From: Hemileia vastatrix | Lineage: Eukaryota > Basidiomycota > Pucciniomycetes > Pucciniales > Zaghouaniaceae | Reading direction: 5' to 3' | Assembly (NCBI GenBank): GCA_030280995.1 | Contig: JASXTE010000002.1 | Span: 29,524,683 to 29,588,682, forward strand | DNA length: 64,000 bases | Part shown: positions 1-64,000 of the stretch, piece after piece | Position numbering within the stretch: position 1 is the stretch's first letter | Layout: every line of letters starts with the position of its first letter | The notes under the pieces: model-generated | What the model saw: only the letters and a program-made list of their open reading frames with translations | What the model was told of the DNA's origin: nothing | The model's database searches: none | Translations under genes and position numbers: made by a program

Positions 1-1228
1 AGAGCAGTATCATTAGAATGGTATGGTTTTATAAGAAAAATAGGAAATACTGGATGTTTTCTATCATATGGTGCATATAGAGTACCTTCAAAAGCATTGT
101 TACCAACCATATTTTTTACTAAAAATGGTACAATAAATGGATCCTTCAATTTAACATTACCATTTAAATCGAAATGTAGTGTAGAATTAAGGACATCATC
201 ACCCTCTTTGAACATTTTCTCTTTATGGGCTTTATCCCATCTTTTCTTCTCATACTCAAATGCCTTATTTATACATTCTTGAGAATGCTTTCTGCATAAT
301 TCTTCCATCTGAAGAAAAGATTTGGTACCTAGATGAGTATCCAATCTAGGTAATTTATTAAGAGTTTTAGCAGGGGTATTAGGTAAGTAAACCAACCATA
401 ACTCAAATGTCTTTTTGCCAGTGGAAGAATGTACTGTACTATTGTATGCAAATTCTAAAACTGGGATAAGCGTTACCCAATCATGTGTGAATTTTTCATT
501 GTATTTAAAGTCAAGACCAAAAGCACAATATCTTCTTATCATATCTTCTAAAGTTTGTATCATTCTTTCTGCTAGCCCATCAGTTTGTGGATGGTGTGCT
601 GTAGAAAGTTTCAATTGACACCCTGAAACATCCATAAGTGATGTCCAGAACTCAGAAGTAAATTTTGGATCTATGTTTGAAACTATTGCTTTGAAGAATC
701 CTGCTGTATTTAACATTTGTGTTCACCATAAAAAATCTAAGTCCTTTTCAAAAACCCCTGTGTGGGTAGGAATAAATTTACACATTTTTGTAAATCTATC
801 TACAATTACCCAGCAGGAGTTATAAACCTTATGCCCTGCTATTGAAAAACCTGTTACAAAGTCCATGTTAACTAATTGTTATGGAGCTTTTGGTTTCTGA
901 ATTTGTTGTAATAAACCAGCTCTTTTGCCTGTTAATATTTTATATTATTGACAAGAATCACATGTTTCAAAATTTTTTTGAACATCATCAGACATGTTAA
1001 TCCACAAAGCTGTATTTTCTACTCTGGTTAATGTTTTATGGAAGTCAAAATGACCTGCCAATATATCATCATAACATATGCTTAAAATTAAATCCTTCAT
1101 TAAAGGGGGAATTAAAATTATATTGCTTAATTTCTTCCTGTAATATATAAAACCATCCTAATTGGATACTTTTCTTTCTCTAATGCTTCCTTATACTTTT
1201 CTGGTAATTTTTCTATTAAAACACTCAT
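1..1228 (-). pseudogene. Integrase fragment of element B
   Basis: Read on the minus strand this gives a decayed Ty3 integrase. It contains the DFVTG start of the catalytic core, the second-Asp region (here altered to SNIDPKFTSEF), the STAHHPQTDGLAERMIQ block with the catalytic Glu, and the C-terminal KKRWDK..GD.VL domain. In-frame stops replace conserved positions: one lies just before the QLVNMDF segment near 880 and others lie near 720 and 940. The chromodomain is beyond base 1. Strand, order and identity are clear from the match to the integrase of element A (9400-10500). Confidence 0.85.
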
Positions 1229-2646
1229 TTAAGCATTAGATGGATCATTTAGTATCCTAGTAAGTTTACTCAAGTCAGGATCTGAAGCATAATTATCTAG
1301 AATTGATTGCATAAATTCATCCTCAAGATCTACAATATAAATTCCATAAATGTTAATAATCTCTGTTCCAGGAACATAAGCAGGATTATCATCATTATTA
1401 GGTAAAGTTAATCTAGATAACAGATCTACATTAGAGTGTAAGGTTCCTGCTCTATGTGTAATAGTCATCCATCCTCTGTACTCTTGTACAGCTAATTGCC
1501 ATCTAAACATATGTCTATTAGGAGTTTTCATGTTTAAGAGTGACTTAAATGCACTACAGTCAGTTATTAACTCAAATTTTTGGTCTTCATGTTAATAATG
1601 TAGCTTCTCAAGAGTCCATAGTACTGCCAAAAATTCAAGTTGAGTAGCACCATATTTCAATTCACTACTTCTTAGAGTATGTGAAATATAGCAAATTACT
1701 ACTTCTGACATTTTCCCTTCAATAAGTTGTTTTTGATGCAAAGCAGGACCCAAACCAATAAAACTTGCATTAGTATACAATACAAAAGGTAATTTGAAAT
1801 CTGGTAATCCCAAGATAGGAGCTGTCATCAAACATTCTTTCAAATTATCAAAAGCCTGTTGTCTTTCATTATTCCAAATGAAAGCTTATTATTTCTTTAT
1901 CAGTGTGGTAAATGGTGCAGCAATAATTGGTAGCTCTTTATATAGTGTCTATAATAGCCACCCATACCAAGAAAAGATTGTACATCCTTTACATTTTGTG
2001 GAATTCCAACATTCTTGATTGCAGCCACCTTATTTTGGTCTACACATATTTTTAAGCCAGATACAATATGACCAAGAAAATTTAAAGACTCAAACCCAAA
2101 TTTACATTTTTTCAATGAAAGGGTCATTTTTATTTCATCCATCTTCTGAAATACCTTCTTTAAATGGATTAAGTGTTCATCATATGTCTTAGAGAACACT
2201 ATGAAGTCATCAATGTATACCATTAACCATCCCTCAATAATTTCATTATGGAATGTTATATCCATTATCTTCTGAAATACTGATGGAGCATTTTTTGTTC
2301 CAAATGGCATCCTGACATATTTATAAATTACCTTGTGTGTTGTTATCAACAAAAAGTTCTGTGAATTCTTTTCAACAGGAATTTGATGGTACCCTTTATT
2401 TCCATCTAAGCAACTTATATACTTAGCACCTTTAAGGGTAGCATGTATAGAGGCAATCCTTGGCAAGGGATAAATATCATCTACTGTAAATGTATTTAAT
2501 GCTCTATAATCACTGCACATTCTTTCTTTATCTTTTTCATAAGAGATTAGCACTGGTGATATTACACAATATTTTGGTGTAGTTTGATCCTTTTCAAGAA
2601 TGTTCATTTTTAATAACATCTTAAAATTATCCTCTATGTCTTTCCT
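1229..2646 (-). pseudogene. RT-RNase H fragment of element B
   Basis: Minus-strand reverse transcriptase (1900-2646) and RNase H (about 1229-1900). RT keeps the CVISPVLISYEKDK start, the PLPRI block and the YIDD catalytic box, here followed by FIVFSK. In RNase H the motif that reads LYTDAS in element A reads LYTNAS, so the first catalytic aspartate is lost. Frame changes lie near 1590 and 1900. The fragment starts abruptly at the left LTR of element A. No functional enzyme can come from it. Confidence 0.88.
2642..2646. repeat. Target-site duplication of element A, left copy
   Basis: The five bases ttcct lie directly before the 5' LTR. The same five bases follow the 3' LTR at 12373-12377. A 5-bp duplication is the norm for Ty3 integrases. 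Confidence 0.95.
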
Positions 2647-4148
2647 TGTCAGCCTGTATATCTCCAGGACTGAGTAAAAAGTACTTATAAGTTATGTTAA
2701 ACACATGAACTATACATGGGAATAATAAATAAGAGTACACAAATAGTATACATAAGTAAAATTATGATAATACACAAAAAATGCCATTATAACACCTTAT
2801 ATACACGCATATATCCACCTTTTATAGGTCTTATGTACTTAATATTAAGTTGGAATATGTTAGGGTAATCTTAAGAACCTTAAGTATAAGGCTGCATAAT
2901 TTTTAAGTACACTTAAAGCTGTTATATTCATTGTTTTATGCAAAAAACAAGAAATGCGCTTTATTTCACTTAAAAGTTGACTATATGCGCTATAAAATTG
3001 AGAATATCAAAATTGCGCTTTGACAGATCAATTGGGCTCATTTAGAACTATTGATTTGGCTATTTAAATGCATAAAAATAACACTTTTCAAATTTGGTGT
3101 TTTTTATGCCAGAAATGGCTTCTGTGTACTGGCCACATACTGCCTGCTTTTTTCCCGTGTGAATAGCTTCATTTTTAGCAAAGTTAGCTTTTTCACACTA
3201 TAATTACCCCACATTCTACGCCCACTGTGGGGAAACACACTAAAATAGGCGACAGGCGCTTATTTAGTGTCCTAGCTTAATTAATAATGCATTGACCTTG
3301 TTTATATGCACTAATTTCATTAATAACCTCACTCTTGGCACTTTATTTCATCACCACGCTTAAATTCGCCTAATTTTAGTCAAGGATTTACCCGTGCAAG
3401 CGCCTGCCAAGAACTGCATGTAGTTACCCCACATCTCACGCTCTTTTTTAAGTTTTTGGGTGGTTTCTCAGTCAATTTTGGTTATTTTTGAATGGGAATT
3501 TCACGTAGTATAATGTCAGGATTAGCCCCATTATTTCTACAGTCAATCCCCCTGATTATTAAGCTATTATTAAACTTAAAAAGTCTCCTTTAGTCCTTAA
3601 TATTATTGTTTTATACGCATATACTCTCTTTTTGTCTTTTTCTTTAATTTTGATGGATTTCCCTTATTATTTCAGGATTTTGGCGGTTATTACTCTTCTA
3701 ATTATGTCATGGATCACTGGGAATGTTGATGGGAATGTCTCTTAGTTGTTTAGAGGCGTGATTAACTGTGTATTGGGTGGTACATCGAGGGAATCATTGG
3801 GGAACTCAGTGTGTATAAAAGGAGGAGGGTTTTGGGTTGTATTTCTTCATTCTTTATCATTACAATTCAACCAATATAACCAAACTAATTACAATACATA
3901 TCAACTAGTACTTTTATAAGGCTTTTTGAATAGTATCTGAATTTTTATAATCTATTTTTCTACCAACTATAAAGATTGTAAGCCATATATAAGAATAGTG
4001 AGAATTATATTACTGAGACCTTTATATTTGATTATATTTTACAACTTAGTGGATTAAATCTACAGTATTCATATAGGACCATTGAAATCTTCTAGACAAC
4101 TGACTATTCAAGCTAGTTCACGTCCTTATACTTGACCTTAGCCTGACA
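2647..4148 (+). repeat. 5' LTR of element A (LTR-alpha)
   Basis: 1502 bp bounded by TGTCAG and CTGACA. It matches 10871-12372 almost base for base, and 61915-63416 on the minus strand is another copy of the same length. A TATA-like box lies at 3814. The motif ACCCCACATYTYACGC occurs twice, and a CCCCAC...GTGGGG inverted pair lies near 3210-3236. Confidence 0.96.
3814..3820 (+). promoter_or_regulatory. TATA-like box of the element A LTR
   Basis: TATAAAA followed by a purine run, about 330 bp before the LTR end. The same box recurs in the 3' LTR (12038-12044), in the LTR of C (13641-13647) and inverted in the solo LTR (62243-62249). A transcription start a few tens of bases downstream would place R and U5 after it. 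Confidence 0.6.
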
Positions 4149-4150
4149 AT

Positions 4151-4168
4151 TGGGGGCCTTTCCTCAAG
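4151..4168 (+). other. Candidate primer-binding site of element A
   Basis: Two bases after the LTR comes TGGGGGCC followed by a pyrimidine-rich stretch. A TGG start two bases inside the LTR is also seen in C (13970), D (minus, 26542) and H (minus, 52746), which supports the position. I cannot name the tRNA, and the bases beyond TGGG differ between copies. Confidence 0.45.
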
Positions 4169-4330
4169 AATTCTGTTATAATCCTGTAAGTGAAATTTTC
4201 AAAAGAAGGTGCACGTAAATAATATCCCTATAGAAATATTTGGATAATTACAACAGGTTGGGGTCACTTATATAGTGATTTCAGAAAAAGAAGCCCTGTT
4301 ATATTATAAAATTGTGATATTGAATCAACA

Positions 4331-4493
4331 ATTTTACCACTAATTTAACTTATAATTGTTATTAGTGGGTCTGTCAATAGACCAATTAAATTTGAGATCT
4401 TTGCAGATAAAATTTTTACCACTAATTTAACATATAATTGTTCTTAGTGGGAGTCTGTCAATAGACCAATTAAATTTGTGATCTTTGCAGATA
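4331..4493 (+). repeat. Tandem hairpin units in the element A leader
   Basis: Two direct units of about 80 bp (4331-4410 and 4411-4493). Each holds a CCACTAA...TTAGTGG inverted pair (8 bp in unit 1, 7 bp in unit 2) and then a GTCTGTCAATAGAC hairpin. Element C keeps the same two-unit layout at 14154-14318. The units lie in the transcribed leader, 300-500 bp before the gag start, where packaging or translation signals are usual in LTR elements. Confidence 0.8.
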
Positions 4494-4812
4494 ATAAACC
4501 AATTAAACTGATTAATTGCTTTCTTTTAACAGGACTCTTAATCTTTTCTTTTATTGGTTTGTAGAATTCTTTAAATATTTAGAAAGAATCATACTGACAG
4601 TTGTTTTCTTTGAAATATAAAAACACGGCTACATATTGTAGACCAGTTAAAGTGACCACATAAAAGCATATTTGACTTTTGGCACTTAAATATTCACTTA
4701 ATACCAATAAGTAAGCAATAAGATTGTCTTCAGTGGTATTGTTAAATACTGATAAAACTCCTTCTTGAAGTTTTATATCTAAATTCTCAAAATTCTTTGA
4801 ATTCCAAGTGAA

Positions 4813-7800
4813 ATGTGTGACAACAATGACATTGTAAGTAATAAGGCAAAACCTTATAACTTAAGACCTAGAGCTGAAGGACCTGTTACAGGACATTCAA
4901 ATGGAGGGCCAGGACTCTCCCATAATAAACAACACTCCGTCAATGTCTCTGGAGGAAAGGGAAAAGCTTCTAAAGCAGGTTTCAATAAAGAAATCAAAAA
5001 ATACATTACAAGAACAAGTTCACTCCCTATCCACCCTAATGAACACCTTGACAGTAAGAGTCAACAATATAGTGGACCAGATCAACAATCTGGAAAAGAG
5101 AGCAGCTCAAGGTTTCATAGAAGTCAACCAAGCTCTAGTGGACATAAAGACTCAACCACCAACAGTAGCAACCAAAAATTCCATAGCAACACCTCCAGCC
5201 CAAGAGGAGGACCAAAAAATTACAGTAAGCAAATGGAAATGGGATTGGTACGCCCAAAACTACAACAATCCTCAACAGCAGGGCTCCAGCAGTCACCCCT
5301 ACAGGGGAAAGGCAAGGAGAGGCAGAGGAAGTGGGATAAGACCTTGGTAAGTCATCCAACTTCTTATGATCAATTATATCAACCTGACAATAAATTACTT
5401 ATAGGTAATGAGATTGATAAGGAAATATTGGATATTATTGATAAGGATTTAAAGGATTATTCATTTGAACAGAATATGCTAAACTTGTCTTTACATGAGG
5501 ACAATGTAAATAGTTTTATGGATCACCAGGAAAATACTATTAATATAAAAATTGAATCAAATGAATTAAATCTTGACCCTGAAAATGAGTCTTCTGAATT
5601 GGACACGGAAAAAATAGAATATTTTTTAAAAGAGAATCCAATGGAATCAAAAATAATAAGTAAATTATTATTGAGAATTGAAAAATTGGAAGAGTTTTCA
5701 AAAGAGTCAAACATTAATACAGAAAATGTATTATTGCAGCTAACACAATCATTGAGTACCACAGCAAATAGATTAAAAATTATTGAAAATTCAAATAATG
5801 AATTAATCAATGAGAATAAAAGATTAAAATCTGAGATTAGAAATTTAGAAAGTAAATTAGAACACTCTCAGAATATTATGGCTACCATAGAGGGACGTGT
5901 AAAATTGTCTTTTTCAAATGTAAATGATACTTTGACTCAAGTACCTGTAATAAAAGATAGGTTACAAAGGGTAGAAATTGAAGTAGCTAACATTTTGAAA
6001 AATACTGAAACAATAAAGGATAATACCTCTTATGTAGAAAGAGTACCAGGTTTTATGAAACACTCTGAGGATAAACCAATGATAGAACATGAACATAGTG
6101 TCATAGGCTCTGAGAATATAAAATCAGTAAAAGATGAAATAAATGATCATCTTTCTAAAGTAAGTGAATTACTCAATATTCCTCAGGTTAGGGAAGCAAA
6201 AACTAGCCAAAAGAACTGGCCTAAGTTAGATCAGTACCCTTCTTTTGACGGGGATTCAAAATCTGATTGGCAACAATTCATACAAAGAATTGATAACTTA
6301 AAATTTTCATACAAATTACCTGATGAAGAAATTACTTCAAAGTTAATATCTTTATTTACAGATGTGGCCTTATTATGGTTTGAATCTGTATTGAGTGAGG
6401 GAATTAATTACTCCTGGAATGAATGGAAGGCACTAATTGAAAGGCAATTTGGTGGCCCAAAATTTAGAATCACTCAACAAAGACTGTATGAAAGGGCCAG
6501 ATATAATCCAAATGCTGGAGATAAACCCATGGTCTTCTTAATGAATTTAATAAAAATCATGAAAGCTATGGATCCAAAAATGGATTATGAAGAGTGGAAA
6601 GAAAAAATAATATACAAGTTGCCTATATCAGTTAGAGACATTATTGTAGCTAGAACTGAAACTGTCAGAGACACCTCTGGATTCATTAATATATGCAATG
6701 AGATATTATTAAACCACAAATATGAAACCAAGTATAGTAATTACAGACAAAGTGTTGAAGTGGTAAAACCTACTACAAGTAAGTTACCAGTGGAAAAGAA
6801 AAAACCTTCAGCTCCCCTTGTCCCTAAGAGACAAGAAAATAACACTTGTTACAAATGTAATGAACCTTGGGTTAAAGGTCACACGTGTAAGAAAAGAATA
6901 AATGTTATTGAAACCTCACAAAATTCTGAACCTAGTAATCATGAAGATGAGAATGTGGAATCCAGTGAGGATTGCAAGAGTAACATATCTTACAGTGATG
7001 ATGAAAATGAGATATTTGTATTAGAACAGGATATAATGTTCCTGAATGATGCTATACCTCATACAGACACATCTTTAACTTCCATAGAGGAAGCTGAAAT
7101 AATTAAAGATGTATCTCATGATACTTACAAAATAACACCTATCAGAGCACCTGTTATCATATGTGGAAAAGAAATGAATGCCATTCTTGACACTGGGGCT
7201 GCAGGTAGCGTAGTTTCACTTAATGCATTAATGAAACTTGATAGTAAGTACCAGGAAAAACTAGAACCTGTTCAGACAAAGAACTGGAGGGGTTTTGGTT
7301 CAGTATTAAATCCAATTGGCAAATACAAAACTGCTGTATTCTTTAAATATAATAAGGGATATGTTAGAGCAGTTTGTGAATTTGTAATAATGGATAATAA
7401 TAATTGTAGTGATTGGTTTATTATTGGCAATGATTTATTGACAAAATTTGGCATTAAACTAGATCCTGCAAACAGTTGTTTCACCATAGGGGTAAATGGT
7501 AAAAGGAAATTCAAAATATGTTCTGAAAATTCAGTATATGCCATTTCTCCTAGAGAAGAACAACTGCAAGGTGGAAGAACCACCAATGAAGTGGGTGAAT
7601 TGGAAAATGAAATCCAAAAGGCCTCTTTCAGTCCTCAACTCTCAAATATTGAACAAGAAGATATTTTGAGATTGATTAAATCATATCCTATGGCATTTGC
7701 TCATGGCTCAAATGAACTAGGATTGGTCAAAAACCATGAGATGAAAATCTCTTTAAGCTGTGATCTGGATAATATTCCTGGCAGCTTAAAAAAGAAACCT

Positions 7801-10686
7801 TACCCAGCATCTCCTGCAAAAAGGAAAGATATTGAAGACAATATAAAATTGTTGTTGGAAATGGGTATTGTTGAAAAAGTGGACACAACACCTAAGTATT
7901 GTGTCATTTCACCAGTATTAATCTCTTATGAAAAAGATAAGGCAAGATTATGTGGTGATTATAGAGCTCTGAATACATATACAGTAGATGATATTTACCC
8001 TCTACCAAGGATAGCTTCTATCCATGCTACCTTACAAGGAGCAAAATATATTTCCTGTCTGGATGGGAACAAGGGTTACCACCAGATTCCTGTGGAAAGA
8101 GATTCTCAAAATTACTTATTAATAACCACACATATGGGTATATATAAGTATGTGAGAATGCCATTTGGCCCAAAGAATGCCCCTTCAGTCTTCCAAAAAT
8201 TGATGGATAGTGTTTTTCATCAGGAAATGGTTGAAGGATGGCTATTGGTCTATATTGATGACATCATAGTGTTTTCAAAAACATATGATGAACATTTAAA
8301 TCACCTGAAAAGAGTCTTTCAAAAAATGGATGAAATTAATATGACTATTGCATTAAAGAAATGTAAGTTTGGATTTCAATCCTTGAAAGTACTTGGACAT
8401 GTTGTATCTGGATTACAAATTTGTGTTGACCAGAATAAAGTGGCAGCAATTAAAAACATTGGGATACCTAAAAATGTAAAAGAGGTTCAAAGTTTTTTAG
8501 GTATGTGTGGATATTATAGACAATATATTAAAAATTACCAATCCATTGCAGCCCCTTTAACAACATTAATCAGGAAGAATGAAGCTTTCATTTGGAATAA
8601 TGAAAGACAGCACGCCTTTAACAAATTAAAGGAATTTTTAATGTCAGCTCCAATATTGGGACTGCCAGATTTCACCCTACCTTTTATCTTGTACACTGAT
8701 GCAAGCTTCATAGGTTTAGGTGCTGCTTTACAGCAGAAACAGATAATAAATGGAAAATTATCTGAAGTAGTTATCTGTTATATATCCAGAACCTTAAGAA
8801 AGACAGAACTAAGGTATGGTGCCACACAGCTAGAATGTTTAGCCGTGGTGTGGGCTTTGGAGAAACTTCATTACTATCTGGAAGACCAGAAGTTTGAACT
8901 TATAACAGATTGCAGTGCAGTAAAATCATTACTAAACATGAAAACACCTAATAGGCACATGTTTAGATGGCAACTAGCTGTACAAGAGTACAGAGGAAGA
9001 ATGACAATTACTCACAGAGCAGGAACATTGCATTCAAATGTGGATTTATTATCAAGAAGTCCTTTGCCAAATGATGCTGACAACCCAGCTTATGTACCTG
9101 AAAATGAGGTTATACATATATTTGGGATTTATATAGTGGATTTAGAAGAAGAGTTTATGCAAACTATATTGGAAAATTATTCATCTGATAAAGATTTGTC
9201 TAAACTATCTACCATTCTTAATGATCCAACAAATGCCTCCATGAGTGCATTAATTAAAACCTTGCCTCCAAAGTATAAAAATGCGTTGGAAAAAGGTAAA
9301 TTATCAATTGAAGATGGATATATATATTACAGGAAAAAGTTAAGCAATGTAATAGTAATACCACCTTCTATGAAAGAGTTAATGTTGAGTACTTGTCATG
9401 ATGACATCTTAGCTGGTCATTTTGACTTTAACAAAACATTAACCAGAGTTAAAAATACAGCCTGGTGGATAAACATGAAAGAGGATGTACAAAAATACAT
9501 TGAAACATGTGACTCTTGTCAGAAATCTAAAAGATTAACTGGGAAGAGAGCTGGGTTGTTACAACAAATAGAGCAGCCAAAAACTCCATGGGAAATTATA
9601 AACATGGATTTTGTAACTGGCTTGCCATTAGCAGGAAAAGAAAGTTTCAATTCTTGCTGGGTAATAGTGGATAGATTAACAAAAATGTGTAAGTTTATCC
9701 CTACCCATAAAGAGGTATCTGCAAAAGACTTGGCATTACTATGGTGGACTCAGATGATGAATACTGCTGGGTTCCCCAAAGCCATAATCTCTGACAGAGA
9801 CCCTAAATTTACTTCAGAGTTCTGGACATCTTTGATGGAAGTATCAGGTTGTCAATTAAAATTGTCTACAGCACACCATCCACAAACTGATGGGCTGGCT
9901 GAGAGGATGATACAAACTCTTGAAGACATGATCAGAAGATATTGTGCCTTTGGATTAGAATACAAAGACAATGAGAAATTCACACATGACTGGGTAACAT
10001 TAATTCCTGGCCTTGAATTTGCTTATAACAGCACAACTCATTCTGTAACAGAGAAGAAACCATTTGAACTCTGGCTGGGATATGTACCAAATACCCCAGT
10101 AAATCTTTTAAATAAGCTACCAAGGTTGGATATACACCCTGGCACTAAATCCTTTATTCATATGCAACAAATGTGTAGGAAGCATGCAGAGGAATGCATC
10201 CAAAAAGCATTTGAATATGAAAAGAAAAGGTGGGACAAATCTCATAAAGAATTTGAATTTAAAAAAGGAGATGAGGTCCTCATATCAACACTACATTTTA
10301 ACTTACAAGGTAATGTTAAATTAAAGGATCCCTTTGTAGGACCTTTTGTAGTAAATAAAATGGTTGGGAATAATGCAGTGGAAGTCATATTATATGCTCC
10401 ATATGATAGGAAACATCCAGTTTTCCCTATCTCATTATTGAAACCTTACCATGCAAATGATCCTGACTTATTTCCAAAAAGAAGGGGAAGGCCTAAAAAG
10501 CAACCTGAAGAAATTGTGGAAAAAGCAGAGATTGAAAAAATACTCAAGAAAAGAATCCTTACTAAAGAAAAAGGAACTGAGTATTTACTAAGATTTAAAG
10601 GGAAATCAAATGAATTTGATAAATGGATACCTGAAAAAGAAATTTCTAATTTATCCACCCTTCTTAAAAAATTTAAACAGAAATAA
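4813..10686 (+). CDS. Gag-Pol polyprotein of chromovirus A
   Basis: One open frame of 1957 codons. A polar N-terminal region is followed by a long coiled-coil stretch (about residues 240-460), a Retrotrans_gag-like domain (from KNWPKLDQYPSFDG, about 467-650), a CX2CX7HXC knuckle (CYKCNEPW, about 679), protease (LDTGAAGS, Asp near 793), RT (about 1028-1200, YIDD at 1147-1150), RNase H (TDAS, Asp 1296), integrase (HHCC from about 1529, then Asp 1599, Asp 1661 and Glu 1697, an exact D-35-E spacing) and a C-terminal chromodomain (about 1903-1955, EYLLRFKGK..W). All catalytic residues are present. Gag and Pol share one frame, so no recoding signal is needed between them. The ATG at 4813 is the first in frame; relative C starts with a matching MCEKND. 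Residues 45-180 overlap another conserved frame (see 4901-5350). Confidence 0.95.
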   Translation: MCDNNDIVSNKAKPYNLRPRAEGPVTGHSNGGPGLSHNKQHSVNVSGGKGKASKAGFNKEIKKYITRTSSLPIHPNEHLDSKSQQYSGPDQQSGKESSSRFHRSQPSSSGHKDSTTNSSNQKFHSNTSSPRGGPKNYSKQMEMGLVRPKLQQSSTAGLQQSPLQGKGKERQRKWDKTLVSHPTSYDQLYQPDNKLLIGNEIDKEILDIIDKDLKDYSFEQNMLNLSLHEDNVNSFMDHQENTINIKIESNELNLDPENESSELDTEKIEYFLKENPMESKIISKLLLRIEKLEEFSKESNINTENVLLQLTQSLSTTANRLKIIENSNNELINENKRLKSEIRNLESKLEHSQNIMATIEGRVKLSFSNVNDTLTQVPVIKDRLQRVEIEVANILKNTETIKDNTSYVERVPGFMKHSEDKPMIEHEHSVIGSENIKSVKDEINDHLSKVSELLNIPQVREAKTSQKNWPKLDQYPSFDGDSKSDWQQFIQRIDNLKFSYKLPDEEITSKLISLFTDVALLWFESVLSEGINYSWNEWKALIERQFGGPKFRITQQRLYERARYNPNAGDKPMVFLMNLIKIMKAMDPKMDYEEWKEKIIYKLPISVRDIIVARTETVRDTSGFINICNEILLNHKYETKYSNYRQSVEVVKPTTSKLPVEKKKPSAPLVPKRQENNTCYKCNEPWVKGHTCKKRINVIETSQNSEPSNHEDENVESSEDCKSNISYSDDENEIFVLEQDIMFLNDAIPHTDTSLTSIEEAEIIKDVSHDTYKITPIRAPVIICGKEMNAILDTGAAGSVVSLNALMKLDSKYQEKLEPVQTKNWRGFGSVLNPIGKYKTAVFFKYNKGYVRAVCEFVIMDNNNCSDWFIIGNDLLTKFGIKLDPANSCFTIGVNGKRKFKICSENSVYAISPREEQLQGGRTTNEVGELENEIQKASFSPQLSNIEQEDILRLIKSYPMAFAHGSNELGLVKNHEMKISLSCDLDNIPGSLKKKPYPASPAKRKDIEDNIKLLLEMGIVEKVDTTPKYCVISPVLISYEKDKARLCGDYRALNTYTVDDIYPLPRIASIHATLQGAKYISCLDGNKGYHQIPVERDSQNYLLITTHMGIYKYVRMPFGPKNAPSVFQKLMDSVFHQEMVEGWLLVYIDDIIVFSKTYDEHLNHLKRVFQKMDEINMTIALKKCKFGFQSLKVLGHVVSGLQICVDQNKVAAIKNIGIPKNVKEVQSFLGMCGYYRQYIKNYQSIAAPLTTLIRKNEAFIWNNERQHAFNKLKEFLMSAPILGLPDFTLPFILYTDASFIGLGAALQQKQIINGKLSEVVICYISRTLRKTELRYGATQLECLAVVWALEKLHYYLEDQKFELITDCSAVKSLLNMKTPNRHMFRWQLAVQEYRGRMTITHRAGTLHSNVDLLSRSPLPNDADNPAYVPENEVIHIFGIYIVDLEEEFMQTILENYSSDKDLSKLSTILNDPTNASMSALIKTLPPKYKNALEKGKLSIEDGYIYYRKKLSNVIVIPPSMKELMLSTCHDDILAGHFDFNKTLTRVKNTAWWINMKEDVQKYIETCDSCQKSKRLTGKRAGLLQQIEQPKTPWEIINMDFVTGLPLAGKESFNSCWVIVDRLTKMCKFIPTHKEVSAKDLALLWWTQMMNTAGFPKAIISDRDPKFTSEFWTSLMEVSGCQLKLSTAHHPQTDGLAERMIQTLEDMIRRYCAFGLEYKDNEKFTHDWVTLIPGLEFAYNSTTHSVTEKKPFELWLGYVPNTPVNLLNKLPRLDIHPGTKSFIHMQQMCRKHAEECIQKAFEYEKKRWDKSHKEFEFKKGDEVLISTLHFNLQGNVKLKDPFVGPFVVNKMVGNNAVEVILYAPYDRKHPVFPISLLKPYHANDPDLFPKRRGRPKKQPEEIVEKAEIEKILKKRILTKEKGTEYLLRFKGKSNEFDKWIPEKEISNLSTLLKKFKQK
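4901..5350 (+). CDS. Overlapping ORF1: coiled coil, WKW motif, basic tail
   Basis: 149 codons in the +1 frame relative to gag-pol. A second ATG at about 4943 begins MSLEEREKLLKQ. It predicts an amphipathic helix (LQEQVHSL..VNNIVDQINNLEKR), then VSKWKWDW, HPYRG and an Arg/Gly-rich tail ending in PW and a stop. The WKW, HPY(R/Q)G, basic run and terminal PW-stop recur in C (15000-15179), D (minus, 25066-25314) and J (33900-34104). In these copies the frame is partly broken, but it is the frame that gives the recognisable protein. The long gag-pol frame over the same bases is low-complexity. It may be a separate Gag-like protein or the true N-terminus reached by recoding. The function is unknown. 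Confidence 0.6.
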   Translation: MEGQDSPIINNTPSMSLEEREKLLKQVSIKKSKNTLQEQVHSLSTLMNTLTVRVNNIVDQINNLEKRAAQGFIEVNQALVDIKTQPPTVATKNSIATPPAQEEDQKITVSKWKWDWYAQNYNNPQQQGSSSHPYRGKARRGRGSGIRPW

Positions 10687-10870
10687 ATTTCTGTTCAACC
10701 AGCTGAGGGGTTAAAAAAAACCAGTACTCATAATATTTTATTATGTTTTATTTCTTTAAAGTTGAATCTTTAATGCTACAGATTTATTCTGAATACCTGA
10801 AAATTACAAATTAAATAAAATAAAATGTATGACTTATCATTTTTTTTATTGTTTTTTTTGGGTGGGCGAG
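10687..10870 (+). other. 3' untranslated region and polypurine tract of A
   Basis: 184 bp between the pol stop and the 3' LTR. It ends in T8 followed by GGGTGGGCGAG (10860-10870), which occupies the place of the GAGTGAGGGAG tract that precedes TGTCAG in D and I. This is the likely primer for plus-strand DNA synthesis. No other feature is seen. Confidence 0.65.
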
Positions 10871-12372
10871 TGTCAGCCTGTATATCTCCAGGACTGAGTA
10901 AAAAGTACTTATAAGTTATGTTAAACACATGAACTATACATGGGAATAATAAATAAGAGTACACAAATAGTATACATAAGTAAAATTATGATAATACACA
11001 AAAAATGCCATTATAACACCTTATATACACGCATATATCCACCTTTTATAGGTCTTATGTACTTAATATTAAGTTGGAATATGTTAGGGTAATCTTAAGA
11101 ACCTTAAGTATAAGGCTGCATAATTTTTAAGTACACTTAAAGCTGTTATATTCATTGTTTTATGCAAAAAACAAGAAATGCGCTTTATTTCACTTAAAAG
11201 TTGACTATATGCGCTATAAAATTGAGAATATCAAAATTGCGCTTTGACAGATCAATTGGGCTCATTTAGAACTATTGATTTGGCTATTTAAATGCATAAA
11301 AATAACACTTTTCAAATTTGGTGTTTTTTATGCCAGAAATGGCTTCTGTGTACTGGCCACATACTGCCTGCTTTTTTCCCGTGTGAATAGCTTCATTTTT
11401 AGCAAAGTTAGCTTTTTCACACTATAATTACCCCACATTCTACGCCCACTGCGGGGAAACACACTAAAATAGGCGACAGGCGCTTATTTAGTGTCCTAGC
11501 TTAATTAATAATGCATTGACCTTGTTTATATGCACTAATTTCATTAATAACCTCACTCTTGGCACTTTATTTCATCACCACGCTTAAATTCGCCTAATTT
11601 TAGTCAAGGATTTACCCGTGCAAGCGCCTGCCAAGAACTGCATGTAGTTACCCCACATCTCACGCTCTTTTTTAAGTTTTTGGGTGGTTTCTCAGTCAAT
11701 TTTGGTTATTTTTGAATGGGAATTTCACGTAGTATAATGTCAGGATTAGCCCCATTATTTCTACAGTCAATCCCCCTGATTATTAAGCTATTATTAAACT
11801 TAAAAAGTCTCCTTTAGTCCTTAATATTATTGTTTTATACGCATATACTCTCTTTTTGTCTTTTTCTTTAATTTTGATGGATTTCCCTTATTATTTCAGG
11901 ATTTTGGCGGTTATTACTCTTCTAATTATGTCATGGATCACTGGGAATGTTGATGGGAATGTCTCTTAGTTGTTTAGAGGCGTGATTAACTGTGTATTGG
12001 GTGGTACATCGAGGGAATCATTGGGGAACTCAGTGTGTATAAAAGGAGGAGGGTTTTGGGTTGTATTTCTTCATTCTTTATCATTACAATTCAACCAATA
12101 TAACCAAACCAATTACAATACATATCAACTAGTACTTTTATAAGGCTTTTTGAATAGTATCTGAATTTTTATAATCTATTTTTCTACCAACTATAAAGAT
12201 TGTAAGCCATATATAAGAATAGTGAGAATTATATTACTGAGACCTTTATATTTGATTATATTTTACAACTTAGTGGATTAAATCTACAGTATTCATATAG
12301 GACCATTGAAATCTTCTAGACAACTGAATATTCAAGCTAGTTCACGTCCTTATACTTGACCTTAGCCTGACA
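10871..12372 (+). repeat. 3' LTR of element A
   Basis: 1502 bp, the same ends as 2647-4148. One of the few differences (gcgggg for gtgggg near 11453) breaks one base pair of the CCCCAC/GTGGGG inverted pair. Confidence 0.96.
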
Positions 12373-12472
12373 TTCCTCTTCATTATTGAAGAAGGGTATG
12401 GTTTATTTTTAAGACTAGCAGGAATATTATCCATATCACAAGTTAAACTAATTTTCATCTCATGATCTTTTA
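12373..12472 (-). pseudogene. Continuation of element B (protease-RT linker)
   Basis: Begins with the right-hand ttcct copy (12373-12377). Read on the minus strand it gives KDHEMKISLTCDMDNIPASL and KPYPSS, matching the segment just before RT in element A. It is therefore the upstream neighbour of base 2646 in the uninterrupted element B. It stops at 12472 where the LTR of element C begins. The protease and gag of B are not found elsewhere in the window. Confidence 0.88.
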
Positions 12473-13967
12473 TGTCTGCCTTGATATCCCCAGGACTGAG
12501 TAAAAAGTACTTATAAGTTATTTTAAACACATGGACTATACATGGGAGCAATAAATTAGGGTACACAAATAGTATACATAAGTAAAATTATGATAATATA
12601 CAAAATATGCCATTATAACACCTTATATATGCCCATATATCCACCTTTTAAAAGTCTTATGTACTTAATATTAAGTTAAAATATGTTAGGGTAATCTTAA
12701 GAACCTTAAATATAAGGTTACATAATTTTTAAGTACACTTAAAGCTGTTGTTTTTATTGTTTTATGTAAAAAGCAAGAAATGTGCTTTAAATCACTTAAA
12801 AGTTGATTATATGCGCTATATATTTAATAATATTAAAAATGCGCTTTGACAGATCAATTTTTCTTAGTTAGGACTATTGATCTGGCTACTCAAATGCATG
12901 AAAATAACACTTTTCTAATTTGGTGTTTTTTATGCCAGAAATGGCTTCTGTGTACCGGCCACATACTGGCTGCATTTTTCCTGTGTGAATAGCTCAATTT
13001 TTAGCAAATTTATCTTTTTAACACTATAATTACCCCACATTGTATGCCCACCGTGGGGAAACACACTAAAATAGGCAACAGGCGCTTATTTAGTGTCCTA
13101 GCTTAAATATAAATGCATCGACCCTCTTTATATGCACTAATCTCATTAATAACCTCAATCTTGGCACTTTAATTCACTACCACACTTAAATTTGCCCAAA
13201 TTAGTCAAGGATTTACCTGTGAAAGAGCCTGCCAAGAACTGCATGTAGTTACCCCACATCTCACACCCCTTTTTTAGGTTTTTAGGTGGATTCTCAGTCA
13301 ATTTTGGTTATTTTTGAATGGGGATTTCACATAGTATAATGTCATGATTAGCCCCAACATTTCTACTGTTAATCCCCCTTTTTATTAAGTAATAATTAGT
13401 CTTAATTTTCCCTTTTTAGTCTTTTATTTTAATGTATAATACACATATACTCTCTTTTTTACTTATTCTCTATCTTTGATGGATTATCCCTATTACTACA
13501 GGAGTTTGGAGGGTGATATCATTCTAATTATGTTACTGGTCACTCTTTTTGTTTCTGGACATGTCTATTAGCTGGAATGAGTCTTCTTCAACTGGGTATA
13601 GAGCTTGTAAATCAAGGGGGTCATTGGGGAAGTAATTGTGTATAAAAGAAGGGGGTTTTTGCTCTTGTTTTCTACATTCTTTATCATTACAATTAAACAT
13701 ATAACCAATACAATTTACTATACATATAAACAGTACTTTTGAAGTCTTTGAATAGTATCTGAATTTATTAAATCTATTTTTCTACCAACTATACGATTGT
13801 AAGCCATATATAATTAGTGAGATTAAAATTACTGAGACTCTTATATTGAGTTATATTTTAATACTTATTGGATTTGTACTACAGTATTCATATAGGACCA
13901 TTAAAATATTCTAGACAGCCCACCATTCAAGCTAGTTCACGTCTCTGTACTTGACCTCAGCCTGACA
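12473..13967 (+). repeat. 5' LTR of element C (LTR-alpha variant)
   Basis: 1495 bp, from TGTCTGCC to GCCTGACA. It aligns with the LTR of A along its whole length with many substitutions and small indels. TATAAAA lies at 13641. The CCCCAC...GTGGGG inverted pair is kept. A primer-site candidate TGGGG follows two bases after the end. Confidence 0.9.
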
Positions 13968-14153
13968 ATTGGGGAAATTTCCTCAAGAATTCTGTTGGTT
14001 ATCTTCCAGTAAGTAAAAATTCAAAAAGAGGCTACAAGTAAATAATATCCCTATAGAAATATTTGGATAATTACAACAGGTTGGGGTAACTTATCTAGTG
14101 ATTTCATAAAAAGAAGCCCTGTTATATAATAAAATTGTGATATTGAATCAAAA

Positions 14154-14318
14154 ATTTTACCACTAATTTAACATATAACTGTTATTAGTGGGAGTCTGTC
14201 AATAGACCAATTAATTTTGTGATCTTTTCAGATAAAATTTTTACCACTAATTTAACATAAAATTGTTTTTAGTGGGAGTCTGTCAATAGACCAATTATAT
14301 TTGTGATCTTTGCAGACA
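14154..14318 (+). repeat. Tandem hairpin units in the element C leader
   Basis: The same two units as in element A. CCACTAA...TTAGTGG arms and the GTCTGTCAATAGAC hairpin are retained in both units although the surrounding bases have diverged. Confidence 0.75.
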
Positions 14319-14642
14319 AGAAACCAATTAAACTGATTAGTTTTTTTCCTTTAAAAGGACTCTTAATCCCTTTTTATTGGTTTGTAAAATTTATTTAATA
14401 TTTAGAAAGAATATTACTGACAGATTTTCTTTTTTAAATATAAAAACATGGCTACATATTGTAGACCAGTTATATCAAGTGACCTCATAAAAGCATATTT
14501 GACTTTTAACACATATAAACTCACTTCATACCTACAAGTAAGCAATAAAAATTCTTCAGTGGTATTTATAAATACTGATAAAACTCCTTTTTGAAGTTTT
14601 CAAATTTAAAATTTCAATTCTTTAATTAAATTCCACATAAAA

Positions 14643-17235
14643 ATGTGTGAAAAAAATGATAGTGTGATTAATAAGGCAAAACCTTATAGCTTAAGACTTA
14701 GAGCTGAAAGACCTGTTACAGGACATTCAAATGGAGGGCCAGGATTACCCCACAAACAGAAACACTCCACAAATTTCTCTGGAAGAAAGAAAAAACTATT
14801 AAAACAGGTATCAATAAAGAAAAAAAGAAATACCTTACAAGAACAAATTCACTCCCTCTCCACTCTACAGAACACCTTGACAATAAGAATCAACAATATA
14901 GTGGACCAGATAAAAAATCTGGAGAAAAGAGCAGCTCAGGGTTTTGTAAAAGTCAATCAAGCTCTAGTATAAATAAAGGCTCAACCACCAACAGTGGCAT
15001 CAAACAGTTCCATATCAACACCTCCAGCCCAAGAGGTGGGCCAAAAACTTACTGTAAGCAAATGGAAGTGGGATTGGTATGCCCAAAACTACAACAACCC
15101 TCAACAGCAGGGCTCCAGAAGTCACTCTTACAGGGGAAGGCCAAGGAGAGGCAGGCGAAATGGAATAAGACCTTGGTAAGTCATCCATCTTCTCAGGATC
15201 AATTATATAATCCTAACAATGAATTACTTATAGGTAATTAAATTGATAGAGAGTTAATGGATATAATTGATAATGATTTAAAAAATTATTCATTTGAAAA
15301 TAACATATTAAACTTGTCTTTAAATGATGACAATGTACATAGTTTTATTGACCAACAGGATAATGCTATAAATATAAAAATGGAACCAAATGAATTAAAT
15401 CTTGAACCTGATGATGAGTCTTCTGAATTGGACACAGGAAAAATTGAATATTTTCTAAAAGAAAATCCAATGGAATCAAAAATAATTAGCAAATTATTAT
15501 TAAGAATTGAAAAATTGGAAGTATTCTCTAGAGAGTCAAACAATAATACAGAAAGTGTATTATTAAACCTCACACAATCATTGAATACAACAGCCAATAG
15601 GTTAAAAACTATTGAGAATTCAAATAATGAATTAATCAATGAAAATAAAAGATTAAACTCTGAGATTAAGAATTTAGAAAATAAATTGGAACATTCTCAG
15701 AATACTTTGGCTACCATAGAGGGATGTGTAAAATTGTCTTTTTCAAATGTGAATGATACCTTAACTCATGTACCTGTAATAAAAGATAGGTTACAAAGAG
15801 TAGAGACTGATATAGCTAACATTTTGAAAAATACTGATAAAGAAAAAGATAATACCTCTTATGTGGAAAGAGTACCAGTTTTTTTGAAACACTCAGATGA
15901 TAAACCAATGATTGAACATGAACATAGTGTCATGGGCTCTGAGAATATAAAATTAGTAAGGGATAAAATAAATAATAATCTTTCTAAATTAAGTGAGTTA
16001 CTTAATATTCCTCAGGTTAGGGAAGCAAAAACTAACCAAAAGAACTGGCCTAAGTTAGATCAGTACCCTTCTTTTGACAGGGATTCAAAATCTGATGGGC
16101 AACAATTCATTCAGAGAATTGATAACTTAAAATTTTCATACAAATTACCTGATGAAGAAATTAAATCATAATTTATATCTTTATTTAAAGATGTGGCCTT
16201 ATTATGGTTTGAATCTGTATTGAGTGAGGAAATTAACTACTCCTGGAATAAATGGATGGCACTAATTGAAAGGAAATTTGGTGGCCCAAAATTTAGAATC
16301 ACTCAACAAATATTGCATGAGAAATCCAGATATAATCCAAATGCTGGAGATAAACCCATGGTATTTTTAATGAATTTAATAAAAATCATGAAAGCCATGG
16401 ATCCAAAAATGGATTATGATGAGTGGAAAGAGAAAATAATATATAAATTGCCTATATCAGTCAGAGACATTATTGTAGCTAGAACTGAAACCATCAGAGA
16501 TACTTCTGGGTTTATTAATATATGCAACAAAATATTATTGAACCAAAAATATGAAACCAGATATAATATATACAAGCAAAGTGTTGAGGTAGTAAAGCCT
16601 ACTACAAATAGGTTACCAGTGGAGAAGAAAAAACCTTCACCTCCCCTTGTCCCTAAAAGAAAAGAAAATAACACTTGCTACAAATGTAATGAACCTTGGG
16701 CTGAAGGCCATACTTGTAAGAAATAAATAAATGTTATTAAAAACTCACAAGATTCTGGACAAAGTAATCACAAAGATGAAAAGGAGGAATCTAGTGAGGA
16801 TTTTAAAAGTAACATTTCTTACAGTGATGATAAAAATTAGATATATGTATTAGAACAGGATATTTTGTTCCTGAATGATGCAATACCTCATACAGATACA
16901 TCTATAACTTCCATTGAAGAAGCTGAAATTATCAAAGATGTATCTCATGATACTTACAAAATAACACCTATTGAAGCAACTGTTATTATATGTGGAAAAT
17001 AAATGAATTCCATTCTTGACACTGGGGCTTCAGGTAGTGTAGTTTCTATTAATACTTTAATGAAACTAGATAGTAAGTATAAGGAAAAATTAGAACCTGT
17101 ACAGACAAAGAACTGGATGGGTTTTGGTTCAGTATTAAATCAAATTGGCAAATACAAAACAGATGTATTCTTTAAATATCATAATGGATATTTAAGAGCA
17201 GTGTGTGAATTTGTGGTAATGAATAATAATAATTC
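14643..17235 (+). pseudogene. ORF1, gag and start of protease of element C
   Basis: Parallels bases 4813-7400 of A. It begins MCEKND and reads KAKPYSLRLR; a one-base deletion near 14790 joins this start to the coiled-coil frame. VSKWKWDW and HSYRG appear at 15050-15140 with the PW stop at 15177-15179. The coiled-coil gag resumes at 15257. Stops interrupt at 15241, 16169, 16724 and 16837. The knuckle CYKCNEPW and the protease motif LDTGASGS (about 17018) are still legible. The sequence leaves homology to A at about 17235. Confidence 0.88.
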
Positions 17236-17679
17236 TAAATAATACAATTTTAAAAAGGGTGATGAAGTGTTGATTTCTACATTCCACTTCAATTTACAAG
17301 GTAATAACAAATTGAAAGACCCATTTTTAGGTCCATTTTTTTCAGAAGAATGTTTGGTGATAATTCAGTTGAAGTTATTTTGTATTCTCCATATGAAATA
17401 AAACATTCTGTTTTTCCAATATCTCTTTTGAAACCTTACACATCCAATGGTGATTTATTTCCCAAAAGGAGGGGAATACCAAAAAAGACCCCTAATGAAA
17501 TCACTGAGACAGCAGAAGTTGAAAAGCTTCTAAATGACAGAATAGTTACTGCTGTAAAAGGTACAGAATACTTATTGAGATTCAAGAATAAATCTTCTGA
17601 ATATTATTCTTGGATACCTGGGAAGGAGATATCTAATCTTCCTAATCTGCTAAAGAAATATAAAAAGAAAAATTCATAG
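17236..17679 (+). pseudogene. Integrase tail and chromodomain, left arm
   Basis: Copied 3' end of the pol gene of D. It contains the GDEVLIST domain, the SVFPISLLKPY segment and a chromodomain readable from 17350 to the stop at 17679 (EYLLRFKNK, then SWIPGKEISNLP). A frame break lies at the T run near 17340. Upstream it is fused to the protease of element C, so no complete integrase exists. Confidence 0.85.
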
Positions 17680-17700
17680 CATTTTTTTACTGTTTTTTTT

Positions 17701-18322
17701 AGAGTGAGGGAGTGTCAGCCAGGCTACTAGACTTACCCAGTAAAATAATTAATTATTTACTGGATGAAGCCATGCCTTATTATTTTAATTTTATTAATTT
17801 TAATTTTTTTACATTAAATTTACCTATAACAAATTAACTAATTACAAAATAGTTAAGTTAGTGAATCATTAAAATGAATATTAAAATGTCCCTTATATTT
17901 CTATTTTCTAACACCGTGCTCAATGACAGGTTAAAAGAAATAGAAGTTAATATTAAAATAAAATAAAAATTTAAATTAAATTAAATATCTACAAAAATTC
18001 AAATTACTTATTTAAAATTTATATTTAAAGTAAATTTTAGATACATTCATTTGTTTCTGTCATATAAATGAAATACACTTTTCAGACACCTTCTTTTTGG
18101 AACAAACTTATTAATTTCAAATGTTTTTCTGGAATATTCCTTTCTTTTCTCATAATACTGTATTTAGGATTTTAAAACCGTGCTTTTTCTCTCCTTTGCC
18201 TATATAAGGCCTTCCTTTCTGGTTGTTTTTGATTCATTCCATTACTTACTTATATTACCAAACATTTACTATACTTAAAGATTTATTACTATTTATTATT
18301 GTTTTAGTATTTACATTCACGT
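17701..18322 (+). repeat. Polypurine tract and LTR-beta (truncated), left arm
   Basis: AGAGTGAGGGAG (17701-17712) immediately precedes TGTCAGCCAGGC (17713), the usual tract-LTR junction. The LTR has a TATATAA box at 18201. It is cut at 18322, where an F-type LTR starts with TGTGGTC. Mirror copy on the minus strand at 19050-19672. Confidence 0.85.
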
Positions 18323-18695
18323 TGTGGTCTTCCAACATTGGCAGGGGCATTTGTTGTGTTGTTTGGCGCTGTTTGTGAATGTCTTAATTGACATCTGTTG
18401 AAGAATTGGGTGTTTTTCTGGATTTATTCCGTGAATATTGGGACTGCAGGGGTCATTTCCTCATTTTTCAGTTAAAAAAGATAGCTGTTTAATTTTGTTT
18501 TTTGCATATTTTGGGCTAACATTAAGTCTTAGGGTAAAGTGCTTAGTATCATTAGAATGGGCTAATTTTTTTTCTACATTTCATGTCTCAATGTTGTTAT
18601 TTTGGGGGAGGATACAAGAGGGTTTTGGCTAGGTTTGAAGTTTCTGCTAAGATTGATGGGGCCTCACTGTTGGACATGGTTAGGCAAGTAATCTT
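18323..18695 (+). mobile_element. F-type LTR fragment fused to a gag fragment
   Basis: 18323-18604 matches the start of the LTR of element G (54448). From about 18605 the sequence instead reads as part of the G/H gag: it has the same spacing as NGEDVKWF and then DGASLLDMVRQVIF through the axis of the inverted duplication. An internal deletion has joined mid-LTR to gag. This gag stretch continues unbroken through the 19-bp spacer before the sequence folds back. Confidence 0.8.
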
Positions 18696-19049
18696 TGTCC
18701 AACAGTGAGGCCCCATCAATCTTAGCAGAAACTTCAAACCTAGCCAAAACCCCCTTGCATCCTCCCCCAAAATAACAACATTGAGACATGAAATGTAGAA
18801 AAAAAATTAGCCCATTCTAATGATACTAAGCACTTAACCCTAAGACTTAATGTTAGCCCAAAATATGCAAAAAACAAAATTAAACAGCTATCTTTTTTAA
18901 CTGAGAAATGAGGAAATGACCCCTGCAGTCCCAATATTCACGGAATAAATCCAGAAAAACACCCAATTCTTCAACAGATGTCAATTAAGACATTCACAAA
19001 CAGCGCCAAACAACACAACAAATGCCCCTGCCAATGTTGGAAGACCACA
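18696..19049 (-). mobile_element. Mirror copy of the F-LTR/gag fragment, right arm
   Basis: Reverse complement of 18323-18676 with a few substitutions. In the right arm it interrupts the 3' LTR of element D, so it was probably an F/G-family insertion into that LTR before the fold-back. Confidence 0.85.
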
Positions 19050-19659
19050 ACGTGAATGTAAATACTAAAACAATAATAAATAGTAATAAATCTTTAAGTA
19101 TAGTAAATGTTTGGTAATATAAGTAAGTAATGGAATGAATCAAAAACAACCAGAAAGGAAGGCCTTATATAGGCAAAGGAGAGAAAAAGCACGGTTTTAA
19201 AATCCTAAATACAGTATTATGAGAAAAGAAAGGAATATTCCAGAAAAACATTTGAAATTAATAAGTTTGTTCCAAAAAGAAGGTGTCTGAAAAGTGTATT
19301 TCATTTATATGACAGAAACAAATGAATGTATCTAAAATTTACTTTAAATATAAATTTTAAATAAGTAATTTGAATTTTTGTAGATATTTAATTTAATTTA
19401 AATTTTTATTTTATTTTAATATTAACTTCTATTTCTTTTAACCTGTCATTGAGCACGGTGTTAGAAAATAGAAATATAAGGGACATTTTAATATTCATTT
19501 TAATGATTCACTAACTTAACTATTTTGTAATTAGTTAATTTGTTATAGGTAAATTTAATGTAAAAAAATTAAAATTAATAAAATTAAAATAATAAGGCAT
19601 GGCTTCATCCAGTAAATAATTAATTATTTTACTGGGTAAGTCTAGTAGCCTGGCTGACA
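19050..19659 (-). repeat. 3' LTR-beta of element D (truncated)
   Basis: Starts TGTCAGCCAGGC on the minus strand at 19659, directly after the tract AGAGTGAGGGAG. It ends at 19050 where the F-type LTR begins. The missing remainder resembles 26545-26712. Confidence 0.88.
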
Positions 19660-19692
19660 CTCCCTCACTCTAAAAAAAACAGTAAAAAAATG

Positions 19693-21300
19693 CTATGATT
19701 TTTTCTTTTTATATTTCTTTAGCAGATTAGGAAGATTAGATATCTCCTTCCCAGGTATCCAAGAATAATATTCAGAAGATTTATTCTTGAATCTCAATAA
19801 GTATTCTGTACCTTTTACAGCAGTAACTGTTCTGTCATTTAGAAGCTTTTCAACTTCTTCTGTCTCAGTGATTTCATTAGGGGTTTTTTTGGTATTCCCC
19901 TCCTTTTGGGAAATAAATCCTCATTGGATGTGTAAGGTTTCAAAAGAGATATTGGAAAAACAGAATGTTTTATTTCATATGGAGAATACAAAATAACTTC
20001 AACTGAATTATCACCAAACATTCTTCTGAAAAAAAATGGACCTAAAAATGGGTCTTTCAATTTGTTATTACCTTGTAAATTGAAGTGGAATGTAGAAATC
20101 AACACTTCATCACCCTTTTTAAAATTGTATTATTTATGGGATTTTTATAATCTCTTCTTCAAATATTCAAAGGATTTTTCAATACATTTTTGAGCATGAC
20201 TTCTGCAAATTTGTTGCATTTGAAGAAAATATTTTACACCTGGATGTAAATCCAATTTAGGTATTTTATTATTGAGAATTTGGGCAGGAGAATTTGGAAC
20301 ATATCCAAGCCAGTGCACAAAAGGCTTTCTTTGAGTAAAAAAATGAACAGTGCTATTAAAAGCAAATTCCAACCCAGGAGGTAAGGTAACCCAATCATGA
20401 GTGAATCTGTCATTGTCTTTATACTCAAGGCCAAAGGCACAATACCTTCTTATCATGTACTCTAAAGTCTGAATCTTTCTTTCAGCTAATCCATCAGTCT
20501 GATGGTGATGAGCAGTAGAAAGTTTCAGATCACAACCACAAACATCCATCAGAGACATCCAAAATTCAGAGGTAAATTTAGGGTCTCTGTCAGAGATGAA
20601 GGCTTTAGGAAAAGCAGCAGTATTCAACATATGAGACCATCATAAGAAAGGTAATTCTTTAGTGCGAAAATCCTTGTGATTAGGGATGAATTTACACATT
20701 TTTGTGAATCTGTCCGCAATAACCCAACAAGAGTTATAACTGTCTTTACCAGAAATGGGTAATCCTGTTACAAAATACATTTTTATTATCCACCATGGTG
20801 CATCAGGAGGTTCAGCATGCTGCATTAATTCAGCTCTCTTACCAGTTAATCTTTTTGATTTTTTGAAAGAATCACTAGATTCAACATATAATTTGGTGTC
20901 TTCAGACATATTAACCCACCAAGCAGTGTTTTTAATTCTGATCATTGTTTTTTCAAGATCAAAATGTCCAGCTAATATGTAATCATGACAAATTTTCAAG
21001 ATGATTTCTTTCATAGAAGGAGGAATAACAATGACATTACTCAACTTTCTTCTATAATATAGATATCCTTCATCAATTGAAAATTTACCTTTCTCCAAAC
21101 CCTTCTGGTACTTTGTTGGAATGGTTTTAATTAATTCTTGTATTGAAGAATTCTTTGGATCATTTAATATGGTGCATAACTTTTTTAAGTCAGTGTACTA
21201 ACCATATTAATCCATAATAAGCTGTAATAGCTCTTCCTCCATATCAACCACATATATCCCATGAATATGAATAATTTCATCCTCAGGATCATAAGCAGGA
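19693..21300 (-). pseudogene. Integrase and chromodomain of element D
   Basis: Minus strand. The zinc region (20880-21000) reads HDYILAGHFD and later ESSDSFKKSKR, so the paired cysteines of ETCDSCQKSKR in A are lost. The first catalytic Asp (NMDFVTG in A) is Tyr here (KMYFVTGLP, near 20781). SDRDPKFTSEF and DGLAERKIQ keep the other two acidic residues. Frame breaks lie near 20640 and 20140, and in the right arm another near 19885 disrupts the chromodomain. Confidence 0.87.
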
Positions 21301-22592
21301 TTAGAGTCATCATTTGGTAAAGGTAACCTTGATAACATATCCACATTTTAGTGAACAATACCAGCCCTATGAATAATTGTCATTCTCCCTCTGTATTCCT
21401 GAAAAGATAACTTCCATCTGAACATATGTCTTTTAGGTGTTTTCAAGTTTAAAAGGGATTTAACTGCACTGCAGTCAGTGACAAGTTAAAATTTCTGTTC
21501 ATCTAGGTAATAATGAAGCTTTTCTAGAGCCCATACTACAGCTAAACACTCTAATTGAGTAGCACCATATTTCAATTCACTATTTCTCAAGGTTCGTTAA
21601 ATATAAAAAATTACTACTTATGATACTTTATAATTCATCACTTGTTTTTGATGGAGGGCAGCACCAAGACCAATAAAACTGGCATCAGTGTACAAAACAA
21701 ATGGTTGATTAAAGTCAGGTAAAGCAAGAATTGGTGCTGACATCAAACATTGTTTCATAGTGTCAAAAGCTCTCTGTCTTTCACTATTCCAGACAAAATC
21801 AACATCCTTTCTAGTCAGTTGGGTAAGGGGTAAAGCTATGACTTGGTAATTTTTTATATACTGTCTATAGTATCCACACATTCCCAAAAAACTCTGGAGC
21901 TCTCTAATTGTTGTAGGAGCCTTCACCTGTTGTATGGCTGCCACTTTGTTTTGGTCAACACATATCTGTAACCCTGAAACAACATGACCAAGTACTTTTA
22001 AAGAATGAAAACCAAATTTACATTTCTTTAAAGCAAGTGTCATATTTATTTCATCCATTTTGTGGAACACTTTAGACAGGTGGCTACGATGGTCCTCAAA
22101 TTTTTTTGAGAATATAATGATATCATCAATATAAACCATCAGCCATCCTTCAATTGTTTCTTGATAAAATGTGTTATCCATAACTTTTTGAAAAACTGAA
22201 GGGGCATTTTTAGGCCAAATGGCATCCTAATATACTTATAAATACCCATATGAGTAGCCATCATCAGAAAATTCTAAGACTTCTTCTCAACAGGTACCTG
22301 GTGATATCCCTTGTTACCATCCTGACAGCTGATATATTTAGCACCTTGTAAGATAGCATGTATAGATCTAATTATAGGTAAAGGGTAGATATCATCAACA
22401 GTATAAGTACTTAATTCTATATAATAAACACATAACCTGGCTTTATCTTTCTCATAAGAAATTAGGACAGGTGAGATAACACAATATTTAAATGTTTCAA
22501 CTGCCTTTTCAATAATATTCACTTTTATAGGGGAAGAGATATTGTCTTCAATATCTTTTCTATTTGTGGGAGAAGCAGGATAAGCTTCTTCT
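21301..22592 (-). pseudogene. RT and RNase H of element D
   Basis: Minus strand. RT retains YCVISPVLISYEKDK, GNKGYHQVPVE and the YIDD box (YIDDIIIFSK, about 22120-22135). RNase H retains LYTDASFIGLGAALHQKQ. Interruptions lie at about 22270, 22195, 21600 and 21488. The upstream end meets gag-protease at about 22593. Confidence 0.87.
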
Positions 22593-24720
22593 TTAAGCTA
22601 GTGGTATGTCAGTTAATGGACAAGATAATGAAAGTTTCATTTCTTCTTTAACTAATCCTAGTTCATGTGACCCATGAGCAAAGGCCATAGGAAAAGATTT
22701 TATCAATTTAATGATGGAATCTTTATCCTCACAAGAAATTTGCTCTCCCAAAGAAGCATTGTCAATTTTAAACATAAGGGAATGCATTCCTTTTGTAGAT
22801 CTTCCTTTATATTGAACCACAGAATTACATGTGTTCAATTCTGGTTTTAATAATTTTTTTGGGGAGGAAATCTTAAATTTTCTCTTCACATTCATCCCCA
22901 TTGTGAAAAATTGGTTTGAAGGATCCAATTTTATGCCATACTTGGTTAAAATATCACTTCCTATAATAAACCAACTGCTTAGGTTATCATTTTTTATGAC
23001 AACAAAATCACAAACAGCTCTTAAAAAACCATGGTTATATTTAAAAAACACTGTGGCTTTGTATTTACCAATGGGGGACAAAAAAGAGCCATAACCTCTC
23101 CAATTTTCAGAAATGATAGGCATCAGTTTTGATTTATAGTCTTGATCCACTGAAGAATGTTCTTTTTTCAGATACTACACTTCCTCCAGCTCCAGAATTT
23201 AGAACAACTTCAATGCTGGTTCCATTGATCAAGACTGGTACTTTAAGAGGGGCAATAACAACTAAGCTATCCTCAATGTTCTTTATGATCTCAGAATCCT
23301 CAACTGTAGATAAATCATTATTATCAATATCAATAGTGTTTAAATAATGAATATCTTCTTCCAGAATCAAGATTTCTTGTCGAGATTCATATGAAATATT
23401 TCTGGCACAATAACTTGACATATCATGCAGTGCTATTGTGTCATAAGCATGCTCCTTAGTTTGTTCAACATGATTTATCTTATTTTCACAAACATGGATT
23501 TTCTTCCAAGGCTTGTTGCACTTGAAGCTAGTTTTTGTTGCATACTTTTTAGGTGAAACAGGGGCAGAAGCTTTACCAACCTTTTCCAGAGGTTTCTGTT
23601 GGTAAGTGGAGGGTTTCTCCAAAGGGGTTCTAGGAATGAATCTTCTGGAATCATACTTGTTTTTTAGAAGGATCTCATTACAAGTATTAATGAATGTAGA
23701 GGGTTCTCTGGAGAGCTCAGTCCTATCCAGTATCAAGTCTCTCAAAGACATTGGTAATTTCTAAAGAATCCTATCCTTCCATAACTTAAACTCCATATTT
23801 GGATCCATTTCCCTCAAGATTTTTACAAGTTTCATTAAGAGCTCAATAGGTTTTTTAGTAGAAGAGCTATATATAGTTTCCTCATACTGCCTTTGTTGAG
23901 CCATCCTAAACTTTGAAGCGCAAAATTGTGCTTTAATCAATTTCTTCCAATCTTCCCAAGAGTAGTCATTCTTATCCAAGAGAACAGATTCATACCAAAT
24001 TAGGGCTACATTGGTAAACAAAGAAATTAAATTAGACACAATTTCCTCATCTCGGAGTTTGTAAGAATTTTTCAAGTTATCAATTCTGTAAATAAATTTC
24101 TGCCAATCAGAAGAAGAATCACCATCAAATGTTGGATACTGGTAAAGTTTTGGCCAATTCTTTTGATTTGAAGGAGTCTCCTTAGTATTAGCTTTTTTCT
24201 GAGTAAGAAGCAGCTACAACTTCTTGAATTGTGCAGTAATCTCATTGTTTAATCCTTCTGTTGAAGATCCTGGTGCATAATCAATTTTTGATGGAAACTC
24301 AGTGGTATCAACAGGCATTTCTGAATCTAATTTTACCATAGATGAACTATTAAATGGTAAATTTGGAGCATCCTGTACCATATGTTGCTGCACAGAAATT
24401 TTAGAATATTTTTGATCATTAACCAATGAATTCAATTTCTCTTCAATGGTTGTTAGTCTGGTTTTCACTCATGGAAAACTAGATAAACTCTCATTGATTG
24501 TTGCAAAAGATAACTGGGTTTTATTTTGAAAAGATGTATAATGATCACTCAATCTTTTCAGGTTCATCTTATCTACCTCTAGCTCCTGGAAACAGGCAGA
24601 AACAGTATCTTGTAGTTTAGACAAATAATATTTGATATTTTGCCATAAAGCAACTTTATTTTCATGAGTTACTTTGTAATGAAACAAATCATCAGAAGCT
24701 CTCTGTAACTCACTCCTCAA
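22593..24720 (-). pseudogene. Gag and protease of element D
   Basis: Minus strand. The gag domain (about 23760-24160) carries the SYKLRDEEIVSNLISLFTN block. A knuckle variant (FKCNKPWKKIHVC, about 23490) has lost its first Cys to Phe. The protease reads LNSGAGGSVVS (about 23175-23205) instead of LDTGAAGS, so the catalytic Asp is Asn. Interruptions lie near 23140, 23755, 24210 and 24470. The coiled-coil segment is at 24470-24720. Confidence 0.86.
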
Positions 24721-25065
24721 TTCTTGATAACCCAGTTCAGTTAAAAGACTATTTTATTTCTGAGTTTATTGCATGTTGTTAATGATATGATTTTGTTTAG
24801 AAATAATATCCCTCAAATATTCATTGTTAATTTTTGCTACATCTGGAGTGTTTCTCAATAAAGAAAAAAGTAACTTTCCAGATTCTCATAAAACTCAGGA
24901 TCAATTTTTTCATCAATAATAGCCATATCAGGATTTATCATTGAAGTAGCAATTAAAACTAAAGGATTAGATACATTAGAATATTGAGTGATTTGTCTAC
25001 TTTTATCAGCCTCTAATGGTCTCACAGTTTCATCTCCTCTTCCAGAATTACCTGAAGGAACAGAA

Positions 25066-25706
25066 TTAGCAACAATAAATGGTACTTGAGATTAAATAGA
25101 GGGGCTTACCAAGGCTTTGGAAAGATCTGAATATTGTTTTTTTTCTGCCTCCTTGATAAGGATGAGGATGTGTGGGGTTGAAATGACTGGGTCTTGACGG
25201 ACCTGCCTGAGGCATTTGAGGCTTCTGATGTTGAGACAGATAATCCCACTTGGTGTTTAACCAATACCACTTCCACTTTGATACTTCCACCTTTTCTAGT
25301 TGCTGGGGAGCCAATTGTGGAAGATCCCTGGGGGGAGGAGGTCTCCTCTTCTCTTGAAGAAAGGCATCTATTTTTCTTACCTTTTCTTCTAGTGAGTCTG
25401 TTCTTTCTCTCTTTCATAAGTTCCTTTATGTGGGTGGAGAGATTCTTTACTTTCTGTAGTCAAGGCATTTTTTTTATTTTGAAGCCTTTGGGAAGTCCTT
25501 CTGGGGGGTTGATGGAAGGCTTTTGTTCCTGGGCATTTGTCTCCAATAGTATTTCCACTTCCTCCATTTCCACATCCTGATTGGTTCAGAAATTGATTAA
25601 TTTGAGATAATTTTGTAGTCAAGGGAGAACTTACAGAAGTAGCTTCATCATAATCAATCATATCCAATTCCTCTTCACGGGTAGCAGAAACACCTTGATC
25701 AGTCAT
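25066..25706 (-). pseudogene. ORF1 region of element D
   Basis: Minus strand. Starts MTDQGVSATREEELDM at 25706. The frames then change: a coiled-coil SLEEKVRKIDAFLQEK piece, then a frame with VEVSKWKWYW and HPYQGGRKK (25150-25270), and finally a frame ending PKPW and a stop near 25105. The WKW, HPY(R/Q)G, basic run and PW-stop order equals that of ORF1 in A. The last codons again overlap a donor-like GGTAAG. The protein is unknown outside this family as far as I can tell. Confidence 0.65.
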
Positions 25707-26544
25707 TTTTTAAATTTAACCTGAACTGAAGAAATATTAAGATGTATTAGTTTTATTTTTGCTTTTATTGAAAAAAAAATTAAATAAAAATTTAAAAATC
25801 TTCAGGTAAAAAATCAACTGAAATAATAATCACAGTTTTTATTAAATAAAAATATATTTATAACCAGGATTAAAAGAAATCAACTGAAGAAACAAAATTA
25901 ATTTTTTAATCAACAAATTAAATTTTTATAATTATCAGGATTAAAAATAACTGAAGGATATTTAATTACCAGGACTTGATGTCAACTGAAATAATTTTAA
26001 TATAATTTATTTTTATTAATTTTTAATATTTTATTGTCAGGACAATTTTTTAAATGGAACAATAATATTATTGTAATTTATCAGGACAAAGTCAACTGAA
26101 AAAAAAATAATATAATATAATAATAATAAAATATTTTATATTACTTCTAGGAGTAAGAACACTATAGTTCTATCTTTGTCAACTAGGAAAAAAAAATTAA
26201 AAATTCCAAATTACCAGACACCTCCCCCTGTAAAATGAGCAAATTAATACCACTTACAGAGTGCTGAGTAAAAGTAAATATGTAGAGTATGAAGAGTGCA
26301 AAGTGACCCACAAAAAGTAATCAATATAATTACCAAGAATATATATGACTATAGTCAATATATAAACTTAAGTTTTGGAACTTGGTTCAATTCCTGTTTG
26401 CAGAAAAAATTAAGTCACGTGAATGATGACGTTCATGCTTTTCATCATCCACTTTGTCCTTATAGGTGCCTCCATGGCGATGGTCCCATGGTCTCCAGCC
26501 TCAAGATATCAATGCACCATTGATAATTCAGAAAGGGTCCCAAC
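25707..26544 (-). other. Leader of element D with periodic motif
   Basis: 838 bp of AT-rich leader. On the plus strand CAGGA is followed by TCAACTGAA at roughly 40-70 bp steps (25866/25880, 25942/25953, 25971/25983, 26085/26093, and weaker copies at 25725 and 25809). A primer-site candidate (TGGGACCC on the minus strand) lies two bases inside the LTR end at 26545. No gene is seen. Confidence 0.6.
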
Positions 26545-26951
26545 TGTCAATGGGTCTCTTGTTCTAGAAGATTTATATGGAGGTTCTATGGGGAAGTTAA
26601 GTGGATTATTGGACTTTCAAAGGCAGTGTAAATATTTCTCTTATCCTTATGATTATTTACTCAAATTAAAGAGGCAAGATATAAAATTATTATTATAATT
26701 AATGAGTTAGAAGTACGTGAATTTAAATACTAAAACAATAATAAATAGTAATTAATCTTTAAGTATAGTAAATGTTTGGTAATTTAAGTAAGAAATGGAA
26801 TGAATCAAAAACAACCAGAAAGGAAGGCCATATATAGGCAAAGGAGAGACAAAGCACGGTGTTAATATCCTAAATACAGTATTATGAGAAAAGAAAGGAA
26901 TATTCCAGAAAAACATTTCCAAATAATAAGGTTGTTCCAAAAAGAAGGTGT
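26545..26951 (-). repeat. 5' LTR fragment of element D (R-U5 side)
   Basis: Minus strand. 26711-26951 matches the right-arm LTR-beta (19050-19290), including the TATATA region. The segment continues to an LTR-like end TTGACA at 26545, followed by the primer-site position. The first half of the LTR is missing: the sequence changes at 26951 to the integrase relic I. Confidence 0.8.
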
Positions 26952-28083
26952 TAGATACAACATATTGAAGCACCTAATGCTCCTTGACAAATAATTAACA
27001 TGGATTTTGTCACTGGTCTTCTTGTTGCAGGTAAACACAGCTTTAAATCTTGTTGGGTAATAGTAGATAGATTCAAAAAAATGTGCAAATTTATTCCTAC
27101 CCACAAAGATGTATCCTCAAAAGAATTAGATTTCATATGGTGGTCTTCCATGTTTTATATCATTGGTTTTCCAAGAGCCATTATCTCTGATAGGGATCCT
27201 AAATTTACTTCTGAGTTTTGGACCTCTTTGATGGATATTTGTGGCTGTGAGTTAAAATTGTCTACAGCTCACCATCCTCAGACTGATGGTCTAGCTGAGA
27301 GAATGATTCAAACTCTGGAAGATATGATTAGAAGGTATTGTGCCTTTGGTTTAGAATATAAAGACAATGACAGATTTACTCATGATTGGGTCACTCTATT
27401 GCCTGGTCTTTAATTTGCATATAATAGCACTGTTCATTCTGTCACTGAGAAAAAGCCTTTTGAGCTTTGGTTAGGTTATGTCCCGAAAACTCCTGCTCAG
27501 ATTCTCAATAATAAATTACCTAAGTTGGAACAACACTCTGGTGTAAAATCTTTTATGCAAATGCAACAGCTATGCAGAAAACATGCTCAAAGCTGTATTG
27601 ATAAAGCTTTGAATATGAAAAGAAAAGATGGGATAAATCCCATAAGGAATACACATTTAACAAGGGTGATGAAGTGTTGATATCTACTGTTCATTTCAAT
27701 TTGCAAGGTAAAAACAAATTAAAAGATCCTTTTGTAGGTCCATTTGTTGTTAAAAGAATGGTTGGAGATAATGCAGTAGAAGTTTTATTGTATTCTCCAT
27801 ATGATAGGAAACATCCTGTTTTTCATATTTCTTTGATTAAGCCTTATATTTCCAACATTGACTTATTTCCCAAAAGACTGGGAAGACCTAAGAAAAACCC
27901 TCAGTAAGTCACAGAAACTGCAGAAATTGATAAAATTCTCAATGATTGAATTATCACTTCTGAAAGAGGTACTGAATATTTATTGAGATATAAAAACAAA
28001 TAATCTGAACATGATGCATGGATACCTGGCAAGGAGATTTCAAATCTTCCTACTCTGTTAAAAAAGTACATAAAGAAAAAATC
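26952..28083 (+). pseudogene. Integrase-chromodomain fragment, element I
   Basis: Plus-strand Ty3 integrase core from IEAPNAPWQIINMDFVTG to the chromodomain. It keeps NMDFVTG, SDRDPKFTSEF and DGLAERMIQ, so all three catalytic acids. A stop (TAA) follows LPGL at 27411, a frame change lies near 27612 and stops lie at 27905, 27946 and 28000. It is joined on the left to the truncated LTR of D and on the right, through a purine tract, to LTR-E1. Confidence 0.88.
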
Positions 28084-28108
28084 TTAGCATTTTTTTAATA
28101 TTTTTTTT

Positions 28109-28120
28109 AGAGTGAGGGAG
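28109..28120 (+). other. Polypurine tract of element I
   Basis: AGAGTGAGGGAG directly before TGTCAG of LTR-E1. It is identical to the tract of element D. Confidence 0.8.
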
Positions 28121-30535
28121 TGTCAGCGAGGCTATACCAGGAGCCCAGCAAATTATATGTTAATTTATTGGACCTGAAAGAGGGCGTAAGAATTGTATTT
28201 TATGTATATAAATTTATATTTTATTGCATAATAAAATTATATAAGTATCTTATTAATAATAAGTGTTATATTAATTTTATTGTTATAAAAATTTTTATAC
28301 ATTTAAATTAAGCATAATATATTTTATATTCTACAAATAATGGCACATTTTTATAATTATAAATTAATAATTAATTAATTAGAAAACATATATTATAATT
28401 ATATATGTAAAATTGACTTATAATGTAATTAAGTTAATTTATTAATTTTATATATTAAATAAAACTTCATAAATTATTAAAAAATAATATTGGGCGCTTC
28501 TTTTGACCCTTAATTGTGTCAGAAAAATATTATTAAATAAATTATAATACTTATTTAATAACATAGTAGTAAAACTTCCACTTTAAATTCCAAATATCAC
28601 TAAATTAATTATATGTTTCATTTAAACTAATGATTGAATTAATTACATAATTAAAACAACTAATTAGAATTGCTTTAAACTGGATTGAATTTATTATATG
28701 AATTTTTGGCGTGAAAATAATTTTCTTTGTTTTACTTAAAACCTTTACATGTCACTATAATGTCTGTTTTTGATTATTTTACTCATTGTTCTCATGTTTC
28801 AGACTTACTTGGTTAATAATTATTTTAATTAAGTGTGTTGGGAAGTTATGGTGGGAAAATGGTTAATTGCTCACGGGTTTTAGTCAATTGTTTCATATTT
28901 TTCTCTTAATAGTCATGTTTCATTTCTACTTTTTTTTCTTTTTGTTTTAGCTTATTTCTTTTTTGTATTTACTGATTTGTGGCGCTTCAGGGGTCTCTTG
29001 GTCTATAAAAGGGCCTTGGGTAATCCTCTTTAAAGGCATCACTTATTACACTCACCTTTTATTTAATACTAAATATTATACAAAATTATTATTATTATTA
29101 TTACTATCATAGTTCAAATATAAATTTTAATAAATTTCTACAGTTGCTTTAAGTCTAAGAATAATATTATTGATTGCTGCGCATTAAAAGTAACTACTAG
29201 TCAAATAATTATATTATAATTTAAAACCCTTACTATTGTGTCAAAGTCCCCAAGAAATTCTCGTTGTGGTAGCCTAAAGTTTAGTATGGCACCTAAGTAC
29301 GTAAATGGAGTTATTACAGCATGCAAGATTGGTGTTATTATTTTTTTATATAAAAGGTTTTTTTAATTTATTTGAGTTTTAAACATGAAGAAATTGATTA
29401 AAAGCAAACGCCTACGCAAAAACAATTTATTTTACGGAGAAAACTTATTTTTACCGTCTGAAAAGTTTATTAGTATCAAGTCGAGTGACTCAAAAACCTT
29501 GGGAAATTTTTCCAGAATTTCTACTATTTTTCTTATATTTTTAAATGAATTTTAAAGATTTATAGAAATATTTACGTTTTCAGAAATTACTTAACTTTGA
29601 TGAATTTTCACTGGGTAATTAGAGCTGCGCAGACTACGAAATTTAGTTTGGAATGTAAAGGGGAAGTAGCTCTATCAAGTTTAATTTTTCTATATTTTTT
29701 ATTATAGCTTTAAAAGTTCTAATTGAGTCCGGAAGTCCAGACAGACTCCATTTGGACTCCGTACGGACTCCGCTTCGACTCCGTACGGGCTCCAGATTGA
29801 CTCTGGGTGAGCTCTGGAGGGGAAAACTTAGGCACGTGACTAGGAATACTTAAGAGCCTCTCAGACTCGAAATTGGGCATCATGATACAATCATATTACA
29901 TTCATCAGACATCATACAGCTTAATCTTTAACCACCACGGTCTCATTTTTTATTACTCAACAAATTAAATAAATTTGTAATACCCTTATAACTTTATATT
30001 TTATATATAACATTTTAGAAATACTACTCAACAATTTAAACCACACTTCATACAGGGTATCTTTAGAAAGTTCTTCATCACTGGGACTTGATTATTGTTG
30101 TCTCATAAAAATTCAAATTATTATAAAAACATAAAAGTCAATCTTTTCAGATCTTTCACTGGTACACCTTAATTGTTGTTATCAGTATTTCTTTCTCAAC
30201 AGCCACTTTTATTTAAATCTCAATAAGCGTTAAATATTTTAGATTTTCATTATTTTTATCAATCAGATCCAAGTAGACTGGTTAGCTTAGTGATTTAGAA
30301 TTCCCATTTTGTTTTTTTTATTGGAAGGACGGGGTTTTCAGCTAAATCCACATATCTCCTCCGGATTCTGCTTACAGCAAGGCGACTGTAAGAGTTTACC
30401 TTACCATATCGCCGCCTTCTTTTTTTTTAATAATTTTAGCACTTGATTATATTTAAATCCCCTTTACATCACCTCTTTCCCTCCTCTCCAATTCATCTTC
30501 TTCTTTTCCCCCCTCTTCTAGACGACCGGCTGACA
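28121..30535 (+). repeat. LTR-E1, 3' LTR of element I, interrupted by a solo LTR
   Basis: Starts TGTCAGCGAGGC and ends GGCTGACA (30535). TATAAAA at 29004. It aligns with LTR-E2 (31995-33351) over most of its length. The solo LTR at 29265-30408 splits it; without this insert it would be about 1.27 kb. Confidence 0.82.
29265..30408 (+). repeat. Solo LTR of the H family
   Basis: 1144 bp from TGTGGTAGCC to TTACCATA. It matches the reverse complement of both LTRs of element H (41679-42813 and 52749-53898). Flanks are tcgt and tcgc, a 4-bp target duplication with one later change. It carries its own version of the GTACGGACTCC short-repeat block (29745-29800). Confidence 0.85.
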
Positions 30536-30540
30536 CTAAT

Positions 30541-31339
30541 TGTCCAGAAGGTTTTACGGAAGTTCAAATGGCTGTGAAGGTGGATAACTCAAGGATCTCA
30601 ATCAAGTTACATAGATATTATCTTATATGATTTATTACTCAAAAAAAAGGTATAAAGGATTTGTTATTATTACTTTGAGAGTTTAGAGTTATGCGATTGT
30701 AAATACTAAAGCAACAGAGGTAGTTATAAAAATGATATTTGATTGTTTTTAATAATAAAATTTTAAGTAGTAAGGAATGAAGAAAACTGCACAAAATGTA
30801 AGGCCTTATATAGGCAAAAAGGAGAGAGAGCACACAGAGCTAACAAACCTACATACAGGAGTGTTAGAGGAAGAAAATTCCAGAATAAAAATATTTCAAA
30901 TAATAAAAGTGTTCTAAAGTGTTCTAAATAGAGCTTCAATAAAATATTTTTACTATATATATCAATTTATTTGATATATTTTAAAGTTTAATGTAAATTT
31001 CACACTTAGTATAAAATAATTTGAATTAAATTTTTGTATTAATAGAGTTTTAAATTTATAAATAAAAGAGATTTGAATTCTTAAAATTTAGAATTAATAT
31101 ATTTTTATTTCTCTTCCAACCTGTCATTGAGCATGGTGTTAGGGAATAAAAATATGAGTGAAATTATAATTAATTTTAAATATTTAGTAATTTTACTTAT
31201 TGTAAGTTATTAATTTATTACAATTAATAATAAAGTAAATATAATATAATTAATAATAAAATAAGAATTAAAATGGAGTTGCTTCATCCCAGTAAATAAT
31301 TAATTATTTTACTGGGTAAATATAGTAGCCTGGCTGACA
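30541..31339 (-). repeat. LTR-beta2, probably solo
   Basis: 799 bp on the minus strand, from TGTCAGCCAGGC (31339) to CTTCTGGACA (30541). It is related to the LTR of element D, including the TATATAA box region and the AACCTGTCATTGAGCATGG segment. Flanks ctaat and ctttt agree in only three of five bases, so a target duplication is not proven. Confidence 0.65.
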
Positions 31340-31994
31340 CTTTTCCTTATCCTATTTTTCTTCCATCATCTGTTTATTTCTTTATCCTTCTAGACAACAG
31401 GCCAAAAATTGAGGGCCTTTCCTAATGAAAATTTTGAATTTTGGAAAAATGACTGATGCATGAACCACCCTTGTGCAAGAATTCGAACTTTTTCCATGGC
31501 CATGATTCAAACCCGGGGTTTATAGTAACACTTTATATATACTTAAATAGTATATATTTCAGTGTGATCTTTCAATCACAATAGTAAGTTAAACTTTGCA
31601 CCTGAGAACTTCAATATTGAGATTTTATTGCAATAAAACTGTCATTTCATATTTTTGCTGAGTCACTGTATGTAAGTAATCAAAAAAAATATTACTAGTT
31701 GAAAATAATAGAATAACCCTCTCAGTCCTAGAAGAGCATTATTTTTGATAAAATTATCAAATTAATTGTCATTAATAACTGAAAATATTGGTTGAAAATA
31801 ATAACACCTAGGGTTTAGTCCCAATTATTACCAATATTTTGGTATTTTAATTATTTTGGTTGACATTAATACTCTTTGTATTTTGTCCCAATTTAATTTT
31901 AGTGTTTATTATTTTGTTCTATAAATAAAATCACATTCATAAATTAAAAATTATCCTTTTATTTTGATTATTGTTTTATAATATACATAATATT
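31340..31994 (+). other. LTR tail and leader of element J
   Basis: 31340-31405 resembles the pyrimidine-rich end of an E or alpha LTR (cttctagaca then a degraded end). 31406 onward (ATTGAGGGCCTTTCCT) matches the start of the leader in A (4149 onward). The rest is AT-rich, with no gene visible. The leader resumes at 33357 after the solo LTR. Confidence 0.55.
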
Positions 31995-33351
31995 TGTCAG
32001 CCAGGCTATACCAGGAGCCCAGTAAATGATATGTTGATTTATTGGATCTGAAAGAGGGCATAAGAAATGCATTTGATGTATATAAATTAATATTTTATTG
32101 CATAATAAAATTATATAAGTATCTTATTAAATTTAAGTGTTATATTAATTTTTTTGTTATATCAATTATTTATACATTTAAATTAAGCATAATATTTTTT
32201 ATATTCTACAAATAATGGCGCATTTTTATGTATTTAATAATTATAAATTAACAATTAATTAATTACAAACATATATTATAATTATATGTGTAAAATTGAC
32301 TTATAATGTAATTAAATTAATTAATTAAATATATATATTAAATAAAACTTTCCATATATTATTAAAAAATAATACTTGGAGCTTTTTTGACACTTGATTG
32401 TGTCAGTAAAATTATTAAATAAATAAATTATAACACTTATTTAATAATATGGCATTAAAATTCTCACTTTAAATTAGAAATATCATTAAATTAATTATAT
32501 GTTTCATTTAAACTAATTATTTAATTAATTACATAGTTAAAAAAATTAATTAAAATTGCTTTACACTGGATTGAATTGATTACATGGATTATTGCGTGAA
32601 AATAATTCTAATTATTTTAATTAAACCCTTTACATCCTACTGTAATGTCTGATTTGGATTCCTTTTCTCACAGTTCTTATGTTTCAGGCTTACTTAGTTA
32701 CTACTATTTTTATTAACTGGTTTGGGAACTTATGGTGGGAAAATTAGCTACTTATTCATGGGTTTAGTTAATTGTTTCATTTTTTTCTCTTAATATTTAT
32801 GTTTCATTTCTATTTTTTTATTTATGTTTTAGCTTATTACTATTTTGTATATACTGATTTGTGGCGCTTCAGAGCTCCCCTGGTCTATAAAAGGGCCTTG
32901 GGTAATCCCCTTTAGAACATCACTTATTACACTCACATTTTATTACATACTTAAATATTATACAAATTATTATTATTATTATTATTAGTCTTATAGTTCT
33001 AATATAAATCTTAATAAATTTCAAGGTTACCATAAGTCTATTAATAACCATAATTGATTGCTGCGCATTGAGACCTAACTTAAAAAATTATTAAATATTA
33101 TTCAAGGTTACCATAAGTCTATTAATAACCATAATTGATTGCTGCGCATTGAGACCTAACTTAAAAAATTATTAAATATTATTTAAATCTACTACAGTAT
33201 CATTACTCATAAGTTATTGTTGTATTACTCTCCATGAATCCAAAAAAACATCTACTTTTAAATTACTACTTACAAATTAGTATTTATCTTCCTATTCTAT
33301 CTCCTCTTTTTATCTTCCTTTTTCCTATACCTTCTATTCAATCCGCTGATA
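31995..33351 (+). repeat. Solo LTR-E2 with 5-bp target duplication
   Basis: 1357 bp from TGTCAGCCAGGC to CCGCTGATA, flanked by atatt on both sides (31990-31994 and 33352-33356). TATAAAA at 32886. It was left by recombination between the LTRs of a full element inserted in the leader of J. Confidence 0.85.
33021..33182 (+). repeat. 81-bp tandem duplication inside LTR-E2
   Basis: Two essentially identical copies (33021-33101 and 33102-33182) containing TGATTGCTGCGCATTGAG. LTR-E1 has only one copy of this stretch, so the duplication is recent and specific to E2. Confidence 0.9.
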
Positions 33352-33447
33352 ATATTCATTATAAATATAATTGTTTTTTAGCTCATTGTTTTATTTAAAA
33401 TATTAATTTGTAGCTTTTACTTTATATCACAATTTTAAGAAAAATCA

Positions 33448-34346
33448 TTGATTATTAACCTTGACTTTTTTTTCACAGATTTTATGTCTAACAATTTAAA
33501 TGATAGCATGGATAATCTTCATGTAGATGAAATTGAGGTAGATGTTGAGGTTGAATCTGTAGGTTCTTCAAAATTAACTTACAAAAAAACTTCAGCTCAA
33601 AAAAACCATCAAATTATTCTGGACATAGAAATGTCAGAAGGAGTGGTAAACCCCCTCCCCAAAAAGTTCAGAGTGAAGTCAAACCTCAAATAATTCTAGA
33701 CAATAATCTAAAAGGTATGAAGATAAAAAAAAACACTCTGGTACAGAAGGTTAAAAAACCTGTCAAGTCACATAAAAGAACTGAAAATAGACAATATGAA
33801 ATACAAAGCCAGAGTGGATACTCTATGGGATCAGATGCAAGACCTTTTAAAGCACTGCCAAGGTCAACATCAACCTATTCAACCAAATCTACATCAGCCT
33901 CTACCAACCACAAAGACCATGGAAGTAGAACAATGGAAATGAAACTATCTTATGAAACATTACCAGCAGAATGTGCAACCTCCTTCAGCTTATCTACCTG
34001 GCACATCCAGGACACCCAATTACCATCATCAACATGCCCATCCTTATCAGGGAAGCAGGAAAAAGAAGTCCCAGCCCTAGGAGAAGTTTTCTACTTTGCC
34101 ATGGTGAGTAACCTTTTTGATAATTATGTTGGTATGTACAATACTAAGTCATCTTCTTTAGGTAATATTGTTGAAAGTAGAGGCAGAAATGTGAAACCTA
34201 TTAAAAATATTTGTGTTATGAGTATCCCTAATGATGTATTTAGTAAATTTTCATTTGATGATCCTTTACACTTAACTTCAAATTCTTTGGTTAATCCTTC
34301 TCTTTCCATTACAAATGATTCTGTTTACCCTGAAATAATTGAATGA
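33448..34346 (+). pseudogene. ORF1 and start of gag of element J
   Basis: Likely start MSNNLNDSMDNLH at 33484, preceded by an acceptor-like ttttttttcacag. A first frame ends at 33693 and a second runs from 33717. In a third frame 33900-34104 reads VEQWKWNY, HPYQGSRKKK and, after one stop, STLPW with a stop. This is the same order as ORF1 of A and D. The PW stop is TGA and again overlaps a donor-like GGTGAGT. After it a short gag N-terminal piece runs to 34346, where the copia relic L begins. Confidence 0.6.
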
Positions 34347-34885
34347 AATGCCATCAAATATCTGGTTCAGAGGAAGAATAATCAAAGTTAATAATAGATA
34401 AGAAGTAGAAAGAATATTCTGCCACACTAGTAAGAGAGTAAGAAGAAAAAGAAGTAAGTTGAGAGTCAAGTTGAGTGTTGTAAACACAAAAAGTAATAAT
34501 ATTAAAAGAGTAAGAAAGGAGATGCATTTCAGCATGAAGAGAACACTAACATAAATATTAAATAACTGGTTCAGAGGAAGAATAATCAAATTTAATAATA
34601 GATAAGAAGTAGAAAGAATATTCTGTCACATTAATAATAGATTAAGATGAAAAAGAAGTAATTTAAGAGTCAAGTTGAGTGTTTTAAAGACAAAAATTTA
34701 TAATAGCAAAAGAGTAAGAAAGGAGATTCCAATAAGCGGACAGAGGCCTTTCCTTCTTATAGAAAACTAGGTGGCATATGCAAAAGAACCAGGCTACAGA
34801 AGTAAAAGAACGGAACTAAAAGTAATTAACTATTTACATATGAGAGTGAATAATAATTATTGGAATCTAAAAAATTTAATCCATT
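34347..34885 (-). repeat. Putative LTR of copia element L with 204-bp duplication
   Basis: AT- and purine-rich segment next to the end of the copia pol gene. A GGGAGGG purine run (minus strand) at 34888-34896 is a plausible polypurine tract and the LTR would start there. Inside, 34362-34565 is repeated in tandem at 34566-34770 with small changes. The outer end at 34347 is where homology to element J stops; it is not proven. Confidence 0.5.
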
Positions 34886-34899
34886 TCTAATACCCTCCC

Positions 34900-36390
34900 A
34901 TGCTCAATGCTTCAAATTAGATAGACCAATAGCCTTGTGAAATTCATCATGCTTTTGTTGAGGTAGGGACTTGGTCAGAAGATCTGCAATCATTTTGGAA
35001 GTGTAAACATAAGAAATTTTGATTTGTTCTGAGGTAACCAGCTCTCTAAGCCAATGAAGACGCATGTTGATATGATGAGTCCTGTGTTGATATTATGGAT
35101 TTTAGACAAGTGCAACCGCCCCTTAGTTGTCATTGAAAATAGTAGGAGTATCATGATGTAGATTAAAACCTGTAAAAAGTTGAGTAAACCATACTACATC
35201 TTGTCCTACCTCAGACATTTCCCGGTATTTGGCTTCAGTGGTAGATAAGGCAACCACTTGTTTTTTGCTTGAACACCAGCCCAAGAGACCATTGAAGAAT
35301 ACCAAGGACCCTGATGTTTATTTACAGGTGGGAGATGAGCCCCAATTGGTGTCCGCATGACCAAATAAATCAGGGTGATTTGAGGAGCCCAATTTCAGTA
35401 CAAAGGTTTTTTTTTTAAAGATATCACAAAATTTTTTTGAAATGTTGTACATGGCTGTTTAAGGGAGAGTTCAGGAATTGTGATAAGGTACTAGCTGCAT
35501 AGGCTAGATCAGGTTGGGTACAAAAGACAAGATAATTTTAGAGGACTTATTGCATGTTGGTTGATTATCTGGTTTAGTTGTTAGTTTAGTGTTGGGTACA
35601 ATTATCTGGTTTAGTTGTTAGTTTAGTGTTGGGTACAAGGGGTGTCAATGCAGGTCTACAGTCAGTCATATTATATTCTTGGAGAATTTTTGAAATATAC
35701 CATGATTGTGATAGATAAAATTCTTTCTTTTCCCTATTAAGAGAGACTTTCATACCTAAAATTCATGATATGACACCCTGGTTATCCATTTTAAAAGACG
35801 TTTTAAGAATTTTTTTGATTGGAGAAACATCTTTACAACAGATGACAAGGTCATCAACATGGATAAAAACATGACATGGATTGGTAGTGGAATTATTTGA
35901 GAATACACAGGGATATTCAGGATTATGAAAAAATGATATTGATGTGAAGAAGTCTTTCAATCTCTTGTACCAGCATCTTGGACTTTTTTTAAGTCCGTAA
36001 AGGGATTTTTCAAGTTTGAGACACAATTTAGGAGGTTTAGGGCCAGTATATCCTTCAGGAAATTGTATATATACGTCTTCTTCAGAAACTCCATGTAAGA
36101 ATGTGGTTTTGACATCCATTTGATGTACTTCATAATCATTTAAAGCTGATAAACTTAATAAGGTTTGTAAGGAGGCTAATTGTCCAGTTGGGGCAAAGGT
36201 ATTATTATAGTCAATACCCTTTGTTTGGGCATAACCTTCCACACAGAGTCTTGCCTTATAGCAGAATAAATTGAAATCACTGTCAATTTTTTGTTTGAAA
36301 ACCCAAACGGTACACAGCATTTTTCTGTTTTCAGGCTTTGAAACTACCTTCCACACACAATGCTTTGAGATACTATTTAGTTCGGATCAA
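34900..36390 (-). pseudogene. Copia RT and RNase H of element L
   Basis: RT (about 35640-36360) has WVFKQKIDSDFN, KARLCVEGYAQTKGIDY, QMDVKTTFLHG and the catalytic box FIHVDD (HVDD in place of the usual YVDD). RNase H (34900-35310) has GWCSSKKQVVALSTTEAKY, the hallmark of copia elements. Interruptions lie near 36388, 35760 and 35122. The two enzymes cannot be made from the present frames. Confidence 0.87.
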
Positions 36391-37477
36391 ATTTCTTCAG
36401 CCCATAACGTTGATTCTTTTCTTTTTATAGCCTGACTATAATGTTTTGGGAAGTCATCTTGTTGTATGATTAAATTGCACACATTATTTCTGCGTCTGGT
36501 GTGATTGAGAATGTTATTTGAGTCAATGTTACTGCTGATATTCTTAGGTGCTGGAATATTTTTTGGTACCCAAGTATAAGTTTTTCCAGATTTGAGAGTC
36601 AATGAGATGTCTGATTTTGAGGGAAAAGCTTGAGAATCCTCAGATAGTTCCTCAATCTGGGGCAATGCAGGAGTGGAACTCAGATTTATGGATGGGGTAG
36701 ATAGGATGGGAAGGTCAGGGAAAGGTAAGAAAATGGGATTGGAACTTGAGATCTGTTTGGCAATAGAGAATGATTCATCAATGAATCTGACATCATGGGT
36801 GACTATAAATATTTCAAGTTTTGGTGAGAAGATTTTGTAGTTATGATGACCATTGGCATATCCTATAAAGATGATGTGTTTTCCCACTTGTGTAAATTTT
36901 GAAAAACACCTTTGTTTAGGTATATTTTAGAGCACTTCACAGCCAAAAGGATGAAGCTTTCAATACATAATTTTAGCATTTAGATCCCAAAGTTCAAGAG
37001 GAGTTTTATTTTGAATGGCTAAAGAAGGAGTTTGGTTCAGTAAGTAATTGGCGATGCTAATGGCTTCACCCCACCACGATCCATATAGAGCACAAGTGGT
37101 CAAAATGGCTCTAGCCTTTTAGACCAAGGTAAGATTTCCTTGTTAAGAAAAATGGTTCTGTTGAGGCGGAAAGGGAGCCGTTGTGAGGGATTCAATTCCT
37201 TTTTCTGAAAACAAATTGTTGATGGCACTGTTGACAAATTCACCCCCATTGTCAGTTATAACCTTCTTCACCCTTTTCTAAGTTTTATTTTCAGAAATTT
37301 TTAGGAAAGATTTGCCGTAATTGAAAGATTATAGTTTTAATGAAAAGAAATAAGTGTAATGGTACCTGGAGTGTCCATCTACAATCTGCAGAAAAATCTG
37401 CTACCACCTCTTGAGACCAGGGTAACTGGGCCACAAAGGTCCATTTGGACAACATTGAGGACCTCATTTGGAGTTGG
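36387..37477 (-). pseudogene. Copia integrase of element L
   Basis: The C-terminal integrase domain is readable at 36387-36887 (GKHIIFIGYANGHHNYKIF, then VTHDVRFIDES), which matches the GKKCIFLGY block of copia integrases. The core upstream (36900-37470) is broken by several stops; the phrase NGGEFVN around 37235-37260 carries the second catalytic Asp region. Confidence 0.75.
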
Positions 37478-38319
37478 TTATTTTCCAGGGAAGGGTAATA
37501 AATTAGATTTGGATTTTAAACATAGAATACATTTTAGTTTGGAGAAGTCAGTTCCGGGAAACATAAGGCCAGCGGTAGGGTTATTTGGGTGACCCCAGGA
37601 ATTATGTAGGTCAATTAATGATTTGGTGGTGACTGCTGAGTTGATACTTCCAGAAACTTTGAGGGGAAATGATAAAAAATTTTCATCCAAAGGGCATTTG
37701 ACCACAAGTTCATTCTTATTGTCAAAAACTTTAGCACTATTTTGACAGCCTTGGATGGAGAATTTTCTTTGTAGTAGCCAGGCTGCGGAGATTAAATTGG
37801 ACTTGACTTCAGGAAAAAACAAAGCATCAGTTATGGAAAACTCTTTCTTTTTTATAATGAGATCAACAGTCCCTATTCCTTGAGCCCGTATAATTTGTCC
37901 ATTTTCAGAGAGTAATGATTTTGAGCAAGTGTTTAAGGTGGTGAAGAACTTTTTATTTTTGAAAAATGAAAACAAGGCTCCACTGTCAAAGATTGCCAAT
38001 TGGCTGTTAGAGTTGATAACAGACAAGGCTTTCCCATCTTTAGATTCTTGTTCTTTTTTCCTTGTGTGATATTTGTTCCTTTTTTTGGGATGCAATTGAA
38101 AACAGGTGGCTTCAGAGTGAGGAGCCAGTGGATTATGTTTTCCGTTTGAACAGAAATTTTTTCTTCTTACATTAAAGGCAATATTGGACGTTTTTGGATC
38201 AGCCTTTCTACGTTTAAAATCCTTTTCCAGATCAGATAAAACTTCCTCAATAGTCTGAGTTTTTTTTGTCACTTTAATATTAGTGAAGATGAGATAGGAA
38301 ACATTATGATATGATCCAG
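37478..38319 (-). pseudogene. Copia gag end, protease and integrase start of L
   Basis: Open on the minus strand from the junction at 38319. The gag end has SDLEKDFKRRK, then a CxSNGKHNPLAPHSEATC zinc-type region (about 38100-38160). The protease has LAIFDSGA (about 37960-37985, copia DSG motif), followed by VDLIIKKKEF and SAAWLLQRKF. The GAG-pre-integrase part has LIDLHNSWGHPN with its HNSWGH zinc histidines and the paired Cys in KLKCILCLKSK. It is truncated by the F-type LTR. Confidence 0.85.
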
Positions 38320-38950
38320 TGTGGTCTTCCAACATTGGCGGAGCCATTTGTTGGTCTATTTGGCATTGTTTTGATATGTCTTAAATGGCATTATTTAATA
38401 ATTGGGTTTTTTCTAGAATTATTATGCAAATATTGGGTTTGCAGAAGTTCAGGTACTACCATTGGATAGCCCCGGTTTTTCTCTATATTTTATGTCTTGA
38501 TAAAAGTTTTCATATTCTAAGTATTTAAGGGATTATTTCTCATTTTCCATTTTAAAAGATAGCTGTTAAATTTTGTTTTTTGCATTTTACAGGCTAACCT
38601 TAAGTCTTAGGGTTAAGTGCTTAGTACCATAAGAATGGGCTAATTTTCTTCTACATTTCATGTCTCAATGTTGTTATAGCTTAATTATGTGTTTTAAAGG
38701 TTTTAGTAATTGTAGCTTATTTTTCTAAGTATTTTGGGTATTTTTGGAGGTTTTTGGTGGTTTTCTGGCTTCAGGGTGGTCCGGCCGCCTCAGGCAGGCC
38801 TCCCAACTTTGGGAAGACCGCCCGCCTCAGTGCTAGAAGGCTGGGAAGCGTTTCTAGAAGGGTTTTATGCAATTTGGCACTCAGAAACGCCAAATTTGTT
38901 GGTGTGCATGGGCTCTTAGATAGTGGTCTGTGTGTATATAGTGAAAAAGT
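38320..38950 (+). repeat. F-type LTR, truncated
   Basis: Begins TGTGGTCTTCCAACATTGGC like the LTR of G (54448). It follows that LTR through the GC-rich block (38777-38860) to about 38945, where it diverges into the AT-rich LTR of K. Since its start coincides with the break in copia L, it marks an insertion into L whose remainder has been lost. Confidence 0.8.
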
Positions 38951-40125
38951 GTTAGTGTATCTAGTATATAAGTATGATTTAATAGTGTATATTAATGGTC
39001 CTACTACTTATTATTAAATGATTTAGTGATTAAACCTCAGGGGAAGACTAATAAAATAGTTATACTCAAATAAAACTCACAATACATGGATTTAAATGCA
39101 TGCTAGTGGTGAAAAATAGATGAATATAATATAGTTATAGCTTATATAAAGATAATATCAATATATAAAGGCTTTATAATATATTTCTAAATTATAATAA
39201 TTGCATTATAATGTTTATTTGAATTGTAGTAAGTAAGTGATGTCTAATAACCGTCAAAATCCTCCCTTACTTATACCAAAATCCAATGGAGTGCACAGAC
39301 CTTCAATCCAGTAGATGTCACTGCTATCCCTGGCAATTACAGCACTGTGAGGGCCCATCACCTCCCCATGGATTCCACTTCAAGAATATTCAACACCCAG
39401 ACCTCCAGTAAGGACTCTCCATCACAATTAATAATAACACAGACCCATAACATAAATAGAAAATCCAGATAAAAGCGGATACCATAAAGAACCAGGCAAA
39501 ATAACTCATGCAAAGAGGATATAATGAAACCCAAAGCATATAAAGGAAACAAATGAAATGTCCAAGCCCCCAAAAACATCCCCAAGAATCGATATTAACC
39601 CAGAAATGACCTCCCAATCCATAAATCCGTAAATATCCATCAAAGGAAACAGATTAAGTTGTCCAGACTGAGTGTATGCTCCTGAAATAGATGTATATGC
39701 TTCTGTAGGCATTTTAAGTCCACTGGATACATCCATATCACCTAAAATAAGCAGAAAAACAAAGGTTATAGGCTATTAAGATGCTAAAACCCACTTATAT
39801 ACCTAAATATACATAATATACTGCATATTTCACGCAATATGAGATTTATGTTTACATATAAGCTTATGTATGTCAATAATTACTTAATATTATTAAAGAT
39901 AAGTATATCATGACTCCATTAACACTTTAATAAGTATTATTAGCCTATGGATAAGCTATTTAAACTACTATAATTTATATAATAGAGTAATAATTATATA
40001 TATATGTAATATAATCATATATATTATTGTTTTAACCTTATTTTTAAGATATAAGCTTAATGTTGTTAAGCTTATCTTATTTTAAGTATAAGAAATACTC
40101 AGTCCTAGGTAAATATAGGCTGACA
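38951..40125 (-). repeat. 3' LTR of element K
   Basis: Minus-strand LTR starting TGTCAGCCTATATTTACC at 40125, next to a purine run (GGCTGAGGGAG on the minus strand). The first bases and the ACCTAGGACTGAG segment resemble LTR-alpha. The far end near 38951 is a junction with the F-type LTR and is approximate. Short open frames inside (39358-39736) overlap each other and look accidental. Confidence 0.65.
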
Positions 40126-41315
40126 CTCCCTCAGCCAAAAAAAACAATTAAAAATGTTAAGACATTTTAATTAAAAGTAAGGAGTGAATAGAAATTTATT
40201 TTTAAATTTTCTATAATACATATACTGAATAAACAGAATTATTTAGATTTAAACTTTTCCAAGAGATTTTTAAGATCAGAGATTTCATTTTATTGAATCC
40301 ACTGGTCATATTCACTTTATTTATTTTTAAATATTAATAGATACTCAACTCCCTTTTCTTTAGTAAGGTGTCTCTTTTTAAGTATCTTTTCAATTTCTAC
40401 CTTTTCAACTATTTCTTCAGGTTGCTGTTTATGCCTCCCTGATCTTCTTGGAAATAGAGCAGTATCATTAGAATGGTATGGTTTTATAAGAGAAATAGGA
40501 ATTACTGGATGTTTTCTATCATATGGTGCATATAGAATAACCTCAACAGCATTGTTACCAACCATCTTTTTAACTACAAATGTTCCAATGAACAGATCCT
40601 TCAATTTAAAATTACCATTTAATATGAAATGTAGTGTTGAAATAAGGACTTCATCACCCTCTTTGAACATTTTTTCTTTATTGACTTTATCCCATCTTTT
40701 CTTCTCATACTCAAACATCTTTTTTATACATTCTTGAGCATGTTTTCTGCATAATTCTTGCATCTGAAGAAAAGATTTAGTACCTGGATGGATATCCAAT
40801 CTAGGTAATTTATTAAGAGTTTTAGCAGGGATATTAGGTACATAACCCAACCATAACTTAAATGGCTTTTTTCCTGTAACAGAATTTACTGTACTATTGT
40901 ATGAAAATTCCAAACCTGGGATAAGGGTTACCCAATCATGCTTGAATTTTTCATTTTATTTAAATTCAAGACCAAAAGCACAATATCTTCTTATCATATC
41001 TTCCAAAGTTTGTATCATTCTTTCTGCTAGCCCATCAGTTTGTGGATGGTGTGCTGTAGAAAGTTTTAATTGACACCCTGAAACATCCATAAGTGGTGTC
41101 CAGAACTCAAAAGAAAATTTAGGATCTCTGTCAGAAACTATTTCTTTGGGAAAAACAGCTATATTTAACATTTGTGTCCACCATAAAAAAGCTAAGTCCT
41201 TTGCAGAAACCTCTTTGTGGGTAGGAACAAATTTACACATCTTTGTAAATCTATCTACAATTACCCAGCTGGAGTTATAAATCTTAAGCCCTGCTATTGG
41301 AAAACCTTTTACAAA
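40126..41315 (-). pseudogene. Integrase-chromodomain fragment of element K
   Basis: Minus-strand Ty3 integrase end. It has MCKFVPTHKEVSAKD, SDRDPKFSFEF, the STAHHPQTDGLAERMIQ block, KKRWDKVNKE, GDEVLIST and a chromodomain start (EYLLIFKNK). A stop lies near 40955 and the chromodomain is broken near 40310. It is cut at 41315 by the LTR of copia element M, just after the first catalytic-acid region. Confidence 0.87.
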
Positions 41316-41678
41316 TGTAAAACTGTGTCCTTGTGATTATTCATTCACGACTCAGAAAAACCTGAGTGTATTGAATTGTTGTAATTTCTCCTTTAATTAT
41401 TACTCAGTACATGTTTATCACATTGGACTGAACCCAGTCTTTGTTCCGATTACTTTACATTGTTCTTTCACGCTCTCTGATTCCTTTGTATTTATCTAAA
41501 ACTGAATTGAACCGAGCACTGGTGGAGAATATAAGCTCTCTGCTTGGATCTCTTGTTCTCCACCAGTTCTCTACTCAATTCAGGTAACATATCTTTTCTC
41601 TCTGCTACTGTTCTGTGTCTCTGATCACTCTATACCTTAGGTAAACTTTATCATCAATTCTATTCAGGATATAAGCGA
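41316..41678 (+). repeat. 5' LTR of copia element M, first part
   Basis: Starts TGTAAAACTG inside element K and continues at 53903 after element H. Joined parts give an LTR of about 470 bp ending TTACA at 54007. A TATA-like ATATAAG lies near 41549. The last bases (gcga) are duplicated at 53899-53902 by insertion of H. A stretch around GGTAAACTTTATC..CAGGATATAAGC occurs on both sides of the insertion, so this LTR held a tandem repeat. Confidence 0.75.
41675..41678. repeat. Target-site duplication of element H, left copy
   Basis: gcga here and again at 53899-53902. It fits only if the LTR of H ends in TA (...CCATA) rather than CA. Confidence 0.75.
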
Positions 41679-42813
41679 TATGGAAAGGTAAACTGTTACA
41701 GTCGCCTTGCTGTAAGCAGAATCCGGAGGAGATATGTGGATTTAGCTGAAAACCCCGTCCTTCCAATAAAAATAACAAAATGGGTGTTCTAAATCACTAA
41801 GCTAACCAAACTACTTAGATCTGATTGATAAAAATAATGAAACTCTAAAATATTTAACGCTTATTGAGATTTAAAGAAAGTGGCTGTTGATAAAAGAAAT
41901 ACTGATAACAATTAAGGTGTACCAGTGAAAGATCTGTAAAGATTGACTTTTATGTTTTTATAATAATTTGAATTTTTATGAGACAGCAATAATCAAGTCC
42001 CAGCGACGAAGACCTTTCTAAAGATACCCTATATGAAGTGTGATTTAAATTGTTGAATTGTATTTCTAAAATGTTATGTAAAAATAATAAATGTTATAAG
42101 GGTATTATAACTTATTTAATTTGTTTAGTAATAAAAAATGAGACCGTGGTGGTTAATGATTAAGCTGTATGATCTGTCCCCCCTTCTCAATTTCGAGTTT
42201 GAGAAGCGCTTAAGTATTCCTAGTCACGTGCCTAAGTTTTCCCCTCCAGAGCTCTTCCAGAGTCAATCCGGAGCCCGTACGGAGCCGGAACGGAGTCCGT
42301 ACAGAGTCCGTACGGAGTCTAAACGGAGTCCGTCCGGACTTCCAGACTCAATTAGAACCTTAAAACTATAATAAAAAATCTAGAAAAATTACACATAATA
42401 GAGCTACTTCCCCTTTACATACCAAACTAATTTTCGTAGTCTGCGCAGCTCTAATTACCCCGTGAAAATTCATCAAAGTTAAGTAATTTTTGAAAACGTA
42501 AATATTTCTATAAAACTTTAAAATTCATTTAAAAATATAAGAAAAATAGTAAAAATTCTGGGAAAATTTCCCAAGGTTCTTGAGTGACTTGACTTGATAC
42601 TTATAAATTTTTCAGACCGTAAAAATAAGTTTTCTCCGTAAAATAAATTGTATTTGTATAGGCATTCGCTCGTGACCAATTTCTTCATATTTTAAACTCA
42701 AATAAATTAAATAAAACCCTTTTATATATAAAAAAAATAATAATGCCAATCTTGCACGCCGTAATAACTCCATTTACATATTTAGGTGCCGTACTAAACT
42801 TTAGGCTACCACA
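41679..42813 (-). repeat. 3' LTR of element H
   Basis: 1135 bp, minus strand, TGTGGTAGCC to TTTCCATA. It holds an array of GTACGGAGTCC-like 11-mers at 42269-42343, one unit fewer than the 5' LTR. A purine tract abuts it. Confidence 0.92.
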
Positions 42814-42823
42814 TCCTCCCTCC
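42814..42823 (-). other. Polypurine tract of element H
   Basis: GGAGGGAGGA on the minus strand, directly before TGTGGTAG of the 3' LTR. This is the expected place for the plus-strand primer. Confidence 0.8.
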
Positions 42824-43482
42824 AATCGAGAATGTCCCCATTCTTAAAACTTTGCATAAGTGGTTGAGCAATTCCAAAAGAATTATCTTTTCTAATAAAA
42901 TAATTTGATAAATTTGTTTTAGCTGGTCTTCTTTTAAATCTTTATAATAAAAATGTTCTTTCTTCTTCTCTGGCTTGATATAACATAAAATAAAATAATA
43001 TAAATCTTGTGATGATTCCACTACGAGAGCAAGGTTTGAATCCCTTCAGACTCCCATATACCAGTCTTCCTTCTTGTCACAGCATTGAGAGAGTGGATCT
43101 TCCTATGAGCCGAATACTCCTGATTCCAACCTCATAGGGCCCCCCACTGAGCCGAATTCTATGATTCCAATCTCGCCATAAGGTCCTCCAAGCTTCACAC
43201 CAAAAAAAAAATGGCCTAACTATGAGGCACTAAAAAAATCATTCCCTAAAATCCAACTACCATCCTAACTTCTGATTCCTTCATCACAATTTTCAAACTT
43301 TGCTATACAGCAAACCCATAAAATACTTTTTCCAGGCTTCCAATAATAATATTAACTTTAGACCATGTTAAAGCGCCACAAATTTTACCTAATTAACCAT
43401 TATGCTTTCTTTAGCATCATCACCACCTAAAATTTTAACCTCCTAAAGCTATCAGCACCCAATTCCAGAAATAATTGAATAA

Positions 43483-44345
43483 CCAGTTTAGAGTCTTAGT
43501 GGACAGTTATAAATTAAAAGATTGAATTGAGTTATCCAAACAAGATTTACATTCCAGTTTAAAGTCTTGGTGGACCAAACATATAATTGATTGCCAGTTT
43601 ATGGTCTTGGTGGACCAAAGATTGTTTAGGTGCATAAATAACTTGATAAATTCCTAAGTAAGGCCTAGGCTTGACCAAAGATTGAATAAATTTGATAATC
43701 CAGTTTAATGTCATAGTGGACCAAACATTTGATCGACAAGTAATCCAGTATAAGGCCATAGTGGTCCAATGAATGTTGAATTATCCTGCAGATATTAATT
43801 TTCTAGTTTAAAGTCATAGTGGACTAAACAATGAATGAAATACCAGTTTAAAGTGATGGTGGACCAAACATTTAATCGATAAGAAATCCAGTTTAAGGTC
43901 ATGGTGGACCCAACAGCTTGATAATAGTCCAGTTTAAGGTCTTGGTGGACCTAACATTTGATTTATATAAAAGAAATATGTCTCCGAAAATATCCATACA
44001 ATCTTGATTATCCTTGAAATTCAGTTTAAAGTCTTGAAGGACTTACATCTCCAATATAAAATCTTTAATGACAGTCTTGAAAATTAGCCAGTTTAAAGTC
44101 TTGGAGGACTAACAGCTCCAAAATTTGTATAAACCTTAAGGAAAGTCTTGAACAGTAGCCAGTTTAAAGTCTTGGAGGACTAACAGATCCAAAATACGTA
44201 TATAAAAAAAAACCTTAAAGAACGTCTTGAAAAGTAGCCAGTTTAAAGTCTTAGAGGACTAACAGATCCAAAATACGTATAAAAAAAAACCTTAAAGAAC
44301 GTCTTGAAAAGTAGCCAGTTTAAAGTCTTGGAGGACTAACAGATG
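43483..44345 (-). repeat. Array of about 15 hairpin motifs in the 3' UTR of H
   Basis: On the plus strand each copy reads like CCAGTTTAAAGTCTTGGTGGAC; on the sense (minus) strand this is a stem, a 6-nt loop, the stem complement and TTAAACTGG. Copies start near 43483, 43553, 43594, 43651 (weak), 43699, 43744, 43803, 43842, 43887, 43933, 44021, 44083, 44158, 44238 and 44314. Stems include AGGTC/GACCT, AAGTC/GACTT and TGGTC/GACCA. Spacer sequences vary in the first ten copies and become a regular tandem of 70-80 bp in the last four. Confidence 0.85.
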
Positions 44346-44454
44346 TCTTGAAGTAAAATCCCATAGGTATTGAGTTCCCCTAGACCCTGTTTCCTGTCTA
44401 AACTATATGAATAAACTAAAAAGAATAGTGACTGAAAAATAAAACTAAGAAATA

Positions 44455-44557
44455 TAATAATAATTTTGATTTAATTAATTAATATTTTTTTTTTATTTTT
44501 TTGTTTTTTTATTTTATTTTATTTATTATTTTTTTATTTATTTATTTTTTTATTATT

Positions 44558-44591
<34 letters not shown>

Positions 44592-44645
44592 TTTTATTTT
44601 TTTTTTAATTTAATTTTTTTTTTTAATTTTATTTTAATAAAAGAT
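44455..44645. repeat. Low-complexity A/T tract in the 3' UTR of H
   Basis: About 190 bp of almost pure T and A, mostly T runs on the plus strand. No gene. 44646-44900 continues AT-rich with no recognisable feature except a short GC-richer stretch at 44765-44835. Confidence 0.9.
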
Positions 44646-44905
44646 TTTAGAAAAGATAGGTTTGAAATAAAAGTTAAAATTTAATTTTAAAGAAAGATGA
44701 ATGAACGTGAAAAGAAAGATAAAAAAAAGGTAAAAAGAATTATCAAAATTTAAAATTTAAAAGATGCCCCCCGGCCATTTGATGAGCCGTACCCTCGACA
44801 CCATACCCACATCCAAGTGCAACTTGATGTGGTTACACAATTCAAGAAATTGAAAAGAAAATAAAATAAATGAAAGTTTTTAGAAGATAATTTTTATAAT
44901 GATGA

Positions 44906-44957
44906 TCACTGGGTGGGCTCCCTCCAATTTATAAAAATGATTAGAGACCACCAGTGA
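44906..44957 (-). ncRNA. Conserved 3' UTR hairpin with GGAGGGAG loop (H)
   Basis: Arms TCACTGG (44906-44912) and CCAGTGA (44951-44957) flank a loop that reads TTGGAGGGAGCCCACC on the sense strand. Element G has the counterpart at 63851-63904 with 9-bp arms. It is called a structured RNA element of the transcript, not an independent RNA gene. Confidence 0.5.
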
Positions 44958-45177
44958 GCATCACCTTTACAATAATTCATAATATAAATTAAAGAAAAGA
45001 AATCACAATCTACATAAAAAATCAAAAACAAAATAAAATAAAAAGAATCTTGAATCTGGCGTTGAGAGCGGTGTCTCTTGATTCGTTCCAGTTTATAGTC
45101 TTAGTGGACTTCCTAAAATTAAAAGACAAAGCCAGGATTCAACTAGAAACAGGGAAAATTTTGGAAACAAACATTAT

Positions 45178-45218
45178 GGGGTAATTGTGTATAGAGCAGC
45201 CAGCCCATCAATTACCCC
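45178..45218 (-). ncRNA. Conserved 10-bp stem in the 3' UTR of H
   Basis: GGGGTAATTG (45178-45187) pairs with CAATTACCCC (45209-45218). The loop on the sense strand contains GGGCTGGCTGCTC, itself able to pair. Element G has GGGGTAACTG and CAGTTACCCC at the same place (63670-63711), a compensating pair change. Confidence 0.6.
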
Positions 45219-45428
45219 CACACTTGCCAATATTTAATTAAGAAGGTTCCCCTGTGAACACTTCTTCCAATAAATTTTAAAATTTTCCAACACTATCTTC
45301 ACCCATATTTTAAGAATTTTAAATTTTGAAAATTTTCAATGAAGGTTTTCTCGTATTTCGTTATGTTTCATCACAGTTTCGTTGCCCATATGCAGTGTAA
45401 CGATAGTAAATTATTTGATAAAAAAAAG

Positions 45429-45752
45429 ATAGTTTATCCTCTTTGTGGAGGAATTCATAAAATTTTGTTGATATCATAGTTTATCCTCATTTCGGAGGTA
45501 TAAATTTAATAAAAGTCATTAAAATTGTAGTTTATCCTCATTTCGGAGTTATAAATTTAATAAAAAACATTAAAATTGTAGTTTATCCTCATTTCGGAGT
45601 TATAAATTTAATAAAAAACATTAAAATTGTAGTTTATCCTCATTTCGGAGTTATAAATTTAATAAAAAACATTAAAATTGTAGTTTATCCTCATTTCGGA
45701 GTTATAAATTTAATAAAAAACATTAAAATTGTAGTTTATCCTCATTTCGGAG
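45429..45752 (-). repeat. 51-bp tandem repeats after the pol stop of H
   Basis: Copies of TAGTTTATCCTCATTTCGGA begin at 45477, 45528, 45579, 45630, 45681 and 45732 (51-bp steps), with a diverged copy at 45429. On the sense strand the core is CTC-CGAAAT-GAG followed by GATAAACTA. The last copy starts at the pol stop codon. Element G has the same core directly after its own pol stop at 61763. Confidence 0.9.
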
Positions 45753-47144
45753 TTAGACTTCGGCACTCCTGGTGCTTCTAGGATAGAACCGTTTCACTTG
45801 ATCGGCTGCTACCCTCTTCTTCAATACTACTCCATCCAACTCTCCTAGCACATATGAACCGCCGGAAACTTGCTCCTTGATTTTATACGGTCCATTCCAC
45901 CTATCTGCAAACATCTTTCCCCACTGACTTTCCAAACTCCTATTATACACCAGGACCATATCACCTGGGTTCAAAGGTTTCCTTAATCGATGTGCCAACT
46001 GCTCATCCCAATATTTGACTGATTGATTTCGGATCTTCATCATCCGCGAATATGCCTTTTCTAAATATTCTTCTTTCTTTTCTAGCTGCATCATTCTTGC
46101 ACACAATAATTCTTCAGTAGTTTTGACCGTGTCCCAGTCAACTCCAAGATATGATTCAGCTTCTAAATCAACCGGTAATACTGCTTTCTGTCCAAAAACA
46201 AGTTCATAAGGTGAAAATCCGGTCGTCCTTTTGGCAGTGATTCGATCAGCAAATAAAACTAAAGGTAAATAGTGCCTCCACTTTTCGGCACTTGTCCCAC
46301 ACATTTTAACTAAAGCATCCTTAATAACTTGATGCCCTCTTTCAACCATGCCTTCGGCTTCAGGATAATATGGGGTTGCTACCCTAACCTTTGATCCAAC
46401 TTTCAATACGGCCTCTTTAAACTCTGTCCCAAATTCAGGACCTCCATCTACCGTTACCAACTTCATCACCCCATACCTATATACCCAATTATTCAAAAAA
46501 AATTCTGCCACATTTTTGGCAGTTAAATTAATAAGAGGCGCTGCCTCTACCCAACCAGATAAATCATCTCTGGCCACAATTAAATATTTATACCGTCCCT
46601 CTTTTATATGAACGGCATCTAAACTAACTCTCCCAAAGAGCGTATATTCACCGGTCGCGCGTCCAGGTTCTTTTGGCCTTAAATGACTTCGTCTCTGACA
46701 TTCTTCGCATGACTTAACCCACTGTTTAACAGCCATCTTCATGCCAGGCCACCAAAATCGATCAGAAATTCTTCTAAACGTTTCTCCAACGCCTCTATGC
46801 CCAAGATCTTCATGCAGTGATTTCAAAACTAATTCTTGCCCCTTCTGTTGAGTTATAACTACTTGAGGATTTGGATACTTTCTCCTCATTAAAAGTCGAC
46901 CAGATAGGTAAAACGTAGATGACTTCCTCTTGATAGCCACCCATTCATCGTCTTCACAATCTTCTGGCCTCTCTAAAGTCAACAAATATTTGACTAACAA
47001 AAAATAAAAACCAGTCTGTCCCCAGACTTCATCTTGAAAATCGATTAATATAACATCAATAGGGACTTCTCTATCACCAATATCACCTGCACATGAATGA
47101 GCCAATAATTGTTGACCCCTAAATAAATCTTTAATCGAGCTATG
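45753..47144 (-). pseudogene. Integrase of element H
   Basis: Minus strand, open from a TGA at 47145 to the stop at 45753. Zinc region HEDLGHRG...WWPGMK...SCEECQRR (about 46700-46820). Catalytic acids lie in SLDAVH, TVDGGPEFGTEF and EGMVERGHQV. The C-terminal domain reads PLNPGDMVLVYNRSLESQWGK..DRWNGPYK and ends KRFYPRSTRSAEV. There is no chromodomain. The domain itself looks intact; it is separated from RNase H only by the single in-frame TGA. It would insert element cDNA into the host chromosome. Confidence 0.85.
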
Positions 47145-48617
47145 TCAACGTTTTTCTTCTGAACCTTTGGATCCTTTGTAAACCGTATTCAAAAATACCT
47201 CTTTCTCTTTATCCACCTTTTTATTTAAATTCTCTAATTCTCCAACATATACACCATTCCTTAAATTACTACTATCCCACACTATGAATCCATCTTCCTC
47301 TACATACACCACATCTTCTTCTACCTCCTCTCTGCCGAATTTATCTACACCTTTTCCAACACCTTTATTAACATAAAAACTATTTTCCAGTTTATCCTCT
47401 TGGTGGAGGTCATCATCATCATAATCTAAACACAATAGTCCTGCCAGTTTAACCTCATGGGGGAGGTATGGAAAGTCTTCAGCTCCTTTAGTGCTGGCTT
47501 TGATAATAGGTATATCTTCATCGAACTCTTCTGAGTCTGAATCTTCTTCAGTGGGTGGTCTCCTTGATAAACCATCTGGCATAGTAAAAGTTTTGCCAGG
47601 CTTATGAACTAAATCAAACGAAAAATGTTGAATAAAAGCTACCCATCTCGTCATGGGTGCGTTCGGTAAACTTGGGGAATTAATCATCTGGATTAACAAT
47701 TTCGCATCCACTTGCAACTCAAAATGTTGCCCCCACAAAATATGCTGAAGTTTCTTCAGTATTTTTGCCACACCACATAATTCCAATTTTGGTTGAGAAT
47801 ATCTTAATTCGACCTCAGTAAATACTACAGATTCATACCTAACTGGCCTGATGTAACCAGCTTTATCCATCTGAGACAAAACCGCCCCAGCTGCAACCTG
47901 ACTTGAATCAACTGCTAAATAAATTCTACCAGCATCTTTTCCATAATCCAACTTGTGCAGGACTAAATCCATCCCCACAACCTCTTTCAACTTCACAAAC
48001 GCCTTCTCACACTCTTCATCCCACTCCCAGTTTGCATCCTTTCTCGTTAACCATCTCAATGGAGCTGCCAATGAAGAAAAGTCCTTGATAAACATTCTAA
48101 CATATACACAAACGCCTAAAAACCCTCTAACTTTGGTCGTATTCTTGGGTCTTGGCCAGGACTGAATTTTGTTAACTTTCTTCTTGGACATAATCCTACC
48201 CTCTCTACATACCACATGGCCTAATATTTCTAAGGCTGGAACACAACATGAAAATTTTGAACCTGAAATAGTTAAACCAGCCTCTTCAATTCGAAACAAG
48301 ATTCTTTCTAAAGTAATTGCAAACTCCCAAATTAATTTGCGTATCCCAGGATTCTCTTCCAACACCTGGTTATCATAGTCGGTTGTTGGTCCCTTAATTC
48401 CTCCATCATCTATAAAGATTCCAGCATATTGTGGAATTTCATCTTGAAGGATACAAGCCATCTGAGCTTGATAAACTGCAACCGAATTTGTTGCTCCTTG
48501 AGGTAATCCTGTTAACTGTAAACGTCCTAGTGGCGTATCGAATGTAGTGAGAGGCCTTGAGTCCGGATGTAACTCTCTCTCATCATATCCTCCGTAATAT
48601 CTCCCAATCCATAACAC
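47145..48617 (-). pseudogene. RT (C-terminal part) and RNase H of element H
   Basis: Minus strand, 490 codons in one frame. RT has TGLPQGATNSVAVYQ and the catalytic box GIFIDDGG (about 48402-48420; FIDD rather than YxDD, also in G). It then has ILGHVVCREGRIMS and the NTTKVRGFLG thumb block. RNase H has LAVDSSQVAAGAVLSQ, LELCGVAKILKKLQ and LQVDAK, with GKTFTMPDGLSRRP at its end. An acidic linker follows with two hairpin motifs (47389 and 47447) that encode LHQEDKLE and LPHEVKLAG. A one-base deletion near 48590 (GDIxGGYDERE in G) separates it from the upstream RT part. Confidence 0.88.
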
Positions 48618-49546
48618 ACTCTCCCTGCAAACGCTTCAACAAACTCCTCAGCACTAGGCAGTATCCCAGCATCCTTTATTGTAACCCTATTTAATTCCCT
48701 AAGATCATGAACAACTCTAAGCTTGCCATTCGGTTTCTTGATACAAAATACAGGACTAGAATAACTTGACGTTGATTGCTCATACAGTCCAGTGCGTATC
48801 CGTTCTCTGACAACTTCGATATAAGCTTCTTTCAATGCAGCCGGAATAGGAATTGGTTTCTGCTGCCACGGTTCATGACATACCACAGGAATCTTGTAAG
48901 GCTCCCCATAGGAATGCTTCAACACACCCCTCTCCTCTTCTACAAAAGCAATGGCCTTCTCTCGCTTGACCATCACATCCAACAACAACTTCTTCTCTTC
49001 TCCAGACAACCAACCATCTGGTCCAAAATTAACAACACCCAGTCTCTCAAAAGTGATTCTTGACGTCTCAGAAAATTCAGGCGGATTCTTTACCAAGGGA
49101 CTTTCATAAGGATCTCTTGATAACCTTGGTCTTCTCAAAGGTGGATTTAATTCAGCAGGTAGCGGTTCATTAATAGGTCGAACTTTATTTGCTACTTTCT
49201 TATATTTGGCTGCGTCCACATCTAAATAAGCTTGAGGTAAATCATTTACTTTTGTATTGCCATTAAAACTTTCATCAAATGAATCTTCTTCATCGCCAGA
49301 ATCAGAATAAGAAAAATTAGAAAAATATTTTATTTCATTTTTAAATTTTACCCTTTTCTCCTTTCCCTCGTCTAATTTATAAACAGATTTTCCAACACCT
49401 TTGCTTCCCTTATCCAACAGTAAATCACCCGTAAAGAAAGTTGGCAGTTTAACCTCTTGCTGGAGGTCCGGAATTGAATTTTCACAAAAATTATTTTTTT
49501 GTGTTTTAATTATACTGAGATTTTTTATTGGGTTTTGATGAGATAA

Positions 49547-49711
49547 TTGCAGTTTACCCTCTTGCTGGAGGTCCGTAATAGAAGGAGATAATTGCAGTTT
49601 AACCTCTTGCTGGAGGTCCGTAATAGAAGGAGATAATTGCAGTTTAACCTCTTGCTGGAGGTCCGTAATAGAAGGAGATAATTGCAGTTTAACCTCTTGC
49701 TGGAGGTAATC
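49547..49711 (-). repeat. 45-bp coding tandem repeats carrying the hairpin motif
   Basis: Four units in register with the pol frame. Each carries GACCTCCAGCAAGAGGTTAA and then ACTG on the sense strand, an ACCTC/GAGGT stem with loop CAGCAA. A fifth, separate copy lies at 49444-49468. The translated repeat is LQQEVKLQLSPSITD. Confidence 0.92.
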
Positions 49712-49962
49712 AAACATACCCTTCCAATTTTTATCCAACCTAATTTGGCCCATTTTGCCTTTTTCACCGTTTTTAAATTTAATAGAAAAACCGGGTAAAT
49801 CCAATAAACATATAGAAAAGTCCAAAACGTATTTGCACTCCAAAGTAATATTAACAGAAAATAATTGAGAATCCACTTGAATTATCTCCAAGTGAGCTGA
49901 CCTATTGCAATCCGGGATCTCATCCTGAGGAGAGATTACAACATTAGAGCGATCAGCCCCTG

Positions 49963-52572
49963 CTACCCCAAAAAATGAGGGCATTCATCCCTTTCCAACA
50001 AACATAATTCACCAGAAGCCGTCCGTTTAATATGCCGCTTCTTGGTGCAAAAACAACACTGGCACAGAGTAGTAATCCCTGGCCGTGTTTCCCAACCTTC
50101 ATCTCCAGGAGGCGCTAACCGCATATGTAACCTCCGCATATCTTCACCAGTGATCTCCAAACTAATCCCCATGCCAGCTTGATACCCTATCCTGGCCTCA
50201 AAATCCATCAAAAAAGGACCACCAAGAACAGTTTTGACTGCTCCTCTGGCCACATAAAAGTGAACCTTACCAACAGATCCACCAATGCCTAACCTGACAT
50301 GCTCAGCTGTACCCATCAGCTCTGTTGCATGCCCTCCAATACCTCTGAGGTTTCCCCCAGTTCCACTTTTAATTGGCAAGCCTATACTCGTCGCTTGCTC
50401 CAATGAAATTAAATTAATTTGAGACCCTGAATCGACCAAGGCCTTTACTTCTTTACCATGTAGAGTTACCACCAGGTAACCCAGGGGAGCGGAAAAATGT
50501 GTATCTACATCTTCCCCAAACTTTTCAGCATTTTCACAAATATATTCCACCTCTCCAGTGGAAACCCGACGCCTCGTCAAATGCTTCTTTTGCTTTTCAG
50601 CAAGCGCCGGACTAATCGTAAATAACTCCCCCAAAGATAAGGGAATCTGAAGTTGATTCACCCTATTCAAAACTGCGTCCATCGCATTAGCTTGACCAGA
50701 AACTACTGGCCGCTCATACTGGACCTTTGATTTAACAACCTTGGCCCTGGGTACCTCTTGAGGTCCAACCGAGCCATCTTCACCCCCCATTATAACATCT
50801 TCACTTTCTATAACCCTAACTCCGTCACCAGCTTCTTGCACTAATCCTGATCCATTGCTAGTCCTTCTTACACCCTCCATTGGGATGGGACCGCTAAAAC
50901 TTGGTCTGGGTAGAGACGCCAACGGTACGTCCTCCTCAGAATCCGAATCATCCTCTGGCATAGGCTCACCATTTAAATCAAACTTGCCATAACTAGGGGG
51001 CCCCATATCAGCAATCCCCTTCTGCATTTTATATAATTCGTCCTTAGAGTAAGGGTTCAATTTGTTGGCGGCAGTTTGAGCACTAGAATTCTTGTCCTTA
51101 GAGTAAGGGTTCAATTTGTTATTGGCCTTGCCAGGATTAGCCCTCAATTGGCTCTGAATGCTACTTTTCGCCTTAGTAGCAGCTGCTCTTCTAGCAGCAT
51201 TAACATCGTATTCGCCAGCCATACAGCTACCCTCCACCTGGGCAACCGTCGCCAGCTCTAAACCACCAAAAGAAGTAGAAAATGTGGCTTTACTGACCTC
51301 TTTCTCCTTTCCCTTGTCAGCTTTACCACCATTACCATTACCATTTTTGCCACTCTTGGAATTAACATCTTCATCTGTCACCTCTTCAAATCTGGCTCTC
51401 CTTTCAGCCGTTAAACTTCTTCTGACCAAATCAGAAGGAGACTGTCCATCACTGGGCTTGATGAACGAACCATCAGGAAATTTATAAACTTTACCATCAA
51501 AAAGAACTCGCCCAGCATCCATATCCTTATCAAGAGCAAAACTAACTGTTGCTCTGTGCCCCCTCCTATTACAATAATAGCACACCTTTGGCTCATCATA
51601 GCCACCTCTATATCCATTACCACCATTCCCACCATTTCTCCCATTGCCTGGGAAGCGGTTACCGTTGTTATTGCCATTATAATTTTGGGGTTCATAACCT
51701 CTGGACTGATAAGAAGTCGACGTCGACGAAGAAGCGATTGGGGCCTTGTTGGCCTTCTGAGTCTCTTGAACAAATATTTTTAATTGTTTCGTTAAATCGG
51801 CCAAGTGATTGACCATCTTATTATCTACATTACCCTCAACTTTAGCAGCAGGTAATCCCATTTGAGCCTTCTTGGCCTCCTGGGCTTTGACCATAATATC
51901 GTTGTTTTCGGCCAAAACTTCGCTAACCTTGCTAACATATTGAGTGCATGACTCTTGATATTTGTCCAACGCCAATAACTTTAGATGGGCTTGAATGTTG
52001 TCCTTGATAACCTCCAGAGCCGGCAGTTTCTGCTCACCATTAGGCAGTTCCTTCATCAAATCTTTTCTTGAAAGATCCTTCAAGACGTCCATACGAATAT
52101 CCCTGCTACATGCTGTCCAAAACAAATCTTTTGCTTGGTTCTCATGCACTAACTCGTCCACCAGTATGAGATATTCCACCACTTCATCAAACTGAACACA
52201 GAGCTTTTTGAAGTCAGCCATAGAAGAAACACCACCTTTTGCTTGCCAGTCTCCAACAATTTTATTGAGGTCCATCATAGTAAACCTAACACCCTATCTA
52301 TCGACCATAGCTTTAGAAAGCTTAACCCAATCCTTGTCCTTGAATGCCTGCATAGCAATAACCTCTTTTTCCACCTCCCTATCAGCAATAAAAAACCTAA
52401 CTTGCTTCACCATATCCACATGGGAAGCACCATCAACAGCAGCAGCAGCTTCATACCTGCTAATGAACCATTTAACCTCCTCCCCATCAAGCTTTGGGCC
52501 ATCCCAAGAAACAATTCTAACTGAGGGAGTAAGAGGGTTAGAAGATCCAGAAGCAACAGCAGAAGAAGACAT
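49963..52572 (-). pseudogene. Gag-protease of element H
   Basis: Minus strand, starting MSSSAVASGS at 52572. The gag matrix/capsid-like part has WDGPKLDGEEVKWFISRYE and DMVKQVRFF. An in-frame TAG at 52294 replaces the Trp of MVDRWGV seen in G; afterwards 771 codons are open. An Asn/Gly-rich stretch precedes the knuckle CYYCNRRGHRATVS (about 51545-51587), where the fourth ligand Cys is Ser (C in G). Acidic region DSDSEEDVPLASLP; protease ALVDSGSQINLI (about 50420-50440) with a complete DSG triad. It ends ECPHFLG at 49963, overlapping pol by 22 bp. Gag and protease are one protein, Pol follows by frameshift. Confidence 0.9.
49969..49975 (-). promoter_or_regulatory. -1 ribosomal frameshift heptamer, gag to pol (H)
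   Basis: Sense strand T TTT TTG in the gag frame, followed by GGG and the gag stop TAG (49963-49965). A -1 slip here enters the pol frame (FGVAGAD...). The X XXY YYZ form is canonical. Element G has T TTT TTA at the homologous site. Confidence 0.8.
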
Positions 52573-52729
52573 CCCAATAAGTAATGAAAAGCGTTAACAA
52601 TCGATAAAATAACAAGCCTCTTGCAGGCCAATAACAAAGATCCAATTAGAGTTCCAGAAAATAAGCCTCTTGCAGGCTAATAACATTCTTGATCCAAGTA
52701 AGTCTTTAAAGAAAGCTAGAGAAATCGAA

Positions 52730-52746
52730 CCCCACGTTGGGCGCCA
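52730..52746 (-). other. Primer-binding site of element H
   Basis: TGGCGCCCAACGTGGGG on the minus strand, two bases after the LTR end. The identical 17 bases lie at the same place in element G (55544-55560). This identity, in elements otherwise clearly diverged, marks a tRNA complement; I do not name the tRNA. Confidence 0.85.
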
Positions 52747-52748
52747 AC

Positions 52749-53898
52749 TATGGTAAGGTAAACTCTTACAGTCGCCTTGCTGTAAGCAGAATCCAGAGGA
52801 GATATGTGGATTTAGCTGAAAACCCCGTCCTTCCAATAAAAATAACAAAATGGGTGTTCTAAATCACTAAGCTAACCAAACTACTTAGATCTGATTGATA
52901 AAAATAATGAAACTCTAAAATATTTAACGCTTATTGAGATTTAAAGAAAGTGGCTGTTGATAAAAGAAATACTGATAACAACAATTAAGGTGTACCAGTG
53001 AAAGATCTGTAAAGATTGACTTTTATGTTTTTATAATAATTTGAATTTTTATGAGACAGCAATAATCAAGTCCCAGCGACGAAGACCTTTCTAAAGATAC
53101 CCTATATGAAGTGTGATTTAAATTGTTGAATTGTATTTCTAAAATGTTATGTAAAAATAATAAATGTTATAAGGGTATTATAACTTATTTAATTTGTTTA
53201 GTAATAAAAAATGAGACCGTGGTGGTTAATGATTAAGCTGTATGATCTGTCCCCCCTTCTCAATTTCGAGTTTGAGAAGCGCTTAAGTATTCCTAGTCAC
53301 GTGCCTAAGTTTTCCCCTCCAGAGCTCTTCCAGAGTCAATCCGGAGCCCGTATGGAGCCGGAACGGAGTCCGTACGGAGTCCGTACGGAGTCCGTACGGA
53401 GTCAAAACGGAGTCCGTCCGGACTTCGGGACTCAATTAGAACCTTAAAACTATAATAAAAAATCTAGAAAAATTACACATAATAGAGCTACTTCCCCTTT
53501 ACATACCAAAGAAATTTTCGTAGTCTGCGCAGCTCTAATTACCCCGTGAAAATTTATCAAAGTTAAGTAATTTTTGAAAACGTAAATATTTCTATAAAAC
53601 TTTAAAATTCATTTAAAAATATAAGAAAAATAGTAAAAATTCTGGGAAAATTTCCCAAGGTTCTTGAGTGACTTGACTTGATACTTATAAATTTTTCAGA
53701 CCGTAAAAATAAGTTTTCTCCGTAAAATAAATTGTATTTGTATAGGCATTCGTTCGTGACCAATTTCTTCATATTTTAAACTCCAATAAATTAAATAAAA
53801 CCCTTTTATATATAAAAAAAAATAATAACACCAATCTTGCACGCCGTAATAACTCCATTTACATATTTAGGTGCCGTACTAAACTTTAGGCTACCACA
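52749..53898 (-). repeat. 5' LTR of element H
   Basis: 1150 bp, TGTGGTAGCC to TTACCATA on the minus strand. The 15-bp length excess over the 3' LTR is explained by one extra 11-mer, three bases near 52975 and one A near 53820. The 11-mer array (GTACGGAGTCC type) lies at 53341-53426. Confidence 0.92.
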
Positions 53899-54007
53899 GC
53901 GAGAGCTTATACCTTCATTATTAATTCATAAGGTAAACTTTATCCTCAATTCTATTCAGGATATAAGCAAGTGCTTATAACTTCATTATTATTTCCTAAG
54001 TCTTACA
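53899..54007 (+). repeat. 5' LTR of copia element M, second part
   Basis: Begins with the right gcga copy and ends TTACA, complementary in form to the TGTAA start at 41316. It repeats the GGTAAACTTTATC..CAGGATATAAGC stretch found left of element H. A leader with TATGAGACCAGG follows, where a copia primer site is expected. Confidence 0.72.
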
Positions 54008-54447
54008 GATTATGAGACCAGGTTATACCTGCTAAAGCCCAGAAATTTATTACTTGCACTTCATTCTCATGCAACCCACTACTGCTTCCTTCAACGATAT
54101 GTCCCTTACTAATGGTATAACTATCCTTAACAAGGAAAATTACCAACTATGGTCTTATTGAATGCCCAGTCTTTTTCTACAACAAAACACCTTTGATATT
54201 GTTGTTTTAAATCAGGCTCCTCCTGAAAATGACAAAACAAAACTTGAAAGCTATTGCCTTCATTTTCAAAAAGCTCTAGGGGTCATTACTCAATTCATTG
54301 ACTCCTATCATCTGCAGTGTTTTCTTAATGCACATACTGAAAGCCATCCTCATCTTTTATGGAAAGCTCTTTCCGACCAATATCATTCTTCCAGCGAATC
54401 TAACCAAATGTGTGTCTTTCAAAATTTTGCACTTGTCTCGTACCCGG
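54008..54447 (+). pseudogene. Start of copia gag, element M
   Basis: ATG at 54070 (MQPTTASFNDM). It reads ITILNKENYQLWSY, then a TGA where the usual Trp-Met follows, then MPSLFLQQNTFDIV and LLWKALSDQYHSSSESN, the typical copia gag pattern of a W..M block and an LW..L..QY block. It is cut at 54447 by the LTR of element G. The rest of M lies beyond the window, after G. Confidence 0.8.
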
Positions 54448-55539
54448 TGTGGTCTTCCAACATTGGCAGGGGCCTTTGTTGTGTGATTTGGCGCGGTTTG
54501 TGCATGTCTTAATTGACATCTGTTAATGAATTGGGTATTTTTCTGGTTTTATTCCGTGGATATTGGGTCTGCAGGTATGTGGGTACTATCATTGGATAGC
54601 CCTGGTTTTTCTCTATATTTTATGTTTTGTAGACATTTTTCATATTCTGTGTTTTAAGGGGTCATTTCCTCATTTTTCATTTATAAAAGATTGCTGTTTA
54701 ATTTTTTTTTTTGTGTTTTACGGGCTAACCTTAAGTCTTAGGGTTAAGTGCTTAGTACCATTGGATAGAGCTAATTTTTCTCTATATTTCATGTCCCAAT
54801 GTTGTTATAGTGAAATTCCGTGTTTTAAAGGTTTTAGTAGTTGTAGCTAATTTTTCTAAGTAGATTAGTGGTTTTTATTGGTTTTCTGGCTTCAGGGAGG
54901 CCAGGCCGCTTCAGGCGGCATCTCCGACATCGGGCGGCCCGCCCGCCTCTGTTTTAGGAGGTTGGGGAGCGCTCCAGGAGGGTTTTTTATGCAATTTGGC
55001 GGGTACAGGTGCCAGATTGGTGGGTGCGCATGGGCTCTTAGTTAGTGGTCTGTGTATACATAGTGAATAAGACAGTTTGGGGCAACCTTAATCATCATAC
55101 AACCATCCGGAGGTGATCTCATTGTTCCTCACTCAGTTTTCATTGTTTTCTGGCCACAATTGGCTGTGTTTGTTGCAAGTAAGTTCTTCATTTAACTTAA
55201 CTTTGGTAACTGTTTTCTCTGTTATAGTCTTGCAAGCTATAGTAAGTATTATTGCTGTCTCTGGTGTGGATTTGCACCCTACATCAAGTATCTTTGCTGT
55301 CTCTGGTGTGGACTTTGTTCTACATTTCAGTTCTTTGGTCTGGTAGTCTATCTGGGGAATACTTTCTTGGCTCATCAAGCAGTCAAGTGTGTTTAAAAGG
55401 AGCTTTAGCAAACAGGAACCAACTTACTTTAGCAAGTAAATCTCACTCTATTTTTCTAAAGGGACAGGGGATTTTCTCTCTGGTTTTTCTCCAACTCCCT
55501 TGGTCAAGGCCTATAGCTAATACTATAGGATTGTCTACA
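54448..55539 (+). repeat. 5' LTR of element G (F type)
   Basis: 1092 bp from TGTGGTCTTCC to TTGTCTACA. Truncated relatives lie at 18323, 18768-19049 (minus) and 38320. It has a GC-rich inner block at 54890-54990, in contrast to its AT-rich surroundings. Confidence 0.88.
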
Positions 55540-55543
55540 TTTC

Positions 55544-55560
55544 TGGCGCCCAACGTGGGG
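55544..55560 (+). other. Primer-binding site of element G
   Basis: TGGCGCCCAACGTGGGG, four bases after the LTR. Identical to the site in H. Confidence 0.85.
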
Positions 55561-55630
55561 TAGAACTTTCTAGTTCTTTGGAATCTCTGTTCTCTTTGGT
55601 TGGCTCTTTTTGGTGTTTTGGTCAGGAGGA

Positions 55631-58011
55631 ATGGCTTCTGGTTCTGCTATTCCTGTGGTGACTGTCAGTGGGGGGGATGGTCCTCCTTCTGTGATGGTTA
55701 GGGAGTGTGTGAGAATTAAAACTTGGGATGGTACCAAGTTTAATGGGGAGGATGTCAAGTGGTTTCTAGAGAAGTATGAAACTTCTTCTGGAGTAGATGG
55801 TTCTTCCTACCTGGACATGGTGAAGCAGATTATCTTCTTCATTGGTGATAGGTCAGTGGAGAAGGAGATTGTGGCCATGTCTGGCTACAAGAAGGGGGAT
55901 TGGAAATTGTTGTGTAGGGAAATGGTGGATAGATGGGGTGTCAGGTTCACTATGGTGGATCTGAACAAGGTTTTCAGTGAATGGCAATCTTATGGTGGTG
56001 TTGGTAACTTACATAGTTACAGGAAGTTTCTGCTACAGTTTGATCCTGTGGTGGAATACTTGGTGGAAGTGGAGGATCTGGCACATGAAAATGCTGCCAA
56101 AGATGTTTTTTGGTCTGCCCTGGCTAGAGATGTCAGGATGGATGTGTTGAAGGAGCTGTCAAGAAAGGAATTGATGAAGACTCTTTCTAATGGGGAGCAG
56201 AAGTTGCCTGCCTTGGATAAGGTGAAGGAGGCTTTTGAGGCCCATTTGAAGTTATTGGCTGTGGACATCTATCAGGAGGGGTGTGCCAAGTATGTCAGCA
56301 AAGTCAGTGAGGCTTTGGCTTAAGAGGAAGTTAGGGAGAGGAAGGAGGAGAAAAATTTGGTGCAGGTTCCCAAACAGGAGAGGGACCCAATGGTGGAGCA
56401 GTTGGCTGATCTTACAAAGCAGCTGCACATTTTTGTTCAGGAGGCCAAGAAGGTTAATAAGGCACCTTCTCAGCCTAGAGATTTTGAAAGGAGGGCTGGT
56501 AGGAGTGATCCTTGGGTTTGCTCTTATTGCAGTAGGAGGGGGCACAGGTCCGATGATTGTTGGGAATTGAACAGAGATTTGTCTGAAGGAAAAGTGGAGT
56601 TTGATGGCAGTGTTTTTAAGTTCCCTGACGGTTCTTTTGTGAAGCCCAGTGAGGTGCAGACTCCTGTGGATTTGGTCAGGAGAAGGGGTGGTCTCAATCA
56701 AATGAGGCCAAGGTTTGAGGAGATTCCTGATCAGGGGAAGTCTTCTGTTAAGGTAGATGAGGACGTCAAAGGAAAGGGGAAGGAGGTCAATAAGGTCTCT
56801 TTTCTACTTCCTTTTGTGGTTTGGAGTTGTATTCTTGTGGTGGACAGTCAAGTGGTGAATGCTTGGCTGGTGTTTATGATGTGGAAGCAGGAAAGGTGGA
56901 AAGGCCAAAGAGCAGTTCTCAGGCCCAACCAAAGCCAAATTCTTCAAAGGGGGATCCTAAGCTGAGTGCAGCTAGGAAAAGGTACAGAAAAGAGGAGCTG
57001 TACAAGATGCAGAAGGGTATCGCTGATATCAGCCCCCCTAGTTTTGGCGCATTGGATCTGAATGGTGATCTAATTCCAATGGAGGTGGATTCTGACTCTG
57101 AGGAGGATGTCCCTTTGGCTTCATTACCAAAGCCCGCTGGAGTAAGAGTTTTTGGTGAGGGATCTGGTTTGGTTCCTGTTAATGGTAAATCTGTTGGTGG
57201 TTCTGGTCCTCAAGAAGCTTCTAGGACCATGATGGTGAAGCAAGGAGCTCACTTTGAGAGGCCAGTAGTGTCTGGTCAAGTTAATGTTATGGACTCTGTC
57301 CTGGAAAGGATGAATCAGGGTCAGGTTTCCCTATCTTATGGGGAATTGTATGGTATTAGTCCAGGGTTGGCTGATAGACAGAAAAAGTTGTTGACCAGGA
57401 GAAGAGTTTCTTCTGGTGAGGTAGAATACATTTGTGATTCTGCTGAAAAGTTTGGTGAGGGGTTGGAAACTCATTTTTCTGCTCCTCTGGGATATGTCAA
57501 TGTCACTCTGAATGGCAGGGAGGCAAGGGCATTGGTGGATTCAGGGTCTCAGATAAACCTGATTTCTTTGTTTGAGGCAACTCATATGGGCCTCCCCATC
57601 AAAACTGGTATTGGTGGGAATTTGAGAGGGATCGGTGGCCATGTCACTGAATTGGTTGGAACTTCAGAGTTTGTGAAGTTAGATGTTGGAGGAGCCTCAG
57701 GGAAGGTTCATTTTTACATTGCTAAAGGTAATGTAAAAGCAGTTTTAGGTGGGCCATTCTTGATGGATTTTCAGGCAAGAATTGGTTATCAATTTGATTT
57801 GGGAATCAGTTTGGAGTTGACTGTTGAAGACAAAAGGAGGCTTCACATGAGGTTATCATCCCCTGGAGAAGATGGTTGGGAGACCAGGCCTGGTTTATCT
57901 TCAATGCGCAAGTGCATGGAATGTTTCAGGAGAAGGAAGGAAGTGGGTGCTGACTCTGGTTTTTTGGAGTGCGGCTCAGGCTCTATTGAGAGTCTTTCTT
58001 TTTTAGAGTAA
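55631..58011 (+). pseudogene. Gag-protease of element G
   Basis: ATG at 55631 (MASGSAIPVV). Gag has WDGTKFNGEDVKWFLEKYE, LDMVKQIIFF and MVDRWGVRFTMVDLN. A TAA at 56321 interrupts. The knuckle CSYCSRRGHRSDDC (about 56519-56560) is complete (CX2CX4HX4C). A frame change near 56815 leads to the second part. The acidic DSDSEEDVPLASLP block is shared with H. Protease has ALVDSGSQINLISL (about 57530-57560). It ends SLSFLE at 58011, two codons after the slippery heptamer. Apart from the stop and one frameshift it parallels H throughout. Confidence 0.88.
57999..58005 (+). promoter_or_regulatory. -1 ribosomal frameshift heptamer, gag to pol (G)
   Basis: T TTT TTA in the gag frame, then GAG and TAA. 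The -1 frame reads FRVMRADHPSAMTSPQDEE, homologous to the Pol start of H. A short AGGG/CCCT stem begins eight bases downstream; H has AGGG/CUCU there (one G-U). Confidence 0.82.
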
Positions 58012-61000
58012 TGAGGGCTGATCACCCTAGTGCTATGACCTCTCCCCAAGATGAGGAAGTCCCAGGTTTTAGTAGGTCAGCTCCCTTGGAGATATACCAA
58101 GTGGATTTTCAACTTTCTCTTTTTAATGTTTCTCTTCTCTGCAAGTAATCATCAAGTTTTTTATCAAGTCTCTGTTCTTTCTCAAGATTCTTAATTATTT
58201 TTAATTCAAGTTCAAGGAAGAAGATTGGTTATATATCTTTATTGAAAGATATGCGGAAAAGTTTTGGAGTGGTGAGATTGGGGTGTAAAAGTAAGTCCTC
58301 CCAATTGTGCACCGCTAGGGTTTCTTCTACACCTTTCAAAAACATTACCTTGGCCACACATGTGAGCAATGGGGAAACCCTTGGTTTTTGTTCCAGGTCT
58401 GGTGGTGAAGAATTCCTGAAGATCCCTCAAGTTGAAGGTGGAGCGGCAAAGTATAAGAAGGAAGCGCAGAAGATTAGGCCTGTGGGCTTGAATCCGCCTT
58501 TGAAGAGACCTCCTTTGTCAAGAGATCCGTACTGTACTCCTTTGGTGAAGAATCCTCCAGAATTTGTAGAGACGGCTAGGGTGACCGTGGAAAGATTGAA
58601 AGTTTTTAGTTTTGGTCCTGATGGGTGGTTGTCTGAAGAAAAGAAGTTGTTGTTGCACGTTATTGTGCTAAGGGAAAAAGCTGTGGCGTTTGTTGAGGAG
58701 GAAAGGGGTGTATTGAAGCACTCTTATGGGGAACCTTACTTGATTCCTGTGGTTTGTCATAAACCTTGGCAAATCAAACCTATTCCGATTCCAGCCGCTA
58801 TTAGAGAGGATTTTGTGGAGATTGTTAGGGAAAGAGTCAGGACTGGGTTATATGAACAATAAACATCCATTTACTCAAGTCTGGTGTTTGGTGCAAAGAA
58901 GCAGAATGTAAAGTTGCAGGTGGTTCATGATCTTAGAGCCTTGAATAGAGTCACTATCAAGGACGCTGGTATGCAACCAAGTGCAGAGGATTTTGTTGAA
59001 CCTTTAGCTGGAAGGGTGTGTTATGTTTTGGGTGATATTATGGGTGGTTATGATGAGAGGGAACTACATACAGATTCAAGGCCTCTCACAACTTTTGAGA
59101 CTCCTTTGGGAAGATTTCAGCTCACTAGGTTGCCTCAAGGATCAACTAATTCAGTGGCAGTTTATCAAGAACAGATGGCTTGGATTTTGCAGGCTGAGGT
59201 TCCTACTCATGCTGGTATTTTTATTGATGATGGTGGAATTAAAGGACCATCCACTGATTATGGTAATGAGGTGTTAGAGGAGAACCCTGGCATAAGGAGG
59301 TTTGTGTGAGAATATGCAATAACTCTAGAGAGAGTGTTGTTCAGGATTGAAGACGCTGGTCTGACCATTTCAGGGTCAAAATTCTGTTGTTGTGTTCCTG
59401 CTTTCAAAATTCTGGGTCATGTAGTATGTAAAGAGGGAAGGATTATGGCAAAGAAGAAGATTAATAAAATCCAGTCATGGCCAAGGCCCAAAAATACTAC
59501 TGAAGTCAGGGGATTTTTGGGTGTATGTGTATAAGTCAAGATTTTTATTAAGGATTTTTCTTTCTTGGCTTCACCTTTAAGGAGGTTGACCAGAAAAGAT
59601 GCATATTGGGAATGGACTGAAGAGTGTGAAGAGGCCTTTCAGAAGTTGAAAAAGGTTGTTGGTGAGGATATTGTTCTTCACAAGTTGGATTATGGTGTTG
59701 GTGCTGGAAAAATGTATCTGGCAGTGGACTCAAGTTATATTGCTGCTGGTGCTTTTTTGTCTCAGGAGGATAAGACTGGGAGGGTCAGGCCAGTAAGGTA
59801 TGAGTCTGTGGTGTTTAATGAGGTGGAATCTAGGTATTCTCAACCTAAGTTGGAATTGTCTGGCGTAGCTAAAATTTTAAAGAAGCTACAGACGGTTTTG
59901 TGGGGGCAGCATTTTGAGCTGCAGGTGGATGCAAAATCTTTGGTTCAGATGATCAATACACCTAGTCTTCCAAATTCTCCAATGATCAGGTGGGTGGCAT
60001 TTATTCAACATTTTTCTTTTTACCTGGTACACAAACCAGGTAAAACTTTTACTATGCCTGATGGATTATCAAGGAGGCCACCTACAGATGAGGATTCTGA
60101 TCCTGAAGAGTTTGACGAAGATGTTCCAGTGGTTAGGGCCAGCACAAAGGGTGCTGAGGATTTTTCTCTCCTCCCCCATGAGGCTAAACTGGATGATTGT
60201 TCTGGCCTCCCCCAAGAGGCTAAACTGGCTGGATCTGATCTTGATTCTGGTGATTAGGATGTTTTTGTTGATGAAGATGGAGTTGTTGTTTGGGACAGCT
60301 CAAAGTTGGAAAAGGGTGTTTTTGTTAGTGAACTGGATTCTCACAAGGTTCAGTGGAAAGAGAAGGATGTGCCAAAATTTAAGGATTGGTGTCCTGGTTG
60401 GGCTGCTCAATTGGCTCATGTTCACACTGGTGATTTTGATGACAGAGTTGTACCCTTGGATGTTGTTTTTTTGGATTTTGAAGATGAGACCTGGGGTTAG
60501 TCTGGGTTTTATTTTAGTTTGGTGGAATATCTGTTGACCTTGAAGAGGCCAGATAGTTGTGATGATGATACTTGGTTGGAAATCAAGAAAAAGAGTCCTG
60601 GATTTTATGTGTCAGGAAGGTGGTTGATAAGAAGGAAACATCCTAATCCTCAAGTGGTGGTGACTCAGAAGAAGGGTCAAGAATTGGTTTTAGAGTCTTT
60701 GCATGAAGACCTTGGTCATAGAGGCTTTGGGGAGACTTATAGAAGAGTAGCAGACAGATTTTGGTGGCCAGCTATGAAGTTGGCTGTGAAGGGTTGGGTT
60801 CAATCTTGTGAAGAATGTCAAAGAAGAAGTCACTTGAAACCTAAAGAGGTGGGCCGTGCTACTGGTGAATCAACTGTCTTTGGAAGAGTCAGTCTGGATG
60901 CTGCCCATATTAAAGAGGGCAGGTATAAATACTTGATTGTTGCTAGGGATGATTTGTCTGGTTGGGTTGAGGCAGTGCCTCTGGTTAATTTGACTGCCAA

Positions 61001-61762
61001 GAATGTGGCAGAGTTTTTGAAGAAGTAGTGGATTTATAGGTATGGGTTGATGAAGTTGGTCACTGTTGATGGCAGGCCAGAGTTTGGTGCCGAATTTAAA
61101 GAAGCTGTGGCTAGTGTTGGTTCTAAAGTTATAGTGGCTACACCATATTATCCTGAAGCTGAAGGCATGGTTGAAAGAGGCCATCAAGTTATCAAGAATG
61201 CTTTGGTGAAGATGTGCGGAGATAGTGTCTAAAAGTGGAGGCATTATTTACCCTTGGTTTTAATTGCTGATAGGGTCACTGTGAAGAGACAACTGGCTAT
61301 TCTACTTATGAGTTAATGTTTGGTCAGAAAGCCGTTCTACAAGTGGACTTCGAAGCTGTCTCTTATCTTGGAATTAATTGGGATGACGTGCACTCAACAG
61401 AAGATTTGCTCTGTGCCAGGATGCAACAGTTGGAATGTAGAGAGGAATGTTGAGAGAAGGCATACTCTAGAATGATGAAGATTAGGAATCAATCAGTCAG
61501 GTACTGGGACAATAAATTGGCTCATAGACTCAGGAATCCCTTGAAACCTGGTTGTTTGGTTTTGGTGTATAATAGAAGTTTGGAGAGTCAGTGGGGGAAA
61601 ATGTTTGCTGACAGATGGAATGGACCTTACAGAGTCAGATCTCAGGCGTCTGGAGGTTCTTATGTTTTGGAAGAGTTGGATGGTGCAGTTTTAAAAAAGA
61701 GGGTGGCTGCAGACCAAGTGAAGAGGTTTTATCTCAGAGGCACTAGGCATGAAGAAGATTGA
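58012..61762 (+). pseudogene. Pol of element G (RT, RNase H, integrase)
   Basis: After the frameshift site Pol runs TSPQDEEVPGFSRSAPLEI to a stop near 58146. From 58242 one frame continues almost to 61260, broken only by stops at 58860, 59307, 59532, 60255, 60498, 61026 and 61230. RT: GVLKHSYGEPYLIPVV, HDLRALNRVTI, TRLPQGSTNSVAVYQ and FIDDGG (about 59217). RNase H: LAVDSSYIAAGAFLSQ and LQVDAK. Integrase: HEDLGHRG...SCEECQRR, SLDAAH, TVDGRPEFGAEF, EGMVERGHQV. A frame change near 61275; the C-terminal part 61472-61762 ends KRFYLRGTRHEED. No chromodomain. Confidence 0.88.
60169..60228 (+). repeat. Two hairpin motifs in the RNase H-integrase linker of G
   Basis: CCTCCCCCATGAGGCTAAAC (60169 on) and GCCTCCCCCAAGAGGCTAAA (60205 on) encode LPHEAKLD and LPQEAKLA. 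H has its two motifs at the homologous linker. The second has a GCCTC/GAGGC stem, a pair not seen in H. Confidence 0.8.
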
Positions 61763-61914
61763 CTCGGAAATGAGGATAAACTACGGACCATTCTTTAATT
61801 TTGGTTTTTTTTTGTGGTGATGCTATGCATCTGTTTGTTGGAAACTTTTGTTAGAGGGTACCCATGGGTGGGGCATCTAGATTTTGTCTTGGCAAGTGTG
61901 GGGGTGACAGATGG
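61763..61914 (+). other. Start of the 3' UTR of G
   Basis: Directly after the pol stop comes CTCGGAAATGAGGATAAACT, the same post-stop core as in H. The stretch GGCAAGTGTGGGGGTGACAG (61891-61910) is the left arm of the conserved long hairpin; its partner was moved 1.5 kb away by the solo LTR. Confidence 0.65.
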
Positions 61915-63416
61915 TGTCAGGCTAAGGTCAAGTACAAAGACGTGAACTAGCTTGAATGGTCAGTTGTCTAGAAGATTTTAATGGTCCTATATGAATACTG
62001 TAGTTTTAATCCACTAAGTTGTAAAATATAATCAAATATAGAGGTCTCAGTAATATAATTCTCACTATTCTTATATATGGCTTACAATCTTTATAGTTGG
62101 TAGAAAAATAGATTATATAAATTCAGATACTATTCAAAAGTCTTATAAAAGTACTAATTGATAGGTATTGTAAATTTGTTTGGTTATATTGGTTAAATTG
62201 TAATGATAAAGAATGTAGAAACAAGACCCAAAAACCTCCTCCTTTTATACACACTGAGTTCCCCAATAAATCCCTTGATATACCATCCAATACACAGTTA
62301 ATGACGCCTCAAAACAACTAATAGACCTGCCCATCAACATCCCTAGTGACCCATGACATAATTAGACAAGTAACAACCGCCAAAATACTGTAATAATAAG
62401 GGAAATCCATCAAAATTAAAGAAAAAGACAAAAAGAGAGTATATGCGTATAAAACAATAATATAAAAGACTGAAGGAGACTTTTTAAGGTTAATAATAGC
62501 TTAATAATAAGGGGGATTGACTGTAGAAATAATGGGGCTAATCCTGACATTATACTACATGAAATTCCCATTCAAAAATAACCAAAATTGACTGAGAAAC
62601 CACCCAAAAACTTAAAAAAGAGCGTGAGATGTGGGGTAACTACATGCAGTTCTTGGCAGACGCTTGCACGGGTAAATCCTTGACTAAAATTAGGCGAATT
62701 TAAGCGTGGTGATGAAATAAAGTGCCAAGAGTGAGGTTATTAATGAAATTAGTGCATATAAACAAGGTCAATGCATTATTAATTAAGCTAGGACACTAAA
62801 TAAGCGCCTGTCGCCTATTTTAGTGTGTTTCCCCACAGTGGGCGTAGAATGTGGGGTAATTATAGTGTGAAAAAGCTAACTTTGCTAAAAATGAAGCTAT
62901 TCACACGGGAAAAAAGCAGGCAGTATGTGGCCAGTACACAGAAGCCATTTCTGGCATAAAAAACACCAAATTTGAAAAGTGTTATTTTTATGCATTTAAA
63001 TAGCCAAATCAATAGTTCTAAATGAGCCCAATTGATCTGTCAAAGCGCAATTTTGATATTCTCAATTTTATAGCGCATATAGTCAACTTTTAAGTGAAAT
63101 AAAGCGCATTTCTTGTTTTTTGCATAAAACAATGAATATAACAGCTTTAAGTGTACTTAAAAATTATGTAGCCTTATACTTAAGGTTCTTAAGATTACCC
63201 TAACATATTCCAACTTAATATTTAGTACATAAGACCTATAAAAGGTGGATATATGCGTGTATATAAGGTGTTATAATGGCATTTTTTGTGTATTATCATA
63301 ATTTTACTTATGTATACTATTTGTGTACTCTTAATTATTATTCCCATGTATAGTTCATGTGTTTGACATAACTTATAATTACTTTTTACTCAGTCCTGGA
63401 GATATAAAGGCTGACA
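61915..63416 (-). repeat. Solo LTR-alpha (element A family)
   Basis: 1502 bp on the minus strand, the same ends and length as the LTRs of A. Flanks are gatgg on both sides (61910-61914 and 63417-63421). It was left by recombination between the LTRs of an inserted element. TATA box inverted at 62243-62249. Confidence 0.95.
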
Positions 63417-64000
63417 GATGGGCTGGCTGCTCTATCAACAGTTTCTCCAGATTGTCTGTTTCCAACTCTTTTTCTTAATTTGGTTGAACCCTAGTATTGG
63501 TTTCTTTTCACAGGTTTAAGTCCTCTATGACTTTAAACTGGAAATTCCTTTGGTTTTCATGTGCCGGACTCTTCACTTTTATTGGTTTTGGTTTATCGTG
63601 TTGGATGTTGTGTTTTGTTGGTTAGAAGGTACCCAGAGGGGGCTTCTAGATTTTATTTTGGCAAGTGTGGGGGTAACTGATGAGCTGGCTGCTCTGTAGA
63701 ACAGTTACCCCAGAATGTCTGTCTCAAGTATTTTGTTTTTCCTAGTTGAATTCTAGTTCTGTTGTTTATTATTAAGGTTTCAAGTCCACTATGACTTTAA
63801 ACTGGTTTGGGACTGGCTTTTTTATCTTTGGTTCTTTCAGATTGGTGGTGGATCACTGGTGGTCCCATCATTTTTACTTATTGGAGGGAGCCCACCCAGT
63901 GATCATTTCAATGGACCGGACTTTCTCTTATTGGACCATCTATGGAGCTGGACTTTCTTTGATTTTGCAGTTACTTTTTTGCTAGATAGCAGTTTTAGAT
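63417..64000 (+). other. 3' UTR of G with structured motifs
   Basis: Hairpin motifs AAGTCCTCTATGACTTTAAA (63519 on) and AAGTCCACTATGACTTTAAA (63782 on), each followed by CTGG. The long stem GGGGTAACTG/CAGTTACCCC lies at 63670-63679 and 63702-63711. Arms GATCACTGG/CCAGTGATC at 63851-63859 and 63896-63904 flank a TTGGAGGGAGCCCACC loop. The order differs from H, and the GTGTGGGGGT block occurs twice in G (61896 and 63665), so this region has been duplicated. No gene seen. Confidence 0.7.

What the first reader, a model, noticed from the sequence alone, without database searches (positions are those of the whole stretch)
43483..63805. Recurrent covarying RNA hairpin family in elements H and G
About 35 copies of one motif occur in sense orientation in two diverged elements: N1N2N3TC, a 6-nt loop, GAN3'N2'N1', then (T)TAAACTGG. 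Stems seen include AAGTC/GACTT, AGGTC/GACCT, TGGTC/GACCA, ACCTC/GAGGT and GCCTC/GAGGC. Three stem positions therefore change with their partners while the loop length and the 3' tail stay fixed. Copies occur in the 3' UTR (43483-44345, 45087, 63519, 63782), after the pol stop, in the RNase H-integrase linker (47389, 47447, 60169, 60205) and in the Pol N-terminus (49444-49711). Compensating pairs in both coding and non-coding copies argue for selection on RNA. Possible roles are genome packaging, nucleocapsid or host-protein binding, or dimer contacts; the role is inference.
Basis: partly seen in the sequence, partly recalled or inferred. Interest (0 to 1): 0.86.

Follow-up and report, generated by a model that had tools for sequence, protein, structure and literature searches.

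The report
Repeated RNA hairpins in rust retrotransposons
A family of jumping genes in a rust-fungus genome carries a short RNA hairpin with a fixed tail in tens of thousands of places; base pairs in its stem change together, which points to a tag by which the element's own RNA is recognised, perhaps for packaging.

Summary
In detail: 34 copies of a ~24-nt motif, 29 in element H (minus strand) and 5 in element G (plus strand). The stem is 4 bp, not 5: N2 and N3 covary, N1 pairs at chance. Motif: N1-N2-N3-U-C, 6-nt loop, G-A-N3'-N2'-N, UAAACUG(G). Genome-wide, GACYTTAAACTGG occurs 34,996 times and CTC..GAG..TAAACTGG 12,940 times, the crossed forms CTC..GAC 130 and GTC..GAG 110. G.U outnumbers A.C 5370 to 179. 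Copies recur at the same slots in diverged elements and in a pol-less relative with 844 junction matches, of which four loci were opened. Coding copies also encode a peptide, with fixed rare codons. Best reading: a dispersed cis-acting RNA recognition element of a rust Ty3/Gypsy lineage, perhaps a Gag packaging site; the binder is inferred. Weak points: few independent compensatory events, non-significant family-wise score for non-coding copies alone, weak predicted folding, one genome, no binding data.

The parts
41679..42815 (-). H 3' LTR (boundaries approximate)
   Evidence: 97.4% identical to 52749-53898; TGTGGTAGCC end after GGAGGGAGGA
43482..44338 (-). H 3' UTR cluster: 14 hairpin copies
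45087..45111 (-). H single hairpin downstream of the large stem-loop
45160..45219 (-). H large 3' UTR stem-loop GGGGTAATTG..CAATTACCCC
45428..45754 (-). seven hairpin copies (TAAACTA tail), most in a 51-nt tandem array that begins at the pol stop
45753..47105 (-). H integrase ORF
   Evidence: Integrase_H2C2 6.4e-20
47386..47410 (-). coding hairpin, RNase H-integrase linker (DLHQEDKL)
47443..47467 (-). coding hairpin, RNase H-integrase linker (YLPHEVKL)
47145..48617 (-). H RT end/RNase H/linker ORF
   Evidence: RT_RNaseH 7.1e-22
49443..49707 (-). five coding hairpins in the Pol N-terminus, four of them in a 45-nt tandem repeat (DLQQEVKLQLSPSIT)
49963..52278 (-). H gag-protease ORF; zinc knuckle lacks its last Cys in this copy
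   Evidence: Asp_protease_2 1e-08
52730..52746 (-). H primer-binding site TGGCGCCCAACGTGGGG
   Evidence: read
52749..53898 (-). H 5' LTR (boundaries approximate)
54448..55545 (+). G 5' LTR (approximate); PBS at 55544-55560
   Evidence: 97.0% identical to L035 3559-4649
56519..56560 (+). G Gag single CCHC zinc knuckle
60169..60193 (+). G coding hairpin, RNase H-integrase linker
60205..60229 (+). G coding hairpin, RNase H-integrase linker
61761..61785 (+). G hairpin at the pol stop
   Evidence: weak model score, E 0.13
63518..63542 (+). G 3' UTR hairpin
63665..63720 (+). G large 3' UTR stem-loop GGGGTAACTG..CAGTTACCCC
63782..63806 (+). G 3' UTR hairpin; ten more beyond the window (L035)

Best explanation
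The motif is a short RNA recognition site: a 4-bp stem ending in U-A and C-G, a 6-nt loop, mostly C-N-N-Y-A-W, one free nucleotide and a single-stranded UAAACUG(G) tail. It is repeated 15-29 times in the three elements seen over most of their length (H 29, G 15, L024 18) on the sense RNA of one rust Ty3/Gypsy lineage, in the 3' UTR, at the pol stop and at two points of Pol. Shown: sense placement, pairing at two variable stem positions, fixed tail, same slots in diverged elements, presence in a pol-less relative. Inferred: the array works in cis on the element RNA as a multivalent binding platform, most likely for the element's own Gag, whose single CCHC zinc knuckle would take the unpaired CUG(G) beside the stem (as the single MoMuLV knuckle takes UCUG next to hairpins), so that element RNA, and that of pol-less relatives, is chosen for packaging or dimerisation. 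Tandem duplication (units of 45-51, 66 and 77-79 nt seen) raises the copy number.
For: Slots: N2 31 of 32 and N3 31 of 32 paired, shuffled means 15.5 and 16.4, 0 of 5000. Chosen without any demand on N1-N3: N2 85 of 104 and N3 98 of 104 distinct copies, shuffled 49.5 and 49.2, 0 of 2000. Tree-aware null for rows paired: N3 0 of 2000 on both trees; N2 57 of 2000 (all-column tree), 0 of 2000 (tree without stem columns). Genome: CTC..GAG 12,940; crossed CTC..GAC 130, GTC..GAG 110. G.U 5370, A.C 179. Slots: a linker copy in 11 of 11 sampled elements whose fetched DNA spans that place (in L016 RNase H itself was not matched); a copy within 10 nt of the integrase end in 11 of 12. Pol-less family: 844 junction matches; 4 of 4 loci opened, one of them L024 itself, show no protease, RT, RNase H or integrase in the 1.5 kb before the hairpin at the stop. 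Coding copies: CTC 27, GAG 27, AAA 27, CTG 26 of 28; usage in H 7, 45, 56, 12%. CCHC knuckle in G and H-type relatives. UCUG precedent: PMC7599994, passages.
Against: No binder was tested. In +-50 nt folds the stem forms with mean probability 0.35 over 20 copies, 0.04 or less in seven of them. Independent double changes are few. In the R-scape-like score a non-stem pair (columns 8-24, 43 of 1000) and an off-register pair (3-15) rank above N2, a sign of subfamily structure; with non-coding copies alone N3 is 572 of 1000 family-wise and N2 74 of 1000 pairwise. Motif columns are not better conserved than the 3' UTR at large by circular shifts (0.920 against 0.894; 513 of 2000), although the immediate upstream flanks are lower, about 0.7-0.8. 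The G.U count comes mainly from two fixed H slots. The codon counts come from copies found through the motif. N2 is mismatched in 4 of 17 further coding copies. Retroviral packaging sites lie mostly near the 5' end (recalled); no copy of >=17 lies in the LTRs, gag or protease of H or G in the window. The window's H copy has a damaged knuckle.
Confidence: 0.45

Rival explanations
1. Same RNA element, but read by a host protein or by the export/decay machinery: it would stabilise, export or shield from nonsense-mediated decay an RNA with a 3' UTR of several kb.
For: A copy within 10 nt of the integrase end in 11 of 12 elements and right after the stop of the pol-less ORF in 4 of 4 opened loci, which were picked by a pattern that holds that hairpin; the 3' UTR carries other stem-loops.
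Against: Coding copies far upstream in Pol are not explained by a decay shield. No Rfam family reached its threshold in the window nor came near it in 42800-50000.
Confidence: 0.3
2. No RNA function: coding copies are a peptide repeat L-x-[QHKN]-E-x-K-L, and the others are tandem duplicates made by abnormal strand transfer, as hypothesised for 3' UTR repeats of plant Ogre elements.
For: The coding copies examined share one reading phase; tandem arrays abound; Ogre precedent (PMC7004042, passages).
Against: The peptide is in none of 120 listed relatives; 59 of them show an RNase H end and 37 have at least 110 residues after it; a looser form is in one. Rare codons are fixed (with the bias stated). 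Non-coding copies keep pairing and tail; unit lengths differ while the hairpin stays.
Confidence: 0.12
3. DNA palindrome: a protein binds NNTC-N6-GANN in double-stranded DNA (enhancer, insulator or silencing site).
For: The stem is also an inverted repeat; repeated sites in retroelements can be enhancers or insulators (recalled).
Against: G.U-type copies outnumber the mirror A.C type 30 to 1, which a symmetric DNA site would not do; the asymmetric tail makes this suggestive only. Both arms change together rather than keep one sequence.
Confidence: 0.07
4. A tiny mobile hairpin (like bacterial REP or mitochondrial double-hairpin elements, both recalled) that inserts into these elements.
For: Dispersed copies with a shared tail in many contexts.
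Against: Copies stay in sense at conserved slots of one element lineage where this could be told; 13 of 20 evenly spaced 10-kb samples have none at >=17.
Confidence: 0.04

Closest known systems
Retroviral packaging sites with nucleocapsid-binding UCUG linkers (MoMuLV)
   Same: Single zinc knuckle; short unpaired -CUG- beside hairpins; several sites (PMC7599994, passages)
   Different: Those lie in the 5' leader; here many similar units lie in 3' UTR and Pol, none at >=17 in leader or gag of the window's elements
Multiple dispersed packaging signals of RNA viruses (MS2, STNV, picornaviruses, hepatitis B virus)
   Same: Many stem-loops with a common recognition motif spread over the RNA (starts of abstracts, e.g. 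PMC6281560)
   Different: Described there for viruses; here an LTR retrotransposon, with a strict tail outside the loop
Hypervariable 3' UTR tandem repeats of plant Tat/Ogre Ty3/Gypsy elements
   Same: Tandem repeats of varied unit length after pol (PMC7004042, passages)
   Different: No shared hairpin is named in the passages read; here one hairpin and tail recur in different units and also in Pol
BARE2 (parasitic LTR element)
   Same: Loss of a protein with conserved dimerisation and packaging signals (PMC3735527, passages)
   Different: BARE2 lacks Gag; the relative here keeps a gag-like ORF and lacks pol
Helenus (non-autonomous LTR elements of rust fungi)
   Same: Non-autonomous LTR element in Pucciniales (PMC10886601, passages)
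   Different: tRNA-derived; the word hairpin does not occur in that text

Membership tests
Ty3/Gypsy LTR retrotransposon (host of the motif) | LTRs, PBS, PPT and order protease-RT-RNase H-integrase | tested here: met
Chromodomain Gypsy (chromovirus), like family C | C-terminal chromodomain on Pol | tested here: not met
   No Chromo hit at E 1e-3 in the H integrase ORF; family C has one
Covarying structural RNA element | Pairs kept through change beyond shared descent | tested here: met
   Rows paired beyond the tree null at N3 and N2, not N1; few double changes, and the non-coding subset is not significant family-wise
Rfam family of any kind | Score above a curated threshold | tested here: not met
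   0 matches in the window; one match at E 0.78, far below its cut-off, in 42800-50000
Packaging signal | Needed for selective RNA incorporation by Gag | not testable with these tools
   No binding or packaging data
Packaging signal | Kept by elements that depend on proteins of others | tested here: met
   Pol-less family keeps hairpins in 4 of 4 opened loci; dependence itself is inferred
Protein repeat L-x-[QHKN]-E-x-K-L | Peptide conserved in orthologous proteins | tested here: not met
   0 of 120 listed relatives, 37 of which have a long enough linker
DNA palindrome site | Strand symmetry of allowed variants | tested here: inconclusive
   G.U 5370, A.C 179 speaks against it, but two fixed slots dominate and the tail makes the site asymmetric

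The most novel reading that the evidence does not exclude
An LTR retrotransposon lineage that uses a dispersed, multi-copy assembly code: 15-29 similar stem-loop plus UAAACUGG sites spread over coding and 3' UTR RNA, bound by Gag in many places, raised in number by tandem duplication and shared by pol-less parasites that compete for the same Gag. It would be the first such multi-site code in LTR retrotransposons that I know of.
Probability: 0.3. Interest if true: 0.85.

Novelty: new variant of a known kind. Interest (0 to 1): 0.66.

Why it matters
How LTR retrotransposon RNA is chosen for packaging is, to my knowledge, poorly known outside a few models. A site with defined stem, loop and tail, present tens of thousands of times in one genome, gives a natural mutation series in which free, covarying and fixed letters can be read directly, and a pol-less family offers a second readout. 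It also warns that tandem repeats in retrotransposon 3' UTRs may be arrays of functional RNA sites.

Tried and rejected
Five-bp stem: rejected, N1 pairs at chance. Peptide repeat as the main reason: rejected for non-coding copies, kept as a possible constraint on coding ones. The peptide searches used an expression with one residue too many between E and K and are not relied on; one search repeats them correctly. Lack of a zinc knuckle in H/G-type Gag: rejected, it is present in G and in H-type L012, L022 and L004. Whole-UTR conservation: circular-shift test not significant. Viral contigs: no relative of H pol; pattern scans gave 0 and 1 stretch, the latter taken as chance and not followed. 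A compensatory change at the GAGT linker variants was looked for in nine loci and not found; N2 is mismatched in 4 of 17 coding copies there; one U-A pair at the linker exists in L016. Rfam: nothing. Literature: nine answered searches listed no title or abstract start on such a hairpin array in LTR retrotransposons; only open-licence papers are held, and I read passages of four papers. Whole-genome counts of GTC..GAC, AGTC..GACT and GGTC..GACC did not complete, so the two-by-two tables lack those cells. Bias: the 28 coding copies and the 17 were found through the motif, so fixed letters are partly built in. Dropped before counts: L001 and L002 (same place as L023); L046 (same place as L024) and L036; hits under 17.
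Full report
Setting. The window is part of a 747.6-Mb genome held in 791 contigs. Named close relatives of H Pol are mostly from Austropuccinia psidii and Puccinia, so the genome is taken as that of a rust fungus (Pucciniales); no tool named the species. Element H lies on the minus strand (LTRs about 41679-42815 and 52749-53898, 97.4% identical; PBS 52730-52746; protease, RNase H and integrase domains). Element G lies on the plus strand; its 5' LTR is about 54448-55545, and its 3' LTR lies beyond the window in L035 at 97.0% identity.

Observation. Over the window and 30 loci (312 kb) it gave 270 hits at >=10 against 5 in the reversed sequences, the best 15.0; cmsearch gave 266 matches at E up to 5. 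Genome-wide the 13-mer GACYTTAAACTGG occurs 34,996 times against 202 for its reverse, and CTC-N6-GAG-NN-TAAACTGG 12,940 times against 2. In 20 evenly spaced 10-kb samples of the first 29 Mb of contig C338, 7 held 51 hits at >=17 and 13 none; scaled up naively this is of the order of 10^5 copies.

Structure. I grouped 224 hits into 32 slots by flanking sequence. N2 pairs in 31 and N3 in 31 of 32 (shuffled means 15.5 and 16.4; 0 of 5000 shuffles reach them); N1 in 14 of 32 (12.6 expected). That scorer rewards pairing, so I repeated the test on copies chosen on TC, GA and TAAACT only: N1 40, N2 85 and N3 98 of 104 distinct copies, shuffled means 43.9, 49.5 and 49.2 (smaller sets). So the stem has four pairs. 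As copies share descent, I simulated columns on a tree: rows paired at N3 are never matched by the null (0 of 2000); N2 is matched in 57 of 2000 with the all-column tree and 0 of 2000 with a tree without stem columns; N1 is at the null. On the all-column tree only two double changes at N2 and one at N3 are needed, which the null reaches in 202 and 389 of 2000; on the other tree five (48 of 2000) and six (0 of 2000). An R-scape-like score puts N3 on top (8 of 1000 family-wise); N2 is significant only pairwise (9 of 1000), a non-stem pair and an off-register pair rank above it, and the non-coding subset alone is not significant family-wise. The evidence is wide pairing more than many events.

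RNA or DNA. In a symmetric DNA palindrome GGTC..GACT and AGTC..GACC are mirror images. Genome-wide the G.U form has 5370 copies and the A.C form 179. In the 100 listed places most G.U copies belong to two loop types, those of two fixed H slots, so this tells which slots could fix, not 5370 events. Among distinct copies G.U-type cells number 5 at N2 and 3 at N3, A.C-type 0 and 1. The tail makes the site asymmetric, so the test is suggestive. Crossed forms at N3 are rare: CTC..GAC 130, GTC..GAG 110.

Coding copies. Those examined lie in one phase and mostly spell L-x-[QHKN]-E-x-K-L, as in LQQEVKL. Of 120 listed relatives 59 show an RNase H end and 37 have at least 110 residues after it; the peptide is in none of the 120, a looser form in one. 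In 28 copies the first leucine is CTC 27 times, glutamate GAG 27, lysine AAA 27 and the second leucine CTG 26 times; in H's frames these codons make up 7, 45, 56 and 12%. The copies were found through the motif, so this is partly built in. In nine further loci (17 copies) leucine is CTC 15 and CTT 2 times, both CTT keeping a U.G pair, and N2 is mismatched in four.

Slots across elements. In elements with roughly 50-74% protein identity to H the copies sit at the same places: a linker copy in 11 of 11 sampled elements that span it, a copy within 10 nt of the integrase end in 11 of 12 (L016 lacks it), Pol N-terminus and 3' UTR copies in L031; several of these elements are close copies of H. Direction agrees with coding in the 18 sampled elements where H/G-type coding is present; for the minus cluster of L005 and for L021 it cannot be told. 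Elements of the chromodomain family C, common in the samples, show nothing better than E 1.9.

Non-autonomous family. L024 with L034 shows the last 63 nt of a G-type 5' LTR and a PBS-like site, a gag-like ORF, no pol, a hairpin right after a stop, 18 hits at >=17 and a G-type 3' LTR at 87.6%. Its 29-nt junction occurs 844 times at up to three mismatches, 0 in the control. Four loci were opened, one of them L024 itself: 4 of 4 have a gag-like start 32-43% identical to H Gag and no protease, RT, RNase H or integrase in the 1.5 kb before the hairpin; the other matches were not opened. In L024 and L047-L049 N2 and N3 are each paired in 23 of 25 distinct copies (0 of 2000 shuffles). This is what a cis signal read by proteins supplied in trans would look like, though it does not name the protein.

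Mechanism. Gag of G and of H-type relatives has a single CCHC knuckle. In MoMuLV the single knuckle binds a UCUG linker beside hairpins, and several such sequences become exposed on dimerisation (PMC7599994, passages). The free UAAACUG(G) after each stem fits such a site; that step is inference. Against it: predicted local folding is weak (mean 0.35 over 20 copies), the placement is 3' and not 5', and no binding was tested. A host export, stability or decay-shield role is the main rival and cannot be separated from sequence.

Novelty. Nine answered literature searches listed nothing like it by title or abstract start. Rfam has no match. I file it as a new variant of a known kind: cis-acting RNA signals of LTR retroelements, in an unusual dispersed, multi-copy form.

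Noticed in passing
window 61915-63416: A 1.5-kb insertion in G's 3' UTR matches the LTR-like repeats flanking family C (96.7% to 2647-4148, 96.5% to 10871-12372), with GATGG on both sides: a solo LTR that splits one large stem-loop of G.
   Followed up: partly
window 45160-45219, 63665-63720; L024, L026: A larger 3' UTR stem-loop (GGGGTAAYTG..CARTTACCCC, inner conserved GCTGGC) recurs upstream of a small hairpin; one pair is U-A in 4 and C-G in 4 of 8 sequences.
   Followed up: partly
window 44902-44957, 63853-63906: A further conserved block TCACTGGTGG...CCCACCCAGTGATC in the 3' UTR of H, G, L024 and L031, by eye able to fold.
   Followed up: no
window 18320-19052: G-LTR fragments in inverted arrangement: two pieces (90.8%, 86.9%) and their mirror images.
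   Followed up: no
window 29265-30408 and 38316-38949: An H-type LTR (88.5%) and a diverged G-type LTR piece (79.3%) outside the two elements.
   Followed up: no
window 51582 (-): The Gag zinc knuckle of this H copy lacks its last cysteine; the relatives L012 and L022 keep all four ligands.
   Followed up: partly
L047-L049: Hairpins of the CCTC/GAGG type at +248 to +288 after the stop, like the Pol N-terminal coding copies.
   Followed up: no
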